64,000 bases of DNA from Pseudoflavonifractor sp. Marseille-P3106 (GTDB lineage: Bacteria; Bacillota; Clostridia; Oscillospirales; Oscillospiraceae), in the NCBI GenBank assembly GCA_900169975.1, contig LT827122.1:62001-126000 (forward strand), read 5' to 3'. The notes under the pieces were generated by a model. It ran no database searches. It saw only the letters and a program-made list of their open reading frames with translations, and was not told the origin of the DNA. Positions 1 to 64,000 of the stretch are shown here, piece by piece; within the stretch, counting starts at the first letter, position 1; each line of letters begins with the position of its first letter. A program made the translations under genes and the position numbers.

Positions 1-606
1 CTCCTCTCCGCCGTCAAGTTCGGCAGCACCGAGCAGATCGCCTCCTATGTGGACCAGCTTCTCGACGAGGGGGGGGACGCCTGGAGCAGTCAGGCGCGGC
101 TCATGGCGGCCCTGGGCTCCCTGATCCCCCTCATCCGGCGCTTCGGCCTGGGAGAGTGCGAGATCCTGGGCGCCCGGGAGGTCTGGCTGGAGCTTCTGAA
201 GGAGGACGCCCCCCGGGAGGAGATCCGCTCCTGGCTGCTCCAGGTCTGCCTGCGGATGAGCAAGCGGCTCAGCCAGGAGCGGGTCTCGGGCGCCAAGCGG
301 CTGGTCGAGGAGGCGGAGAGCTACATCCGGGAGCACTACGCCGACTCCGGGCTCTCGGTGGAGGCGCTGTGCCAGAAGCTCCACATCAGCCAGTCCCATT
401 TTTCCACCCTCTTCAAGCAGCAGACGGGGATGAGCTGCGTGCAGTGCATCACCGACGCCCGGATGGACCGGGCGGTGGAGCTGCTGCGCACCACCGACGA
501 CAAGACCTACCAGATCGCCCAAAAGGTCGGCTACGACGACCCCAACTACTTCAGTTATGTGTTCAAGAAGAAATTCGGCGTCTCTCCGTCCCAGTACCGG
601 AAGTAG
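1..606 (+). CDS. AraC-type response regulator, C-terminal part
   Basis: The gene begins before the window: the frame is open from base 1, so the GTG at 49 is internal. The C-terminal ~100 residues hold two helix-turn-helix motifs of the AraC/XylS type (LSVEALCQKLHISQSHFSTL and YQIAQKVGYDDPNYFSYVFK), ending in the usual FGVSPSQYRK. The preceding helical stretch resembles the linker of YesN-like response regulators; the receiver domain would lie upstream and is not visible. The histidine kinase starts 27 bases downstream, so the two form a two-component pair. It probably activates the sugar-binding and mgl genes that follow; this is inferred from position. Confidence 0.9.
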   Translation, partial: LLSAVKFGSTEQIASYVDQLLDEGGDAWSSQARLMAALGSLIPLIRRFGLGECEILGAREVWLELLKEDAPREEIRSWLLQVCLRMSKRLSQERVSGAKRLVEEAESYIREHYADSGLSVEALCQKLHISQSHFSTLFKQQTGMSCVQCITDARMDRAVELLRTTDDKTYQIAQKVGYDDPNYFSYVFKKKFGVSPSQYRK

Positions 607-633
607 GGACGGAAGGCGGAGAGGAGGCGCGGC

Positions 634-2430
634 ATGGGGAAAAGAAGTCTCATCACCTGGCTCAACGAGCGGTTTTCCCGCGGGAGCATCCGCAGCACCA
701 TGTTCGCCTCCTTCACGGTGAGCGCCGTGGTGGCCATTCTCCTGACCGGAGCCACCCTCTTCGCCCGGTTTTCCGCCCAGATGGACGCCACCATTGAAGA
801 GGAAAACCAGATCCTGGTCGATCAGGTGAACCAGTCCCTGTCCACCTATCTCCGGGATGTGATCCGCCTGTCCGACTCCCTGAGCTACAACGTCATCAAA
901 AACACCGACATGGAATCGGAGCGTCTGGACGAGCGGATGCGCCTGCTCTACAACACATACTCCGACTATGTGGAAAATATCGCTCTCTTCGACAGCGCGG
1001 GGTCCCTTGTCGCCACCGCGCCTCCCGCCCGGCTCCGGGAGGGAGCGGACGTGCGGGAGCGGGACTGGTTCCGGCGGGCGATGGAGCGTACCGAAAACAT
1101 CCATTTCGGCGGTCCGACGGTGGAAAATCTCTTTGCCGACGACGCCTACCGCTGGGTCATTCCCCTCTCCTGCGCGGTGGAGCTGACCCGGGGGCGGGAG
1201 ACCGGGTTGGGAGTCCTGCTCATCGATCTGAAATATCAGGCGGTGTCCGACCTCTTTTCCTCGGTGCAGCTGTCGGGCAACGGCTATGTCTACCTGATCG
1301 ACGGCGCGGGGGAGCTCATCTACCACCCCGCCCGCCAGCGGATCGCCACGGGGCTGGTGGAGGAGACCAATCTGGACGCCGCCCGGCGCTCCGACGGGGT
1401 GTACACCGAGTATCGGGACGGCCAGCTCCGGTCGGTGATCGTCCGGGGCGTGGGCTACACCGGCTGGAAGGCGGTCGGGGTGGTGAGCCAGCCCGGCTTC
1501 CGGCTGGGCGACAGCCAGGACATCCTCTTCACCGTGGTGATTTTCTGCGCCTTTTTCGCCCTGCTGATCCTGATGAACTTCTATCTCACCACCAAGATCA
1601 CCGACCCCATCCGCCTGCTGGAAGAGTCGGTGGCCCGGCTGGAGCAGAGCATGGAGGGCTCCATCTATGTGGGAGGCACCACCGAGACCCGCACCCTGGG
1701 CCAGGCAGTGCAGAAGCTGGTGGATCAAATGCGCAAGCTCACCGACGACATCGTCCGGGAGCACGAGGAGAAGCAGAAGAGCGAGCTCAACGCCCTCCAG
1801 GCCCAGATCAACCCCCACTTTCTCTACAACACCCTGGACACCATCGTTTGGATGATCGAGAACGAGCGGGAGGAGGACGCCGCCCGGGCGGTCACCGCCC
1901 TGGCCCGGTTTTTCCGTATCAGCCTGTCCAAGGGGCGCAACATCATCCCCGTGCGGGACGAGCTGGAGCATGTGCGCAACTACCTGCTCATTCAGGAGAT
2001 GCGCTATAAGAACAAGTTCCGCTACGAGATCCTCTCCGAGCCTGCGGTGGAGGAACTGTCCACCATCAAGCTGGTGGTGCAGCCCATCGTGGAGAACGCC
2101 ATCTACCACTCCATGGACTTCATGGACGGCGGGGACGGCCTCATCCGGATCACGGCCCGTCTGGCGGAGGGAGAACTCCAGATCTCGGTGGAGGACAACG
2201 GCCTGGGGATGACGCCCCAGGTGGTGGAGGGACTGCTGGCCGGCTCCCCCGCCGCCGAGCCCAGGGTCCCCGGGCGCGGTTCCGGCATCGGGCTGAAAAA
2301 TGTCCAGGACCGCATCCGGCTCTATTTCGGCGCCCAGTACGGCGTCACCATCGACAGCGAGCCCGATGCGGGGACTCTGGTGACCCTGCACATGCCCACG
2401 GTTCCCTTCGGGGAAATGGAGGAGTCGTAA
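634..2430 (+). CDS. YesM-like sensor histidine kinase
   Basis: Membrane sensor kinase of 598 residues, started by ATG behind GAGGAGG. A first membrane segment (about 21-45) and a second (about 298-320) enclose a ~250-residue extracellular region of Cache type. A HAMP-like linker follows, then the His_kinase domain of the LytS/YesM class with the phospho-acceptor in QINPHFLYNTLD (His395). The ATPase domain has an N box (VENAIYHS, Asn488) and a G1 box (EDNGLGM, Asp521). Kinases of this class pair with AraC-type regulators and usually sense sugars. The stop overlaps the next start by one base, so a binding-protein-like partner is co-translated. Confidence 0.95.
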   Translation: MGKRSLITWLNERFSRGSIRSTMFASFTVSAVVAILLTGATLFARFSAQMDATIEEENQILVDQVNQSLSTYLRDVIRLSDSLSYNVIKNTDMESERLDERMRLLYNTYSDYVENIALFDSAGSLVATAPPARLREGADVRERDWFRRAMERTENIHFGGPTVENLFADDAYRWVIPLSCAVELTRGRETGLGVLLIDLKYQAVSDLFSSVQLSGNGYVYLIDGAGELIYHPARQRIATGLVEETNLDAARRSDGVYTEYRDGQLRSVIVRGVGYTGWKAVGVVSQPGFRLGDSQDILFTVVIFCAFFALLILMNFYLTTKITDPIRLLEESVARLEQSMEGSIYVGGTTETRTLGQAVQKLVDQMRKLTDDIVREHEEKQKSELNALQAQINPHFLYNTLDTIVWMIENEREEDAARAVTALARFFRISLSKGRNIIPVRDELEHVRNYLLIQEMRYKNKFRYEILSEPAVEELSTIKLVVQPIVENAIYHSMDFMDGGDGLIRITARLAEGELQISVEDNGLGMTPQVVEGLLAGSPAAEPRVPGRGSGIGLKNVQDRIRLYFGAQYGVTIDSEPDAGTLVTLHMPTVPFGEMEES

Positions 2431-3326
2431 TGCGGAGGGGGGAAAAGTGTCTGCTGCTGGCCGTGCTGGCCACTCTTATGGCCGCCCTGATCCTGCTGCT
2501 GATCCAAAGCGCCGGGGGCGGCGGGGCGGCGGAGGTCTACCACGTCTCCGTCCTGCTGGATGCGGCGGAGAGCGACCGGTGGAAAAATCTCCGGGCCGGA
2601 ATGAACCAGGCCGCCCTGGAGCGAAATGTGGATCTGCGGTTCATCCCCCGTTACGATGAAGGGGCCGCCCAGTCCGAGATCCTCCGGCAGGAGTGGGAGG
2701 GCGGTGCCGACGGGGTGGTCGTACTGCCGACGGAAGACCTGACTCCGGTCCTGAAGGAGGCCCCCGACCGTCTGGCGGTGGGGATCCTGGGGCCCCGGAC
2801 CGCCCGGGGCGTGGGGGACTGCTGCATCGCGCCGGACTATGCCGGGATGGGCCGCAGTCTGGCTGAGGCGGCGGCGGAACTGGGGAGCTGCACCCTCTAT
2901 GTGGAGGAGGGAGCGGGTCAGACCGCTCTGGAGCTGGCCCAGGCGGTGGAGGCCGGACTGGCCGGGCTGGGCGTTCCCTGCGAGCGCCGCACCGCCGATC
3001 CGGCGGATCTGCCTCCCCTGCCGGAGCACGGGGCCCTCGCAGCGGTGGAGCCGGAACTGCTGGAGGCCATCTGCGCCGTGCGCGGGACCAGAGGCCGGGC
3101 CTTTGGCGTGGGGACCTCCGACACTCTCCTCCGTGCGCTGGAGGAGGGCAGAGTTGCCGCCATGGTGGTCCAGAGCGACTACGACATGGGATACCTGGCG
3201 GTCTCTCAGGTAACGGAACAGCTCACCCGGGGGAAGACGGGGGATGTGACGCTGGAGACCTATACGGCCACGGGAGAGAACATGTTCCGGCGGCCCATGG
3301 CGGACATTCTGTTCGCCAACTATTGA
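2430..3326 (+). CDS. Membrane-anchored sugar-binding-like protein
   Basis: 298 residues. An N-terminal hydrophobic anchor (residues 7-27, no lipobox cysteine) is followed by a type I periplasmic-binding fold as in RbsB-like proteins (VSVLLDAAESDRWKNL, then ADGVVVLPTEDL). The ATG overlaps the kinase stop (TAATG), so translation is coupled. Known analogues are XylFII of Clostridium beijerinckii, a membrane-bound binding protein that presents sugar to its LytS-type kinase. A role as the kinase's ligand-sensing partner, rather than as a transporter component, is therefore the likeliest reading, but it is inference. The ligand cannot be told from the sequence. Confidence 0.8.
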   Translation: MRRGEKCLLLAVLATLMAALILLLIQSAGGGGAAEVYHVSVLLDAAESDRWKNLRAGMNQAALERNVDLRFIPRYDEGAAQSEILRQEWEGGADGVVVLPTEDLTPVLKEAPDRLAVGILGPRTARGVGDCCIAPDYAGMGRSLAEAAAELGSCTLYVEEGAGQTALELAQAVEAGLAGLGVPCERRTADPADLPPLPEHGALAAVEPELLEAICAVRGTRGRAFGVGTSDTLLRALEEGRVAAMVVQSDYDMGYLAVSQVTEQLTRGKTGDVTLETYTATGENMFRRPMADILFANY

Positions 3327-3342
3327 AACGGGGGTGAAGCCG

Positions 3343-4344
3343 ATGTCCATCAGAAGGGTTCCGGCCCTCGTGCTGGCGGCGGCCCTGCTCTGCTGCGCGG
3401 GCTGCGGCGGAGGAGAGCCCGACAGCATCGTGATCCGCATCGGGATCACCGTCTACAAGGGAGACGACACTTACCTCTCCAACATGACGGCGGCCTTTCA
3501 GGAGAGCGCCGACGCCTACTGCCGGGAGACAGGGGCCAAGGTCTCGGTCACGGTCACCGACGCCCAGGAGAGCCAGGCCACCCAGAACAGCCAGATCGAC
3601 CGGTTCATTTCCCTGAACTACGACGTGCTGTGCGTCAACATGGTCGACCGCACCGACGCCGGGCGGGTGGTGGACAAGGCCCGGGCGGCCGACGTGCCCG
3701 TACTCTTCTTCAATCGGGAACCGGTGCGGGAGGATCTGACTTCCTGGGACAAGGTCTACTATGTGGGTTCCGACACCCGGGAGTCCGCTGAGCTCCAGGC
3801 GGGGATCGTACTGGATCTGTGGCGGACCGATCCGGCCCGGCTGGACAGGAACGGGGACGGGATGCTCCAGTACGTTATGTTTGAGGGAGAGACCCGTCAC
3901 CAGGACACCATCATCCGCACCGAAGTACCCATCCAGATCTTAAAGGACGCCGGGATCCCGCTGGAGCGGCTGGACGGCGGTCAGGCCAACTGGAGCCGCA
4001 GCCAGGCCGCGGCCCTGGCGGAGAACTACTTCAAGACCTATGGCGACGCCATTGAGGTCATCTTCTGCAACAACGACGACATGGCCCTGGGCGTGGCGGA
4101 CACCGTGGAGCGGCTGGGGCTGGATTTCCGCAACATCGTCGGCATCGACGGAACCCCCCAGGGACTGGAGGCGGTGGACGGAGGAAAGCTGCTGGGCACG
4201 GTGGTCATGGACTACGCCGCCCACGGGGATACCCTGTTCCACATGTCCCTCGCCCTGGCCGGCGGAGGGGATGTCAACAACACTGCGGAGATCCGGGAGG
4301 ACCGGTCGGTGCGCATCCCCATGTCGGTGCATATCCGAAAATAA
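3343..4344 (+). CDS. Galactose-type sugar-binding lipoprotein
   Basis: 333 residues from ATG 3343; the GTG nine bases earlier is in frame, but GGGGGTGA sits at the right distance for the ATG. The signal peptide ends in a lipobox (LLCCAGC), so this is a lipoprotein. The fold is that of MglB-like type I binding proteins: VRIGITVYKGDD-like start, FFNREPV, YVGSDTRESAELQ, ICNNDDMALG-like FCNNDDMALGVADT, and GIDGTPQGLEAV. It closely parallels the downstream 380-residue protein. It lies in the two-component cluster with no transporter of its own, so it may supply ligand to the kinase or share the MglAC transporter. Confidence 0.88.
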   Translation: MSIRRVPALVLAAALLCCAGCGGGEPDSIVIRIGITVYKGDDTYLSNMTAAFQESADAYCRETGAKVSVTVTDAQESQATQNSQIDRFISLNYDVLCVNMVDRTDAGRVVDKARAADVPVLFFNREPVREDLTSWDKVYYVGSDTRESAELQAGIVLDLWRTDPARLDRNGDGMLQYVMFEGETRHQDTIIRTEVPIQILKDAGIPLERLDGGQANWSRSQAAALAENYFKTYGDAIEVIFCNNDDMALGVADTVERLGLDFRNIVGIDGTPQGLEAVDGGKLLGTVVMDYAAHGDTLFHMSLALAGGGDVNNTAEIREDRSVRIPMSVHIRK

Positions 4345-4504
4345 GAACGGGAGTTTTGTCAAACTGAACAAAGTATTTTCTCCAATCGAAGATATTTTAT
4401 GAATGTCAGTAAAAATTTCTATGGTTTTTTTTGTGGACATCCGATAAGATAGGGTCAGACGGGGTTTCTGCCCGGTCAAAAAAATTCAAGGAGGAATTAC
4501 AGAC
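4345..4504 (+). promoter_or_regulatory. Intergenic leader of the mgl genes
   Basis: 160 bases, AT-rich against a GC-rich background, between the two binding-protein genes. A strong AAGGAGG site precedes the ATG at 4505. I could not assign a convincing -35/-10 pair; AT-rich blocks such as ATATTTTATG and GATAAGAT are present but with poor spacing. It is the most probable place for control by the upstream response regulator. Confidence 0.45.
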
Positions 4505-5647
4505 ATGAATCTGAAGAAACTGACCTCTCTCGCCCTTGCGCTCACCATGACGGCCTCCCTGGCCGCCTGCTCCGGCGGCCCCAGCAAGCCCAGCGAAGCT
4601 CCCGCTGAGTCCCAGGCTGCCGAGTCCGCCGCCCCCGTCACCTCCGATCTGAAGGTCGGCGTGTTCTACTATCAGTACTCCGACCCGTACATCACCAGTG
4701 TCCGTACCAACATGGACGCCAAGCTGACTGATCTGGGCGTGACCTTCCAGGACTTCGACGGCGCCAACTCCCAGCCCACCCAGACCGACCAGATCAACAC
4801 CGCCATCACCGACGGCTATAACTTCCTGATCGTCAACATCGTGGAGACCGCCTCTCCTGAGGCTGCCCAGGGCGCCGTGGACGCCGCCAAGGCCAAGGAT
4901 ATCCCCATCGTGTTCTTCAACCGCGAGGTCTCCGACGAAGTGGTCAACAGCTATGAGAAGTGCGCCTTCGTGGGCACCAACGCCCCCGAGGCCGGCCATC
5001 TCCAGGGCAAGATGATCGGCGAGTACCTGGTAGCCAACTGGGATACCGTGGATCTTAACGGCGACGGCAAGATCTCCTACGCTCTGATGAAGGGCCAGGA
5101 GGGCAACGCCGAGGCCGAGGCCCGCAGCCAGTACGGTGTGGAGGACGCCAACGCTGTCCTGACCGCCGCCGGCAAGCCCGAGCTGTCCTACTTCCTGGGC
5201 GACACCGCCGCCACCAAATATCAGGTCGACCCCAACGGCGCCTGGTCCTCTCAGGCCGGCTTCGACTTCATGTCCACCAACCTGTCCTCCTACTCTGACG
5301 CCAACAAGAACATGATCGAGCTGGTCATCTGCAACAACGACGGCATGGCCGAGGGCGTGGTCTCCGCGCTCCAGAGCGTCGGCTACAACACCGGCGACGG
5401 CAAGTCCATCCCCGTGTTCGGCGTGGACGCCACCGATTCCGCCAAGGCCCTCATCAAGGCCGGCCAGATGACCGCCACCGTCAAGCAGGACGCCGTGGGC
5501 ATGGCCGAGACCATCTGCGCCCTGACCGCCAACGTCAAGGACGGCAAGGCCGTCATGGAAGGCATCGCCGACACCTACAACGTGGACTCCGGCGTGGCCA
5601 AGGTCCGTGTGCCTTACGGCGTGTACGATGCCACCAGCGCGGACTGA
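4505..5647 (+). CDS. mglB: Galactose/glucose ABC binding lipoprotein
   Basis: 380 residues with lipoprotein signal (SLAAC) and a Ser/Pro/Ala linker, then the MglB fold: VGVFYYQYSDPYITSVRTNM, IPIVFFNREV, FVGTNAPEAGHLQG, VICNNDGMAEGV and VFGVDATDSA. FFNRE and the CNNDxMA block are the sugar-contacting and hinge regions of galactose-binding proteins. An internal DLNGDGKISYALMKG segment matches the EF-hand-like calcium loop of this family (residues about 182-192). The gene lies directly before the ATPase and permease and before galK-galT-galM, so galactose is the probable substrate. Confidence 0.92.
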   Translation: MNLKKLTSLALALTMTASLAACSGGPSKPSEAPAESQAAESAAPVTSDLKVGVFYYQYSDPYITSVRTNMDAKLTDLGVTFQDFDGANSQPTQTDQINTAITDGYNFLIVNIVETASPEAAQGAVDAAKAKDIPIVFFNREVSDEVVNSYEKCAFVGTNAPEAGHLQGKMIGEYLVANWDTVDLNGDGKISYALMKGQEGNAEAEARSQYGVEDANAVLTAAGKPELSYFLGDTAATKYQVDPNGAWSSQAGFDFMSTNLSSYSDANKNMIELVICNNDGMAEGVVSALQSVGYNTGDGKSIPVFGVDATDSAKALIKAGQMTATVKQDAVGMAETICALTANVKDGKAVMEGIADTYNVDSGVAKVRVPYGVYDATSAD

Positions 5648-5688
5648 TGGCCCCTCGCCCGCTCTGCGTGATCTGATCCGTTATGGCC

Positions 5689-5736
5689 GAGCGGGGCTGC
5701 CAGCGTCGGCAGCCCCGCTCTTTCCCATCATTTTTG
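5689..5736 (+). terminator. Hairpin after mglB
   Basis: A perfect 13-bp stem (GAGCGGGGCTGCC / GGCAGCCCCGCTC) with a six-base loop is followed by TTTCCCATCATTTTTG. It sits between mglB and mglA. In binding-protein operons such a hairpin commonly lets through only part of the transcription, giving excess binding protein over transporter. Confidence 0.75.
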
Positions 5737-5839
5737 TTTCGCTGCGGAGCCTCGGCTTCCGCTGTGCAGGCCCGGGCACGGCGGAAGCGGCGGCTTCGCA
5801 GACCCGGCGGCCCCGGGCCGTCAAGAGAGGAGGATGTAA

Positions 5840-7339
5840 ATGGAAGGAACTGCTCTTCTGGAGATGCGGGGCATCTCCAAGGAATTCCCGGGCGTCAAGG
5901 CCCTGGACAATGTGTCTCTCACCGTCCGCCCGGGGACCGTCCACGCCCTGATGGGGGAAAACGGCGCGGGCAAGTCCACGCTGATGAAGTGTCTCTTCGG
6001 CATTTACAGCAAGGACAGCGGCACCATCGTCCTGGACGGCAAAGAGGTGGACTTCAAAAGCTCCAAGGAAGCCCTGGAAAACGGTGTGGCCATGGTCCAT
6101 CAGGAGCTCAACCAGGCCCTCACCCGCAGCGTGCAGGATAACCTCTGGCTGGGCCGCTACCCCACCGTGGGGGGCATCATGGTCAGCGAAGGGGCCATGC
6201 GGAAAAAGACCAGGGAGATCTTCAACGATCTGGCGGTGGAGGTGGACCCCAGCGCCATCATGCGCACCCTGCCCGTGTCCAAGCGGCAGATGGTGGAGAT
6301 CGCCAAGGCCGTGAGCTACCACTCCAAGGTCATTGTCTTTGACGAGCCCACCTCCTCCCTCACCGAGACCGAGGTGGAGCATCTGTTCCGCATCATCAAC
6401 ATGCTGCGGGACCAGGGCTGCGGCATCATTTACATCTCCCACAAGATGGAGGAGATCCTGCGCATCTCCGATGAGGTCACCATCATGCGGGACGGCACCT
6501 GGGTGGCCACCCGTCCGGCCAAGGACCTGACCATGGAGGAGATCATCAAGCTCATGGTGGGCCGGGAGCTGACCAACCGCTTCCCGCCCAAGAACAATGA
6601 GCCGGGAGAGGTCATCCTGGACGTGGAACATCTCTCGGGCAAGTACACCCGGCTCAAGGACGCCTCCTTCCAGCTGCGGAAGGGCGAGGTGCTGGGCATC
6701 GCGGGCCTGGACGGCTCGGGCCGCACCGAGGTTCTGGAGAATCTCTTCGGGGCCATGACCAAGGAGAGCGGCACCATCCGTCTCCACGGCAGGGAGATCC
6801 ACAACCGCTCCCCCAGGGAGTCCATCAAAAACGGCTTCGCCCTGCTTACGGAGGAGCGCCGGGCCACCGGCATCTTCGGCATTCGGGACATCCGGGAAAA
6901 CACCGTGATCTCCAACCTGAAAAACTACCTGGTGGGCGGCATCTGCCTGAGCAACAAGAAGATGGCCGAGGACACCGCGTGGTCCATCCAGGCCATGCAC
7001 ATCAAGACCCCCAGCCAGTCCACCCAGATCCGCTCCCTCTCCGGCGGCAACCAGCAGAAGGTCATCATCGGCCGGTGGCTGCTCACCAAGCCAGAGGTGC
7101 TGCTGCTGGATGAGCCCACCCGGGGCATCGACGTGGGCGCTAAGTACGAGATCTATCAGCTCATCCTCAACCTGGCCGAAGAGGGCAAGGGGGTCATCAT
7201 GGTCTCTTCTGAAATGCCCGAGCTGCTGGGGGTCTGCGACCGCATTCTGGTCATGTCCGGCGGCCGGGTGGCCGGAGAGGTCGACTCGAAAAACACCAGC
7301 CAGGAAGAGATCCTCACCCTGGCGGCCAAATATGTGTAA
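5840..7339 (+). CDS. mglA: Sugar ABC transporter ATPase (two ABC domains)
   Basis: 499 residues, the normal length for MglA/RbsA-type ATPases with two fused ABC domains. The first has a canonical Walker [10 protein letters not shown] (39-47), and Walker B with [11 protein letters not shown]. The second has a degenerate P-loop ([12 protein letters not shown]), a signature LSGGNQQKV and [11 protein letters not shown]. In this family the first site is the main catalytic one. It energises import with the MglC permease 15 bases downstream. A GAGGAGG site lies seven bases before the ATG. Confidence 0.95.
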
Positions 7340-7354
7340 GGGGAGGGACACCAT

Positions 7355-8416
7355 ATGAGTCAGGAGTCCAAACAGCTTCAGGAGACTGCCCGGAAGGCGG
7401 TCGACATCAAAAACGTGGGCAACTTCGTTCTCAACAACGCGCTGATCATTCTGATGGTCATTGCCGCCATCTACATCGCCATCATCAACCCCAACTTCCT
7501 CACCACTGGTTCCATCATCAACATCATCTCCCAGACCGCGGCCTATCTGCCCGCCGCTCTGGGCATCGGCGGATGTATCGTCCTCACCGGCACCGACCTC
7601 TCCGCCGGACGGATTGTCGGCCTGACCGCCTGCATCTCCGCTTCCCTTCTTCAGAGCACCCTCAACATGGCCAACAAGATGTGGCCCGAGATCGGCGCGC
7701 TGCCCGTCTTCGTGGTCATTCCTCTGGTGATGCTGGTGGGCGCGGCCATCGGAGCGTTCAACGGCTTCTTTGTGGCCAAGTTCAAGCTCCATCCCTTCAT
7801 CGTGACCCTGGGCACTCAGCTCATTGTCTACACCATGCTGCTGATCTATGTGACCCTGGGCAACAACAACGGCATGGCCATCGCCAACCTGGACAAGAGC
7901 TACACCGATTTTGTCAAAGGCCCCCTGTTCAGCGTGGGAGACATCGCAGTGCCCCGCTACGTCCTCTATGCGGTGATCCTCACCGCCATCATGTGGTTCA
8001 TCTGGAACAAGACCACCTTCGGCAAGAACATGTTCGCCCTGGGCTCCAATGAGGAGGCCGCCAAGGTCTCCGGCGTCAACGTCTTTGCCACCACCGTGCT
8101 GGTCTTTGCCCTGGCCGGAGCCATGTACGGCTTCACCGGCTTCATCGAGGGCGCCCGTGTGGCCTCCAACACCGCCAACACCGGCTTCAACTACGAGCTC
8201 GACGCCATCGCGGCCTGCGTCATCGGCGGCGTCAGCTTCGTCGGCGGCATCGGCAAGATCTCCGGCATCGTCATCGGCGTTCTGATGCTCCGGCTGATCT
8301 TCATCGGCCTGAACATGATCCCCGGCATGAACCAGAACTTCTTCTACCTCATTAAGGGCGCCATCATCCTCTTCGCCTGCGCACTGGATATGCGCAAGTA
8401 TCTGACCAAGAAATAA
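7355..8416 (+). CDS. mglC: Galactose ABC transporter permease
   Basis: 353 residues, very hydrophobic, with about ten predicted membrane segments, beginning near residue 27. Typical BPD_transp_2 family features are GIGGCIVLTGTDLSAGRIVG, GAFNGFFVAKFKLHPFIVTLG and FALGSNEEAAKVSGVNV. The order binding protein, ATPase, permease is that of mglBAC. The insertion before TM2 and the long DKSYTDFVKGP loop are as in other Firmicutes MglC proteins. A terminator follows at once. Confidence 0.94.
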   Translation: MSQESKQLQETARKAVDIKNVGNFVLNNALIILMVIAAIYIAIINPNFLTTGSIINIISQTAAYLPAALGIGGCIVLTGTDLSAGRIVGLTACISASLLQSTLNMANKMWPEIGALPVFVVIPLVMLVGAAIGAFNGFFVAKFKLHPFIVTLGTQLIVYTMLLIYVTLGNNNGMAIANLDKSYTDFVKGPLFSVGDIAVPRYVLYAVILTAIMWFIWNKTTFGKNMFALGSNEEAAKVSGVNVFATTVLVFALAGAMYGFTGFIEGARVASNTANTGFNYELDAIAACVIGGVSFVGGIGKISGIVIGVLMLRLIFIGLNMIPGMNQNFFYLIKGAIILFACALDMRKYLTKK

Positions 8417-8434
8417 GCTGCTTCCACAGCCTGA

Positions 8435-8465
8435 CAGGGAGGCCCCGGCGGGCCTCCCTGTTTTT
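8435..8465 (+). terminator. Terminator after mglC
   Basis: Stem CAGGGAGGCC / GGCCTCCCTG with a six-base loop, followed directly by TTTTTA. This is a standard intrinsic terminator separating the transport genes from galK. Confidence 0.9.
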
Positions 8466-8514
8466 ATCCGGGGGGAGAGAACCCACCCCGATCCACGGAA
8501 AGGATGAAAGAAAG

Positions 8515-9807
8515 ATGACCACCTGCAAGACCATTCTGAAGAGTCTGGCTGCTGGAACCTATGACCAGCGGCTGGAGCGCCTCTGCTGCAGCGCGCCCAT
8601 GGCGGCGGCCCAGCGGGAGCGCATTGCCGGAGCGGTGCGCCGCTACCAGGAGCTCTTTTCCGCCGGGCCGGACGCCCCCGCCGCCGTGTTCAGCGGCCCG
8701 GGCCGCACCGAGATCGGCGGCAACCACACCGACCACCAGCACGGCCGGGTGCTGTGCGCCAGCGTGAACATGGACATGCTGGCGGTGGCCGCGCCCAACG
8801 GCACCGAAACCATCCGGGTGCGGAGCGAGGGCTACCCCGACCTCGCCGTCGACCTGTCCGTCCTCACCCCCGTGGCGGCGGAGGCCGAGACCTCGGCCGC
8901 GCTGGTGCGGGGCGTGGCCGCCGGGGTGGCCGAGAAGGGCTATACGCCCAGGGGCTTCGACGCCTACGTCACCTCCAATGTGCCCGCCGGGTCCGGCCTC
9001 TCCTCCTCGGCGGCATACGAGGTGCTCATGGGAGTCATTCTCAACCACCTCTTCTGCGGCGGCGCCCTGAGCGCCGTCACGCTGGCCCAGTTGGGCCAGG
9101 CGGCCGAAAACCGCTTCTTCGGCAAGCCCTGCGGCCTGATGGACCAGACGGCCTCCGCCGTGGGCGGGGCGGTCTCCATCGACTTTCAGGATCCCGCCGC
9201 GCCGGTGGTGCGCCGGGTGGACTTTGACTTCTCGGCCGCCGGGCACGCCCTGTGCATCATCGACTCCGGGGCCGACCACGCCGACCTCACCGCCGAGTAT
9301 GCCGCCATTCCCGGAGAGATGAAGGCGGTGGCGGCCGCCCTGGGCAAGACCGTCCTCCGGGAAGTGGACGAAGCGGAGTTCCGCGCCCACATTCCCGCCC
9401 TGCGAAAGGCGCTGGGAGACCGGGCGATCCTCCGGGCCATGCACTTCTTTTCCGAGGACCGGCGGGCGGCCGAGGAGGCCGAGGCCCTGGAGCAGGGGGA
9501 TTTTGACCGCTTCCTGGCCCTGGTGCGGGCCTCCGGGCTCTCCTCCGCCCTGCGGCTGGAGAACACCTGGGCCGCCGCCGACCCCCGCCAGCAGGCCATC
9601 CCCGTCGTCCTGGCCCAGGCTGAGGAGCTGCTGGGCGGGCGGGGCGCCGTCCGGGTCCACGGCGGCGGCTTCGCCGGCACGGTCCAGGCCTTTGTCCCCA
9701 ACGATCTGCTCCCCTCCTTCCGGCTGGGGATGGAGGCCCTGCTGGGCCCCGGTATGTGCCATGTGCTCTCCATCCGCCCCGAGGGCGGATGCGCGGTGAT
9801 CGGGTGA
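8515..9807 (+). CDS. galK: Galactokinase
   Basis: 430 residues of the GHMP kinase family. It phosphorylates galactose to galactose 1-phosphate in the Leloir pathway. The galactokinase signature appears as GRTEIGGNHTDHQHG (63-77), with GGN replacing the more common IGE; this variant is usual in clostridial GalK. The ATP-binding motif is VPAGSGLSSSAAYE (about 156-169), and the C-terminal GHMP motif is RVHGGGFAGTVQAF. It overlaps no neighbour but precedes galT by ten bases, so galK-galT-galM form one unit. Confidence 0.95.
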   Translation: MTTCKTILKSLAAGTYDQRLERLCCSAPMAAAQRERIAGAVRRYQELFSAGPDAPAAVFSGPGRTEIGGNHTDHQHGRVLCASVNMDMLAVAAPNGTETIRVRSEGYPDLAVDLSVLTPVAAEAETSAALVRGVAAGVAEKGYTPRGFDAYVTSNVPAGSGLSSSAAYEVLMGVILNHLFCGGALSAVTLAQLGQAAENRFFGKPCGLMDQTASAVGGAVSIDFQDPAAPVVRRVDFDFSAAGHALCIIDSGADHADLTAEYAAIPGEMKAVAAALGKTVLREVDEAEFRAHIPALRKALGDRAILRAMHFFSEDRRAAEEAEALEQGDFDRFLALVRASGLSSALRLENTWAAADPRQQAIPVVLAQAEELLGGRGAVRVHGGGFAGTVQAFVPNDLLPSFRLGMEALLGPGMCHVLSIRPEGGCAVIG

Positions 9808-9817
9808 GGTGACGGAT

Positions 9818-11314
9818 ATGAAAGATCTGGCCATTGAGAAGCTGGTCGCCTATGCCCGGCAGACCGGGCTCATCGAAGCGGGGGACGAGACCTGGGCGGT
9901 GAACACGCTGCTGGACGCCCTGGGCCTCTCCTCCTACACCCCCTCCGGCGCTCCCGTGACCGGGGAGATCGACCTGGCCCGGGTGCTGGACGAGCTCACC
10001 GACGACGCCGCCGCCCGCGGCCTGCTGGACGGCTCCTCCATCACCGAGCGGGACCTGTTCGACACCATGCTCATGGGGCGGATCACCCCCCGCCCCGCCC
10101 AGGTGACCCGGCAGTTCCGAACCCTCTATGCCCAGTCCCCCCGGGCGGCCACCGACTGGTACTATCGATTCAGCCAGGACACCAACTATATCCGGCGGGA
10201 TCGCATCGTCAGGGACATGAAGTGGGTCGTTCCCACAGAATACGGCGAGCTGGATATCACGGTGAACCTCTCCAAACCGGAGAAGGACCCCAAGGCCATC
10301 GCCGCCGCCCGGGACCTCCCGGCGGGGGGCTATCCCATGTGCCAGCTCTGCGCTGAGAACGAGGGCTACGCCGGCCGGCTGGACCACCCCGCCCGGTCCA
10401 GCCACCGCATCATCCCCATCACCATCCACGGCGCGCCCTGGTTTTTGCAGTACTCCCCCTACGTCTACTACAACGAGCACTGCATCTGCCTCAACGCCCG
10501 GCACACCCCCATGAAGATCGACCGGGCCTGCTTTGCCAAACTGCTGGACTTCGTAAGGCAGTTCCCCCACTACTTTGTGGGCTCCAATGCCGACCTGCCC
10601 ATTGTGGGCGGCTCCATTCTGGCCCACGACCACTTCCAGGGCGGGCGCTACACCTTCGCCATGGAGAAGGCCCCGGTGGAGACCCCTGTCTCCTTCCCGG
10701 ACTACCCCGGCATCCGGGCGGGGATCGTCCGCTGGCCCATGTCGGTGCTGCGGCTCACCGGGCCTGACCCGGAGGCGCTCACCGATCTGGCCGACCGCAT
10801 CCTCCGGAGCTGGCGGGGCTATACCGACGCCGAGGCCGTGATCTTTGCCGAGACCGACGGCGTGCCCCACAACACCATCACCCCCATCGCCCGCCGCCGG
10901 GGGGAAGACTACGAGTTGGATCTGGTGCTCCGGAACAACCTCACCACCCCGGAGCATCCTCTGGGGCTCTACCACCCCCACGCCGAGCTGCACCACATCA
11001 AGAAGGAGAACATCGGCCTCATCGAGGTGATGGGTCTGGCCGTGCTCCCCGCCCGTCTCAAGGAGGAGCTGGGGGCGGTGGCCGACGCGCTGGTCCGGGG
11101 CGCCGATCTCCGCGCCGACGAGCGCACGGTCAAGCACGCCGACTGGGCTGAGGGCTTCCGGAACAAATACGGGACCATCGATTCCTCCAACGCCCTGGAC
11201 ATCGTGAAGAAGGAGACCGGTCTGGTCTTTGCCCAGGTGCTGGAGCACGCCGGGGTCTACCGGCGGGATGCGGCCGGACGGGAGGCCTTCCTCCGGTTCA
11301 TAAGGCAGGTGTGA
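9818..11314 (+). CDS. galT: Galactose-1-phosphate uridylyltransferase, class II
   Basis: 498 residues from ATG 9818 (an in-frame GTG at 9809 is less well spaced from GAGGTGA). It is the long Firmicutes form of GalT, unlike the ~350-residue Escherichia coli class. The active-site region reads GGSILAHDHFQGG with His270 and His272 forming the His-x-His element that carries the uridylyl group. Family blocks YEHCICLNARHTPM-like YNEHCICLN and KKETGLVFAQVLEHAGV are present. It exchanges UMP between UDP-glucose and galactose 1-phosphate. Confidence 0.95.
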   Translation: MKDLAIEKLVAYARQTGLIEAGDETWAVNTLLDALGLSSYTPSGAPVTGEIDLARVLDELTDDAAARGLLDGSSITERDLFDTMLMGRITPRPAQVTRQFRTLYAQSPRAATDWYYRFSQDTNYIRRDRIVRDMKWVVPTEYGELDITVNLSKPEKDPKAIAAARDLPAGGYPMCQLCAENEGYAGRLDHPARSSHRIIPITIHGAPWFLQYSPYVYYNEHCICLNARHTPMKIDRACFAKLLDFVRQFPHYFVGSNADLPIVGGSILAHDHFQGGRYTFAMEKAPVETPVSFPDYPGIRAGIVRWPMSVLRLTGPDPEALTDLADRILRSWRGYTDAEAVIFAETDGVPHNTITPIARRRGEDYELDLVLRNNLTTPEHPLGLYHPHAELHHIKKENIGLIEVMGLAVLPARLKEELGAVADALVRGADLRADERTVKHADWAEGFRNKYGTIDSSNALDIVKKETGLVFAQVLEHAGVYRRDAAGREAFLRFIRQV

Positions 11315-11318
11315 GGGG

Positions 11319-12362
11319 ATGGACCTGATCGAACGGCCCTTCGGTACCACCGCGGACGGGCAGGCGGTCTCCTGCTGGACGCTGACCAACACCTGGGGCA
11401 TGACCGCCGAGGTGCTCACTTACGGGGCGACGCTCCGCGCGCTCTGCGTCCCTGCCCCAGAGGGGGTCCGGGACGTGGCCCTGGGCTTTGACAGCGTATC
11501 GGCCTATGAGGCCCATCAGGATACCGCCATGGGCGGGGTGGTGGGCCGGGTGGCCGGACGCATCGGCGGGGCGTCCTTTTTCCTGGACGGAAAGGCGTTT
11601 CCCCTCTCCCCCAGTCAGGCGCCCAACTGCCTGCACGGCGGCTTTTTCGGCTTCCACCGCCGGGTGTGGCAGGCGCGGCCCGCCCGGCGGGGCGGGCTGG
11701 AGCTCTCCTATGTCAGTCCGGCGGGAGAGGAAGGCTTTCCGGGCCGGGTGGAGATCCGGGTGACCTACGCCCTCACGGAGGACAACGCCCTGTCTCTTTT
11801 CTACCACGCCGAGACCGACGCCCCCACCGTCCTGAATCTCACCAACCACAGCTATTTCAATCTGGCCGGACACGCCGCGGGAGACGTGGCGGAACACCGG
11901 GTGGAGCTCCGGGCCGACCGGTATCTGGAGCTGGGGGACGGCAGCGTGCCCACGGGGCGGCTCCCGGATGTGGCCGGGACCCCCTTCGACCTGCGCCGTC
12001 CCACCCTGCTGGGGCCGGGACTGGACAGCGATCACCCTCAGATCCGGGCAGGGCGGGGCTACGACCACTGCTTTGCGCTGGGCGCAGAGCCCCGGGTCCC
12101 CTGCCGGCCGGCGGCACGGGTGGAGGCCGCCGGGGTGCGGATGGAATGTGAGACCACCCAGCCCGGACTGGTGCTTTACACCGCCAACTATCTGGAGGCT
12201 CCCGACGGAAAAGGGGGCGCCCATTACCGCCCCCGCTCCGGGCTGTGCCTGGAGGCCCAGAACTGGCCGGACGCCATCCACCACGGGGACTTTCCTGACA
12301 GCGTCCTGCGTCCGGGGGAGCGGTACGACCAGGAGACCCGTTATCGGTTTTCTACCTGCTGA
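11319..12362 (+). CDS. galM: Aldose 1-epimerase (mutarotase)
   Basis: 347 residues, starting four bases after galT. It interconverts alpha and beta forms of galactose so that galactokinase receives its preferred anomer. Conserved blocks are GGVVGRVAGRIGGASFFLDG, LTNHSYFNLAGH (general acid His), GYDHCFALG, and CLEAQNWPDAIHH containing the catalytic Glu. Length and motif order fit the GalM family. It ends the gal operon. Confidence 0.95.
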   Translation: MDLIERPFGTTADGQAVSCWTLTNTWGMTAEVLTYGATLRALCVPAPEGVRDVALGFDSVSAYEAHQDTAMGGVVGRVAGRIGGASFFLDGKAFPLSPSQAPNCLHGGFFGFHRRVWQARPARRGGLELSYVSPAGEEGFPGRVEIRVTYALTEDNALSLFYHAETDAPTVLNLTNHSYFNLAGHAAGDVAEHRVELRADRYLELGDGSVPTGRLPDVAGTPFDLRRPTLLGPGLDSDHPQIRAGRGYDHCFALGAEPRVPCRPAARVEAAGVRMECETTQPGLVLYTANYLEAPDGKGGAHYRPRSGLCLEAQNWPDAIHHGDFPDSVLRPGERYDQETRYRFSTC

Positions 12363-12365
12363 ACC

Positions 12366-12402
12366 AAAAAACGGCTGCCCCCAGCAGGGGACAGCCGTTT
12401 TT
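12366..12402. terminator. Bidirectional terminator between galM and chr genes
   Basis: AAAAACGGCTG paired with CAGCCGTTTTT around a CCCCCAGCAGGGG core. A-tract on one side and T-tract on the other allow it to end transcription from both convergent units. Confidence 0.85.
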
Positions 12403-12422
12403 ACGGATCGCTCCGAGGCCGC

Positions 12423-12971
12423 TCAGGCCCCCAGGACAGGCAGGATCACACCGTAGAAAAGCGCACCCAGGCCCCCGCAGGTGGCCAGCGTGATGATGGG
12501 ATTGATCTTGCACCTCCAGACCATAAACAGAGCCACGCCGAAAAAGAGGAGGCTGTAAACGCTGGTGATGGAGATCTTCGCCACCGAGAGACAAGAGGCG
12601 GCGATCAGCCCGATCACTGCCGGGCGGATGCCGGACAGGGCGTTTTTCAGCGCAGGGCTGTCCTTGAACTTGGAGAAGTAGATGGACACGAGGAGGGACA
12701 GACAAAAGGGGATTAGCAGCGTACACAAAGAGCAGATAATCCCGCCGCCGATGCCGAAGAGGTTGTAACCCACAAAGGTGGAGGAATTCACCGCGATGGG
12801 GCCGGGGGTCATCTCGGCAATGGCCACGATGTTGACAAAGTCGGCGGGATTGATCCAGCCGTGACCGTCCACCACCTCACGCTGAATAAAGGAAAGGACG
12901 GCGTAGCCTCCGCCAAAGGAGAACGCGCCGATCTTCAAGAAGGAGAAGCAAACTTGCAGCAGCAGATTCAT
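12423..12971 (-). CDS. Short-chain chromate-type transporter, second half
   Basis: 182 residues of the ChrA (CHR) family in its short, single-domain form. The conserved N-terminal block FLKIGAFSFGGGYAVLSFIQ and TPGPIAVNSSTFVGY are visible, followed by several membrane segments. Short CHR proteins work as pairs of two unequal halves, as YwrA/YwrB of Bacillus subtilis do. The start ATG overlaps the stop of the upstream partner by four bases. The substrate is not certain; chromate export is known for some pairs, and sulfate or other anions are possible. Confidence 0.9.
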   Translation of the reverse strand: MNLLLQVCFSFLKIGAFSFGGGYAVLSFIQREVVDGHGWINPADFVNIVAIAEMTPGPIAVNSSTFVGYNLFGIGGGIICSLCTLLIPFCLSLLVSIYFSKFKDSPALKNALSGIRPAVIGLIAASCLSVAKISITSVYSLLFFGVALFMVWRCKINPIITLATCGGLGALFYGVILPVLGA

Positions 12972-13546
12972 TTGGACTCCTCCTTTTTTTCCCGGTGGGC
13001 ATCCACCGCTTTGACCACCTGGCCGCGCAGCAGAAGGCCGTAGGCAGCCGAACAGACCACCACCACAATGGGGTGCAGGCCAAACACAGCCACGGCCACA
13101 AAGCCGAACAGCGCCACGATCCAGTTAAAATACGCTCCCACCTTGGCCGACTTGGCCAACTTGACCACCGCATACAGGATGAGGGCTGCCACTGCGGGCC
13201 GCACGCCGTTAAAAATATACTGCGTCACGGGATAGTCCATAATATTGTGAAACACCATGGCGATGAGCAGGATAATGATGACCGAGGGAGTCGCCGCCCC
13301 CAGAACAGCCGCCACGGAGCCGGGCGCCCGGGCCACCCGATAGCCCACAAAGGTGGCCGAGTTGGTGGCCAGGGGCCCGGGCAGGCTGTTGGTCAGGGAG
13401 ATGGCGTCCAGGAATTCTTCGTCCGTCATCCAGTGCTTGGTCTCCACCACCTCCCGCTGAATGATGGGCAGCATGGCATATCCGCCGCCGATGGTGAACA
13501 GTCCGATCTTAAAAAATACCAGAAAGATTTCGAAAAGCCGCTTCAT
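12968..13546 (-). CDS. Short-chain chromate-type transporter, first half
   Basis: 192 residues from the ATG at 13546 (MKRLFEIFLV); the frame runs five codons further up, but GGGAGG is spaced eight bases before this ATG. CHR domain blocks FFKIGLFTIGGGYAMLPIIQ and LPGPLATNSATFVGYR are clear. It pairs with the overlapping downstream gene. The two halves would assemble as a heterodimer in the membrane. Expression probably starts at the TTGCAA/TAAGAT promoter 33 bases upstream, opposite the Lrp-like gene. Confidence 0.9.
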   Translation of the reverse strand: MKRLFEIFLVFFKIGLFTIGGGYAMLPIIQREVVETKHWMTDEEFLDAISLTNSLPGPLATNSATFVGYRVARAPGSVAAVLGAATPSVIIILLIAMVFHNIMDYPVTQYIFNGVRPAVAALILYAVVKLAKSAKVGAYFNWIVALFGFVAVAVFGLHPIVVVVCSAAYGLLLRGQVVKAVDAHREKKEESK

Positions 13547-13578
13547 TCCTCCGCCTCCCACTGTTTGATGGTGACCTT

Positions 13579-13607
13579 ATCTTACCGCGCAAGATTTCAA
13601 ATTGCAA
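13579..13607 (-). promoter_or_regulatory. Promoter of the chr pair
   Basis: On the minus strand TTGCAA (13602-13607) and TAAGAT (13579-13584) are separated by exactly 17 bases. It is correctly placed and oriented for the transporter pair. Confidence 0.65.
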
Positions 13608-13718
13608 TACTCTGTTTTCCTTTTTGAAATAATATAACCTTTTGTACGATTCTTTTGACACCAATTGTAATCTATTTTGACAAATTTGATAAAAAATATA
13701 TTTCAAAAAGAAAACTCG

Positions 13719-13747
13719 TTGCTTTTTTTCTGGATATTCGTTACAAT
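13719..13747 (+). promoter_or_regulatory. Promoter of the Lrp/AsnC gene
   Basis: TTGCTT (13719-13724) and TACAAT (13742-13747) with a 17-base spacer, 44 bases before the ATG. Two TTTTGACA elements (13653-13660 and 13675-13682) lie between this and the divergent chr promoter and could be regulator sites; that is a guess. Confidence 0.55.
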
Positions 13748-13790
13748 ATACGGTAATGCGCTACCTTGTAAAAATATGGGGGAGATCCTG

Positions 13791-14249
13791 ATGAAAAGCA
13801 ACACCCTGGATCGGGCGGATCAGCAAATTTTAGACATTTTAATTGAAAATTCCAGAACTTCTCTTATTGAGATCGCAGATCGGGTGGGCTTGTCCCGGGT
13901 GGCGGTCAAGAACCGCATGGACGTCCTGGAGCAAAAGGGTGTCATCGAGCGCTACACCATTGTCTTAAACCCGGAAAAGGTGGGACGGAACGTCTCCGTC
14001 TTTTTTGACCTCCAAGTGCAGCCCGCCCACCTTCGAGAGGTCGCGGACCGGCTGATCGAGGAAGAGGCTGTCACGGACGTATATCTGATGACCGGCCCCG
14101 GCAAGCTCCACGTGCACGCGGTCCTGGAGATGAATCAGGACCTGGAGCATTTTGTCCTGGAAAAGCTCTACCCCCTTCCCGGTATTGAGCATATCAGCAG
14201 TGATATTATCGTCTCCCGGATCAAGACGCGCAAGGGAATCCGCATCTGA
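13791..14249 (+). CDS. Lrp/AsnC family regulator
   Basis: 152 residues from ATG 13791, which has GGGGGAGA ahead of it; the open frame extends further up without a ribosome site. The N-terminal winged helix (LDRADQQILDILIENSRTSL, then VGLSRVAVKNRMDVLE) and C-terminal RAM ligand domain with VTDVYLMTGPGKLHVHAV are typical. It is transcribed away from the short CHR pair and towards the peptide importer. In Bacillus subtilis a regulator of this family (YwrC) sits with ywrA/ywrB, so control of the transporters is the likeliest task. Confidence 0.92.
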   Translation: MKSNTLDRADQQILDILIENSRTSLIEIADRVGLSRVAVKNRMDVLEQKGVIERYTIVLNPEKVGRNVSVFFDLQVQPAHLREVADRLIEEEAVTDVYLMTGPGKLHVHAVLEMNQDLEHFVLEKLYPLPGIEHISSDIIVSRIKTRKGIRI

Positions 14250-14308
14250 GAAAACGCAAAAGCGAAATATTGACAAAAAGTATTATAATTGACACTTTTA
14301 CAACAGAG

Positions 14309-14344
14309 TGACAGCTTCCCAGTCGGGAGAGCTGTCATTTTTTT
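14309..14344 (+). terminator. Terminator after the Lrp/AsnC gene
   Basis: Stem TGACAGCT-TCCC / GGGA-AGCTGTCA with a one-base bulge and loop AGTC, followed by TTTTTTTA. It isolates the regulator from the dpp operon. Confidence 0.8.
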
Positions 14345-14445
14345 ATGTATTTCCCCTGGAGGTAAGTACTGTTTTTTATGGGGATTTGGGAAAAAGATTA
14401 AAAAAAGAAGAAAACGGGCGGCGATTTTTGTCAGAACAACGAAAG

Positions 14446-14460
14446 TTGTCAAGATGACAA
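14446..14460. promoter_or_regulatory. TTGTC-N5-GACAA palindrome upstream of dpp promoter
   Basis: A perfect dyad, TTGTC AAGAT GACAA, ends ten bases before the -35 box of the dpp operon. Another TTTTGTCA (14426-14433) lies upstream in the same 317-base gap. It may be an operator for the adjacent Lrp/AsnC-type protein; no direct evidence links them. Confidence 0.4.
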
Positions 14461-14469
14461 AAGAAAGTG

Positions 14470-14498
14470 TTGCAAAAATGTGGCTGTGGCCTTATGAT
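14470..14498 (+). promoter_or_regulatory. Promoter of the dpp/ggt operon
   Basis: TTGCAA (14470-14475) and TATGAT (14493-14498) with a 17-base spacer, about 65 bases before the first gene of the operon. It is the only good sigma-A pair in the gap. Confidence 0.7.
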
Positions 14499-14567
14499 AA
14501 GAAAAACAATTTGACAATGTAGTTAGCAAAAGGAAAGCTATAACTTTCTTTTCGGGAGGCGCTGTTG

Positions 14568-15509
14568 ATGCGAAAATACGTTTTCAAGCGAATTGTGCTG
14601 ATGTTTTTGCTCCTGCTGGGCATGAGTTTTATTGTGTTTGCCAGCTTGTACATTGCCCCCGGAGATCCGGCCACCATGGTGGCCGGCGTCAGCGCCACAG
14701 AGGAGGATATTGCCCAGGTGCGGGCCAGCCTGGGGCTGGACAAGCCCTTTCTGGTCCAGTATCTGATCTATCTGAAAAACCTCGTCACACTGGACCTGGG
14801 CACCTCCTACACCACCCGGCAGCCCATTCTCAACGAGATCCTGGTCCGCCTGCCCAACACGCTGAATCTGGCCTGTGCCAGTATGATCCTGGCCGTGCTG
14901 GTGGGCATCCCGGCCGGTATCCTCACCGCGCTGAAAAAAGACAAGCTGGTGGACAATGTGCTCACCACAGGCTCTCTTATCGGCATCTCTATCCCCAACT
15001 TCCTTCTGGGCACGATTTTGATGTACATCTTTTCCGTGGTCCTCAAATGGCTCCCCTCCGGCGGCATGACGCACTATTTCTGGACCCCAATCGGCTTTAA
15101 GGAGGTCATCCTCCCCGCCATCGCCCTCTCCACCGCCACCGTGGCCAGCTTCACCCGCATCGGCCGCTCGGCCATGCTGGACGTGCTCCAGTCCGATTAC
15201 ATCCGCACCGCCAAATCCAAGGGTCTCAAGCGCAAGACTATCATCGGCGTCCACGCTCTGCGCAACGCCCTCATCCCGCTGGTCACCCAGTTCGGCACCA
15301 GCTTCGGCGGACTGCTGGGCGGCGCCATCATCACCGAGCAGGTGTTCGTCATCAACGGCATCGGAACCTATCTCATCAAGGCCATCAACAACCGGGACTA
15401 CCCGGTGGTCCAGAGCACCGTTCTGGTGATCGCGGCCATGTTCATCCTCATCAACCTGCTGGTCGATCTCTTCTACTGCGTCATCGATCCGCGCATCAAA
15501 TATGAATAA
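14568..15509 (+). CDS. Peptide ABC transporter permease (DppB type)
   Basis: 313 residues from ATG 14568; a TTG one codon earlier is possible, but GGGAGG is best spaced for the ATG. The N-terminal membrane segment, the extracellular GDPATMVAGVSATEEDIAQV and the cytoplasmic EAA loop (DYIRTAKSKGLKRKTIIGVH) are those of DppB/OppB. Six membrane segments are expected. First gene of an operon with DppC, binding protein, two ATPases and a gamma-glutamyltransferase. Confidence 0.93.
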   Translation: MRKYVFKRIVLMFLLLLGMSFIVFASLYIAPGDPATMVAGVSATEEDIAQVRASLGLDKPFLVQYLIYLKNLVTLDLGTSYTTRQPILNEILVRLPNTLNLACASMILAVLVGIPAGILTALKKDKLVDNVLTTGSLIGISIPNFLLGTILMYIFSVVLKWLPSGGMTHYFWTPIGFKEVILPAIALSTATVASFTRIGRSAMLDVLQSDYIRTAKSKGLKRKTIIGVHALRNALIPLVTQFGTSFGGLLGGAIITEQVFVINGIGTYLIKAINNRDYPVVQSTVLVIAAMFILINLLVDLFYCVIDPRIKYE

Positions 15510-15523
15510 GGGAGGTGCGCGGC

Positions 15524-16444
15524 ATGGATGAGAAAAAGCGCAGTCACCCCATTCGCGCAGCCTTTCGCAAGCTGCTGAAAAACAAGTTGGCCACGATCTG
15601 CTTTTTCCTGCTGATCGCAGAGGTCGTTCTGGTGGTCCTGGCGCCGGTGATCTCTCCCTACGGCTATGAAGAGCAGGATCCCTCCATCCGCCTCCGCCCC
15701 GGCATCTGGGCTAAGTGGACGGTGGAGACAGACGTCAATGCCCCCGGCTACAAGCCCACCGAGCAGTACGTTCCGGGACACCCTTTGGGCACCGACAACT
15801 TCGGCCGGGATGTCTTTTCCCGCCTTCTGTGGGGCGGCCGGGTCTCGTTGATGGTCGGCTTCGTCTCCACGGCCATGGGCCTTGTGGTGGGCGTCGCCTG
15901 CGGACTGCTGGCCGGGTACTACAAAAGGCTGGACAACATTATCATGCGGTTTATGGATCTGCTGTTCACCTTTCCCAGTATTTTGCTGGCAATGCTGATC
16001 GTGGCCATGCTGGGCGTCAACACCTTTAACGCCATGCTGGCCATCAGCATCTGGTCCATCCCCTCCTTTGCCCGAATGGTCCGGGGCAAGGTGCTCCAGA
16101 TCAAGGAGGAGGACTACGTGATGGCTACCCGCTCCCTGGGCGCCCGGGACTCCCGCATCCTGCTGGTCCACGTGCTGAAAAACGCCCTGCCCACCATCAT
16201 CGTCATTGCCACCATGCGAATGGCCACTTCCATTATCTCCATCTCCACTCTGAGTTATCTGGGCATGGGCGTCACACCTCCCATGCCGGAGTGGGGCGGA
16301 ATGATCGCCGCAGCCAAGGAATATCTGTGGCAGCGGCCCAGCCTGATCTTCGTGCCCGGCCTGGCGGTGATGATCACCGTGATCTGTTTCAACATCCTGG
16401 GGGACAAGCTCCGGGACATCCTGGATCCCAGTCTGAAGGACTGA
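15524..16444 (+). CDS. Peptide ABC transporter permease (DppC type)
   Basis: 306 residues from ATG 15524, with GGAGG just upstream (the GTG at 15515 overlaps that site). DppC/OppC features are the N-terminal segment after a Lys/Arg-rich leader, HPLGTDNFGRDVFSRLLWG, and the EAA loop DYVMATRSLGARDSRILL. A 60-residue extracellular segment after TM1 (PSIRLRPGIWAKW...) is somewhat long. It pairs with the preceding permease. Confidence 0.93.
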   Translation: MDEKKRSHPIRAAFRKLLKNKLATICFFLLIAEVVLVVLAPVISPYGYEEQDPSIRLRPGIWAKWTVETDVNAPGYKPTEQYVPGHPLGTDNFGRDVFSRLLWGGRVSLMVGFVSTAMGLVVGVACGLLAGYYKRLDNIIMRFMDLLFTFPSILLAMLIVAMLGVNTFNAMLAISIWSIPSFARMVRGKVLQIKEEDYVMATRSLGARDSRILLVHVLKNALPTIIVIATMRMATSIISISTLSYLGMGVTPPMPEWGGMIAAAKEYLWQRPSLIFVPGLAVMITVICFNILGDKLRDILDPSLKD

Positions 16445-16512
16445 ATCGGTATTGTTTGCCAAGGACGGCTGGCAATAGAAAGAGTCAAAAAATAGGAAAA
16501 GGAGAGAAAAAA

Positions 16513-18117
16513 ATGAAATCCTGGAAGAAGCTCATCTGCTTCGCCACCGCCTGCACCCTTTCCCTGGGCCTGCTGGCCGGCTGCGGCGACGGCAGCACCA
16601 CCCCCGCCGAGAGCGCAGCTCCCGCGAACTCCGCTGCGGCCGGATCCGCAGAGGGCAAAATGTTCAACATTGCTCTCACCGCTCCCTTCACCGGCTTTGA
16701 CCCCCTGCGGACCAACGACTCCGCCTCCACCTATGTCAACGCCCAGATCTATGAGACCCTCTACCGCATCGACCCGGTGTCCGGCGAGTACAACTGCCTG
16801 CTGGCCGCCGACTATCCCGAGTTCTCCGAGGACGGCCTGACCGCCACCATCAAACTCCGGAAGGGCGTCACCTTCCAGGACGGCACCCCCTTTAACGCCG
16901 AGGCGGTGAAGTACACCTTCGAGCTCATCAAAAACCCCGACTTCGGCTCCGCCCGTGCCTCCATCGCCGGCTCCATCGACACCATTGAGTGCCCCGATGA
17001 GAACACCGTGGTGCTCCACCTGAAGTATGAGGACGGCGTGCTGCTGGCCAAGCTGGCCCACACCAACTCCGCCATTGTCTCTCCCACCGCCCAGCAGAAG
17101 CAGGATCTGATGACCCAGCCCTGCGGCACCGGCCCTTACCAGTTCGTCAGCAGCGTCTCCGGCTCCAATGTGGTGCTCACCCGCAACGACAACTACTGGG
17201 GGGACAAGCCCGCCATCAAAGACGTGACCATGACCATCATCACCGAGGAGTCCACCGCCATCGCCCGGATGGAGACCGGCGAGGCCGACTTCATGCCCAG
17301 GATCTCCGTGGAACAGCTGCCCCGGGTGAAGGCTATGTCCAGCGTGACCTCCGACACCTCCGAGGCCGCCCAGATCTACTACTTTGCCATGCGGGCGGAA
17401 TCCGCCGTCAACCCCATCATGGCTGAGAAGGACTTCCGCACCGCTCTGGCCAAGGGCATTGACAAGCAGGGCTACGTGGATTACATCATGGAGGGCTACG
17501 CCTCTGTGGCCAACTCCGTCCTGGGCCCCAAGATCTTCGGTTACACTGAAGAGGCCGAGACCCACAACATCGCCTATGATCCCGACGGGGCCAAGGCCAT
17601 CCTGGACGCGCATCCCGGCTGGGCCGACGAGGAGATCCTCTTCCTGGTCCCGTCCACTCCTGTCTACTCCAAGATGGGGGAATATTTCCAGGCCAGCCTG
17701 ACCAAGGCCGGCTTCAACAAGATCAAGATCGAGACCATCGACTGGTCCGCTTGGCTCACCGAGAGCAAGGCCGACGGCCGCTTCGACGTCACCATGGCCG
17801 CCTGGTCCAACGTGACCCGGGACGGTTCCGAGCTGATGGAGCCCAACTTCCACTCCGTCAACGGCGCGAAGCGTATCCGCCTGCTCGCCGCCGATGCCGC
17901 CACCCTGGACGGCTACATCGACGCCAGCAAGACCACCTCAGAGAAGGACCTTCGGATCGAGAACCTGCTCAAGGCCAACGCCCTGCTGATGGATGAGGCC
18001 TATGTGCAGCCCGTCTACAACTCCACCAACCTGTTCTGCTACAACACCGCCTATACCGGCGTCACCCTGGATGCCAGCGGTACATTCTACGTCAGCGACT
18101 TCGGCTACGCGGCCTGA
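16513..18117 (+). CDS. Peptide-binding lipoprotein (SBP family 5)
   Basis: 534 residues. The frame is open well upstream, but only ATG 16513, behind GGAGAG, gives a signal peptide with lipobox (LGLLAGC). The mature protein has the extracytoplasmic family 5 signature: GFDPLRTNDSASTYVNAQIY, KLRKGVTFQDGTPFNAEAV, and TGPYQFVSSVSGSNVVLTRN. Family members bind di- and oligopeptides, nickel or glutathione; the pocket cannot be assigned from sequence. The gamma-glutamyltransferase at the operon's end favours glutathione or gamma-glutamyl peptides, as an inference. Confidence 0.92.
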   Translation: MKSWKKLICFATACTLSLGLLAGCGDGSTTPAESAAPANSAAAGSAEGKMFNIALTAPFTGFDPLRTNDSASTYVNAQIYETLYRIDPVSGEYNCLLAADYPEFSEDGLTATIKLRKGVTFQDGTPFNAEAVKYTFELIKNPDFGSARASIAGSIDTIECPDENTVVLHLKYEDGVLLAKLAHTNSAIVSPTAQQKQDLMTQPCGTGPYQFVSSVSGSNVVLTRNDNYWGDKPAIKDVTMTIITEESTAIARMETGEADFMPRISVEQLPRVKAMSSVTSDTSEAAQIYYFAMRAESAVNPIMAEKDFRTALAKGIDKQGYVDYIMEGYASVANSVLGPKIFGYTEEAETHNIAYDPDGAKAILDAHPGWADEEILFLVPSTPVYSKMGEYFQASLTKAGFNKIKIETIDWSAWLTESKADGRFDVTMAAWSNVTRDGSELMEPNFHSVNGAKRIRLLAADAATLDGYIDASKTTSEKDLRIENLLKANALLMDEAYVQPVYNSTNLFCYNTAYTGVTLDASGTFYVSDFGYAA

Positions 18118-18131
18118 GCGCCGTCTCGTCT

Positions 18132-18227
18132 CCCGCGCCGCCCGGAGGGGCGGCGCGGCGGGACGGCTGAACAAATCCCGGTGCATGTTCAGCTCCGCCC
18201 TTCCCGGCGGGGAGGTCGGAGCTGAAC
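18132..18227 (+). repeat. Two stem-loops between binding protein and ATPase genes
   Basis: The first stem pairs CCCGCGCCGCCC with a GC-rich partner at 18148-18162 around GGAG. The second pairs GTTCAGCTCCG (18187-18197) with CGGAGCTGAAC (18217-18227). Neither has a T-tract. Position after a binding-protein gene suggests protection of its mRNA or partial uncoupling of the ATPase genes. Confidence 0.6.
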
Positions 18228-18255
18228 ACGCACCTGTTTCTGAGGAGGATGCCCC

Positions 18256-19248
18256 ATGGGGAAAAAAGTGCTTGAAGTGAAGGACCTGGTCACCACCTTC
18301 CGCATCGACAAAAAAGAATATGAAGTCCTGCGGGGCGTCTCCTTTGACATCGAGGAGAACGAAACGCTCTGCATGGTGGGTGAATCCGGCTGCGGCAAGA
18401 GCGTCACCACCCTGTCCATCATGGACCTGCTGCCGGGCAACGGCCGGGTGGTCTCCGGCAGCATTAAGCTCAACGGGCAGGAGCTGACCACCATGTCCCC
18501 CCGGGAGCGGAACGCGGTGCGGGGCAAGCAGATGGGCATGATCTTTCAGGAGCCCATGACCGCCCTCAATCCCCTGCTCACCATCGGCCGTCAGATGACG
18601 GAAGAGCTCATTCTCCACCGGAACATGAGCAAAAAAGAGGCCTACGACACCGCCGTGGGCTATCTGGAAAAGGTGGGCATCGCCAACCCTGCCGACCGGA
18701 TGAAGCAGTTCCCCTTCCAGCTCTCCGGCGGCCTGCGTCAGCGTATCATGATCGCCATGGTCATGGCGGTGAAGCCTTCCCTCCTGATCGCCGACGAGCC
18801 CACCACCGCCCTGGATGTGACCATCCAGAAGCAGGTGCTGGTCCTGCTCAACAAGCTCAAGAAGGACGTCTCCACCGGCGTGCTCTTTATCACCCACGAC
18901 CTGGGCGTAGTGGCTGAGATCGCCGACCGGGTGGTCATCCTCTACTCCGGGCGGAAGGTGGAGGAGGGGAGCATCGGCGCCATCTTCTCCAAGCCGCTCC
19001 ACCCCTATACCATCGGACTGATGAGGGCCGTGCCCAACGTGGATGAGGACAGCTTCGACATCCAGCCCATCCCCGGCACCTTCCCCAACATCACCGAGGA
19101 GATCGGCGGCTGCCGGTTCCATCCCCGCTGCCCCTACGCCACCGACCGCTGCCGGGCCGAGGTGCCGGCAGAGCTGGAGGTCGAACCGGGGCACCTGGTC
19201 TGCTGCCATAAGGTGGCGGAGGAATACGGGAAGGAGGGTCACAGATGA
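18256..19248 (+). CDS. Peptide ABC transporter ATPase (DppD type)
   Basis: 330 residues. Walker A is GESGCGKS (about 40-47), Q loop MIFQEPMTALNPLLTIG, signature LSGGLRQR, Walker B LLIADEPTTALD, and switch His in ITHDLGVVAE. The signature reads LSGGLRQR rather than LSGGMRQR. The C-terminal oligopeptide-transporter domain with FHPRCPYATDRC (Cys cluster) is present. It ends four bases inside the next ATPase gene, so the two are translationally coupled. Confidence 0.94.
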   Translation: MGKKVLEVKDLVTTFRIDKKEYEVLRGVSFDIEENETLCMVGESGCGKSVTTLSIMDLLPGNGRVVSGSIKLNGQELTTMSPRERNAVRGKQMGMIFQEPMTALNPLLTIGRQMTEELILHRNMSKKEAYDTAVGYLEKVGIANPADRMKQFPFQLSGGLRQRIMIAMVMAVKPSLLIADEPTTALDVTIQKQVLVLLNKLKKDVSTGVLFITHDLGVVAEIADRVVILYSGRKVEEGSIGAIFSKPLHPYTIGLMRAVPNVDEDSFDIQPIPGTFPNITEEIGGCRFHPRCPYATDRCRAEVPAELEVEPGHLVCCHKVAEEYGKEGHR

Positions 19249-20840
19249 GCGGAGAGAGAAAAAAACTGCTGGAACTGAAAAAGCTAAAGAAATATTTCCC
19301 CGTCCGCAGAGGGGTCAACATCAAAGCCGTGGAGGACGTGACCTTTTCCATTTATGAAGGAGAAAAGTTCGGCGTGGTGGGCGAATCGGGCTGCGGCAAG
19401 TCCACCCTTGGACGTGTGATCCTCCAGCTCTATCCCCAGACCTCCGGAGCGTGCATCTATTACGGGCGTACCCGGGATGAGATGTGTCCCAAATATCTGG
19501 CCAAGGAAGTGGCCAGGCTGCCCGCCTACCAGAAGGCGGCTGTGGACTTCTATCAGAAGTCCGTGGGCGTGGAGAAGAAAGCCGACGTCCTCCGGGGGGA
19601 GATCGAGGCGCTCTCCGCGCTGGGCAGCGACAAGGAGGTCAAAAAGGAGGCCAAGCTCCAGAAAAAGCTCAGCGAACTGGAGTTTCAGGCCCGGGAGCTG
19701 CGGAAGGACGCCTCCCGGCAGCTGCGGGAGGGCTCCCGCACCGTGGGCTCGCTGATCCTCTGCAAGGACCTGCCCAAGATTCAGGCGCTCTTTGACCAGG
19801 CGCAGAAGGCGACGGCGGCCGCCGCCTCAGCCATGAAGAAGTTCCGGGAATATGAAAAGCAGTATGAGGAGGGCCGGGTGGATGGCGCCCCCGACAGCGG
19901 CCTCAAGGCCAAGATGGATGCCGCCCGGGCGGAGGCCGACCGGCTGGTGGAGACCTCCCGCAATTACCGCCTTCAGGCCTTCCGGGACTACCGGGGCAAA
20001 GACGTTCTGCCCATCACCGAGCGCACCCAGGACCCCGCCTATCAGGCCAAGCTGGACGGCAACTATGAAACCGGCATCAACCTGGGCAAGCTCACCGGGG
20101 ACGAGATGCGGGAGCTGCGCCGGGAGATGCAGATGATCTTCCAGGACCCTGCCGCCTCCCTGGATCCCCGCCAGAGCGTGGGCAAGTCCATTGAAGAGGT
20201 TTTTGTCATCAACACCGACTTCCCCGCCGAGGTCCGCCGGGAAAAGACCATGGACCTGTTGGAAAAGGTGGGCCTCAAGCGGGAACACTACTACTCCTAT
20301 CCCAACGCCCTCTCCGGCGGCCAGAAGCAGCGGGTGGGCATCGCCCGGGCCATCGCCCTGGACACCAAGTTCGTGGTGCTGGACGAGTCGGTCTCCGCGC
20401 TGGACGTGTCGGTCCAGGCCCAGATCCTCCAGCTCCTCAACGAGCTGAGCGCCGAAAAGCATCTGACCTACTTTTTTATCACCCACGATTTGGGCGTGGT
20501 CAAGCACTTCTGCGACCGCATCCTGGTCATGTATCTGGGCAACGCCTGCGAGCTGGCCGATTCCAAGGCTCTGTTCCACACCCCCCTCCATCCCTACACC
20601 GAATCCCTGCTGGCCTCCGTGCCCCGGCTGAAGGTGGGACAGGAGCACTCCACCGAGTCCGTACTGGAGGGAGACGTCCCCAGCGCTATGACTCCGCCCT
20701 CCGGCTGTCCCTTCCACACCCGCTGTGCCAGGTGCATGGATATCTGCTCCCGGGAGAAGCCCCTGATGAAGGAACGGGAACCGGGCCACTTTGTGGCCTG
20801 CCATCTCTACGGCAAAGAGAAAGGAGCTCCCCGCTCATGA
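19245..20840 (+). CDS. DppF-type ATPase with ~215-residue coiled-coil insertion
   Basis: 531 residues, about 200 more than a usual DppF. Walker A, GESGCGKST, is at 46-54, but the Q loop (MIFQDPAASLDPR, Gln300) comes some 200 residues later than normal. The extra stretch (about 75-291) is rich in Lys, Glu and Ala with heptad-like runs (KKEAKLQKKLSELEFQARE; MDAARAEADRLVETSRNYR). After it the protein is ordinary: LSGGQKQRVGIARAIAL, FVVLDESVSALD (Ser for the usual Pro), and the C-terminal CPFHTRCARC cluster. The frame is unbroken, so this is an insertion into the nucleotide-binding core and not a fusion. Its role is unknown. Confidence 0.9.
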   Translation: MSGERKKLLELKKLKKYFPVRRGVNIKAVEDVTFSIYEGEKFGVVGESGCGKSTLGRVILQLYPQTSGACIYYGRTRDEMCPKYLAKEVARLPAYQKAAVDFYQKSVGVEKKADVLRGEIEALSALGSDKEVKKEAKLQKKLSELEFQARELRKDASRQLREGSRTVGSLILCKDLPKIQALFDQAQKATAAAASAMKKFREYEKQYEEGRVDGAPDSGLKAKMDAARAEADRLVETSRNYRLQAFRDYRGKDVLPITERTQDPAYQAKLDGNYETGINLGKLTGDEMRELRREMQMIFQDPAASLDPRQSVGKSIEEVFVINTDFPAEVRREKTMDLLEKVGLKREHYYSYPNALSGGQKQRVGIARAIALDTKFVVLDESVSALDVSVQAQILQLLNELSAEKHLTYFFITHDLGVVKHFCDRILVMYLGNACELADSKALFHTPLHPYTESLLASVPRLKVGQEHSTESVLEGDVPSAMTPPSGCPFHTRCARCMDICSREKPLMKEREPGHFVACHLYGKEKGAPRS

Positions 20841-22465
20841 ATACCGTTTTTGACCCCGTCTTTCAGCGCTATCCCTCTCAGCGCTATCCCATCTACGCCC
20901 GGGGCGGCATGGTGAACTGCTCTTCTCCCCAGGCCGCCGCCGCCGGACTGGAGGTCCTGCGCCAGGGGGGCAACGCCATGGACGCCGCCGTCGCCGCCGC
21001 CGCCGCCCTCACAGTGGTGGAGCCCACCGCCAACGGCATCGGCGCCGACGCCTTCGCTCTGGTGTGGTCGGAGAAAGATCAAAGGCTCTACGGGCTCAAC
21101 TCCAGCGGCCCGGCCCCTCAACTGGCCTCCATCGGGCAGGTGCTGGCCGATCACCGGGATGTGGACGGCAAGATGCCCACCTATGGCTGGACCCCCGTGA
21201 CGGTGCCCGGCGCACCCAGGGCGTGGGCGGAGCTGTCCGGCCGGTTCGGACGTCTGCCCCTGTCCAAGTCGGTGGCTCCCGCCGTGCGCTACGCCCGGGA
21301 GGGCTACCCCTGCTCCCCCAATCTGGCCGTCATGTGGCAGCGGGCCTTTGGAAAATACCGCCAGACCTGCACCGGGCCGGAGTTTGAGGAGTGGTACCGG
21401 ACCTTTGTTCCCGAAGGGCGGCCCTATCAGGCGGGAGACATGATCCGCCTGCCCCATCACGCCGATACCTTGGAGGCCATCGGGGAGACCGGGGCCGAGG
21501 CCTTTTACTCCGGGGACATCGCCCGGAAGATCGACGCCGACAGCCGCAAGTTCGGCGGCTATCTCCGCTATGAGGATCTGGCCGCCTATCAGGCCAGGTG
21601 GGTGGAGCCCATCTCGGTGGATTACCGGGGCTACCAGGTCTGCGAGATCCCGCCCAACGGGCAGGGGATCGCCGCCTTGATGGCCCTCAATGTCCTCAAA
21701 GAGTTCTCCTTCCCCGAGAAGGACTGTGTCCAGACCTATCACCGGCAGCTGGAGGCCATGAAGATGGCCTTTGCCGATGCGTTCCGCTATGTCACCGACC
21801 CCGACTGCATGGAGCTGGACTACCACCGGCTGCTCCTGCCCGCCTACGGGGCCCAGAGGGCCGCTGAGATGGGCGGGACCGCCCGGGTCTACACCCACGC
21901 CCTCCCGCCCAAGAGCGGCACCGTCTATCTGTGCTGTGCCGACGGGGAGGGGAATATGGTCTCTTATATTCAGTCCAACTACATGGGTTTCGGCTCCGGC
22001 ATCGTGGTGGGCGGCACTGGTGTGGCGCTCCAGAACCGGGGGCACGATTTCTCCCTGGACAGCGCCGACGCCAACTGCCTGAAACCCGGCAAACGGAGCT
22101 ACCACACCATTATTCCCGGCTTTCTGATGAAGGACGGAAAACCGGTGGGACCCTTCGGTGTCATGGGCGGCTACATGCAGCCCCAGGGCCATGTGCAGGT
22201 GGTCATGAACTATGTGGACTTCCATCTGGATCCCCAGCAGGCTCTGGACGCTCCCCGGTGGCAGTGGATGCGGGACAACTCGGTCACGGTGGAGACCCGC
22301 TTCGACATGGAGCTGGCCCGTGGGCTCCAGCGCCTGGGCCACGACATCCGCGCCGATCTGTCCACCCCCAGCTTCGGCCGGGGGCAGATGATCGTCCGGC
22401 TGGACAACGGCGTGCTGGTGGGCGGCACGGAATCCCGCACCGACAGCAACATTGCCTGCTTCTGA
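20837..22465 (+). CDS. Gamma-glutamyltransferase, YwrD-like
   Basis: 542 residues from ATG 20837, overlapping the ATPase stop (ATGA). It belongs to the Ggt N-terminal nucleophile hydrolases, which cleave themselves before a Thr. The likely nucleophile is Thr362 in PKSGTVYLCCADGEGN, followed by SYIQSNYMGFGSGIVVGGTG and LQNRGHDFSLD. N-terminal GGNAMDAAVAAAAAL matches the family. No signal peptide is seen, unlike secreted Ggt and like YwrD. It would release glutamate from imported gamma-glutamyl compounds such as glutathione inside the cell; the substrate is inferred from operon context. Confidence 0.9.
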   Translation: MNTVFDPVFQRYPSQRYPIYARGGMVNCSSPQAAAAGLEVLRQGGNAMDAAVAAAAALTVVEPTANGIGADAFALVWSEKDQRLYGLNSSGPAPQLASIGQVLADHRDVDGKMPTYGWTPVTVPGAPRAWAELSGRFGRLPLSKSVAPAVRYAREGYPCSPNLAVMWQRAFGKYRQTCTGPEFEEWYRTFVPEGRPYQAGDMIRLPHHADTLEAIGETGAEAFYSGDIARKIDADSRKFGGYLRYEDLAAYQARWVEPISVDYRGYQVCEIPPNGQGIAALMALNVLKEFSFPEKDCVQTYHRQLEAMKMAFADAFRYVTDPDCMELDYHRLLLPAYGAQRAAEMGGTARVYTHALPPKSGTVYLCCADGEGNMVSYIQSNYMGFGSGIVVGGTGVALQNRGHDFSLDSADANCLKPGKRSYHTIIPGFLMKDGKPVGPFGVMGGYMQPQGHVQVVMNYVDFHLDPQQALDAPRWQWMRDNSVTVETRFDMELARGLQRLGHDIRADLSTPSFGRGQMIVRLDNGVLVGGTESRTDSNIACF

Positions 22466-22488
22466 CTGCTGGTTCAAAAAAAGAAGAA

Positions 22489-22522
22489 AGACGGGCCGCC
22501 TTGTGGCGGTCCGTCTCTTTTT
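22489..22522 (+). terminator. Terminator of the dpp/ggt operon
   Basis: AGACGGGCCGCC / GGCGGTCCGTCT (one G-T pair) with loop TTGT, followed by CTTTTTG. It also faces the 3' end of the broken deacetylase gene on the other strand. Confidence 0.88.
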
Positions 22523-22524
22523 GT

Positions 22525-22755
22525 TCAGCCCGGAAGCTGCCGGCCGGTGTGGTCGATGGTGTAGGGCTTGGGGAGAATAAGCTGAGAGATGGGCACAAAG
22601 GTGTATCCCTGCTGAAGGAGAGCCTCCAAAATGGCGGGCAGCGCCTCCGGGGTATGGATGGCGGCATTGTGAAAGAGCACGATCGACCCAGGCTGCACCT
22701 TGGAGGTGACCCGCTGGGTGATCTCCGAAGCGGGGAGCTCCTTCCAGTCCAGAGA
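22525..22755 (-). pseudogene. Polysaccharide deacetylase, C-terminal fragment
   Basis: Seventy-six residues plus stop, beginning at the junction with the inserted element. DSLDWKELPASEITQRV, VQPGSIVLFHNAAIHTPEA and GYTFVPISQLI are the C-terminal part of PdaA/PdaB-type polysaccharide deacetylases. The N-terminal part lies 16.7 kb away at 39486-40010 on the same strand. Joining 22755 to 39486 gives an unbroken frame reading QWDVD-SLDWK across the joint, exactly the conserved family sequence. The fragment has no start of its own apart from an ATG inside the element, and is presumably dead. Confidence 0.9.
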
Positions 22756-22760
22756 ATCAC

Positions 22761-22787
22761 GTTCCCATATAGGTTCAAGTTGTTGAG
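22761..22787. repeat. Left imperfect terminal inverted repeat
   Basis: Reading inward from the left boundary, TTCCCATATAGGTTCAAG then TTGTTGAG matches, at about 20 of 26 positions, the right end read inward (ATCCCAAACAGATTCAAG then CAGTTGGAG). The fully shared blocks are TCCCA, TTCAAG and GTTG. Confidence 0.6.
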
Positions 22788-22796
22788 AAGAAATCA

Positions 22797-23150
22797 TTAT
22801 TTCTCTTTAGGGTAATATTTGCGTCCACGTTTTTCCCCCATAGGCTGGTCTCCGGCCTGGACTAGCCGCTTCAAGATATGATGGGCCTGGGGCAAATTGA
22901 TATGGAGTAATTCAGCGACGTCGGATCTGGTAACAGATCTTTGCTGTTTGCCAGCTTAAGAACCAACTCCAAATAGCGCACTTGATCGATATCTGTCTGG
23001 CGGACACAGGCTATATCCCGCTCATTCTGCCTATACATCTTTGAGCTCAGCAGGTATTGACGGCCCCTTCCATTTCCATATAGTAGTCGTTGACCTCCTC
23101 CATGCTTGGGCAAAAGAAAGACTGGGATTGTGCTTGATCCAAGGGTTCAT
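22797..23150 (-). pseudogene. Winged-helix protein remnant
   Basis: A decayed gene whose pieces lie in successive frames: MNPWIKHNPSLSFAQA, then MEEVNDYYMEMEGAVNTC, then SSKMYRQNERDIACVRQTD with DQVRYLELVLKLANS, and finally VTRSDVAELLHINLPQAHH followed by GEKRGRKYYPKEK before the stop. The last piece is a winged-helix DNA-binding motif. At least three frame changes separate the parts, so no full protein can be made. The parent family is not recognised. Its stop lies ten bases inside the left terminal repeat. Confidence 0.6.
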
Positions 23151-23157
23151 TTAATAA

Positions 23158-24303
23158 TCAGTGTTTTCTGTTTTTTCCGTAAAAGACCGCGCCCATCACG
23201 GCTGCAACAGGAACACTCAAAATCACGGCTGCGGTACTGCACAGACCCTGCGCAAGCTCCACGGCCAGAAAATCCGAACTCAGCAGCTGATGGAACTGAA
23301 TCCCATAAGAGCAAAATACCATCATAGTGGCCAGCGCGCCGCCCGTAAAGGCAAAAATCAGCGTGTTGCTCATAGTTCCAATCATATCCTGTCCAAGATT
23401 CATGCCGCTGCGGAACAGCATTCCGGGGGTCGGAGCTTTGGCTGCGATGGCGACCTCCCGCAGGGCGGACAGGATCGACACGGCGACGTCCATCACGGCG
23501 CCTACGGAGGAGATCATGATCCCGGCAAACAACAGGGTGCGAATATCCAGGCCGGTGCCTTGGACGATCAACAGCAAACCCTCCGCTTCATCGGTCTGAA
23601 AGCCGGTCAGATGGAATTGAGAGGAAGCGACAGCGAACAGCACGCATGCTGCCAATTCGCCAAGCAGAGTCGCTCCGATTCCCAACAGGCATTGCTTGGT
23701 GGGACCATGCAGTAAAACCAGTGTAACCGCTGTGGTAAGCAGCGCCGTAACAAGCCCCATCACAATGGCGGAGTGTCCGTTATACAGTGCTGGAAGAAGC
23801 ACACGCAGGATAAAGAGCAGGGAAAACAGAATGGCAAGGCATGCATCTGCGCCCTTGCGCTTTCCGATTACAATCATGCACAGGATAAAGCAAACGATCA
23901 ACCCCGCAATGGCGCCGCTCCGGTCATAGTTATAGACAGTATAGTACGGCGCGGCATTTTCCGGAACATCTGCACAAACGATAATCTTTGTACCCTCTTC
24001 CGTCAAAACATTGTGTGTCTCAGTCAGATAATTTGTCAGATAAACTTCTTCGCCGTCGGCCAGGCGAACCAACAGTTCCTGAGCGCCCAATTGCTGCCCG
24101 GTGCCGAGGGAACTATCCTCTAATTCCTCTGACAGGATTTCCAGCACTTCGGCCCGAACATAGTGCAGCGTATCGGTTTCAAATCTATGATACGAGTTTA
24201 ATCCCACTGGGCAGAACCACATTAGCAACATGGACGCCAGCACGGCCAGCTCCACCAGGAATTTCATTCGTTTTTGTTTCTTAATTTCTTCCATATACAG
24301 CAT
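23158..24303 (-). CDS. YibE/F-like membrane protein
   Basis: 381 residues (an in-frame ATG at 24294 is an alternative start). One N-terminal membrane segment is followed by an extracellular domain of ~110 residues (ending DVPENAAPYYTVYNYDRSG) and then about seven membrane segments to the C-terminus. Blocks GLDIRTLLFAGIMISSVGAVMDVAVS and GMNLGQDMIGTMSNTLIFAF are characteristic of the YibE/F family, whose function is not established. The gene is intact, in contrast to most of its neighbours in the insertion. Confidence 0.88.
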   Translation of the reverse strand: MLYMEEIKKQKRMKFLVELAVLASMLLMWFCPVGLNSYHRFETDTLHYVRAEVLEILSEELEDSSLGTGQQLGAQELLVRLADGEEVYLTNYLTETHNVLTEEGTKIIVCADVPENAAPYYTVYNYDRSGAIAGLIVCFILCMIVIGKRKGADACLAILFSLLFILRVLLPALYNGHSAIVMGLVTALLTTAVTLVLLHGPTKQCLLGIGATLLGELAACVLFAVASSQFHLTGFQTDEAEGLLLIVQGTGLDIRTLLFAGIMISSVGAVMDVAVSILSALREVAIAAKAPTPGMLFRSGMNLGQDMIGTMSNTLIFAFTGGALATMMVFCSYGIQFHQLLSSDFLAVELAQGLCSTAAVILSVPVAAVMGAVFYGKNRKH

Positions 24304-24311
24304 CCCACAAA

Positions 24312-24352
24312 CGGGAGGCGGCGAAATTCTGCCGCCTCCCGTTTTCCGTTTT
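24312..24352. terminator. Hairpin between SLH protein and YibE/F gene
   Basis: Perfect 11-bp stem CGGGAGGCGGC / GCCGCCTCCCG with an eight-base loop. On the minus strand it is followed by TTTGTGG, on the plus strand by TTTTCCGTTTTT. It lies between the giant gene's stop and the YibE/F start. Confidence 0.65.
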
Positions 24353-24409
24353 TGCTTCCCAGCGGAAATCCCGTCGGATTGTTGTTGATTTGTGGATTAC
24401 ACGACAAGT

Positions 24410-27400
24410 TCAAATATCCGTCTGATCGGCACAAAACCGCATCAAAATGGCCGCCAGCTGGGCACGGGTAGATATATCAGCCGGAGAGAGGGTGGTTGCA
24501 GAGGTTCCGCTGACAATGCCATGCTCCACAGCCCAGGCCATGGCGGTTGCGGCATAACCGGAAACTTCACCCTGATCCTGGAAGGAATCCAAAGCGTAGC
24601 TGCTCTCGGGGCTTCCGGCATAACGCCACAGCATGGTCACCAGCTGTTCCCGCGTAATGGGATCATTCGGCCCAAATGTTCCGTTTCCATATCCGCCGAC
24701 AATTCCGTTGGCGGAGGCCCAGGCCACAGCGTCCGTATAGTACTGGTCCGCCGCCACATCGATGAACCCCGCCACACCGGAAACGGCCGGGGGATTTTCC
24801 ATGCGATACAGGATGGTGACAATCATGCCCCGGGTGGTCGTGATATCAGGTCCAAAAGCGGCGTTACTGATCCCATTCATCAGACCCGCGCTGTGAACAT
24901 AGTCGACAGCGGCCTTGTACCATGCGTTCTCCGCCACATCCATGAAGGGATTCTCAGCAGTTTCCTCCACCGCCCTGAACACCGCTTTAATGGTGTGCGC
25001 GGCACGGACATTCTCAAAGGTGTACCGGGACACAGCGCCTACGCTCTTGCCGTCCACCAAAACGTCCTTCAGTTCGTACCCGCTGCCGGCTTTCACTGTG
25101 AAGGTCTGGTCACCGCCCCTCTCCACGCGGATGGATCCGTTGGGAGAAATGGTTCCCCCCTGACCGGCCTCAGCCCTGATGGTATACTGACTGGAGTTGC
25201 TGGTACTGCCGGAGGAAGAGCCGCCGGAGGTGCCGCCGCTGGAGGCGGTTTCAACCTGCACCACGGTCATGGTGCCGGAGACCTCACAGGCCGCCAGCAG
25301 CAGGGGGATGCCGGTTTTGCTGTCGGCAGCGGAGACAAAGCACAGGCCCTCAGGGGACACGTCGCCCTGGATGTCAGCGTCAAACTCCCGGGAGTTGATG
25401 TAGTTGACAAATTTGGCGTTGGCGGGGACGGTAATGTCGTAAACCATCACGCCGCCGATGCGCTCCAGAGCGATGAAGGCGTAGGTCTTGTTCTTGACTG
25501 TACCGGTGACAACGCTCTCGGGCTCAGGCCCCTTTTTGCCGGATCGGTTATCCAGCTTGATTTTGTCGTTGGAGCAGTTGAAGTAGTCTCCAAGCTTTTC
25601 AGCGGTAATCTCCTCGAAGTCGCTGCCGCTGTCGTAAGTCCAGATCAGGCCGTTCGCAGTTACCTCGTAGATGGAAAAGGAGCGACCACCAAAGACATAT
25701 GCCTTGTCGGTATCCAGACCATCCCACTTGGTGGCGTCGAACCAGACGACCTCCTCGCTCAGGGTCACATTTCCGGTGGGAGAGGTCTTTCCCGCGTATT
25801 CATTGTCCATGCCAGCCCAATCAGCGCGGCTGTCGCCCTCGTTGGCGGTGAGCAGGTAGTCCTTGCCGCCGATGGTGACAACGGAAATGCCGTCGGGCAT
25901 CTTGATACCATAGATATTTTTGTAATTGGAAAGCTCGACGGTACCATTTTTCTGGAGATCGACCTTGGTTTTGCTGTAGTCCTGCAAGCCCAGAGGGTAT
26001 ACGCCGGTAAACTCGCCCTTCTCAATATTCAGCACGGCGATGGCGTTGGCCTCCTGAAGGGCGACATAGGCGGTCGTGCCGGAGACAGCAATATATTCCG
26101 GCTCAAAGTCAGTGGAGGGGTTGGAATTTTTCTGAATCAACACACCAGACTTGGTCAGTTCCTCGCGCTGAGCGTCAAGGTGGTCGAAAGTCACGGTATT
26201 GACTGTTCCGCCGATTTTGACGATGGACACGGAGCCCTTGGGGTCAGTACCGCTCGTACCTTTCCGGGGTTCGCCTTCGTCAGCGGTGAGGATGGTGTCG
26301 TTGTCCGCAAAGGTCACCATGTCAGGCTGCACACCCACAGTATAGGTGCCGTTCAACTCCAAGGAGCCGTCAGTCTTGCAGGTGAAAATGGCCACGACAC
26401 CGTTGGCGGCGTAATTCTCGGCCTGAATGGCCACGGCCAGCTTGCTTCCATCGGGGGAGATGGCCACGGAGGTCATGTCGCCATAGGTGAAGTCTGCGAT
26501 GTCAAAGGTTTCCTTGCTCAGGTCATACTCGGTACCGGACAGAGCCACCACTTTGTTGCCGTCCAAGCTATCGTTCAGGTTCACGGCGATCAGCTTGCCC
26601 TTGACGCCGCTGACAGCGTAGGCATAGCCGTTGACGGGATTGTATTGCACGATCTCCAGGCTGCCGCCGTCGGCGGCCATGGCGCCGGAGTTGTAGCGGC
26701 CTGCCAGCTCCAGCTTCAGGGAGCCGGTGGCGTCATAGTAGCCCTTCACGCGGGTGTCGGAGGTCTTAACGGGGGTGTAGACGGGCGTCTCAGGCTCGGC
26801 AGCGACCAGGCTACCGTATTCGCCCTTGCTGTTGTGGGGAGCGTATTGGGCCAGGGTATCCGCTGTGGCGGTCATCTTGCCCTTCTCCCAGACGACGATG
26901 CGGAAGTCTTCATTCGTGTCGGTATCGGCGTGGTCTACCCGCTGCAGGGTCTTCTGCTTGGAGACCTTGATCGCATCAACATTCTCGTCCGCAGTCACAG
27001 AATCCAGTACGGTCCCGCCCTTTTTCAGCGTGATAGTGTAATTCTTGTTGTTGATCTGCCAGTCGCAGGTCTGATCTGCCTCGGGCAGGTTGTAGGTCTG
27101 ATATTCGGCGGTGGTCCCGGCGCTGGCGCCCATGATCAGGTAGGAGCTCTTGGCAGGGATGGACTTGCCTCCGGTCAGATCCAGGCTTTTATCTCCATAG
27201 GACAAGGTGTAGCCGTCCAGAGAGACCGCCTCGTCAGTGGGGTTGTAAAGCTCAATAAAGGAGTTGGCGATGGGGGTCTCGCCCTTGCCGCCGTCGCCGT
27301 AGACCTGGTCGATGAGCAGCTTGGCGGGTTCCTCGGTCTGCTGGGCGGTCTTGTTGATGGTGAAGGTGTCCAGCACGGACATGTCATTCACATTGTAGGT

Positions 27401-30400
27401 GGTGATGGTGAAGGTGTTTTCAGAGACCGTCGCCTTGGAGATGCTGGGCTTCTTACCCTGGTCCCTCACCGCTGCCCAGTTGTAATTGTAGCCGGCGTGC
27501 AGGTCGTAATACTTGGAGCCGGAGGCGGAGTTTGCGGTGACATACAGGATGCCGCTGGGGGCGGTCACTGCGGTAGGCGCTTTCTCCTCCCCGCTGGCGT
27601 AGGTGTAATTTTCATTGGCGGACACAGCTCCGCCGTCCATCATGTAGGTGCGGGTATACACGTGGTCGTGCCCCTGAAGCACCACGTCGATGTCCAGCTC
27701 TTTAAATACCTGGGGCAGCCCATTTCGGCGCTGGATGATGTCGCCGTCCTCCATATGAGACGCGGTGGAATATATGGAGTGATGGAAGGTGACGATCTTC
27801 CACAGCGGCTCCGCGCCGTTGTTGGCAGCCTGATACGCCCGGATGGCGGAACTCATGAACTCCTTATGCTCGGCGGTGCTCATATTGTTGGAGTTCAGGG
27901 ACAGGAACAGCACGCCGTTATAGGAATACCAGTAGTCCCCGCCGGCGGGGGTGTCCCCCTGGGACGATGACTCATTGGGCAGGTTAAAGTGCTCCTGATA
28001 GTTAATCCCGTTGCTGTCGTGGTTGCCGATATTGGTGGCCAGTGTCAAGGAGCGCAGGGCCTCTGGCTTCAGGAAACTGGCATACTGGGTCTCGTTGTCG
28101 AACCTATCCACCTGATCGCCGGCGCTGATCAGGAAGTCGGCGCCGCCCAGTTCCTTCACCGCCTGGTTCAAAGAGGTCGTCCAGCCGGTGGTATCGCTGC
28201 TCACATTACCGCTGGAACCGATCTGGGGGTCACCGGCAAAGAGAAAGCTGACGCTGCCCCGATCAGAACTGCCGGTGGTAAAGGTATAGACTTCGGACCA
28301 GCCGTCACTGTTGCCCACCCGGTAGGCGTACTTGGTGTCGGCGGTCAGTCCGGTGATCACGGCCTGGTTGGAGTAGTAGCCCGCCAGGCAGGAGGCTTTG
28401 CTGGAGGAGGCAAAGGACGTGTGCTGGGCAGGGAATGCTCCGTTGGTCATATCGGAGGCCAGGGCGAGCTGCACCTCGCCGGTCTTTACAGAGTCGGTGT
28501 ACCAACTCAGGCGGCGCTGCGTCTCGTCGGCGCCGATGGTCAGCGCAACGTTCTTTACATCCGCCTCTCCGGGGGCGGGACCCGCCGCGGGCGCGGTGAC
28601 CGTCTGGTCCACATTTTTCAGCACCGGGGTCTTGGCCGTATCGTTCCAGTCAAAGACCTCATTGAAGTCAAAGCCCAGACCGGCGTAGAAGTCTTTGGAG
28701 GCCATCTGCTCCGCCGTCATATCCCCGCCCTGACCGTCGGAGGCGGTGCCGCCGGAAACGGTCTTCCCATTGACCGTTACTGCGGGATTGACATAGTTAT
28801 TTGTGAAGGTGCCCGTGCCGGCGTTGTAGCACAGGCGGTAGCCCTCACCCACACCGGCGGTCTGCACTGTGCCGGAGAGAATTACATTTCCGGCCGCATT
28901 CGGCTGATACTTCATCCAGCCGCCCAGCAGGCCCGCCACATTGCCGTTTCCGGCGGCGGTAGTGGCATTGGCGGCAATAACCGTCATATTTTTGACAATA
29001 TTATTGGCTGTCGGCATTTTCAGCAGGCCACCGATGCCGCCGGCCTCGATGCCGGTGGAAGTCACAGCGCCCTCGGCGATACAGTTGCGCACTGCTCGGG
29101 TAGCGTCGTTTTTATCGGAATAGCCGGCGATACCGCCTACATTATTGACGCCCTGCACCGTCACATTGGCATAGCAGGCCTCGATGATGCCGTCGTTAAA
29201 GCCTGCGATACCGCCCACCTGGTTTCCGATGCCCACCACCATCGCGCCTGCGGCGCAGCGGCGGATTACACCGCCGTTTGAAAGGCTGCCCGCCACGGCG
29301 CCGGTAATGCCGCCGCCATAGATCTTACCGGTGATCGTGATATCCTCCACCGTACCCGCGCAGCTGCCCACCAGGGCCGCCGTATAATCGGCGGACGTGC
29401 GGATATCCACATCACTAAGCTTCAGGTCGTGAATGCTGCCGCCGGAGAGCAGTGTGGAAAACAGGGCGTAGCTGCCGCTCGCAGGGGCAGCGGCCAGATT
29501 GGATACCGTGTGTCCCGCGCCGTCAAACTCACCGCCGAAGGTGGTGACACTGACAGCCTTTGTGCCGGTGAAATCCAGGTCGCCGTTCAGACGGTACTTC
29601 TCCAAAGGGGCCTTGTTGATTTCACCCAAGTCAGCTGTAGTCTTGATGAGATAATAGCCATCGCTGTCCCGCTCCAGCGCGGTGCCGTCAGCGCCAGGCG
29701 CCTTTACACTTTGATCCACGCCCTTCAGCACCGGGGTCTTGGCCACATCGTCCCAGTTAAAGACCGTATCGAAGTCAAAGCCCAGACCGTCGTAGAAGTC
29801 TCTGGAGGCCAGCTGCTCCGCCGTCGCGTCCGCGCCGATGTTGTTATCATGGCTGCCGCCGGTCTCCGGCATGCCGTTGATGGTCACTGCGGGATTGACG
29901 TAATTCTGTGATTTGTTGTCAGGCTGATAACCGATGCGGTGTGCTGTGCACTGGGCGGTGGCAACAATGGAGCCTGACTGGATCACGTTGCCGGTATAGG
30001 GCTGTTGTCCGTTGATCCAGGCGCCCAGCAGGCCGGTCACATTTCCGCTGCTAACCGCGCCAGTACCAGTGGCGTTGATGCTCATGTCGCGGACAATGCA
30101 GTTGGCGACGCCGATCTTCAGCAGTCCTCCGATGCCGCCGGGCTCCATCGCACCCTGAACGGAACCGGTGACAATGCAGTTCCTGATCTTGGCATTTTTG
30201 GTTACGTCGGAGACTGCACGTCCCACCAGGCCTGCCGCCATGTTCCCGCCCAGGACCCGGGCGTTCACATAGCAGCTGTCGATCAGGGAATTGTCGGTAC
30301 ATTCTCCAACCAGTCCGCCCATCCGTTCTGTTCCGCTGACGCTGACGCCGGCGGAGGAGCGCAGGAGCTGACCGCCGTTGTCCAGATAGCCCACGATACC

Positions 30401-31663
30401 GCCAACCGGTTTTGCGCCGGTGAGACTGCCGGTAACAGTAACATCTTCAACCCTGCCCGCGCAGCTGCCTACCAGGGCGGCAGCGCTGCCGGAGGCGGTA
30501 ATGTCCACGTCCTCCATCTTCAGATCGTGAATGCTGCCGGTGCTGTCGAGCGTGGTAAACAGGGCATAGCTGCCGCCGGACTCCACGCTCAGCCCCGAGA
30601 TCGTGTGGTCATCGCCGTCAAAATCGCCGCTGAACACGGAGACGGTGGAAATTCCCGAGCCGTTCAGATCGAGGTCGCGGCTCAACCGATAGTTTCCATT
30701 GGGCAGCTTATTGATCTCGTTAAAATCAGCCGCCTCCTCGATCAGATAATAGCCATCGGTATCCTGAGTGAGATCCACACCGGCAGAGGTGCTGTCGGTG
30801 TCGATGACCAGAAGCGTGTTGCCAACTGGACGCTCTTTGCCGTCCGAGGGGACATTTTTCACCTCCAGGGCGTAGGTGTCGGGGTTTTTCACCACAGCCG
30901 CGGAGGAGCCGCCGCCGTCCAGATTCAGCGCCTCTACGGCACCCAGATCCTTCATATACTGTGCAAGCTCCTCAAAAGTCAATCCGGCGGAAATATTGGA
31001 GCGGCCATCGGCCACCACCAGCAAGATGGAGCCGTCCTCTTTGATGCCCACGGCCGTGCGCGGATGGCGGGCATCCTCCACATTCTGGACCTGCCCATCC
31101 TTCACCAGCCACGGGCCGCCGCCCACAGCCTGATCCAGACTGTCCGCTACAGTGTCGAATATCTCCTTGTCCCCGATGACGGCCTCACCGTCACTTTTGA
31201 TCCCAAAGAAATAGGAGCGGTTTCTGTTGTCTCCTTCATAGTAGGGTGAAAGCAGCTCCCCATCCTTAATGGTTACGCTCTCAGGCTGGATCAGCGTGGC
31301 GTCATTGATATTAAAAAAGTCCGCGTTGACCGCCGCCAACACATTCTTGCCGTTGCGCTGGGCGGCAAGTGCCTGGCCGGAGGTGGTCTGCGTCAGGCCT
31401 TCCTTCAGGGGCGTCTCATCGTTGGGAACGCCGGTGACAATCTTCAGAGAATCGTCACTGCCGTCCACTGTGACCACAAAAGTCCTGACATCCTCTTTAT
31501 CTGTATTCTGGATAATTTCTTCGCCGTAAGAAAGCCCATCAAAGAGTTCCTTGGACGAGAGGTCACTCTCCCGCGAGGACCCGGGGCTTGCCGCGAGTGT
31601 TGCCGGCATCATGCCCAGAAGCAGGACAAACACCAGCAGTAAGCTTGTGATTCGTTTTCTCAT
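24410..31663 (-). CDS. Giant SLH-anchored multidomain surface phosphoesterase
   Basis: 2417 residues with a signal peptide (1-25) behind AAAGGAGAA. In order: a phosphodiester glycosidase (NAGPA) domain, about 105-285, with NADFFNIND and LNLDGGGSSAA; two related GLUG-like repeat blocks, about 297-645 and 664-1020, each starting DGYYLI and ending in DD/ND-x-A-K-TPVLK; a purple-acid-phosphatase-like FnIII plus calcineurin-type phosphoesterase, about 1034-1420, with AGDPQIGSS, SAGDQVDRF, IGNHDSNG, TFHHSIYST and LQGHDHVYTR covering all metal-ligand motifs; a lamin-tail domain, about 1448-1590; a choice-of-anchor-I-like propeller, about 1641-2135; a bacterial repeat domain; and three SLH domains from 2238 to the end. 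It would sit on the cell wall and attack phosphodiester or sugar-phosphate polymers. The substrate is unknown. Confidence 0.9.
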   Translation of the reverse strand: MRKRITSLLLVFVLLLGMMPATLAASPGSSRESDLSSKELFDGLSYGEEIIQNTDKEDVRTFVVTVDGSDDSLKIVTGVPNDETPLKEGLTQTTSGQALAAQRNGKNVLAAVNADFFNINDATLIQPESVTIKDGELLSPYYEGDNRNRSYFFGIKSDGEAVIGDKEIFDTVADSLDQAVGGGPWLVKDGQVQNVEDARHPRTAVGIKEDGSILLVVADGRSNISAGLTFEELAQYMKDLGAVEALNLDGGGSSAAVVKNPDTYALEVKNVPSDGKERPVGNTLLVIDTDSTSAGVDLTQDTDGYYLIEEAADFNEINKLPNGNYRLSRDLDLNGSGISTVSVFSGDFDGDDHTISGLSVESGGSYALFTTLDSTGSIHDLKMEDVDITASGSAAALVGSCAGRVEDVTVTGSLTGAKPVGGIVGYLDNGGQLLRSSAGVSVSGTERMGGLVGECTDNSLIDSCYVNARVLGGNMAAGLVGRAVSDVTKNAKIRNCIVTGSVQGAMEPGGIGGLLKIGVANCIVRDMSINATGTGAVSSGNVTGLLGAWINGQQPYTGNVIQSGSIVATAQCTAHRIGYQPDNKSQNYVNPAVTINGMPETGGSHDNNIGADATAEQLASRDFYDGLGFDFDTVFNWDDVAKTPVLKGVDQSVKAPGADGTALERDSDGYYLIKTTADLGEINKAPLEKYRLNGDLDFTGTKAVSVTTFGGEFDGAGHTVSNLAAAPASGSYALFSTLLSGGSIHDLKLSDVDIRTSADYTAALVGSCAGTVEDITITGKIYGGGITGAVAGSLSNGGVIRRCAAGAMVVGIGNQVGGIAGFNDGIIEACYANVTVQGVNNVGGIAGYSDKNDATRAVRNCIAEGAVTSTGIEAGGIGGLLKMPTANNIVKNMTVIAANATTAAGNGNVAGLLGGWMKYQPNAAGNVILSGTVQTAGVGEGYRLCYNAGTGTFTNNYVNPAVTVNGKTVSGGTASDGQGGDMTAEQMASKDFYAGLGFDFNEVFDWNDTAKTPVLKNVDQTVTAPAAGPAPGEADVKNVALTIGADETQRRLSWYTDSVKTGEVQLALASDMTNGAFPAQHTSFASSSKASCLAGYYSNQAVITGLTADTKYAYRVGNSDGWSEVYTFTTGSSDRGSVSFLFAGDPQIGSSGNVSSDTTGWTTSLNQAVKELGGADFLISAGDQVDRFDNETQYASFLKPEALRSLTLATNIGNHDSNGINYQEHFNLPNESSSQGDTPAGGDYWYSYNGVLFLSLNSNNMSTAEHKEFMSSAIRAYQAANNGAEPLWKIVTFHHSIYSTASHMEDGDIIQRRNGLPQVFKELDIDVVLQGHDHVYTRTYMMDGGAVSANENYTYASGEEKAPTAVTAPSGILYVTANSASGSKYYDLHAGYNYNWAAVRDQGKKPSISKATVSENTFTITTYNVNDMSVLDTFTINKTAQQTEEPAKLLIDQVYGDGGKGETPIANSFIELYNPTDEAVSLDGYTLSYGDKSLDLTGGKSIPAKSSYLIMGASAGTTAEYQTYNLPEADQTCDWQINNKNYTITLKKGGTVLDSVTADENVDAIKVSKQKTLQRVDHADTDTNEDFRIVVWEKGKMTATADTLAQYAPHNSKGEYGSLVAAEPETPVYTPVKTSDTRVKGYYDATGSLKLELAGRYNSGAMAADGGSLEIVQYNPVNGYAYAVSGVKGKLIAVNLNDSLDGNKVVALSGTEYDLSKETFDIADFTYGDMTSVAISPDGSKLAVAIQAENYAANGVVAIFTCKTDGSLELNGTYTVGVQPDMVTFADNDTILTADEGEPRKGTSGTDPKGSVSIVKIGGTVNTVTFDHLDAQREELTKSGVLIQKNSNPSTDFEPEYIAVSGTTAYVALQEANAIAVLNIEKGEFTGVYPLGLQDYSKTKVDLQKNGTVELSNYKNIYGIKMPDGISVVTIGGKDYLLTANEGDSRADWAGMDNEYAGKTSPTGNVTLSEEVVWFDATKWDGLDTDKAYVFGGRSFSIYEVTANGLIWTYDSGSDFEEITAEKLGDYFNCSNDKIKLDNRSGKKGPEPESVVTGTVKNKTYAFIALERIGGVMVYDITVPANAKFVNYINSREFDADIQGDVSPEGLCFVSAADSKTGIPLLLAACEVSGTMTVVQVETASSGGTSGGSSSGSTSNSSQYTIRAEAGQGGTISPNGSIRVERGGDQTFTVKAGSGYELKDVLVDGKSVGAVSRYTFENVRAAHTIKAVFRAVEETAENPFMDVAENAWYKAAVDYVHSAGLMNGISNAAFGPDITTTRGMIVTILYRMENPPAVSGVAGFIDVAADQYYTDAVAWASANGIVGGYGNGTFGPNDPITREQLVTMLWRYAGSPESSYALDSFQDQGEVSGYAATAMAWAVEHGIVSGTSATTLSPADISTRAQLAAILMRFCADQTDI

Positions 31664-31984
31664 TCTGTTTTTCTCCTTTGTTCAGTTTTCTGTGTAAACT
31701 GCTGTCCTTTAAATATTACCGTCCACTTGTATAATCCTCTACCATCTATATGCAAAGTTTGTGTAATATCTTAACGGTATTTTTGAAAAACGATTTTTAC
31801 CATTTGATTGTTTTATGCATTTACCCCCACATGAAGGGTGTCGCCAGGGCTTGACGGAAAGTTCCCCCGGCACCCCCCAGTGCTGTGAAGTAAAGGCCAC
31901 GCTCCAGAAATCTGTTGTAGTCTGGCGGAGAACCTTGTTAGATTCTCTTACCACGGGAAAATCTCCGGCTACGCGGTCCAAGCC
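31664..31984. other. AT-rich gap upstream of the SLH gene
   Basis: No credible gene. Next to the giant gene it holds the ribosome site and a possible minus-strand promoter, TTGCAT (31750-31755) and TATACA (31728-31733), spacer 16. From about 31820 the sequence turns GC-richer and probably belongs to the decayed integrase region to the right. Confidence 0.45.
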
Positions 31985-32260
31985 GTGAACTGGGCTGTGA
32001 GCCAGAAACAGCGCATCAGGAGAGATCAAACTCTGCACCACAGTAAACAAGAAAGAACGCGGAGGGCCCGGATTTCAAAGGCGGGGACTCTGAAGATACG
32101 CCGCACCATCCACGAGAAAAGGGGCGGGACACTGACGCCTTGGGCTACCAAGACTGACGCGGGTGCCCGCACCATCACCCTCTCCCCCAGTACGGCTAAA
32201 CTCCTGCGGGAGCGAAAGAAATCCGTGCTGACAGAACCCTCTATCTATTCATTCATTTGA
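31985..32260 (+). pseudogene. Tyrosine recombinase remnant
   Basis: The frame resembles part of a Tn916/phage-type integrase: AGTLKIRRTIHEKRGGTLT followed by KTDAGARTITLSPSTAKLL and RERKK. This is the segment after the first catalytic Arg region. Neither the N-terminal arm- and core-binding domains nor the HxxR and Tyr motifs are present; the frame stops soon after. The stretch before residue ~30 has no clear match. It is therefore a short fragment, not a working integrase. Confidence 0.7.
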
Positions 32261-32266
32261 CGCTTA

Positions 32267-32334
32267 CTTTTTCTCCGCGAATGAGCGAAGGATCACCGCG
32301 TTCCACATAGGGACGCGGTGATCCTTCGTTTTTT
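32267..32334. repeat. Inverted repeat copy 1 with terminator hairpin
   Basis: Starts CTTTTTCTCCGCGAATGAGC and continues into a long stem, CGAAGGATCACCGCG / CGCGGTGATCCTTCG, followed by TTTTTTC. The first 40 bases recur, with a single difference, in opposite orientation at 38533-38596. Here it follows the integrase remnant and also ends next to the IS4 transposase stop. Confidence 0.85.
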
Positions 32335-33390
32335 CTACTCCGAAAACCCCCGGCTAAGCCTTAACCTCATTAAGATAGCCACCCCAACGAAACCGCTTCC
32401 GGGAGAGAATCTCGGAGGCGGTTTCGTAAACACATACATCAGAAAAGAGGACACGGCAAAAGCGGCGTTAATGTGATAGACATGGGTGCCTTCCGGCTGG
32501 GTAAAAATGGTGTGGAGACGAAGCAGGGAAGCAAAATTATAGAACGTCATTCTGGAAAATATCTCCTGCTTGATGAATGGGCGCTTTTTGGCATGAAAGT
32601 GTGTCTGCGCAAGGGTGTATTTCAAATCCCGGAAAGATGTCTCGATACCCCAGCGTTTGTGGTAAAGCTCACGGAGCAGCAGAGGTGGGGACTGGTCTGC
32701 AGGAAGGTTGGCGATTACGGTTTCGTACATGCTCTCTTTGACCGCAAATCTGACCACACGTAAGGAGATCGGATACAACGCATCGCTTGCGTCCCTGATA
32801 TAGTCGAAATGAACCTCGCTGGGGGTCCAGCGGTACTTCTGAGGCTCCCGGCGGATACGGTTTGTGAGGCGTTTGGACAGGGAATAACTGAAAACCGCGT
32901 CAAATTCCTGTGCATCAGGCAGCCCAAGCCCTGAAAGTATGCCCTGCTTGTCTTTTACGCGAATCAGGTATTTCCGCTCTATGTGCGCTATGTTGTTATA
33001 CGTCTCATAGCCGCAGTCCGCTATGAGAATGACCGGTTCTGTGAGTTCCGCCCGGTCCACTGGTTCCACAAGCGCCTGAGATTCGTGCTCCACCCGGCCG
33101 TCTTGTATGACGACGTCCAGATAGAGTTGGCTTTCCAAGTCGTACAGAGCGTTCAAATGCAGCAGTTTGTATCCGCGTCCGTCCTTGGTGCCGTTAAAGT
33201 AGGTTGCCTCGTCGTGAATGTTGCTTGGAATCTGCACATGGGAACCGTCCACCGCCAGCAGTGTGTACCCGTTCCACCTTCGTATGGAACGGTTCCGCTG
33301 CGCTCCAAGACACAAAAGGGCACAAAACACAGGTACCTCTGTCGCAGCTATACGAAATCTGTTAGGATGTGTTTGAGAAAACAGGCACAC
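32335..33390 (-). pseudogene. IS4-family transposase, probably N-truncated
   Basis: 351 residues open. The DDE-type catalytic parts are present: LLAVDGSHV (first Asp, about 48), VILIADCGYETYNN (second Asp), and the YHKRWGIETSFRDLKY block of the IS4 family with the Glu. Related transposases are about 400-450 residues, and the first ~35 residues here (MCLFSQTHPN... to GAQRN) do not look like the family's N-terminus, so the 5' end was probably lost. The C-terminal tail PRFSPGSGFVGVAILMR resembles full-length relatives. I could not find both ends of the IS. Confidence 0.72.
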
Positions 33391-33593
33391 TACAGAACAC
33401 GTTGGGGTGAGTGGGTACAGCTATCTATCCGCTGAACCAAATACTTATGTGTGCCGGCCGCTCTTCCAAGCACAAATGAGTAGGACATTGAACCCTGTAA
33501 AATTATCTTTGGAGAGATAGACTTCTTCAATCTTTCAGTGAGCGGCCAGTCCCTGTCTGTTCCCTCAAGTCTTTAATATTGAGGGGATGTGTT

Positions 33594-34068
33594 ATGCTCA
33601 AAATCGTTTATCCAATCTGTTGCGGAATGGATGTACACAAATCGTTCCTGGTAGCCTGTATCGCCTCCACCAACGAGCAAGGCGTTACCACCTACCAGAG
33701 CAAGCGGTTCTTCACCTTCACCGGGGATCTTCGGCGGTGCGCTGCTTGGCTTGGAGAAAACGACCGCAAGGATGTGTGTATGGAGTCCACTGGGAAGTAT
33801 TGGGTTCTCATTTACAACATCCTGGAGGCCCCCCGCACCATCGTCCTTGCTCACCCCAAGTACGTCAAAGCCATCCGGGGGAAGAAAACAGACAAGAAGG
33901 ATGCCAAGTGGATTGCGGACATCTTCAAACACGATTTGGTCTCCGGCAGTTTTATCCTTCCTGCGGACATTCGCCAACTTCGGGATCTGATGTGCTATCG
34001 CTGGAAGCTCACCAACTTTACGACCGGGGAGAAGAACCGGGCGCAGAACGTCATCACCGCCAACATTT
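33594..34068 (+). pseudogene. IS110-family transposase, truncated
   Basis: The N-terminal DEDD (RuvC-like) domain of an IS110 transposase: CCGMDVHKSFLVACI (Asp13), VCMESTGKYW (Glu), and KAIRGKKTDKKDAKWIADI (Asp). Start at ATG 33594. Homology ends near residue 155 (EKNRAQNV); the frame then runs on to 34475 only because it is antisense to the next pseudogene. The C-terminal domain with the catalytic Ser is missing, so the element is dead. The break marks a junction with the AAA ATPase fragment. Confidence 0.85.
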
Positions 34069-34104
34069 TAGGCACCACTGTCTATTCCGACGCCGGTCTC
34101 GGTA

Positions 34105-35155
34105 TCTTGGCAGTGGTGATCGGCGGCATCCGCGATATAGATCTTTGGCTGGGCCTTCAGAACCTTGCGGCCTCCCATTTTCACCGGCCAGCTCTGGTAG
34201 ATCAGGTTTGCACTCTCCAGCTAATTTACATAATTTTCTACAGTCGGTCGGGTTACACCGCCCAGCTCCTTAGCGATGGAAGTGAAGGAGACGATCTCCG
34301 AGGAGACGTTGCAGAGATAGAGAAAGCTACGCTCCAGCTCGGTAGCACTCCGGATATTGTAGAGGGCAGGCAGATCCCGCTTGAGTACCTTGTCCACCAC
34401 ATCCTCACGCATGATCTGCTGGGCCATCAGATCATTGGAGGCCACAGAGCCAACTCCGGAAAACCGCCCACCTGAAGGTAGCGGTTAAAGTGATTTTGAA
34501 GCGGCTCCAGTTTCAGCATAACCTTTGTGCGCTCTGTATGAGCCATGCGGGAAAAGGCGGTAGGCCGAATGTCCGGGCCCAACTCGGGAACCTCCACACC
34601 AATGAGTGCGCAGTACTCAAAAAAGAAAGCGTAGGCACAGGTATAACGCTCCACCGGCCTGCTCCGCTCTCCGTACTTCCTTTCATCAGAGCGGGGCTGG
34701 CCGAACCAGTGGCTACGATTCGGGGATCCGGCTGCATATCATAAAGGGTCTTGAGCCATTTATCCCAGTCGCTGGCATATTGAATTTCGTCAAAAAAATA
34801 AAAGGCACCCTGATTGGGCCAGATATTTTCATGGTAACATTCCAGAATGTCATTTAAGCTACTGAGCTTCAGCATGGGATGATCCATAGAAATAAAAGCG
34901 ATGCGCTGTGGGTTAACCCCCCTTTTGAGAAGCGTTTCGATCATCTGGTACTGGATTGTGGTCTTCCCTACCCGCCGAGTGCCGGTAAGCACCACTGTTC
35001 ACCGCAGGTCGGTTTGATCCAGGCGCTTCATCGCCTCATAGTAGGCAAACCGGCGATATGTCTTTGTAAAGCTGGGATGGACCGTTCCGGTGGCCCACCA
35101 GGGATTAAAGGCTTTCAGCACCTTTAGGATTTGTGATTTGCTTGCAATTGCCATA
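34105..35155 (-). pseudogene. AAA ATPase with DUF4143-like tail, broken
   Basis: A gene starting at 35155 behind GGGAGG and reading MAIASKSQILKVLKAFNPWW, then VVLTGTRRVGKTTIQYQMIE (Walker A) and AFYFFDEIQYASDWDKWLK (Walker B). It continues with RYLQVGGFPELAL, REDVVDKVLKRDLPALYNI and LESANLIYQSW. At least two nonsense codons (TGA right before VVLTGT near 35000, TAG before LESAN near 34220) and at least two frameshifts (near 34440 and 34620) interrupt it. The end is cut at IADAA, where the IS110 fragment begins. Intact relatives are orphan ATPases of about 400 residues, some acting as toxin or defence genes; no such role is claimed here. Confidence 0.85.
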
Positions 35156-35202
35156 CTGCTCGCCTCCCTATAGAATTTATGCTTTATTTTCTATTTTTTC
35201 AA

Positions 35203-35230
35203 CATATAATATAATATACTTATATTATAT
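35203..35230. repeat. AT-only palindrome
   Basis: ATATAATATAA and TTATATTATAT arms form an AT dyad in the gap between the recombinase terminator and the ATPase pseudogene. It may include the old promoter of the ATPase gene. Confidence 0.5.
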
Positions 35231-35243
35231 GCGAAAAATAATT

Positions 35244-35286
35244 TAAAGAGGGATCTGTTCTTAAACGCAGAACAGATCCCTCTTTA
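35244..35286 (-). terminator. Terminator of the serine recombinase gene
   Basis: A 17-bp perfect stem (AAAGAGGGATCTGTTC and its complement) with a nine-base loop, A/T-rich on both sides. It overlaps the last codons of the recombinase gene. Confidence 0.85.
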
Positions 35287-36750
35287 TACGTTCCATATTA
35301 CCTCAGCCCTATCGTCAATCAGGTTTATTTCTTTCACAAATTGGGCTGCCACCATCTTTTTTTCTTCGAAATCCAGCGGGGTAAATTGCACCCGCTGCAA
35401 GTGGATACTCGGCTTTGATTGACGCCTTGCCCGCTCATCTAAGAGGGCTTGCTTCTGCCCTTCCAGCTTCTGAATGGCCCGGTTAACATAGGCCATAGTG
35501 ATATCACTGCTCCCTGTGAGGGCATCAATCAGACGGTTGATCTTCTGGTCGATTTCTGCGAGAGCGCTTGTATACGCCTGGTCTTCGTATGTATCTGCTT
35601 CTATATCCGGACATTCAGCAAGCAGACGCTCCAATTCTGCGGCAACTGATTCCTCCAGGGTCCGAAGATCTACTCGAATCGCCTGCTTACACAGCCCCAA
35701 ATTAGATCGTCCACTGCACACTAAGTAGTACTTGTTCCCATCTTTATTGACCTTTACGCTATACCCACAACAGCCGCATTTTAAAAGGCCTGAAAGCCAC
35801 GTGTGTTTCCCGCTGCCTTTTCTTCCTAGTTGTCTGTTGCCATCCAGCTTATTTTGACACTGAATCCAGACTTTAGAGGAGATAACGCCGCAGTGATTGG
35901 CGATGGAAAGGTGCTGATCTTTTAAGGACTGATATTTCCCAACGCTGCGATCCCGCTTTCCGATAATCATTCCGGCATGGACGCCATCAAACGCTTCAAA
36001 TTTGCTTGCAAACTGGATGCCTTTTGCCTTATAATGCAGATAAATCTCCTCGTCAGCCATGACATAAAGCGGGCTGTGCAAGATGCGGGACAGAGTCACA
36101 TTATCCCAGGTGGCTCGTTTAGGGGCGGGAATTCCGTCTGCGTTGAGCATATGGGCTACACTGCCCAGAGACGCCTCTGCTGAAACATACGCATCAAAGA
36201 TGCGCTTCACAACCTCCATGTTCTCGTTTGGAATCAAAGCGGGAGAGAGTTTTCCCATCGCGTCTGGTATGCGGCCAATGGAAAAGCCGTAGGGTGCAGG
36301 CCCGCCCGGCCAAGAACCGAGCTTCACCCGCTGATAGTAGTTGTCCCGTACCCGCTCGGCGGTAGTCTCCCGCTCCAGCTGGGCAAAGACCATGATAATA
36401 CTGAGCATGGCCCGGCCCATTGGAGTGGAGGTATCGAACCGCTCATTAACAGAGACGAACTCTACCCCGTGCCTTTGCAGCACCTCCCACAGCCGACTGA
36501 AATCGGCCAGCGAGCGGGAGAAGCGATCCAGGCGGTAGACCACGATTTTCTGAACAATTCCCTTTTCCACATCGGCCATCATCCTCTGGAAATCCGGCCG
36601 ATTGGTATTCTTACCTGAGAAGCCCTTGTCTTGAAAAACCTGAACCTCTCTGCCGACCTCTCGTCTGCACAGGTCAATTTGCCCCTGGATAGAGAGACTG
36701 TCCGCCTTGTCCACGGACTGCCGGGCGTAGATCGCGTCCAAGGCGGACAC
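35284..36750 (-). CDS. Large serine recombinase
   Basis: 488 residues if begun at GTG 36750; TTG 36741 is better spaced (eight bases) from AAAGGAGG and gives MDAIYARQS. The resolvase domain has the catalytic Ser in YARQS, VYRLDRFSRSLADF, and MVFAQLERETTAERV. A Recombinase domain, a zinc ribbon (CGCCGYSVKV with a second Cys pair VCSGRSNLGLC), and a coiled-coil region follow. This is the architecture of TndX/TnpX-type and phage integrases, which join two short att sites. The gene is intact. It lies inside the block, 2.7 kb from the right end, so it need not have inserted the present 16.7 kb unit. Confidence 0.93.
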   Translation of the reverse strand: MSALDAIYARQSVDKADSLSIQGQIDLCRREVGREVQVFQDKGFSGKNTNRPDFQRMMADVEKGIVQKIVVYRLDRFSRSLADFSRLWEVLQRHGVEFVSVNERFDTSTPMGRAMLSIIMVFAQLERETTAERVRDNYYQRVKLGSWPGGPAPYGFSIGRIPDAMGKLSPALIPNENMEVVKRIFDAYVSAEASLGSVAHMLNADGIPAPKRATWDNVTLSRILHSPLYVMADEEIYLHYKAKGIQFASKFEAFDGVHAGMIIGKRDRSVGKYQSLKDQHLSIANHCGVISSKVWIQCQNKLDGNRQLGRKGSGKHTWLSGLLKCGCCGYSVKVNKDGNKYYLVCSGRSNLGLCKQAIRVDLRTLEESVAAELERLLAECPDIEADTYEDQAYTSALAEIDQKINRLIDALTGSSDITMAYVNRAIQKLEGQKQALLDERARRQSKPSIHLQRVQFTPLDFEEKKMVAAQFVKEINLIDDRAEVIWNV

Positions 36751-36774
36751 CTCCTTTCGCTCAATTGGATCAAT

Positions 36775-36933
36775 CTAGCGCCGCAGCTGAGGTGGCTGTA
36801 CCGGGGCTCGAGACAAGCGGGCTGATTCCCCTAAACAGGTTAGTCCACTGATGCAATTCTGATAGAGAGCCCGTAAAACTTCCAGACGGCTCCCTGAGTT
36901 GACTTGCTGTGGATGCATATGTGTGATTCGCAT
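36775..36933 (-). CDS. Small protein upstream of serine recombinase
   Basis: 52 residues starting at ATG 36933 behind GAGGAGGG at good spacing, ending 24 bases before the recombinase start. The sequence begins MRITHMHPQQVNSGSRLEVL and has no domain I recognise. The strong ribosome site and tight spacing suggest it is translated with the recombinase, perhaps as a leader or accessory peptide. Confidence 0.5.
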   Translation of the reverse strand: MRITHMHPQQVNSGSRLEVLRALYQNCISGLTCLGESARLSRAPVQPPQLRR

Positions 36934-37037
36934 AATATGTATCCCTCCTCTCTTCAAACTATCTTGACCTATATATAATAGATACATAAAATTTCCATTT
37001 ATTTGTGTCTGTGAATGGGCAGCCCCAGAGCCGCCGC

Positions 37038-37544
37038 CTACGCATCTACGGCAGCAAAATCCTCAGATGATTGGTAAGCGCACAGATCTTCAAGGCAGAT
37101 AAACAGCGCTCGCACCTGGTGGAGCTTTTTGCTGCTCTTCTGGCTCTTGTCCATATTGAACAGGCGGTTGCGGCGAAGTTCCGAGGTGATGGCCTTGACC
37201 GTGATGCCGGAGTCTCTGAAGTGCCTCTGCATTGGTTGGAGCAGATACTCCGGTCTTAAGCAGAGGCAACCTTTATACTCCACTGCCGCTTCACCGGTTT
37301 GAAACTTTCTCCCGGTTTTTTGGGTAATGACAATCCCGCAGCGGGATAGATACAAATCAGCTAGACACCCGGAAAAGCGATTGGTGTCGCTGTGCTCTCG
37401 CTCACGGGCGAGAAGCTCCTTTTGACGATGAATCGCTTGGAAGACTGCATCTTGCATCATACCCTTTATACCTATGCGAACTTTTTTGCCAAATGAGGGA
37501 AAGCTGTCGGCAAAAAATCTAAGAAAAATATTCATTTCCACCAT
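37038..37544 (-). pseudogene. Primase/helicase-like protein, C-terminal fragment
   Basis: 168 residues in a different frame from the preceding fragment, overlapping it by 13 bases. The text runs on naturally from it: NIFLRFFADSFPSFGKKVRIG, FQAIHRQKELLAREREH, AAVEYKGCLCLRPEYLLQPM and GITVKAITSELRRNRLF, as in the C-terminal parts of DUF927-type ATPases of mobile elements. A frameshift near 37540 is the simplest explanation. Low-GC codon use sets it apart from the chromosome. Confidence 0.5.
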
Positions 37545-38215
37545 AAAAGACTCGTAATCTCACGCAGACGCTCCTCTTGAACAGAAGTGGTTCCCTTGGC
37601 ATCCCTCAACTTCTCCATTCCTTGGCGAAATTTAGTTTCGACCTCGTAATAGTGGGCAGATATCCAGCGCAGGAATCGATAAATGATGGTTGGCCATGCC
37701 AAGGGTTGCTGTTGGAGCGCGGTCAATTGCCTAGAAGGAAGCGGTCGGTCAAGCTGAAAAATGAGGCAGCGCACCAGTGTGGAGAATCCCTCTGGCAAAT
37801 ACTCACCAGTGAACACGATGCCGCAAGCTAGCGAATCGGTCGCGCCAAATCGCCCCCACCCTCGAACAGCGCTATTGCCTACCAAGCGAATGATTTGATT
37901 TGCCTTTTCATCCCGCGTTCGCTTTGCGGTGCGCGATGCGCCGGGATATAGGTCGTCAACCAGCCGGGTACAGTCTTTCCAGGGGCGCAGATCCTCAAAA
38001 ATGGCGGTGGAGGAGGAGAGCAAAGAGATTCCATCTGGCTGGGAGCGAGGAGCATCCCGATTGAAAATTGCGGTGAACCACTCCGCCAAAGCGGTCTTCC
38101 TGGTTTGTGACGGGCCAACCAAATAGCTGATAAAGCGCCGTTCCCATCCGGCATCTTGAAGGGGCTGTTGTAAAAAACTTAAATGGCAGCAGTATCCGTT
38201 GAGAGGTCGCGGCAA
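37532..38215 (-). pseudogene. DUF927/primase-helicase-like ATPase fragment
   Basis: The recognisable part begins at DAGWERRFISYLVGPSQTRK, a P-loop-like segment with TRKTALAEW in place of a classical GKT. It continues with FEDLRPWKDCTRLVDDLYPG and GIVFTGEYLPEGFSTLVRC, matching the ATPase core of DUF927-type helicases carried by plasmids and integrative elements. No start codon with a ribosome site is present, and the N-terminal portion is missing or out of frame. It is probably one gene with the fragments on both sides. Confidence 0.55.
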
Positions 38216-38418
38216 CGGTAATCGAGCGTGGTGAAGTCCAGACAGTAGAGCTGCTTAAGTATTATGGGCTGACAGGAGATCCGTGTTCCTCCCGTCAGGA
38301 TCACTTCGAACTGCACCAGGAGATTTGCCGGACTCAGGCTGTCTCCTGGACGGGCAACATCCGGCAAATGGGGAATATAGTTCACCAAGGAACCGTTGAA
38401 AGGATTTGTGTTTTTCAT
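38179..38418 (-). pseudogene. Short N-terminal piece, possibly of the same ATPase
   Basis: 79 residues with a good GGAGG site seven bases before ATG 38418. It begins MKNTNPFNGSLVNYIPHLPD and ends DLSTDTAAI. It may be the N-terminus of the primase/helicase-like gene that continues in another frame from about 38190, or a separate small gene overlapping it. No domain is recognised. Confidence 0.4.
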
Positions 38419-38532
38419 AGTTAGACCTCCGAATTTATTTAGGAGGCGCATGGGTCAACCTAAGCTCTTGCCTCCCATGTCCCTAGGCTACCAGGTCTCA
38501 CCATGCAGGTATAGAACGAAAACTAGGAAAAA

Positions 38533-38596
38533 GCAAAGAATCACCGCATTCCTATCGTGGAACGCGGTGATCCTTTGCTCATTCGCGGAGAAAAAG
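38533..38596. repeat. Inverted repeat copy 2 with terminator hairpin
   Basis: Reverse complement begins CTTTTTCTCCGCGAATGAGC, as copy 1. Its stem pairs GCAAAGGATCACCGCG with CGCGGTGAT/CTTTGC-like bases carrying changes that stay pairable as G-U. It directly follows the stop of the unknown gene at 38603. Confidence 0.85.
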
Positions 38597-38602
38597 GAGG
38601 AT

Positions 38603-39421
38603 TTACAGCATGGACTTGCAAGCGTTTTGAATGGAATCTTTAGCGGTGCGTATTATTCCCCGCATGATTCGAACTTTTTCTTTTGTCCATTCTTTTTTCT
38701 CTGTGATGACATCCCAAATCGGATATTGATTCTCGATAAACCACTCAAAGTCGTCCTGTGCATCCTTAAACATAAGGAGCGGCTCATCTAAGATTTGGTT
38801 CTTTATTGTGTGAGAAAGCACGGAGCATGCCTCATATCTGCGGCACAGAGCAAGGTAGGAGGGTCGCCTATCCGTGGATGCGAGAATTCTAGTGCGCATA
38901 AGGATATCATGATAGGTGGTTAAAAACAAGACAGGGCGTGTACGCGGCGGCAGATACCTTAGAAGGCGCAGCTTTAGTGCATTTATATACTTGGCCTGGA
39001 ATAGGCCACTTTTGAAAAAGATCTTGTGCGCAACATCGTTTGCGCGATCTCGGTTCCCATCAAGCAAAAATTGATTGTGCGCAAAGGTTGCTGCACTATA
39101 GATTCCCTCTACCATCAAATGGTTTTCAAAAGTTTGAAAATCGAGAGCGGCCTGAATCTGATCCAGTGGAGTTACTGCATGAGCCCGCACGGAGAGCCAC
39201 TCTATGGAATATTGATTGTATTTTTCGCAGAAGTCACTATAGCTGACATTCTTACTGTCAGCAAACATGAAAAAGTTCTTGGCTTTTCTTAGGCCTTGTT
39301 TGAAAAAAGATGAAGCAAGTATGTAAATAGATCCATTTACACGTAAGAATACCGGCGATGGGACCGAACTCCGTCGCCGTATTCTTGTGGTCACTCGTAC
39401 CGCCGTTTCACCTATACCCAT
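38603..39421 (-). CDS. Unknown protein at the right end of the insertion
   Basis: 272 residues from ATG 39421; the frame continues upstream through the terminal repeat into the deacetylase gene, where homology makes no sense. The protein is basic and largely helical, with blocks FFMFADSKNVSYSDFCEKYN, TFAHNQFLLDGNRDRANDV, LLRYLPPRTRPVLFLTTYHD and WDVITEKKEWTKEKVRIMRG. I recognise no domain. No clear ribosome site precedes ATG 39421, so the start is uncertain. Being next to the right end it could take part in movement of the element, but there is no sequence proof. Confidence 0.55.
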   Translation of the reverse strand: MGIGETAVRVTTRIRRRSSVPSPVFLRVNGSIYILASSFFKQGLRKAKNFFMFADSKNVSYSDFCEKYNQYSIEWLSVRAHAVTPLDQIQAALDFQTFENHLMVEGIYSAATFAHNQFLLDGNRDRANDVAHKIFFKSGLFQAKYINALKLRLLRYLPPRTRPVLFLTTYHDILMRTRILASTDRRPSYLALCRRYEACSVLSHTIKNQILDEPLLMFKDAQDDFEWFIENQYPIWDVITEKKEWTKEKVRIMRGIIRTAKDSIQNACKSML

Positions 39422-39456
39422 GTACAAGGCGTTTTTCAGATCTGAAATGTGATATG

Positions 39457-39485
39457 CTCCAACTGCTTGAATCTGTTTGGGATAC
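39457..39485. repeat. Right imperfect terminal inverted repeat
   Basis: Partner of 22761-22787; see that entry. The sequence just outside, ATCCACATCCC, is deacetylase coding sequence. Confidence 0.6.
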
Positions 39486-40010
39486 ATCCACATCCCATTG
39501 AATGGGCTCCATTCCAATGGAGCGGATCGCGGAAATGACATTGTCATCATACTCTCCATAGGGCGGCCGGATCAGGGTGGGCCGCACCCCGGTGACCGCC
39601 TCCACCTTGTCGTTGCAGGCATTGACGTCGGCGATGATCTCATCCCGGGAAAGCTGAGACATATGGGCATGGGTGTTGGAGTGGTTCATGACCTCATGTC
39701 CGGCATCAGCCAGGGCCTTGACCGATTCCGGATATTTGTCCACCCAGGCGCCCACGACAAAGAATGTGGCTTTGACATTGTATTTTCCCAGAATGTCAAT
39801 GAGCATCTGGGTATCCTCATTCCCCCACGCCGCATCAAAGGAAATAGAGATCATCTTCTGATCCCGCTGAACACAGTAGATGGGAAGCTGTCTGGTGGTG
39901 GCAGCGGCCCCGGCGGCAACGGGGTGGTTTACCGCCAAAAACATGGCGGCCGCCACCAGCAGGCAGACCAGAACGGTCACTCTCTTTCGTTTGAACAGGA
40001 TCATTTTCAT
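39486..40010 (-). pseudogene. Polysaccharide deacetylase, N-terminal part
   Basis: 175 codons up to the insertion, starting at ATG 40010 behind GGAGGG. A membrane anchor or signal (8-30) leads to the NodB domain: ISISFDAAWGNEDTQ (metal-binding Asp and base), ATFFVVGAW, EVMNHSNTHAHMSQLS (His-x3-His ligands) and LIRPPYGEYDD. It resembles sporulation deacetylases of the PdaB type. The frame leaves homology after QWDVD and ends soon after in the element. The C-terminal piece is at 22525-22755; reconstructed length is 251 residues. Loss may affect spore or cell-wall modification unless a paralogue exists. Confidence 0.9.
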
Positions 40011-40097
40011 AAAAGTCCCTCCTTCTTTTAGTGCATCTATATGTGGGGAAGGGGGACGACATGTGGCGGGACAAGCGGAAAGACTGTTTCGGAGATG

Positions 40098-41441
40098 TCA
40101 GACCCGCATGGACATCCAGTTGCCCTTCCAGAGCGTCAGGGCAAAGAGAATGGAGCTGATGCTCCAGGTGATGGGATAGGCGGTAAAGACCACCGTAATG
40201 TCCTGAAAGCGCGGCACCATGAATGTAATGTAGGAAATACGAAACACACACCACACCGCCAGCATGACTGCCATGGGGATCACCGCCCGCCCGGCGCCCC
40301 GCAAAATAGAGGCCGCGGAGTGGGAAAACGCCAGCATACAGTAAAAAAGAGCCTCCACCCGCGCCTGCCGGACGCCGAAGGCGATCACCGCGGGATCGGG
40401 GGTAAACAGCCCGATGAGAAAGGGGGCCAGAAGAAACACGGCAACGCCCACCGCCTCGGAAAGTCCCACCGTCATGAGCGTACCCAGCCGGGCACCCTCT
40501 TTCACCCGGTCATACCGCTGCGCCCCCAAATTCTGACTGACAAAGGTAGTCATGGCCAGCGTCAGGCAGGTGATGGGGAGAAAGACAAAGCCCTCCACCT
40601 TAAAATAACTCCCGCATCCGGCCATGGCGTTGTCCCCAAAGGCGTTGATGTGGGACTGCACCACCACGTTGGCGATGGCGATGACGCTGTTTTGCACACC
40701 GCTGGGCAGGCCCAGGCGAAAGATGAGGCCCAGCACGGTGGGATCGGCCCGGAGACGCCGAAGAGAGACGCGGACAAGAAAACGCCCGCTCATTAGATGT
40801 AAAAAGCCCAGCAGAGCGCTGAGGCACTGGCCGATGACGGTGGCCAGGGCCGCACCCGCCACCCCCATGTCCCAAACGGCCACAAACAGAAGGTCCAGCA
40901 CCACGTTGACCACAGAGGAGACGATGAGATAGTACAGGGGATGGCGGCTGTCGCCCAGGGCCTGAAAAATGCCGTTGGCCGTGTTGTAGAGGACCAGCCC
41001 CAGCAGTCCGGAACAATAGATGCGGAAATAAAGGACGGAATCGGGCATGACATTTTCCGGCGTGCCGATCCAGCGCAGAATGGCCGGGGTGAATCCCACG
41101 CCCAGCACCGTCAGCAGAAGTCCGGCCGCGAGAGAAAAAATAACCGTGGCGTGGACGGCCCGATCGACGCCCTCCCCGTCCCGAGCGCCGTAACGGCGGG
41201 AGATGACCACGCTGGCACCCGCGAAAACGCCCTGGAAAAAGCCAATGATCAGAAAACACAGGCTCCCGGAGGAGCTGACGGCGGCCAGGGCCTCATTGCC
41301 GCTGAAATTGCCCACCACCAGGGAATCCACCGTGTTGTAAAGCTGCTGAAACAGATTGCCCAAAAACAGGGGAAGCGCGAACCGCAGCAGAATCCGGCCA
41401 ATGGGGCCCTGGGTCATCAGTGTTTTTTCCTGCTCCACCAC
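40098..41441 (-). CDS. MATE family efflux transporter
   Basis: 447 residues, twelve membrane segments expected, the normal MATE length. Typical NorM/DinF-like blocks are FALPLFLGNLFQQLYNTVDS, VVGNFSGNEALAAVSSSG, and in the second half FRLGLPSGVQNSVIAIANV. It starts with GTG 41441 or the GTG one codon on, behind GAGGTGG. It would export cationic compounds in exchange for Na+ or H+. It has its own transcription unit and no visible regulator. Confidence 0.93.
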   Translation of the reverse strand: MVEQEKTLMTQGPIGRILLRFALPLFLGNLFQQLYNTVDSLVVGNFSGNEALAAVSSSGSLCFLIIGFFQGVFAGASVVISRRYGARDGEGVDRAVHATVIFSLAAGLLLTVLGVGFTPAILRWIGTPENVMPDSVLYFRIYCSGLLGLVLYNTANGIFQALGDSRHPLYYLIVSSVVNVVLDLLFVAVWDMGVAGAALATVIGQCLSALLGFLHLMSGRFLVRVSLRRLRADPTVLGLIFRLGLPSGVQNSVIAIANVVVQSHINAFGDNAMAGCGSYFKVEGFVFLPITCLTLAMTTFVSQNLGAQRYDRVKEGARLGTLMTVGLSEAVGVAVFLLAPFLIGLFTPDPAVIAFGVRQARVEALFYCMLAFSHSAASILRGAGRAVIPMAVMLAVWCVFRISYITFMVPRFQDITVVFTAYPITWSISSILFALTLWKGNWMSMRV

Positions 41442-41667
41442 AGTCCACCTCTTTCTCTCTCATGGAAGGTAACCTCACGGGAAGCCCATCCGCTAACAAG
41501 ACGTAAAATTGCCTTTTAAAATTTATCACGCAAAGGGATTCTTGTCAATCTATGCAGCGGTCATGTCCCTGCAGCGTAAGGGAACCCCCCAAGGCCGCCT
41601 TTTCCCCGCGCGGCTTTGGAGACTGCTTTACCGGATTCCTTCTCGGGTCTTTCCAGATCGGGCATAG

Positions 41668-41859
41668 GGGGTAAAGCCTGTCGTCAAAAAGCAGAAGCGC
41701 AAGCGCAAGACGATTTCGCTGCTTGCGGAGATCGAAAGCGGCATCAAGGCGCAGCAATCGGCGGGGCTGGAACGCTGGAATCAGATTGAGTATTTGAAAG
41801 CCGATATGATGAACTTTGTCATGGAACACGGGCTTGACGATTACAGGGAATGGTCATAA
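41668..41859 (+). pseudogene. Relaxase C-terminal remnant
   Basis: An open stretch without a start codon, bounded upstream by TAG at 41665. It reads KTISLLAEIESGIKAQQSAG, then LERWNQIEYLKADMMNFVM and EHGLDDYREWS before TAA. This matches the C-terminal region of MobA-like relaxases from Firmicutes conjugative elements (pattern K-T-I-S-L-L...AG..RW...LK). It lies outside the deacetylase insertion, so a mobile element once reached this site too. The rest of the 548-base gap between MATE and the next gene has nothing else I can name. Confidence 0.55.
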
Positions 41860-41902
41860 AACACAAAAAGGCAAAATAACAGCCGCAAAAAGAAAGATCC
41901 AG

Positions 41903-41932
41903 TTGACAACATGGTCAAAATGGAATTATACT
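41903..41932 (+). promoter_or_regulatory. Promoter of the second peptide-importer operon
   Basis: TTGACA (41903-41908) and TATACT (41927-41932) with an 18-base spacer, 59 bases before the first start codon. Best sigma-A-type promoter in the window. Confidence 0.75.
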
Positions 41933-41990
41933 ACTGTAAATTGATAAAGTGCATAGAGAATGAAAAATATACAATGTGGAGGAATTTGGA

Positions 41991-43592
41991 ATGAAATTTT
42001 ATCGTGCAGCAGCTCTGGCCCTGGGCCTGAGCCTGGCGCTGACCGCCTGCGGCAGCGGCCCCAACTCCGGCAGCGGCTCCGGCGACAGCGCCGGCAGTGA
42101 CAGCACAGCAGACAACTCTCTGCTCACCATTGCCATCCAGGACGAGATCGAGGGGTGCGACATCCAGCAGATCGGCTGGGAAAATATCGTCCACGGCCTC
42201 ATCTATGAGCCCCTGGTGGTGTTCAGCGAGGATCTGTCCGAGATTCAGCCCGCCTTTGCCGAGTCCTACACCGTGGCGGAGGACGGTTCCTACATCGAGT
42301 TCGTCCTGCCCAAGGACGCCAAATTTTCCAACGGCGACGTGTGCGATGCCGCGGCGGTAAAGGCCTCCGAGGAGCGGTTCCTGGAGATCAGCGAGTACGC
42401 CGGAGATCTGGACGCCGTGTCCGACATCGAAGTCGTGGACGAGCAGACCATCCGCTACAATCTCTCCGGCCCCGCCCCCTACATGTGGGCCTCCCTCACC
42501 AGCACCTACGGCGGCATCAACGACGTGGCCGTGGCAGACACCATGGAGGCCGACGCCTTCAACCGCTGCCCCGTGACCAACGGCCCCTACTATGTGGACG
42601 AGTGGACTCAAGGCTCTCAGATCACCCTCAAGCGCAACGAGAATTTTAAGACCAACAACCCCAACATGACCAACCGTGGCATCTTCGCCTTCGACACCAT
42701 CGTGGTACGGTTCATCCCCGACGAGTTCACCCGGGTCAGTGAGCTGGAGAGCGGCAGCGTGGACGTGATCTTCGACGTGCCCTCCGCCAGCATTGCCGAT
42801 CTGGAGAGCAACCCCGACGTGACCACCTACGGCTATAAGCAGGCCGGCGTGTCCTATCTGAACATGCAGGCCGGCAAGGGCGTCACTGCGGATGTGAAGG
42901 TGCGCGAGGCTCTGTCTCTGGCGGTGAACCGGGACGAAGTGGCCGACGCCCTGGACGGCGTGGTCACCCCCACCTACGGCTTTATCTCCGAGGCCCAGGC
43001 CGGTTACAGCGCTGCCAAAGAGACCGAGCTGTCCCAGAAGCTGGCCTTTGATCCCGAGACCGCCAAGAGCCTGCTGGCCGAGGCCGGCTGGGCCGACACC
43101 AATGGGGACGGCATTGTGGAGAAGGGCGGCCAGGCCCTGTCCTTTGAAATGCTGATCGCCTCGGACCGCGCTTCCGTCAAGGCGGCCGCACCCGTGCTCC
43201 AGGCTCAGTTTGCCGCCGTGGGCGTGGACGCCCAGATCCGGGAGTATGAGGGCGCCTACATCAAGCAGCTCATGCGGGACGACAACTTCGTCATGGGCGG
43301 CCGCAACTACGTCTGGAACGACGCCGACATCCTTTATTACGTCTTTACCTCCGAGTCCGGCTATCCCTGGGACGACCCCGCCGTCACCGACGCGCTGGTC
43401 AAGGCCCGCACCGAGAACGATCCTGAGGCCCGTGTGAAGGCCTACGAGGCCGCCCAGGATCTTCTGGTGGCCGACTACAAGGCCATCTCCCTCTTTGCCG
43501 ACAACTACTGCATTGCCACCAAAAAGGACATCACCGGTGTGAAGGTCACCAACGACGGCCGCGTCTGGTTCCACGACACCGTGCGGGAGTGA
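41991..43592 (+). CDS. Peptide-binding lipoprotein (SBP family 5)
   Basis: 533 residues from ATG 41991, spaced from GGAGG and giving a lipoprotein signal (LALTAC); an upstream in-frame ATG at 41976 would spoil it. After a Gly/Ser linker come family 5 features: IVHGLIYEPLVVFSEDLSE, VLPKDAKFSNGDVCDAAAVK, and NGPYYVDEWTQGSQITLKRN. The operon context with D-amino-acid enzymes suggests a peptide with D-residues, such as a peptidoglycan fragment, or an N-acyl-D-amino acid as the cargo. That is inference. Confidence 0.92.
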   Translation: MKFYRAAALALGLSLALTACGSGPNSGSGSGDSAGSDSTADNSLLTIAIQDEIEGCDIQQIGWENIVHGLIYEPLVVFSEDLSEIQPAFAESYTVAEDGSYIEFVLPKDAKFSNGDVCDAAAVKASEERFLEISEYAGDLDAVSDIEVVDEQTIRYNLSGPAPYMWASLTSTYGGINDVAVADTMEADAFNRCPVTNGPYYVDEWTQGSQITLKRNENFKTNNPNMTNRGIFAFDTIVVRFIPDEFTRVSELESGSVDVIFDVPSASIADLESNPDVTTYGYKQAGVSYLNMQAGKGVTADVKVREALSLAVNRDEVADALDGVVTPTYGFISEAQAGYSAAKETELSQKLAFDPETAKSLLAEAGWADTNGDGIVEKGGQALSFEMLIASDRASVKAAAPVLQAQFAAVGVDAQIREYEGAYIKQLMRDDNFVMGGRNYVWNDADILYYVFTSESGYPWDDPAVTDALVKARTENDPEARVKAYEAAQDLLVADYKAISLFADNYCIATKKDITGVKVTNDGRVWFHDTVRE

Positions 43593-43597
43593 GCCGG

Positions 43598-44662
43598 ATG
43601 GAGACACTGGAACAGGCGGCGGACCGGATCGCCGGGAAAGCGGCCGGGCCGGACACCCCGGGCTTTGCCCTCCTGCTGGCCAAGGACGGCGAGGTGCTTC
43701 TCCGCAAGGGCTACGGCATGGCCGACCTGGAACGGGGAAGGCCCGTCACACCTGAGGACAATTTCGTCATCGCCTCCAACACCAAGCAGTTCACCTGCAT
43801 GGCTGTCCTCATGCTCCGGGACCGGGGCCTGCTGGATCTGGATGAGCCCATCGAGCGTTTTTTCCCGGATTTCCCCGACTACCGGAAAGCCGTCACCGTG
43901 CGGATGCTCATGGCCCACACCTCTGGCATCCGGGAATACTTTGAGGAGGGCTTCCGGGAGAATGAGGAGGCCCTCCGCACCGCCGACACCGCCAGGCTTC
44001 TGGAGATCGCCCGGGGCTTCGGCCCCCAGCTGGACTTTGAGCCGGACACCCGCTGGTCCTACTGCAACACCGCCTATGTGATGCTGGGGGATATCGTCCG
44101 CCAGCTCTCCGGGCTTCCCTTCGGTCAGTTCCTGGAGCGCGAGATCTTCGCCCCTCTGGGGATGACCCGCACCGTGGCCCCGGACTACATGGATCAGACC
44201 GACCCCCGGCAGGCTACGGGCTATGTGGAACCCAACGACCGGCCCGGCGTCTATGTGCCCCAGCCCTATGACATGCTGCTGGTGGGCTACGCCGACGGAA
44301 ACATCTCCTCCAATGTGGACGATCTCCTCAAATGGCATCACTACCTCTATGAGAGCAGCAGCGAGGCGCTGGTGAAGCGCTCTACGGTGGAAGAGCTGTT
44401 CGTCTCCCACGTACTGAAGGACGGAACGCCCACCCACTACGGCATGGGCCTGTTCCTGGGTGACATCGAGGGCAAGTCCAAGCACTACTCCGGCCACGAA
44501 GAGATCTGGCACACCGGCGGCACCATGGGCTTTATCTCCCGGGTGTCCCGCTTCCCCCGGGACGGCGTCACCGCAGCCATGCTCACCAACTGGGAGGGGC
44601 AGGGCCTGGTACGGGACGAGGTCTTTTTCCCCATTCTGGACGAGCTGTTTCAGCGCATTTAA
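43598..44662 (+). CDS. Serine beta-lactamase-like hydrolase
   Basis: 354 residues from ATG 43598. The class C beta-lactamase/D-aminopeptidase fold shows its three active-site motifs: SNTK (Ser60, Lys63), YCN (Tyr155), and HTGG (305-308) in place of KTG. There is no signal peptide, so it works in the cytoplasm and is unlikely to be a resistance enzyme. It starts six bases after the binding-protein gene. With the importer and the D-aminoacylase, a D-aminopeptidase or D-amino-acid amidase role is probable; an esterase cannot be excluded. Confidence 0.88.
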   Translation: METLEQAADRIAGKAAGPDTPGFALLLAKDGEVLLRKGYGMADLERGRPVTPEDNFVIASNTKQFTCMAVLMLRDRGLLDLDEPIERFFPDFPDYRKAVTVRMLMAHTSGIREYFEEGFRENEEALRTADTARLLEIARGFGPQLDFEPDTRWSYCNTAYVMLGDIVRQLSGLPFGQFLEREIFAPLGMTRTVAPDYMDQTDPRQATGYVEPNDRPGVYVPQPYDMLLVGYADGNISSNVDDLLKWHHYLYESSSEALVKRSTVEELFVSHVLKDGTPTHYGMGLFLGDIEGKSKHYSGHEEIWHTGGTMGFISRVSRFPRDGVTAAMLTNWEGQGLVRDEVFFPILDELFQRI

Positions 44663-44707
44663 AGCCCGCTCGAACGGCGGGAATCCCGCGGATTTGGTTC
44701 CTTCCAG

Positions 44708-44745
44708 GGGAGCAGCGGCCAAACACAGAGCCGCTGCTCCCTTTG
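44708..44745 (+). terminator. Hairpin inside the second dpp operon
   Basis: GGGAGCAGCGGC paired with GCCGCTGCTCCC around a ten-base loop, followed only by TTTGGG. A weak terminator or attenuator that would lower expression of the permease genes relative to the binding protein. Confidence 0.6.
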
Positions 44746-44773
44746 GGCTATTTCAAATGAGGAGGAAACCCCT

Positions 44774-45703
44774 TTGAGCGACGTAGTCAAATATATCATC
44801 AAACGATTGCTGACCGGGGTGCTGGTGGTCCTGTGCGTGACCGTCATCATCTTCGGCATCATGCAGGCCATGCCCGGAACCCCCATTGAGCTGATGACCG
44901 ACACCCGGGTCTCCGAGGAAAAGGTCGCCCAGCTGGAGGAGAAGTGGGGGCTGGACAAGCCTCCCGTGGTCCAGTACTTCTACTGGCTGGGAAATATCTG
45001 CAAGGGGGACTTCGGCACCTCCATCACCACCGGACAGGATGTAGCCTATCTCATTGGGCAGCGGCTCCCCTATACCCTGATGCTGACGGGCGCGGCCATT
45101 CTCGTTGAGTATCTGCTGGCCATTCCCCTGGGCCTGGTCGCCGCCGTACGGCGGGACGGGATCCTGGACAAATTCCTCACCATCGTGATGGTGGTGCTCT
45201 GGTCCATGCCCGCCTTCTGGCTGGGCGTACTGTTCATCCGGGAGTTTGCCGTGAACAAGAGCTGGTTCCCCATTTCGGGGTACAGCGGCTTCCGCTCCCT
45301 GGTCCTTCCCGCCCTGACCCTGGCCTTCCCCGCCCTGGCCCAGATCTTCCGCCTGACCCGGAGCGAGGTGCTGGACGTGATGGAGGAAAAGCATGTGGAG
45401 ACCGCCTATGCCAAGGGCATCTCCGACAGGAAGGTGCTGGTGCGCCACGTGCTGCGCAACGCTCTTATCCCCGTGACGGTCACCTTCTTCCTCTCTCTGC
45501 CCTGGCTGATCGGCGGATCAGTGGTAGTGGAGAACGTCTTTGCCTGGCCCGGCATGGGGCAGCTCCTCTGGAAGGGCATCGACAAGCAGGACTTTCCCAT
45601 CGTGCAGGGCATCGTGTTCGTCATTGCGGTGCTCACCGTCATCTGTAATCTTATCGGGGATATCGTGTCCGGTATTCTGGATCCCCGGATCCGTATGGAA
45701 TAA
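44774..45703 (+). CDS. Peptide ABC transporter permease (DppB type)
   Basis: 309 residues beginning at TTG 44774, which has AGGAGG eight bases upstream and no better ATG near. DppB features: VVKYIIKRLLTGVLVV, MPGTPIELMTDTRVSEEKV, GTSITTGQDVAYLIGQRLP, and the EAA loop HVETAYAKGISDRKVLVRHV. Six membrane segments are expected. Partner of the following DppC-type gene. Confidence 0.93.
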   Translation: MSDVVKYIIKRLLTGVLVVLCVTVIIFGIMQAMPGTPIELMTDTRVSEEKVAQLEEKWGLDKPPVVQYFYWLGNICKGDFGTSITTGQDVAYLIGQRLPYTLMLTGAAILVEYLLAIPLGLVAAVRRDGILDKFLTIVMVVLWSMPAFWLGVLFIREFAVNKSWFPISGYSGFRSLVLPALTLAFPALAQIFRLTRSEVLDVMEEKHVETAYAKGISDRKVLVRHVLRNALIPVTVTFFLSLPWLIGGSVVVENVFAWPGMGQLLWKGIDKQDFPIVQGIVFVIAVLTVICNLIGDIVSGILDPRIRME

Positions 45704-45715
45704 GGGGGCGGACGT

Positions 45716-46555
45716 ATGAAATGGAAAAAGAGCAAGCTCCGGCAGGTGGTCAAAAAGCCCCTGTTCTTCATTGGATTTTTCATGATGCTGGTGGTGGTCC
45801 TGGCCGCCGTTTTCGCCCCCCAGCTGGCCCCCCACGGCTTTGCCGATCAGGCCCTCAATATGAAACTGGCGCCCCCCTGCGCGCAGTTCCCTCTGGGCAC
45901 CGACCGCTACGGCCGCTGCATCCTCAGCCGGATCCTTTTCGGCAGCCGCATCGCCCTGAAGGTGGGGCTGGTGGCGGTGGTCATCGAGACGGTGATCGGC
46001 GTGACCCTGGGCATTCTGGCGGGCTACTACGGGAAAAAGACCGACCGGGTCATCATGTTCGTCACCGACATGATCTGGTCCATTCCTCCCATCATCCTGG
46101 CCATGGCCATCGTGCTGCTGCTGGGTCCCAGCGCAGAGAACGTGGCGATCTCGGTGGCGCTGGTGACCTGGGCACAGTTTACCAAAATCGTCCGGGCCAA
46201 GGTCCAGTCCATCAAATCCCTGTCCTACATCGAGGCTGCCAAGGTCTACGGCGAGAGCGATCTGCAGATCATCCTGCGCTACATTCTCCCCAACCTGACC
46301 TCCACCATCGTGATCCTGGCCTCCCTGGCGCTGCCCTCGGCCATCCTGTCCACCACCTCCATGGGTTTCCTGGGGCTGGGGGCACAGGAGCCGCTGCCCG
46401 ACTGGGGCATGATTTTGTCCAACGGCATTCAATTTATCAAAAAGGCCCCCTGGGTCACCTTCTGGCCCGGTCTTGCCATTGTGTGGACGGTTTTGGGCTT
46501 TAATCTGGCCGCGGAGGGTCTCAAGGAACTGCTGGACCCGCGGATGAAGGTGTGA
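45716..46555 (+). CDS. Peptide ABC transporter permease (DppC type)
   Basis: 279 residues. The Lys-rich N-terminus is followed by TM1, then FPLGTDRYGRCILSRILFG and the EAA loop SYIEAAKVYGESDLQIILRY, as in DppC/OppC. The protein ends AAEGLKELLDPRMKV, the typical DppC terminus. Twelve bases separate it from DppB and four from the ATPase gene, so the block is one operon. Confidence 0.93.
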   Translation: MKWKKSKLRQVVKKPLFFIGFFMMLVVVLAAVFAPQLAPHGFADQALNMKLAPPCAQFPLGTDRYGRCILSRILFGSRIALKVGLVAVVIETVIGVTLGILAGYYGKKTDRVIMFVTDMIWSIPPIILAMAIVLLLGPSAENVAISVALVTWAQFTKIVRAKVQSIKSLSYIEAAKVYGESDLQIILRYILPNLTSTIVILASLALPSAILSTTSMGFLGLGAQEPLPDWGMILSNGIQFIKKAPWVTFWPGLAIVWTVLGFNLAAEGLKELLDPRMKV

Positions 46556-46559
46556 CGGC

Positions 46560-47531
46560 ATGGAAGAGAAAATTTTAGAGGTAAACGACCTGTCGGTCTC
46601 CTTCTCCGGCGGGGTGCAGGCGGTCTCCGACGTCAGCTTCGACCTGCGCCGGGGCGAGGCCTTCGCCCTGGTGGGGGAATCCGGCTGCGGAAAATCCACC
46701 ACCGCCCGGGCCATTCTGCGGCTCATCCGTTCTCCGGGGCGCATCACCGGCGGACAGGTCCGCTTCGAGGGCCGGGATCTGCTGGAGCTGAGCTCCAAAG
46801 AGATGAGCCAGGTGCGGGGCCGGGAGATCGGCATGATCTTCCAAAATCCCCTGGACTCCCTTAACCCGGTCTACACCATCGGAGGCCAGGTCACCGAGGG
46901 TCTGGTGGTGGATCGGATGGAAAAGCGGGAGGCATGGCGTCTGGCCGCCGACATGTTCCGGGACGTGAAGATCCCCGACGCGGAGAAGCGGATGAAATCC
47001 TATCCCCATGAGATCTCCGGCGGTATGCGGCAGCGGGTGATGATCGGCATGATGCTCTGCCGCCACCCCAAGCTCCTCATCGCCGACGAGCCCACCACCG
47101 CCCTGGACGTGACCATCCAGGCTGGGATCATCGAGCTGATGAACGACCTGCGGCGCAAGTACGACACCGCCGTGCTGATGATCACCCACGACTTCGGCAT
47201 CGTGGCCGACATGGCCGACCGGGTGGGCGTGATGTATGCCGGAAAGCTGGTGGAACTGGGGGATGTGTACACCATCTTCGACCGCCCCCTCCACCCCTAC
47301 ACCCGGATGCTGATGAAGGCCCTGCCCGTTATCACCAAGAAAGAGGGGCGGCTGGCCACTATTCCAGGCACCGTGCCGGATCTCTCCAAGCCGGTGAAGG
47401 GCTGCCGGTTCGCCGACCGCTGTCCCGACGCCTGCGGGATCTGCCGCGGCGCCGCCCCGGCCCTCACGGAGTGCCAGCCGGGACACCTGTGCGCCTGCCA
47501 CAAGGAAAAGGGAGGTGGGGCGCATGTCTGA
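46560..47531 (+). CDS. Peptide ABC transporter ATPase (DppD type)
   Basis: 323 residues. Walker A GESGCGKSTTAR (about 39-50), Q loop MIFQNPLDSLNPVYTIG, signature ISGGMRQRVMIGMML, Walker B LLIADEPTTALD, and switch MITHDFGIVADM are all intact. The C-terminal oligopeptide domain carries the Cys cluster CRFADRCPDACGIC. Its last eight bases overlap the next gene. Confidence 0.94.
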   Translation: MEEKILEVNDLSVSFSGGVQAVSDVSFDLRRGEAFALVGESGCGKSTTARAILRLIRSPGRITGGQVRFEGRDLLELSSKEMSQVRGREIGMIFQNPLDSLNPVYTIGGQVTEGLVVDRMEKREAWRLAADMFRDVKIPDAEKRMKSYPHEISGGMRQRVMIGMMLCRHPKLLIADEPTTALDVTIQAGIIELMNDLRRKYDTAVLMITHDFGIVADMADRVGVMYAGKLVELGDVYTIFDRPLHPYTRMLMKALPVITKKEGRLATIPGTVPDLSKPVKGCRFADRCPDACGICRGAAPALTECQPGHLCACHKEKGGGAHV

Positions 47532-48504
47532 GACGCTGCTGTGCATTGAGCACCTGAAAAAGTATTTCCCCCTGAAAAGCGGGCTGAAAAAGAACGCCGC
47601 CTTCGTCCGGGCCGTGGACGATGTGACGCTGGACATCCACGCCGGAGAGACTCTGGGCCTGGTGGGGGAGTCCGGCTCGGGCAAGACCACCCTGGCCAAG
47701 ATGATCCTGGGGCTGATGGAGCCCACAGAGGGGACCATCACCCTGGACGGGATGGACATCCACGACCGGGGCCGCCGCAAAGAGCTCTCCCACTGCGTGG
47801 GCGCCGTGTTCCAGGACCCGGCCTCCTCCCTCAATCCCCGCGCCACCGTTTACCGCTCTCTGGAGCGGCCTTTGGAACTGAACGGCTGCTCCAAAGGGGA
47901 TGCCCGGGACCTCATCTATGAGACTGCCGAAAAGGTCAACCTGGGCCGGGAGCTGCTGGAGCGCTTCCCCTATGAGCTCTCCGGCGGGCAGCAGCAGCGG
48001 GTGTCCATCGCCCGGGCCATTCTGCTCAAGCCCAAGCTGCTGGTGCTGGACGAGCCCACCTCCGCCCTGGATGTGTCCGTGCAGGCCCAGACCCTCAACG
48101 AGCTGCTGGATCTCCAGCAGAAGTTCGGCCTGACCTATCTATTCATCACACACAACCTGTCGGTGGTGCGGTATATGAGCGACCGCATCTGCGTCATGTA
48201 CGGCGGAAAAGTCATGGAACTGGGCGAGGCGGAGGAGATCTACGGGCATTACCGCCATCCCTACACCCTGAGCCTTCTGTCTTCGGTGCCCCCTCTCCAC
48301 CCCAGCCAGCGGGAGCGGAAAAAGGTCCTGCTCACCGGAGACATGCCCAGCCTCATCGGGGAACTGACCGGCTGCCGGTTTGCCTCCCGCTGTCCCTTCG
48401 CCCAGGAGAGCTGCCGTACCGAGGAGCCCCCGTTCCGGGATCTGGGGGAGGGCCACCGGGTGGCCTGTTCCCTGGCCGAGACCCTGGACTTTCCAAACCG
48501 CTGA
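47524..48504 (+). CDS. Peptide ABC transporter ATPase (DppF type)
   Basis: 326 residues from ATG 47524; GGGAGGTGG sits just ahead inside the preceding gene, so the GTG at 47515 is not needed. Walker A GESGSGKTTLAK, Q loop VFQDPASSLNPRATV, LSGGQQQRVSIARAI, LLVLDEPTSALD and FITHNLSVVRYM (Asn for the common Asp). Unlike the DppF at 19.2 kb it has the usual length and no coiled-coil insertion, which makes it a useful comparison. Confidence 0.94.
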   Translation: MSETLLCIEHLKKYFPLKSGLKKNAAFVRAVDDVTLDIHAGETLGLVGESGSGKTTLAKMILGLMEPTEGTITLDGMDIHDRGRRKELSHCVGAVFQDPASSLNPRATVYRSLERPLELNGCSKGDARDLIYETAEKVNLGRELLERFPYELSGGQQQRVSIARAILLKPKLLVLDEPTSALDVSVQAQTLNELLDLQQKFGLTYLFITHNLSVVRYMSDRICVMYGGKVMELGEAEEIYGHYRHPYTLSLLSSVPPLHPSQRERKKVLLTGDMPSLIGELTGCRFASRCPFAQESCRTEEPPFRDLGEGHRVACSLAETLDFPNR

Positions 48505-48527
48505 GGAGAGAAAGGAAGTCTTGATTC

Positions 48528-49898
48528 ATGTATGATACCCTGATCGTGGACGGGCGCTTCCCCGACTTTGACGCCGGGGCGCTGGTCCCCGCAGAGATCG
48601 CCCTGGAGGGCGGAAAGATCGCCGCTCTTCTTCCGCCGGGGGAACGGCCCCAGGCCCGCCGGGTGGTGGACGCCGCCGGCAAGGTGGTCTCCCCCGGTTT
48701 CATTGACCTGCACATGCACGAGGAGGAATTTGCCGGGGACAGCCGCCGGTACGACATCTCCGAATATATGGCCCTCCAGGGGGTCACCACCTGCGTAGGG
48801 GGCAACTGCGGCCAGCAGAATCACTCCATGGCCCGGTTCAAGGAAATTTTGGCTGCCAACGGCGGCGCTCCGGCCAACTACATCTTGCTGGCCGGCTACA
48901 ATTCCCTCCGGGAGGCTGAGGGACTGGGCTGGTACGACGCCGCCCCCGAGGCCGTCCGGAAGCGCATTCAGAGCCGTCTGGCCGAGGAGCTGGCGGAGGG
49001 GGCCTGGGGCCTCTCCTTCGGTCTGGAGTACGCCCCCGGCATCTCCGAGGAGGAGATGACCCGGGCGGTGGAGGCAGTCCGGAGCTTCGACCCCTTTGTC
49101 TCCATCCACTTCCGGGCCGACTGCGAGGAATGTATGTCCTCTCTGGAGGAGATGGCCCGGCTGTCCCGGCGCACCGGCTGCCGGGTGCAGGTCTCCCACC
49201 TCAGCTCCCTGGCGGGCACCGCCCACAACATGCCTCAGTCCCTGGCGTTCCTGGAACGGGAGATCCGGGAAAACCCCCTGCTGGGCTACGACACCTACCC
49301 CTACGCCGCCTTCTGCACCGGCATCGGCACCGCCGTCTTCGACATGGACTGGCGGGAGAAGTGGGGGGTGGACTACGACATCATCCTGCTCCTTCACCCC
49401 CCCTATGCCGGGCGGCGGTGCACAAAGGAGCTCTATGAGAAGGTCCGCCGGGAGACCCCGGAGGTCAACGTGGTGGCCTTCGCCATGGATGAGGAGAGCA
49501 TCCGCACCGCCATCGCCCACCCCGCGGGGCTTCTGGGCAGCGACGGCAGCATCAGCGGCGGCTGTCTGGGCCATCCCCGGGCTGCGGGGACCTTCCCCAG
49601 GATCCTGGGCAAGTATGTCCGGGAGGAGAAGGCCCTCACGCTGATGGAGGCCCTGGACAAAATGACCCGCCGGGCGGCCCGCCGTCTGGGCCTGTCCGGA
49701 AAGGGGCAGGTTGCTCCGGGCATGGACGCCGACCTGGTCATTTTTGACCCGGACACCATCGCCGACGGAGCAGAATTTACCGACATCACGCTCCCCAACC
49801 GGGGGATCGACCTGGTGCTGGTCTCAGGGGCTCCCACCGTGGAAAACGGTGTGCTCACCGGGGCGCTGCCCGGCCGCTTCCTGTGCCGGACAAACTGA
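48528..49898 (+). CDS. N-acyl-D-amino-acid deacylase (D-aminoacylase)
   Basis: 456 residues of the amidohydrolase superfamily. Metal-binding DLHMHEEEF follows the SPGFI strand; later blocks FGLEYAPGISEEEMTRAV, SIHFRADCEE, CRVQVSHLSSLAGTA and the C-terminal RLGLSGKGQVAPGMDADLVI are typical of D-aminoacylases. These release a free D-amino acid from N-acyl-D-amino acids. Compared with some relatives the first metal motif reads HMHEEEF instead of HTHDD. Position between a peptide importer and a racemase supports a D-amino-acid route: import, deacylation, racemisation. Confidence 0.9.
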   Translation: MYDTLIVDGRFPDFDAGALVPAEIALEGGKIAALLPPGERPQARRVVDAAGKVVSPGFIDLHMHEEEFAGDSRRYDISEYMALQGVTTCVGGNCGQQNHSMARFKEILAANGGAPANYILLAGYNSLREAEGLGWYDAAPEAVRKRIQSRLAEELAEGAWGLSFGLEYAPGISEEEMTRAVEAVRSFDPFVSIHFRADCEECMSSLEEMARLSRRTGCRVQVSHLSSLAGTAHNMPQSLAFLEREIRENPLLGYDTYPYAAFCTGIGTAVFDMDWREKWGVDYDIILLLHPPYAGRRCTKELYEKVRRETPEVNVVAFAMDEESIRTAIAHPAGLLGSDGSISGGCLGHPRAAGTFPRILGKYVREEKALTLMEALDKMTRRAARRLGLSGKGQVAPGMDADLVIFDPDTIADGAEFTDITLPNRGIDLVLVSGAPTVENGVLTGALPGRFLCRTN

Positions 49899-49935
49899 AA
49901 ATCTTGCCGCTTTCAAGAGGCAGAGGAGGATTTTT

Positions 49936-51051
49936 ATGGAGTACAAGCGTTATCCCAGACTGCGCTGCGACCTGTCCCGGCTCCGCCGGAACGTGGAGAG
50001 CGTGACCCGGCGCTGTCACGCCGCCGGAATTCGGGTGGCGGGGGTCGTCAAGGGAGCCAACGGCCTTCTGCCCATCACCGAGCAGTATGCCTTGGGGGGC
50101 TGCGATCAGATCGCCTCCTCCCGGCTGGATCAGCTGGAGCGGGCGGCGGGTCTGGGCCTGCCCACCATGCTCATTCGGGTGCCCATGCGCTGCGAGCTGG
50201 AGGATGTGGCCCGGGTGTGCGACTACTCCCTGGAGAGCGACGCCGATACCCTCACGGAGCTCAATGCCCTCTGCGCCCGCCGGAACAGGCGGCACAAGGT
50301 GGTGCTCATGGCCGACCTGGGCGACCTGCGGGAGGGCTGGTGGGACAAGGACGAGCTGACGGTTCAGGCCCTCCGGGTGGAGCGGGAGCTGAGCCATCTG
50401 GATCTGGCGGGGATCGGCACAAATCTGGGCTGCTACGGTGCCATCGTGCCCACCGTGGAAAAAATGGAGGAGCTGGCCGCCCTGGCGGCGCGGATCGAGG
50501 CGGCCATCGGCCGGAAGCTGGAGATCGTCTCGGGAGGGGCCACCACCTCTTTCCGCCTGGTCCATCAGGGAACGATGCCCGCCGGAATCAACCACCTGCG
50601 GATCGGGGAGGCCATTTTGGTCAACTACGACCTGCCCCATGAGTGGGGGATCTCCGATCTGGATGACCTCTCCTCTCAGGTATTTACCCTCCAAGCGCAG
50701 GTTTTGGAGTGCCGGAGAAAACCGAGCTATCCGGAGGGGGAAATTTTCATCGACGCCTTTGGCCGCCGGCAGGAGTACCCCAGCCGGGGCATGCGCCGCC
50801 GGGCGCTGATCGGCGTGGGCAAGCTGGATCTGGGCAGCGCCATGCGTCTGATCCCGCGGGATGTGGGAATTGAAATTCTGGGCGGCTCCAGCGACCACAC
50901 CATCCTGGATGTGGAGGACTGCCCCCGGCCCCTGAAAGCGGGAGACATTTTGGAGTTTGATCTGGACTACACGGCAGTGCTCTTTCTCACCGCCGGATCC
51001 TATGTGGCGCTGGACTTCCTTCCGGTCGAAGAATCCGCCGCTCTGTGCTGA
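49936..51051 (+). CDS. Alanine/ornithine racemase-like PLP enzyme
   Basis: 371 residues from ATG 49936, with GAGGAGG upstream. The fold-type III N-terminal barrel has the PLP lysine in AGVVKGANG (Lys39), ADLGDLREGWW, and EIVSGGATTSFRLV, where the phosphate loop lies. The overall pattern is that of the Orr/YhfX subgroup of alanine racemase-like proteins, some of which racemise ornithine. It would turn the D-amino acid released by its neighbours into the L-form. The exact amino acid is not known. A terminator follows. Confidence 0.87.
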   Translation: MEYKRYPRLRCDLSRLRRNVESVTRRCHAAGIRVAGVVKGANGLLPITEQYALGGCDQIASSRLDQLERAAGLGLPTMLIRVPMRCELEDVARVCDYSLESDADTLTELNALCARRNRRHKVVLMADLGDLREGWWDKDELTVQALRVERELSHLDLAGIGTNLGCYGAIVPTVEKMEELAALAARIEAAIGRKLEIVSGGATTSFRLVHQGTMPAGINHLRIGEAILVNYDLPHEWGISDLDDLSSQVFTLQAQVLECRRKPSYPEGEIFIDAFGRRQEYPSRGMRRRALIGVGKLDLGSAMRLIPRDVGIEILGGSSDHTILDVEDCPRPLKAGDILEFDLDYTAVLFLTAGSYVALDFLPVEESAALC

Positions 51052-51080
51052 GGGGGCGGCAAACCCATTCAATCCGGGCG

Positions 51081-51117
51081 GGCCTGCGGAAGAAATCTCC
51101 GCAGGCCTGTTTTTTTA
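51081..51117 (+). terminator. Terminator of the D-amino-acid operon
   Basis: GGCCTGCGGA / TCCGCAGGCC with a seven-base loop, followed by TGTTTTTTTAATT. Clear intrinsic terminator. Confidence 0.9.
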
Positions 51118-51198
51118 ATTGAAGTGTTGTAAAAACAACATCTTTTCATCGGGAGATCGTGTATCATGAAGACAAACAAACAACAGGAGGAAGCTGCT

Positions 51199-51891
51199 AT
51201 GGTACGGAAGATCATCCACATTGATGAGGAAGCCTGCAACGGCTGCGGCATCTGCGCCGCCGCCTGCCACGAGGGGGCCATCGGCATGGTGGACGGAAAG
51301 GCAAAGCTGCTGCGGGAGGACTATTGCGACGGCCTGGGGGACTGCCTGCCCGCCTGCCCCACCGGGGCCATCACCTTTGAAGAGCGGGAGGCACCGGCTT
51401 ATGACGCAGCCGCCGTGGCCCGGAGTAAGGCCGCCCAGGCCGCGCCCCTGCCCTGCGGCTGTCCGGGGAGCCAGTCCCGGGCACTGCGTCGGGAGCACAC
51501 CGATACGCCGGAGGTCCCTGTATCTGTGGACTCCCAGCTCAGCCAGTGGCCGGTGCAGATCAAGCTGGCCCCGGTGAACGCCCCCTACTTTGACGGGGCC
51601 CACCTTCTGGTGGCCGCCGACTGCACGGCATACGCCTACGGAAATTTCCACCGGGACTTTATCCGGGGGAAGATCACTCTGATCGGCTGCCCCAAGCTGG
51701 ACGAGGGGGACTACACGGAAAAGCTCACCGAGATCCTGGTCCGGAACGACATCAAGGCCCTCACTGTGGTGCGCATGGAGGTGCCCTGCTGCGGCGGTAT
51801 CGAGCGCGCAGCGGTGACTGCTCTGAAAAACAGCGGGAAGTTCATCCCCTGGCAGGTGGTGACTCTTTCCACCGACGGGCGGATTCTGTAA
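51199..51891 (+). CDS. 4Fe-4S ferredoxin-domain protein
   Basis: 230 residues from ATG 51199 behind AGGAGG; the ATG at 51166 has no ribosome site. Two iron-sulfur motifs open the protein: CNGCGICAAACHEGAI and a second set in CDGLGDCLPACPTGAI. The region to ~110 is a linker with an extra CGCPGSQS. The C-terminal part (VKLAPVNAPYF-like IKLAPVNAPYFDGAHLLVAA, then MEVPCCGGIERA) is conserved in a common clostridial ferredoxin family whose partner enzyme is unknown. It stands alone as a transcription unit. Confidence 0.88.
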   Translation: MVRKIIHIDEEACNGCGICAAACHEGAIGMVDGKAKLLREDYCDGLGDCLPACPTGAITFEEREAPAYDAAAVARSKAAQAAPLPCGCPGSQSRALRREHTDTPEVPVSVDSQLSQWPVQIKLAPVNAPYFDGAHLLVAADCTAYAYGNFHRDFIRGKITLIGCPKLDEGDYTEKLTEILVRNDIKALTVVRMEVPCCGGIERAAVTALKNSGKFIPWQVVTLSTDGRIL

Positions 51892-51924
51892 CCAAATCCC
51901 TATCGCATTCCGGCAGACACTGTG

Positions 51925-51964
51925 ATATAATAAGAAACTGCAAAGCGGTTCCTTATTATATTTT
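51925..51964 (+). terminator. Hairpin after the ferredoxin gene
   Basis: ATATAATAAGAAACTGC pairs with GCGGTTCCTTATTATAT (two mismatches) around loop AAA, followed by TTT. Terminator-like; the AT arms also contain TATAAT and could hide a promoter for galE. Confidence 0.6.
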
Positions 51965-52051
51965 CGGCACACTTCGCGTCCCTGCCTGTGCCGGGGTCTG
52001 TGAAGGATGCCGGAAACCCGTCCATACATTCAAAAACAAGGAGGGTGCGCC

Positions 52052-53038
52052 ATGAAAACCATTCTGGTAGCCGGCGGCGCCGGCTACATCGGCAGCCATA
52101 TGGTGGCGCTGCTGGTGGAAAAGGGCTATGACGTCGTGGTGGTGGACAATCTGTGCACCGGACATTGGCAGGCGGTCAGGGGAGCGAAGCTCCGGGTGGG
52201 CGATGTACGGGACGCGGCCTTCCTCGACCGGGTATTTACCGACGATCCCATTGACGGCGTTATCAACTTCGCCGCCTATTCCCTGGTGGGGGAGAGCGTC
52301 ACAGATCCGTTGAAATATTACGGAAACAACTTGGCGGGAGCCCAGTCCATGCTCACCGCCATGAAGAACCACAAGGTGAACAAGATCGTCTTTTCCTCCA
52401 CCGCCGCCACCTACGGTGAGCCGGAGAAGCAGCCCATCGAGGAGACCGACCGCACCGACCCCACCAACCCCTACGGCGCCAGCAAACTGGCCATCGAAGG
52501 GATGCTCAAGTGGTGCGACCGGGCCTACGGCATCCGCTATGCCGCCCTGCGCTACTTCAACGCCGCCGGGTCCAACACGGCTGTGGGCATCGGAGAGGAT
52601 CACTCGCCGGAGACCCACCTCATCCCCCTGGTCCTCAAAACCGCCCTGGGTCAGCAGGCGCACATCGGCATCTTCGGGGACGACTACCCCACCGCCGACG
52701 GCACCTGCATCCGGGACTATATCCACGTCCGGGATCTGGCCGAGGCCCACCTGCTGGCGCTGGAATATCTGGATCGGGGCGGAGAGAGCGGGCCCTTCAA
52801 CCTGGGCAGCGGCGACGGCTTCTCTGTGAAGGAGATCATCGACACCGCCCGGAAGGTCACCGGGAAACCGATCCCCGCCAAAGTGGAACCGCGCCGGGCA
52901 GGCGACCCGTCGATCCTCATCGCCTCTAACCAGAAGGCCCGCCAGGTGCTGGGCTGGGTCCCCCATCGGGGACTGGAGGAGATCATCTCCGACGCCTGGA
53001 CTTGGCACCAGAGCCACCCCCAAGGCTACGGGAAGTAA
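52052..53038 (+). CDS. galE: UDP-glucose 4-epimerase
   Basis: 328 residues from ATG 52052 behind AAGGAGGG; the longer upstream frame has no such site. Rossmann motif GGAGYIGSH near the start, Ser in FSSTAATYG, and the catalytic YGASK (Tyr141, Lys145) are all present, as are ALRYFNAAGS and RDYIHVRDLAEAH. It interconverts UDP-glucose and UDP-galactose, closing the Leloir pathway begun by galK-galT-galM at 8.5-12.4 kb, though it is 40 kb away. It may also serve wall polysaccharide synthesis. Confidence 0.95.
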   Translation: MKTILVAGGAGYIGSHMVALLVEKGYDVVVVDNLCTGHWQAVRGAKLRVGDVRDAAFLDRVFTDDPIDGVINFAAYSLVGESVTDPLKYYGNNLAGAQSMLTAMKNHKVNKIVFSSTAATYGEPEKQPIEETDRTDPTNPYGASKLAIEGMLKWCDRAYGIRYAALRYFNAAGSNTAVGIGEDHSPETHLIPLVLKTALGQQAHIGIFGDDYPTADGTCIRDYIHVRDLAEAHLLALEYLDRGGESGPFNLGSGDGFSVKEIIDTARKVTGKPIPAKVEPRRAGDPSILIASNQKARQVLGWVPHRGLEEIISDAWTWHQSHPQGYGK

Positions 53039-53044
53039 AATATT

Positions 53045-53089
53045 AAAAACAGGGAGTATTCTCACACAACGAGAATACTCCCTGTTTTT
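53045..53089. terminator. Bidirectional terminator between galE and transglutaminase gene
   Basis: Nineteen-bp perfect stem: AAAAACAGGGAGTATTCTC and its complement, loop ACACAAC. A- and T-tracts on the two sides allow use from both strands. Confidence 0.92.
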
Positions 53090-53115
53090 ATAACCTGTGC
53101 AATTTTCTCCCCCAC

Positions 53116-54450
53116 TTACTCCAACTCGAAGGACAGCAGCTCCACACCGCGCTCCATGTCCGGGCTGTCCAGCCCCACTCCATCCACCGTCATCTCCCCC
53201 CGTTGGTTGTCGTAGGGGTCCTGGCGGACTTCCGGGGCGGGAGGCGTGAGGGGCGCCTGAAAGGCGGAGTTGGCCACCATGCGCCAGGGGTCCAGACTGC
53301 CGAAATAGTGCTTCCTGCGGCGGGTCTCTCCGTTCCGGCGGGAGGAGGAGCCGAAGGAGGGGTCGGCCCACAGCCAGCCGTGGGGGGCGATGTAGAACAT
53401 GGCCCAGTCGTGGGAACCCACATGGTCCGGCCGGACGGCCAGACCGCTCTGCCACCGGGCAGGGATGCCCGCAATGCGGCAGAGGGTGATGAAGAGCAGG
53501 GCCATTACCCCGCAGTCCCCCCGCAGCTCCTTTGCGCAGGTGTCGGCAATGACGTCCAGCTGAAGATAAGCGGGCTGATAGCGGTAGTCCACGTTTCCGG
53601 TGACGTAGTCGTAGATGGCGGCCGCCTTTTCCGCCGGGGAGGCGCAGCCCTCAATCAGTCGGGCGGCCAGCGCCCGCAGGTAGGGCCTGAAAGCCAGGTG
53701 GGGAAGCTGCTCGGCGGTGTCGAAGGTTGGCTGGACAGGGTCCCAGGGGAGGGTAAGGGGGTCGGTAAACACCGCCCGGTGGCAGTAACGGTAGGTGACG
53801 GTGAAGCTGTCCCGATCCCGGCTCTCCCAGAAAACTGTCCGCTGGGGGGCGTCCTCCGGGGCGAGGAGGTACCCCGGGGTGGCGTCCAGGATCTCGATGC
53901 CGCTCTGCTGGGGGCACCGGGCGGGCACGGGGAGCCAGGCCTGCACCGGCTTTCCGGCGGCGGGCATCCTGGTACGGATCGTGGCCTTCAGGGTGATGTG
54001 GGCGGTGAGGGCCCCCTCCCGCTCCATCCGCTCCAGCACAGCGTCCCGCTGGGCATTGTCCACCGGCTCCTGCTTCAGGCCCGGGGCCTCCCGGGGGTAG
54101 ATGCGCAGGGAATCCAGGAAATCCTTGTGATAGCGGCTTTCCCCTTTGATGTTCCGCCAGTCGATGCGCCCGGCATCCACCAGGGCGTCGAACTGCGCCC
54201 CGGTAAACTCCGGCCACTCCGCCCGGATCATGGCCAGCGCGGCGGCGCGGCTGTAAGGATAGTCCCTGGGCAGTCTCTCCAGCCGCACCCGCTCAGCCCG
54301 GAGGCGGGGAGCCAACTCCCCCAGCGCATCCCGGGCCAGCTCCCGGTCGATGAGCCGCAGAGCCCCCTCCAGGTCCCCCATGGCCTTCCGCCGGGCGATC
54401 TCCGGGGGCAGCGTGGTAAACAGATGGAGAAAATCGTCGTTTTTCGTCAT
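53116..54450 (-). CDS. Transglutaminase-like protein
   Basis: 444 residues with a transglutaminase core in the C-terminal half. The catalytic triad is visible: Cys313 in ELRGDCGVMALL, His347 in VGSHDWAMF and Asp363 in WLWADPSFG. The N-terminal ~150 residues are helical and charged, and the middle part (LKATIRTRMPAAGKPVQAWL) matches the beta-domain that precedes this core in bacterial cytoplasmic relatives. No signal peptide is seen. Such proteins are more often peptidases or amidases than cross-linkers. No partner lies nearby. Confidence 0.85.
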   Translation of the reverse strand: MTKNDDFLHLFTTLPPEIARRKAMGDLEGALRLIDRELARDALGELAPRLRAERVRLERLPRDYPYSRAAALAMIRAEWPEFTGAQFDALVDAGRIDWRNIKGESRYHKDFLDSLRIYPREAPGLKQEPVDNAQRDAVLERMEREGALTAHITLKATIRTRMPAAGKPVQAWLPVPARCPQQSGIEILDATPGYLLAPEDAPQRTVFWESRDRDSFTVTYRYCHRAVFTDPLTLPWDPVQPTFDTAEQLPHLAFRPYLRALAARLIEGCASPAEKAAAIYDYVTGNVDYRYQPAYLQLDVIADTCAKELRGDCGVMALLFITLCRIAGIPARWQSGLAVRPDHVGSHDWAMFYIAPHGWLWADPSFGSSSRRNGETRRRKHYFGSLDPWRMVANSAFQAPLTPPAPEVRQDPYDNQRGEMTVDGVGLDSPDMERGVELLSFELE

Positions 54451-54512
54451 GGTGTGTCGCTCCTCTCATTGTTGTTCAGCATACCACGCAAAAGCGGCGA
54501 AGGCAAGAAAAA

Positions 54513-54546
54513 GGGCCTCCGGAGGATCTGCTCCTCCGAAGGCTCT
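54513..54546 (-). terminator. Terminator of the flavodiiron gene
   Basis: On the minus strand GAGCCTTCGGAGGA pairs with TCCTCCGGAGGCCC, followed by TTTTTCTTG. Confidence 0.8.
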
Positions 54547-54563
54547 TCTCATCCATACGGTCT

Positions 54564-55778
54564 TTATCCCTGCACCGAAGCGGCCAGGGCGTCGGCCAGG
54601 GCCTCCAGCTCCCCGGCCCGGGCGGAGGGCAGGGTGGACTTGAGGGTGAGCCGGGAATCCAGAAGGCGGCAGTCGGCCAGCTCGCCTGTGACGAATTTCT
54701 CCATGAGCTCCCCGGATTTGGGGGCCCAGGTGCCGTTTTCCAGGATGGCAAAGGTCCGGTTCTGGACATTGAGGGCCTTCATATCCTCCAGGAAGTTCAG
54801 CATGGGAGGATAGATCCCCATGTTGTAGGTGACCGAGGCCAGCACCACGTGAGACAGGCGGAACACCTCGGAGATGAGGTAGGAAACATGGGTTTCGGAC
54901 ACATCGAAGAGGGAAACCTCCTTTATGCCCCGCTCGGTGAGCGCGGTGGCCAGAGCCTCGGCGGCCTGTTCGGTGCCGCCGTACATGGAGCCGTAGACGA
55001 TGACCACACCCTTCTCCTCGGGGGCATAGCGGCTCCAGAGGTCGTACTTGTCCACAAAATAACCCAATTCAGTACGCCATACCGGCCCGTGAAGGGGGCA
55101 GATGAACTTCACTTTATCTCCCAGCGCAGCCACCTTGTCCAGCAGGGCCTGCGTGGGCGCGCCGTACTTGCCCACGATGTTGGCATAGTAGCGCCGGGCC
55201 TCGTCCAGCCAGTCCCGCTCAAAGTGCAGCTCGTCGTTGAAGAGCCTGCCGTTGAGCGCGCCGAAGGTGCCGAAGGCGTCGGCCGAGAAAAGGACGCCGC
55301 TGGCCTCGTCAAAAGCCGCCATGGCCTCCGGCCAGTGAACCATGGGAGCGGAGTAGAAGGTGACGGTGTGGCGGCCAAAGGAACGGGAATCCCCCTCGCT
55401 CACAGTGATACGCTCCGTGTCCGGTCCGGCAAACTCGAACTGGTCCAGGAAGCGGAAGGCCACAGCGCCGGAAATGAGCTTGACGCCCGGCCAGCGGGCG
55501 ATCACCGCCTGAAGCCCCGCCCCGTGATCGGGCTCCAGATGGTCCAGCACCACATAGTTCAGCTCCCGTCCGGCCAGCAGGTGCTCCACATTCTCCACCA
55601 GCTGACGGCTGGCCGACCAGTCAGCCGCGTCAAACAGAACGGTCTCTTCGTCCAGCAGCAGGTAGGCGTTATAGCTCACGCCTCTGGGGACGGGATGGAT
55701 ATTTTCAAAGCGAGACAGGCGGCGGTCATTCCCGCCCACCCAATAGAGATCCTCGGTGATCTTTCGTACACAGTACAT
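54564..55778 (-). CDS. A-type flavodiiron protein (FprA-like)
   Basis: 404 residues. The metallo-beta-lactamase-like diiron domain carries HLEPDH (His80, Glu82, Asp84, His85) and later CPLHGPVWR; the C-terminal flavodoxin domain starts near VVIVYGSMYGGTEQAAEAL. It reduces O2 or NO to water or N2O and protects strict anaerobes. AAAGGAGG lies 11 bases before the ATG. Single gene, its terminator at 54.5 kb. Confidence 0.95.
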   Translation of the reverse strand: MYCVRKITEDLYWVGGNDRRLSRFENIHPVPRGVSYNAYLLLDEETVLFDAADWSASRQLVENVEHLLAGRELNYVVLDHLEPDHGAGLQAVIARWPGVKLISGAVAFRFLDQFEFAGPDTERITVSEGDSRSFGRHTVTFYSAPMVHWPEAMAAFDEASGVLFSADAFGTFGALNGRLFNDELHFERDWLDEARRYYANIVGKYGAPTQALLDKVAALGDKVKFICPLHGPVWRTELGYFVDKYDLWSRYAPEEKGVVIVYGSMYGGTEQAAEALATALTERGIKEVSLFDVSETHVSYLISEVFRLSHVVLASVTYNMGIYPPMLNFLEDMKALNVQNRTFAILENGTWAPKSGELMEKFVTGELADCRLLDSRLTLKSTLPSARAGELEALADALAASVQG

Positions 55779-55887
55779 CGAGCCGTTGCCTCCTTTATGT
55801 TTTTCGGTGGTATTGTATCACAAATAATGGGGAAAGAAAAGAGGGGAGGTCTGTGCGCAGCAAAAAATACGCCGCCTTCCCCTTCTC

Positions 55888-55930
55888 AAAAGACGCAGGC
55901 GGCCTTTTTCATCGGCCGCCTGCGTCTTTT
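55888..55930 (-). terminator. Terminator of the V-ATPase operon
   Basis: AAAGACGCAGGCGGCC and its complement form a 16-bp stem around TTTTTCATC, just after the last ATPase gene. Confidence 0.88.
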
Positions 55931-55947
55931 CCAATTTATTTTGTCGC

Positions 55948-56661
55948 TCAGATGGGCTCCGGAGGTGCAGTCTGGCCGCCGAAGGCCTCCACTGCCGCCT
56001 CGTCGGCCTCCTGGCGGGCCTCAATGGCCTCCTTCAGGAGCATATCCTTCACCTTCATCAGCCGGATGGTGGAGGCGCGCTCGTTCTCGTCGAGCTTCAT
56101 GGTGATATACTTGATGGTCTCCTGCATCTGGGGGATCTTCACATACTCCAGCGCGTTGACCCGGCGGCGGGTCTTTTCGATCTCCTGGGCCAGGAGCTGG
56201 GAGGTCTTTTCCACCTCAGCCAGCCGCAGCATATCCCGAAAGACCTGGGAGAGGGCCCGCACAGCGTCGTCCAGCTCGCCGGAGGTGGCTGCAAAGCCGT
56301 AGGGATAGACCTGCCCGGCCTCGCCGCTCCTGGTTTTGAAGTGGTACACCGGCACATCCACCGACATGATGTTCTGGAAGCCCATGTCCAGGGAGACCGA
56401 CTCCTTGGGATACATAAGGGCCTGCTCCAGCATCTCGGGGGACATCACCGCCGAGGCGGCGGCGAAGGCGGCAGAAGCCTGAGACAGCCCCTCCTCCACC
56501 TTTTTCCGCAGCGCCCGGTTCTCCCGCACCACGTCCATGAACTGCTTCATCAGCTCGTCGCGCTTATCCTTGAGCAGCTTGTGGCCCCGGGTGGCGGTGC
56601 GCAGCCGGCCCTTGAGCCGGGTGAGCTCCATGCGGGTCGGGTTCACATTGATCGCGGGCAT
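55948..56661 (-). CDS. ntpD: V-type ATPase subunit D
   Basis: 237 residues. Begins [20 protein letters not shown], the family signature, and is a long antiparallel coiled coil (about 1-80 and 155-220). It forms the central rotor shaft that joins the A3B3 head to the membrane ring. It is three bases from subunit B and is the last gene of the operon. Length slightly exceeds the usual ~210, mainly by a C-terminal tail ([19 protein letters not shown]). Confidence 0.95.
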
Positions 56662-56664
56662 GGC

Positions 56665-58043
56665 TTACCCCTCCTTTTTCGGGAGGTACTGCTCGATGAA
56701 CTCGGGCTTGATCCGCTTGAGCTCCGCCCTGGGCAGAATGGACAGCAGCTCCCAGCCCAGATCCATGGTCTCCAGGATGGAGCGGTTCTCGTCCGGGCCC
56801 TGGGAGACGTAGCGCTTTTCAAACTCGTCGGCGAATTTGGCGTACAGCAGATCGGTGGGAGAGAGGGCGGCCTCGCCCAGAATGGACATGAGCTCCTTGT
56901 TCTCCTTGCCGGTGGAATAGGCGGCAAAGAGCTGGTTCATCACGCCCGAGTGGTCGGCGCGGGTCTTGCCCTCGCCGATGCCCTTGTCCTTCAGCCGGCT
57001 CAGGGAGGGGAGCACGTCGATGGGCGGGTTGACGCCCTTGCGGAAGAGCTCCCGGCTCAGAATGATCTGCCCTTCGGTGATATAGCCGGTGAGGTCGGGG
57101 ATGGGGTGGGTCTTGTCGTCCTCAGGCATGGTGAGGATGGGGATCATGGTGATGGAGCCCGGCTTGCCCAGCTGACGGCCGGCCCGCTCGTACATGGTGG
57201 CCAGGTCGGTGTAAAGGTAGCCGGGATAGCCCCGGCGTCCGGGGACTTCCTTCTTGGCCGCCGAGACCTCACGCAGCGCCTCGGCGTAGTTGGTGATGTC
57301 GGTGAGGATGACCAGCACGTGCATGTTCTTCTCAAAGGCCAGGTACTCCGCCGCCGTCAGGGCCATACGGGGGGTGGAGATGCGCTCCACGGCGGGGTCG
57401 TTGGCGAGGTTGGTGAACAGCACCGTCCGGTCGATGGCGCCGGTGCGCTTGAACTCCTCCACGAAGTAGTTGGACTCCTCAAAGGTGATGCCGATGGCGG
57501 CAAAAACCACGGCGAAGTTGGCGGTGTCCTCCCCCAGCACCTTGGCCTGGCGGGCGATCTGGGCGGCCAGGGCGGCGTGGGGCAGGCCGGAGCCCGAGAA
57601 AATGGGCAGCTTCTGGCCGCGGACCAGCGTGTTCAGTCCGTCGATGGCGGAGATACCGGTCTGGATGAACTCGTTGGGATAGTCCCGGGCGGCGGGGTTC
57701 ATGGGCAGGCCGTTGATGTCCCGGTACTCGTCGGGAAGGATATCGGGGCCGCCGTCGATGGGGCGGCCCATGCCGTTGAACACCCGGCCCAGCATCTCGG
57801 AGGACACGCCCAGCTGGAGGGGATGGCCCAGAAAGCGGACCTTGGACTCGGCCAGGTTGATGCCGGCGGAGGGCTCGAAGAGCTGGACCACGGCGTTGTC
57901 GCCGTTGACCTCCAGCACCTTGCAGCGGCGCAGGTCGCCGTTTGGGAGCTGGATCTCGCCCAGCTCGTCGTAGGTGACGCCCTGGACCTTCTTCACCATC
58001 ATCAGGGGGCCGTTGACCTCCTGAATGGTCTTATACTCTCGAA

Positions 58044-58047
<4 letters not shown>
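56665..58047 (-). CDS. ntpB: V-type ATPase subunit B
   Basis: 460 residues, normal for the non-catalytic nucleotide subunit of A/V-type ATPases. It lacks a working P-loop ([15 protein letters not shown] at that place) and has [36 protein letters not shown]-like [15 protein letters not shown], and [14 protein letters not shown]. The start overlaps the end of subunit A by four bases. It forms the hexameric head with A. Confidence 0.96.
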
Positions 58048-59821
<1,774 letters not shown>

Positions 59822-59825
<4 letters not shown>

Positions 59826-60074
59826 CCTTCTTCCTTCAGGTAGATTCGCATTCCTGGAACGGCTCCCAGCCGTCCCGGCGGACATTTACAGATGCAGCAC
59901 CGTCTGATCCGGGCCCGGAGCCCCCTGGGCGCATAGTCCTCGGACGCCCGGAAGGCCTCTTCCGCTTTCTCAGCCTGCCGAAGCGCCCGTTTTCTCCCCG
60001 GCGAGACAGGGCTGCGTCTCGTGTACGATCAGCTCGGTGTTCATCCCGGCACGGGGAAGCAGATCGAAAAACAT
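59822..60074 (-). other. Gap in V-ATPase operon with two out-of-frame short frames
   Basis: This 281-base gap is the only large one in an operon that is otherwise overlapping or tightly packed. ATG 60074 opens a 34-residue frame (MFFDLLPRAGMNTELIVHET then QPCLAGEKTGASAG, stop near 59970). A second frame, shifted by one base, continues as RALRQAEKAEEAFRASEDYA, then [19 protein letters not shown], and stops at 59822 inside the subunit A start. Together they look like one ~75-residue protein with a frameshift near GAGAAAACGG. Real, broken or spurious cannot be decided here. Confidence 0.35.
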
Positions 60075-60106
60075 TCCTGCGCCCCTTTCCCGGTCTGAGA
60101 CGGTTC

Positions 60107-60421
60107 TTACAAAATATCCGCGCCCACGGCCCGCTCCACAGCGGTCTTGACCTTGGCCATGCCGATGCCAAGGCTCCCCTCCTTGCCGGGGATGAGGATC
60201 ACCGCTGGGGTGAGGTCGTCCTGATAGCGGGCGATCTCGGGGCCCATGTACTGGGCAAAGCCCTCGGTGAGATAGACGATGGCGTAGTTCTCCCGGGCCA
60301 GCCGGTGAAGGGCCGCCTTGGCCTCCTCGGTGTTCTCCACGGGGAACACATCCAGCCCCAGCGCCCGGAACCCCAGGACGCTGTCCCGGTCGCCCACGGC
60401 GGCAATGCGGTACTCAGACAT
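60107..60421 (-). CDS. ntpG: V-type ATPase subunit F
   Basis: 104 residues from ATG 60421, overlapping subunit C by eight bases; the longer frame to 60451 runs inside that gene. MSEYRIAAVGDRDSVLGFRA and AIVYLTEGFAQYM, then VILIPGKEGSLGIGMAKVK are typical of the small Rossmann-like F subunit (NtpG in Enterococcus hirae). It binds subunit D in the rotor. Confidence 0.94.
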   Translation of the reverse strand: MSEYRIAAVGDRDSVLGFRALGLDVFPVENTEEAKAALHRLARENYAIVYLTEGFAQYMGPEIARYQDDLTPAVILIPGKEGSLGIGMAKVKTAVERAVGADIL

Positions 60422-61403
60422 AGCTCTCACGCATCCTTTCCCGGATGGCATCGCCGCTCAGTCCGGCCTTCCGGCCCGCCAAGATGGTGCGGATGGTAGT
60501 GGCCTCCGCCTCCCGGGCACACAGGTAGGCCACCACAGGGGCCTCTCCGAAGGCCACCCGCTTGGCCTGGCTCAGGTAGCCGTTCAGGGCGTCGTCACAA
60601 CACTTTTCAAAGCCGGTGAGGTTCCCGGCCCCCGGGGCGGTCAGACCTGCGCCCAGCTCGGCAGCCTTCTCCAGAGGGGTCCCCGCGAACCGGCGGCTCA
60701 GCTCTCCGCCCCTGGAGACGGCGATGGCCCGGGGCTCCACGTTTCCGCCGGGGAGCAGGCTGCCGGCCAGCACCTCGCCCCCCGCGCCCATCCGCTGGCA
60801 GCGGACGGCGGTGCGGAGGTTGGCGGCGTCCACTGCCAGACGGACATAGCCCTGCAAAAAGGCGCTCCCGCTGGCCTTGGCCGCGGCGGTCATCTCCTCG
60901 TAGCAGGCCCGGTCCAGGATCAGATCGGCGGCCTGGGGATCACCCGAGGCGTTCAGGGTCTCCCGGGCCTCCTCCGCCGCACGGCGAAGAGCCTCCGGAT
61001 AGTCCCCCAGCGCCCCCCGGCGATAGGCATCGGCCAGCGCCCCGGGGTCATAGCGCCCCCCGGCCATCAGCAGCCGGGCGGCCTCTTCTCCCAGGGCCTC
61101 GGCCTTGACCAGGACCTTGAGATTGTGGTAATCGTATTTGATTTGAAACACCTCCACCAGCGCCGGCTGGGGCACGGCCGAGCGCAGATCGGCAAAGAGG
61201 TCGGCTCTCGCCCTGGTCAGCACGCGGTTGAGGGCAGGGACCGAGAGGTCCTCCGGCTCTGCGTAGCCGCACTCGGCGAGGATCTTGAGGGCCTCCTCGT
61301 CGGTGCGGGCGTCGATCATCCGCTCCCGGCGCTCCCGGCCGAACAGTCTGTTCTCCATGGCCCGGACGCGGGTGGAGATGGAGAGATAATCAGTATCTTT
61401 CAC
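60414..61403 (-). CDS. ntpC: V-type ATPase subunit C
   Basis: 329 residues, all helical, with the family pattern DYLSISTRVRAMENRLF at the start, repeated helical blocks and the C-terminal VVAYLCAREAEATTIRTILAG-like stretch. It is the funnel that docks the rotor shaft on the K ring. Stop overlaps the F start. The ATG lies 27 bases from the end of subunit E. Confidence 0.94.
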   Translation of the reverse strand: MKDTDYLSISTRVRAMENRLFGRERRERMIDARTDEEALKILAECGYAEPEDLSVPALNRVLTRARADLFADLRSAVPQPALVEVFQIKYDYHNLKVLVKAEALGEEAARLLMAGGRYDPGALADAYRRGALGDYPEALRRAAEEARETLNASGDPQAADLILDRACYEEMTAAAKASGSAFLQGYVRLAVDAANLRTAVRCQRMGAGGEVLAGSLLPGGNVEPRAIAVSRGGELSRRFAGTPLEKAAELGAGLTAPGAGNLTGFEKCCDDALNGYLSQAKRVAFGEAPVVAYLCAREAEATTIRTILAGRKAGLSGDAIRERMRESYV

Positions 61404-61430
61404 GGCTTCCTCCTTTCCCCGGAGGGAGAA

Positions 61431-62123
61431 TCATTCCCGGACAAACAGCACGTCGGCCACCTGGCGCTCCAGCTCTGGACGGGCCAGACGGACCAGGGTC
61501 TCAAAGGCGCAGTTCATCTCCACGCCGTCGGCTGCCAGGATGAAGCCCCCCCGAATGGGCCGGGTCTCCTCGGCCAGGGTGAGCATGCCGGTGCCGGCCA
61601 GCAGGGCGGAACCGGCGGTGACCACCTTGTCCAGAATGGCGCCGGCGGTGGAACTGGTGAGCTCCTCAGGCAGCTTGGGGGCCACCCGGCGGGCCAGGAT
61701 CTCGTTGGCCCGGGTGACCACCTGCTTGCCCACGCGGGAGCGGTCCCGCTTGGAAAAGGCGACGCTCTCCCGCCCGGTGACCGACGCCTTGGCCGCCATG
61801 GCGGCCAGCAGCTCCACATACTCTTCCTCGGGCAGCCCCAGAAGCTGTTCCAGGGCCCGGTCGAAGGCCTTCCCCAGCATCTCCTGCTTGGCCCCCAGCA
61901 GCTTCTTGCGGCCCTCCAGCCGGGCTACGCTGGCCAGGCGCTCCTGCCGCTCGGCGGCATTCTTCTTGCCCCGGGCCAGGATGTCGTCAGTCTCCCGCCG
62001 GGCCTTTTCCGCCCACTCGGCGGCAATGGCATCGGCCTTGGCCTGGGCGTCCGCCAAGATGCGGCCGGCCTCCGCCTTGGCGTCGGCATCAATTCGTTCC
62101 GTGATCTTATCCAATCCGTTCAT
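61431..62123 (-). CDS. ntpE: V-type ATPase subunit E
   Basis: 230 residues. The N-terminal ~110 residues are a continuous charged helix (AKAEAGRILADAQAKADAIA) and the C-terminal domain is globular (IRGGFILAADGVEMNCAFET). It forms the peripheral stalk with the H/I-type helix. No separate gene for the H (G) stalk partner is visible between K and D; it may lie upstream of the window. Confidence 0.93.
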   Translation of the reverse strand: MNGLDKITERIDADAKAEAGRILADAQAKADAIAAEWAEKARRETDDILARGKKNAAERQERLASVARLEGRKKLLGAKQEMLGKAFDRALEQLLGLPEEEYVELLAAMAAKASVTGRESVAFSKRDRSRVGKQVVTRANEILARRVAPKLPEELTSSTAGAILDKVVTAGSALLAGTGMLTLAEETRPIRGGFILAADGVEMNCAFETLVRLARPELERQVADVLFVRE

Positions 62124-62153
62124 ACGGTTTCCGCCTTTCCAGTGTGATCCTCA

Positions 62154-64000
<1,847 letters not shown>

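Follow-up and report, generated by a model that had tools for sequence, protein, structure and literature searches.

Is a gene that has been cut in two by a large insert simply lost, or can it be made whole again, as happens with the skin-type elements of sporulating bacteria? The question is raised by a PdaB-like polysaccharide deacetylase gene on the minus strand of the window, the 64,000-nucleotide stretch of Pseudoflavonifractor sp. Marseille-P3106 DNA analysed here, in which 16,730 bp (16.7 kb) separate the two ends of the coding region (Table 1). That the two fragments belong to one deacetylase gene, as a preliminary description had proposed with correct coordinates, is evident from their matches to a single family profile. 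TIGR02764 (PdaB) is the top NCBIfam match for both halves, which are complementary, the N half covering profile positions 2-129 and the C half 130-191. The 200-aa open reading frame (ORF) carrying the N half also matches Pfam PF01522 (E 9e-38), and a Pfam search of the 90-aa ORF containing the C half gave no match. Moreover, an uninterrupted single ORF matching both halves is present in 8 of the 16 genus genomes searched, the window's own being among the 16 (intact in G001, G004, G006-G010 and G013), with 79-87% identity to the N half and 75-92% to the C half. These ORFs read QWDVDSLDWK at the joint (QWNVDSLDWK in G008). The insert therefore splits a coding region, and its removal restores the frame, as the intact orthologues show; they bear out the earlier claims of an in-frame product of 251 residues (175 + 76) with the joint QWDVD-SLDWK and of an element that entered an uninterrupted gene at one defined base. 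A mix-up of paralogues was rejected because the two fragments cover complementary stretches of a single profile and the gene is undivided in relatives; the window's genome holds two further deacetylase-domain matches, both on other contigs.

Table 1. Features of the interrupted gene and its element (window positions)
Feature	Position	Strand	Details
Promoter-like CATG-N16-CATATAGAT, sigma-E/K-like, 5ʹ of the deacetylase gene	40035..40064	-	From sequence
N-terminal 175 codons, PdaB-like deacetylase	39486..40010	-	ORF continues into element to 39408, 200 aa
Gene/element junction (attL)	39465..39510	-	Common GA at plus-strand 39487-39488; element arm TGTATCCCAAACAGATTCAAG
Three ORFs (37038-37544, 37532-38215, 38603-39559)	37038..39559	-	No Pfam, NCBIfam or PHROG match
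52-aa ORF (MRITHMHP...), candidate recombination directionality factor	36775..36933	-	Directly upstream of recombinase
Type-B large serine recombinase, 488 aa, likely excising enzyme	35284..36750	-	Resolvase, Recombinase, zinc ribbon
Broken ORFs	34427..35154	-	Three stops in one frame
ORF with IS110-type transposase N-terminal domain	33579..34475	+
IS4-type transposase inside element	32335..33390	-
Cargo: 2417-aa multidomain protein	24410..31663	-	NAGPA, purple acid phosphatase N, Metallophos, LTD, choice-of-anchor I, SLH
Cargo: YibE/F-like protein	23158..24303	-	Pfam
Element/gene junction (attR)	22736..22779	-	Common GA at plus-strand 22757-22758; element arm CTTGAACCTATATGGGAACGT
C-terminal 76 codons and stop, same gene	22525..22755	-

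The length of the insert follows from a GA dinucleotide common to both ends on the minus strand. The third base of the last Asp codon of the N half lies on the element side, and the boundary drawn earlier is equivalent to this one within the GA ambiguity of the ends. Imperfect inverted arms flank the GA at attL and at attR, resembling the attachment sites of a large serine recombinase. In the register chosen, the arms agree at 14 of 21 positions, a value reached by 1 of 20000 shuffles.

Interruption of this gene is not confined to the window. Among the matches listed for 400 genomes of the family, breaks fall at two places, site B being that of the window and site A lying at about codon 62; the interrupted codons presumably belong to catalytic (NodB) motifs. 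Within these listed matches, pieces split at site B occur in 36 genomes, 7 of them one-sided (G093, G146, G202, G261, G329, G387 and G391), and pieces split at site A in 24, 2 of them one-sided (G092 and G383); both sites are broken in 9 genomes, giving 51 in all. For these counts, genomes with intermediate scores were searched again, and genomes lacking an orthologue, together with most matches at or below roughly 53% identity, were left out. Four genomes with further pieces beside an intact copy (G053, G330, G300 and G386) were counted as intact at B, as was G379; G330 and G379, in which the match starts near site A and the N piece was not seen, are in neither A set. Breaks lie elsewhere, some at contig ends, in G154, G389, G052 and G020, and G017 and G050 were left unclassed at B. 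Where one contig holds both ends, the interval spans about 4 to 37 kb, and the common dinucleotide is seen in the printed junctions of both sites (for B, 6 left-hand and 9 right-hand junctions; for A, 11 and 10, respectively). A single stray insertion was rejected as an explanation, as the breaks recur in family genomes. In the G061 assembly the order of the pieces is reversed, with C upstream of N; from this order simple excision would not rejoin the gene, an observation that goes against a skin-like reading.

Many of these genomes are MAGs, and the junction in G339 coincides with the end of one contig and the start of another, as would be expected if the splits were artefacts of assembly or binning. 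Such an origin is scarcely credible, since site B is broken in two named records, that of Caproicibacter fermentans EA1 and that of Oscillibacter ruminantium GH1, the latter also showing the right-hand junction of site A, and one long contig holds both pieces at site A in G218 (3.2 Mb, 1 contig) and at site B in G301 (2 contigs). Additionally, the single 4.3-Mb contig of G092 shows the site-A right junction (the N piece was not found), and the window's two junctions share one 247 kb contig.

The element encodes its own large serine recombinase, whose frame is open and in which the invariant residues of its family are present; its best NCBIfam match is XisF (NF041201), at 151 bits short of the curated cut-off of 375. 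ORFs similar to the 52-aa ORF beside it adjoin other type-B recombinases, and the ORF itself has no match in Pfam or PHROG. In a PHROGs scan of five window ORFs the recombinase was the sole match, and the Pfam scan revealed no phage structural domain in the YibE/F-like protein, the 2417-aa protein or the transposases. The ORF at 38603-39559, as listed, starts within the N half in another frame. The insertion sequence debris might reflect decay of the window's element. By eye, the start of the broken ORFs looks like the ORF that follows the recombinase in the site-A element of G015.

Elements at the two sites carry recombinases of separate clades, about 25% identical to each other. Among the matches listed, with the top three candidates scored per genome, the type-B recombinase is present in 31 of 36 B-split versus 0 of 202 B-intact genomes (Fisher p 5e-34, uncorrected for kinship). 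Likewise among listed matches, the type-A recombinase, for which there is no clean identity gap (next matches 45-48%), is present in 23 of 24 A-split versus 2 of 210 A-intact genomes (p 2e-28, uncorrected for kinship). The doubly split G226 and G163 hold the appropriate recombinase type inside each interval. Furthermore, recombinase distances correlate with host-gene distances at B (r 0.54, n=28) and at A (r 0.59, n=25, G050 included), values reached in 0 of 5000 permutations. Against so strict a pairing, no type-B recombinase was found among the top three candidates of five B-split genomes (G093, G237, G281, G329 and G339), two genomes intact at A nevertheless carry type A (G050 and G376), and the B recombinases of G264 and G221, members of one genus, are just 44% identical, which indicates turnover or renewed insertion of elements. 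In IMG/VR, the strict attP pattern for B, built from few genomes, had 0 matches, which also goes against a skin-like reading. With the A attP pattern, three stretches of viral contigs contain paired matches 24 bp apart; these were left out of the counts.

Split copies remain under constraint. Median pN/pS in same-genus pairs is 0.18 for 3 site-A-split pairs versus 0.17 for 28 intact pairs; for other pairs within a genus that share the split site, values lie between 0.02 (G226-G103) and 0.46 (G287-G352). Two findings go against the skin-like reading, namely the higher pN/pS across genera (0.35 for 7 doubly split genomes) and a stop within the core codons of G281. These data bear on whether the insert is an ordinary integrative element, an IME or degenerate prophage whose attB is a conserved catalytic-motif codon and which simply inactivates a dispensable gene, with no programmed excision. 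For most large serine recombinases, predictions indeed gave site specificity towards one to three gene clusters (PMC10083194, in excerpt), no excision was observed in the present analysis, whether as a circle or as a rejoined gene from one and the same strain, and many family genomes have no orthologue-strength match among those listed, which makes the gene dispensable for some of them. This explanation is nonetheless unlikely, given that the split copies of the genus resemble intact ones in frame and constraint, that one gene is broken twice in 9 genomes among the matches listed, and that distances of recombinase and gene co-vary. The earlier view of an insertion stands; rather than mere disruption, the recurrence at two fixed sites, the site-matched recombinase clades and the constraint on split pieces point to a reversible, programmed interruption.

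The link to sporulation comes from the gene's family and its upstream region. The preliminary label "sporulation-type" holds insofar as PdaB is the best NCBIfam family of an intact orthologue, L005, too, and falls short in that this orthologue's 209.3 bits lie below the curated cut-off of 237.4. In B. subtilis, pdaB (spoVIE) belongs to the sigma-E regulon (PMC4703394, in excerpt). Upstream of the deacetylase gene, a pattern chosen after inspection of the same sequences, which makes the count post hoc, occurs in 19 of 42 regions (shuffle mean 0.54, maximum 3). Its sigma-E/K-like label follows the sigma-E/K consensus. Taken with the PdaB similarity, it makes a role in spore formation like that of PdaB likely, and the gene is probably needed for making spores. 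The spoIVA gene of the window's genome is likewise divided: its two pieces, 252 kb apart on the same strand as assembled, are accompanied by inverted att-like arms, and a serine recombinase adjoins the C piece. Co-occurrence with SpoIVA was set aside as proof of a sporulation role because it is not clean: no SpoIVA match was found in G138 and G086 (100 and 95% complete), though the deacetylase is present, and many SpoIVA-positive genomes are without the deacetylase gene.

Should the element be actively mobile, its excision could be random or stress-driven in growing cells and reconstitution of the gene incidental rather than developmental; the C. botulinum yin element, for example, is excised at all time points (PMC10747680, in excerpt). 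This is very improbable in view of the sigma-E/K-like pattern upstream of the gene, the splitting of spoIVA, a second sporulation gene, in the same genome, and the confinement of skin excision to the mother cell in C. difficile (PMC5025042, in excerpt).

The insert is thus probably a skin-like element, one of those that, like skin, SP-beta and gin, interrupt a sporulation gene and are excised in the sporulating mother cell, and the comparisons suggest both excision and its restriction to sporulation. The serine recombinase would recombine the two GA-centred junction sites in that cell, probably assisted by the product of the small ORF immediately 5ʹ of its own gene, the candidate directionality factor. 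The element would leave as a circle, restoring a continuous PdaB-like deacetylase gene, and the spore, i.e., the next generation, would retain it. The mother cell is terminal, so an element in such a gene would pay little price while the spore keeps it.

Excision has been demonstrated in precedents (PMC5025042 and PMC5595907, both in excerpt). As with skin in sigK of B. subtilis and C. difficile (CD1231/CD1234), an internal serine recombinase lies in a split mother-cell gene; skin has a separate small directionality factor and the gene is rejoined (PMC5025042, in excerpt), whereas here the factor is a candidate and excision is what we infer. Unlike skin, the target is an enzyme rather than a sigma factor, one gene offers two alternative sites that are sometimes occupied simultaneously, and the candidate factor is directly upstream of the recombinase. 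Like gin in gerE of B. cereus ATCC10987, an intervening element devoid of phage-related genes, the window's element has a short core common to both junctions. The common sequence of gin is 9 bp long and its serine recombinases number three (PMC5595907, in excerpt), compared with a 2-bp core within looser similarity and one recombinase in the window's element. Elements also split sporulation genes in SP-beta/spsM, vfbin/spoVFB and yin/yabG; these are prophages or prophage-like, and the available portion of the source mentions no gene with two sites (PMC10747680). Heterocyst interruption elements (nifD, fdxN/XisF and hupL) are similarly excised at cell differentiation, as would be the case here, and 10 of 87 genes contain several, nifD of Rivularia sp. 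PCC 7116 having four (PMC4874684, in excerpt); unlike the window's element, they belong to Cyanobacteria and interrupt nitrogen-fixation and other genes. The kind of element is therefore known, and the target, the paired sites and the breadth look new. In the titles and abstract openings covered, with subscription papers outside, there was no report of this gene as a target of intervening elements.

A wider reading, held with somewhat more belief than doubt, is that across Clostridia one spore-enzyme gene carries up to two DNA "introns", with each of two distantly related recombinase systems owning one catalytic-motif codon. Where both are present, two orthogonal mother-cell excisions would precede the enzyme, and with spoIVA handled alike, parts of the sporulation programme would be gated by chromosome editing. 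In the literature covered, partly in excerpt, programmed excision in endospore formers is known for few genes, in Bacillus and pathogenic clostridia. With two fixed codons hit repeatedly in dozens of anaerobe genomes, cultured isolates among them, the persistence of elements in terminal-cell genes becomes testable, and the family is a source of two large site-matched serine recombinase families, together with their natural att sites and candidates for the directionality factors. Finding a spore gene "broken" in a gut genome would then be no ground for inferring that sporulation has been lost.

The preliminary description had recognized two minus-strand polysaccharide deacetylase fragments in the window, and both were found where it placed them. 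PdaB is the best NCBIfam model for each half, with matched positions 2–129 (N half) and 130–191 (C half) of 191. The description's claim that the two form one gene was borne out by a single open reading frame (ORF) in 8 of the 16 genus genomes searched (the window's included), and QW(D/N)VDSLDWK spans the joint in all eight. The remaining two deacetylase-domain matches of the window's genome (G000; other G-numbers are the genomes compared) are located elsewhere, away from the split gene.

Features of the split gene and of the element that parts it
Feature	Position in window	Strand	Evidence
N half of PdaB-like deacetylase	39486-40010	-	window sequence
C half of PdaB-like deacetylase	22525-22755	-	window sequence
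Large serine recombinase, 488 aa	in element		Resolvase, Recombinase and zinc-ribbon domains
IS4 transposase	in element		family match
IS110-type ORF	in element		family match
2417-aa cargo protein	24410-31663		NAGPA, Metallophos, LTD, choice-of-anchor I and SLH domains
YibE/F protein	in element		family match

In minus-strand orientation, the sequence is ...GTG-GA-TGTATCCCAAACAGATTCAAG at the left junction and CTTGAACCTATATGGGAACGT-GA-TTCTCTGG at the right. The GA common to both lies at plus-strand positions 39487-39488 and 22757-22758, which puts the length of the insert at 16,730 bp. The two arms of the element form an imperfect inverted repeat matching at 14 of 21 positions, a level reached in 1 of 20000 shuffles in a register chosen by the analyst. 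This layout of GA and inverted arms is what a large serine recombinase leaves. The element also carries ORFs without family matches, and no phage structural genes were present among the element ORFs scanned. The large-serine-recombinase domain PF07508 has 20 matches in the window's genome (loci L034–L053), with clusters of three at C18:267981-271682 and four at C20:961173-966717 (C-numbers are contigs).

A survey of 400 family genomes, using the intact orthologue of the relative G008 as query, returned matches at E <= 1e-12 in 366, many of merely paralogue strength. The orthologue is repeatedly broken at two positions, codon ~62 in SFDAAWG (site A) and codon 175 in QWDVDSLDW (site B, the window's break). 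These are motifs MT1 and MT4 of NodB, so the attachment sites are anchored in catalytic codons. Site B is intact in 202 genomes, and 36 have a piece ending or beginning there (7 one-sided); site A is intact in 210 and split in 24 (2 one-sided). Fifty-one genomes are broken at either site and nine at both, and the rest lack the orthologue or are unclassed. The three pieces are in order on one strand of a single contig in two doubly split genomes (G226 and G163); in the other seven, pieces lie partly on separate contigs or one is absent. Where a single contig holds both ends, the shortest interval is ~4 kb (G145) and the longest, at site B of G226, is 37 kb. GA is present in 6/6 left and 9/9 right site-B junctions printed, and the arms are alike by eye in most; the exceptions, all at the right junction, are G301, G058, G084 and G352. 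The site-B junction of G339 falls where contig C230 ends and C276 starts (L196, L197). On G061:C6, the C piece precedes the N piece and the type-B recombinase is ~47 kb beyond the latter, an arrangement that simple insertion does not explain.

Each site is paired with its own recombinase clade. Both ends were found for 18 intervals in 16 genomes: all nine at site B hold a recombinase of the window's type (type B; 51–70% identical to the window's, its own aside), and all nine at site A hold one of the G015 type (type A; 52–72% identical to that of G015, its own aside). The two types are ~25% identical, and two intervals (G316, G264) hold a further, shorter recombinase ORF. Type B, defined by at least 50% identity followed by a gap down to 42%, is present in 32/400 genomes, comprising 31 of the 36 B-split, none of the 202 B-intact and G185; none was found in five B-split genomes. 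We infer that G185 corresponds to the named record L264, where a C piece from codon 175 lies near the recombinase. Type A, cut off at >=50% identity with no clean gap below, is present in 27/400 genomes: 23 of the 24 A-split, 2 of the 210 A-intact (G050, G376) and two without a classed orthologue (G101, G395). In G316, whose gene is split at site A, a second type-A recombinase (G316:C2:170691-172217, L200) lies outside the interval, ~10 kb downstream of the C piece.

A profile built from 11 type-B recombinases retrieved relatives in named genomes, some of which were already among the 400. The criterion applied to these loci was loose: within the fetched flanks, a deacetylase match had to end at codon 172–200 or begin at 150–176. 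By this measure, a piece broken at site B was present in 34 of the best 40 loci, in 18 of the next 40, some of them weak (e.g., L306, L309), and in 3 of 79 IMG/VR loci, where the recombinases are at most 48% identical. Loci with a break include Intestinimonas, Lawsonibacter, Evtepia, Butyricicoccus, Anaerotignum and Lachnospiraceae records, and Caproicibacter fermentans EA1 is broken at site B. In Oscillibacter ruminantium GH1, the middle piece adjoins a type-A recombinase (56%) and the C piece a type-B-like one (39–42%); the N piece was not in the fetched stretch.

Selection was gauged by pN/pS over up to 194 core codons. Within the window's genus, the median was 0.18 for site-A-split genes (3 pairs; including G000 and G011 raises this to 10 pairs, again at 0.18) versus 0.17 for intact genes (28 pairs). 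Between genera, the value was 0.35 for seven genomes split at both sites (21 pairs), with synonymous change near saturation. Other pairs, of the same genus, split at the same site and with pS below 0.5, gave 0.02 (G226-G103), 0.15 (G399-G194), 0.21 (G264-G221) and 0.46 (G287-G352) at site B, and 0.03 (G383-G327), 0.10 (G350-G053), 0.27 (G316-G194), 0.28 (G257-G383), 0.29 (G257-G327) and 0.29 (G352-G205) at site A. One genome, G281, has a stop within the core codons. Recombinases are 87% identical in G226-G103, 84% in G350-G053, 68% in G399-G194 and 44% in G264-G221; the first of these pairs fit long residence of the elements, and the last shows element turnover. Recombinase distances correlate with host-gene distances.

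Of 42 upstream regions, 19 contain the pattern NCAT[AG]-N12-17-CATA, which was picked after the sequences were viewed and is close to mother-cell sigma promoters; 300 rounds of shuffling gave a mean of 0.54 and a maximum of 3. Type-B recombinases are immediately preceded by a very short ORF in which an HxHP...C motif is conserved. This ORF was detected in 19 genomes at E < 1e-4 (6 of which built the profile; HxHP is absent from the printed stretch of G228, and the G163 ORF was not placed beside a recombinase). Among named loci, 25 of 50 have it at E < 0.01, some being the same genomes as in the family set, and it was not found in L290, L305, L301, L306 or L289. Type-A recombinases are preceded by a different very short conserved ORF (C-terminal residues LLRALIQAHS or similar), whose matches link up to 8 genomes. 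By analogy with CD1234 of the C. difficile skin element (PMC5025042), both ORFs are candidate directionality factors. A table of sporulation mutants lists B. subtilis pdaB under the sigma-E regulon (PMC4703394). In G011, a stretch upstream of the type-B recombinase (L060:9020-9505, minus strand) resembles by eye the start of the deacetylase itself (VKVFILKRR...LAAAAMFW), as if a copy of the deacetylase promoter and initial codons had been placed ahead of the recombinase.

Outside the window, a single contig of G000 carries SpoIVA_ATPase as two pieces on the same strand (L226, L236; C20:236830-237279, profile 1–150, and 489491-489769, profile 145–237). A serine recombinase adjoins the second (C) piece, and the junctions contain inverted CTTGATAGC/GCTATCAA stretches; the 252 kb between the pieces is a very large distance. 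G220, G179 and G330 each have two partial, complementary SpoIVA matches, some near contig ends, and SpoIVA presence does not cleanly track the deacetylase gene. Extra deacetylase C pieces accompany an intact copy in G053 (L238), G330 (L239, preceded by attR-like sequence) and G300 (L240/L241); these may be insertions healed through duplication of the 3ʹ end.

Systems of this kind are already known, and several elements in one gene have been described from heterocyst cyanobacteria (PMC4874684). Literature searches on the gene, spoIVA and the family with intervening elements or recombinases did not find this target, paired sites in one spore gene or such breadth. Because of the anatomy, the pairing of site with recombinase and the constraint on the split gene, we prefer programmed excision to plain disruption as the better fit; excision itself, which we infer from sequence, would take place in the mother cell, like that of skin.
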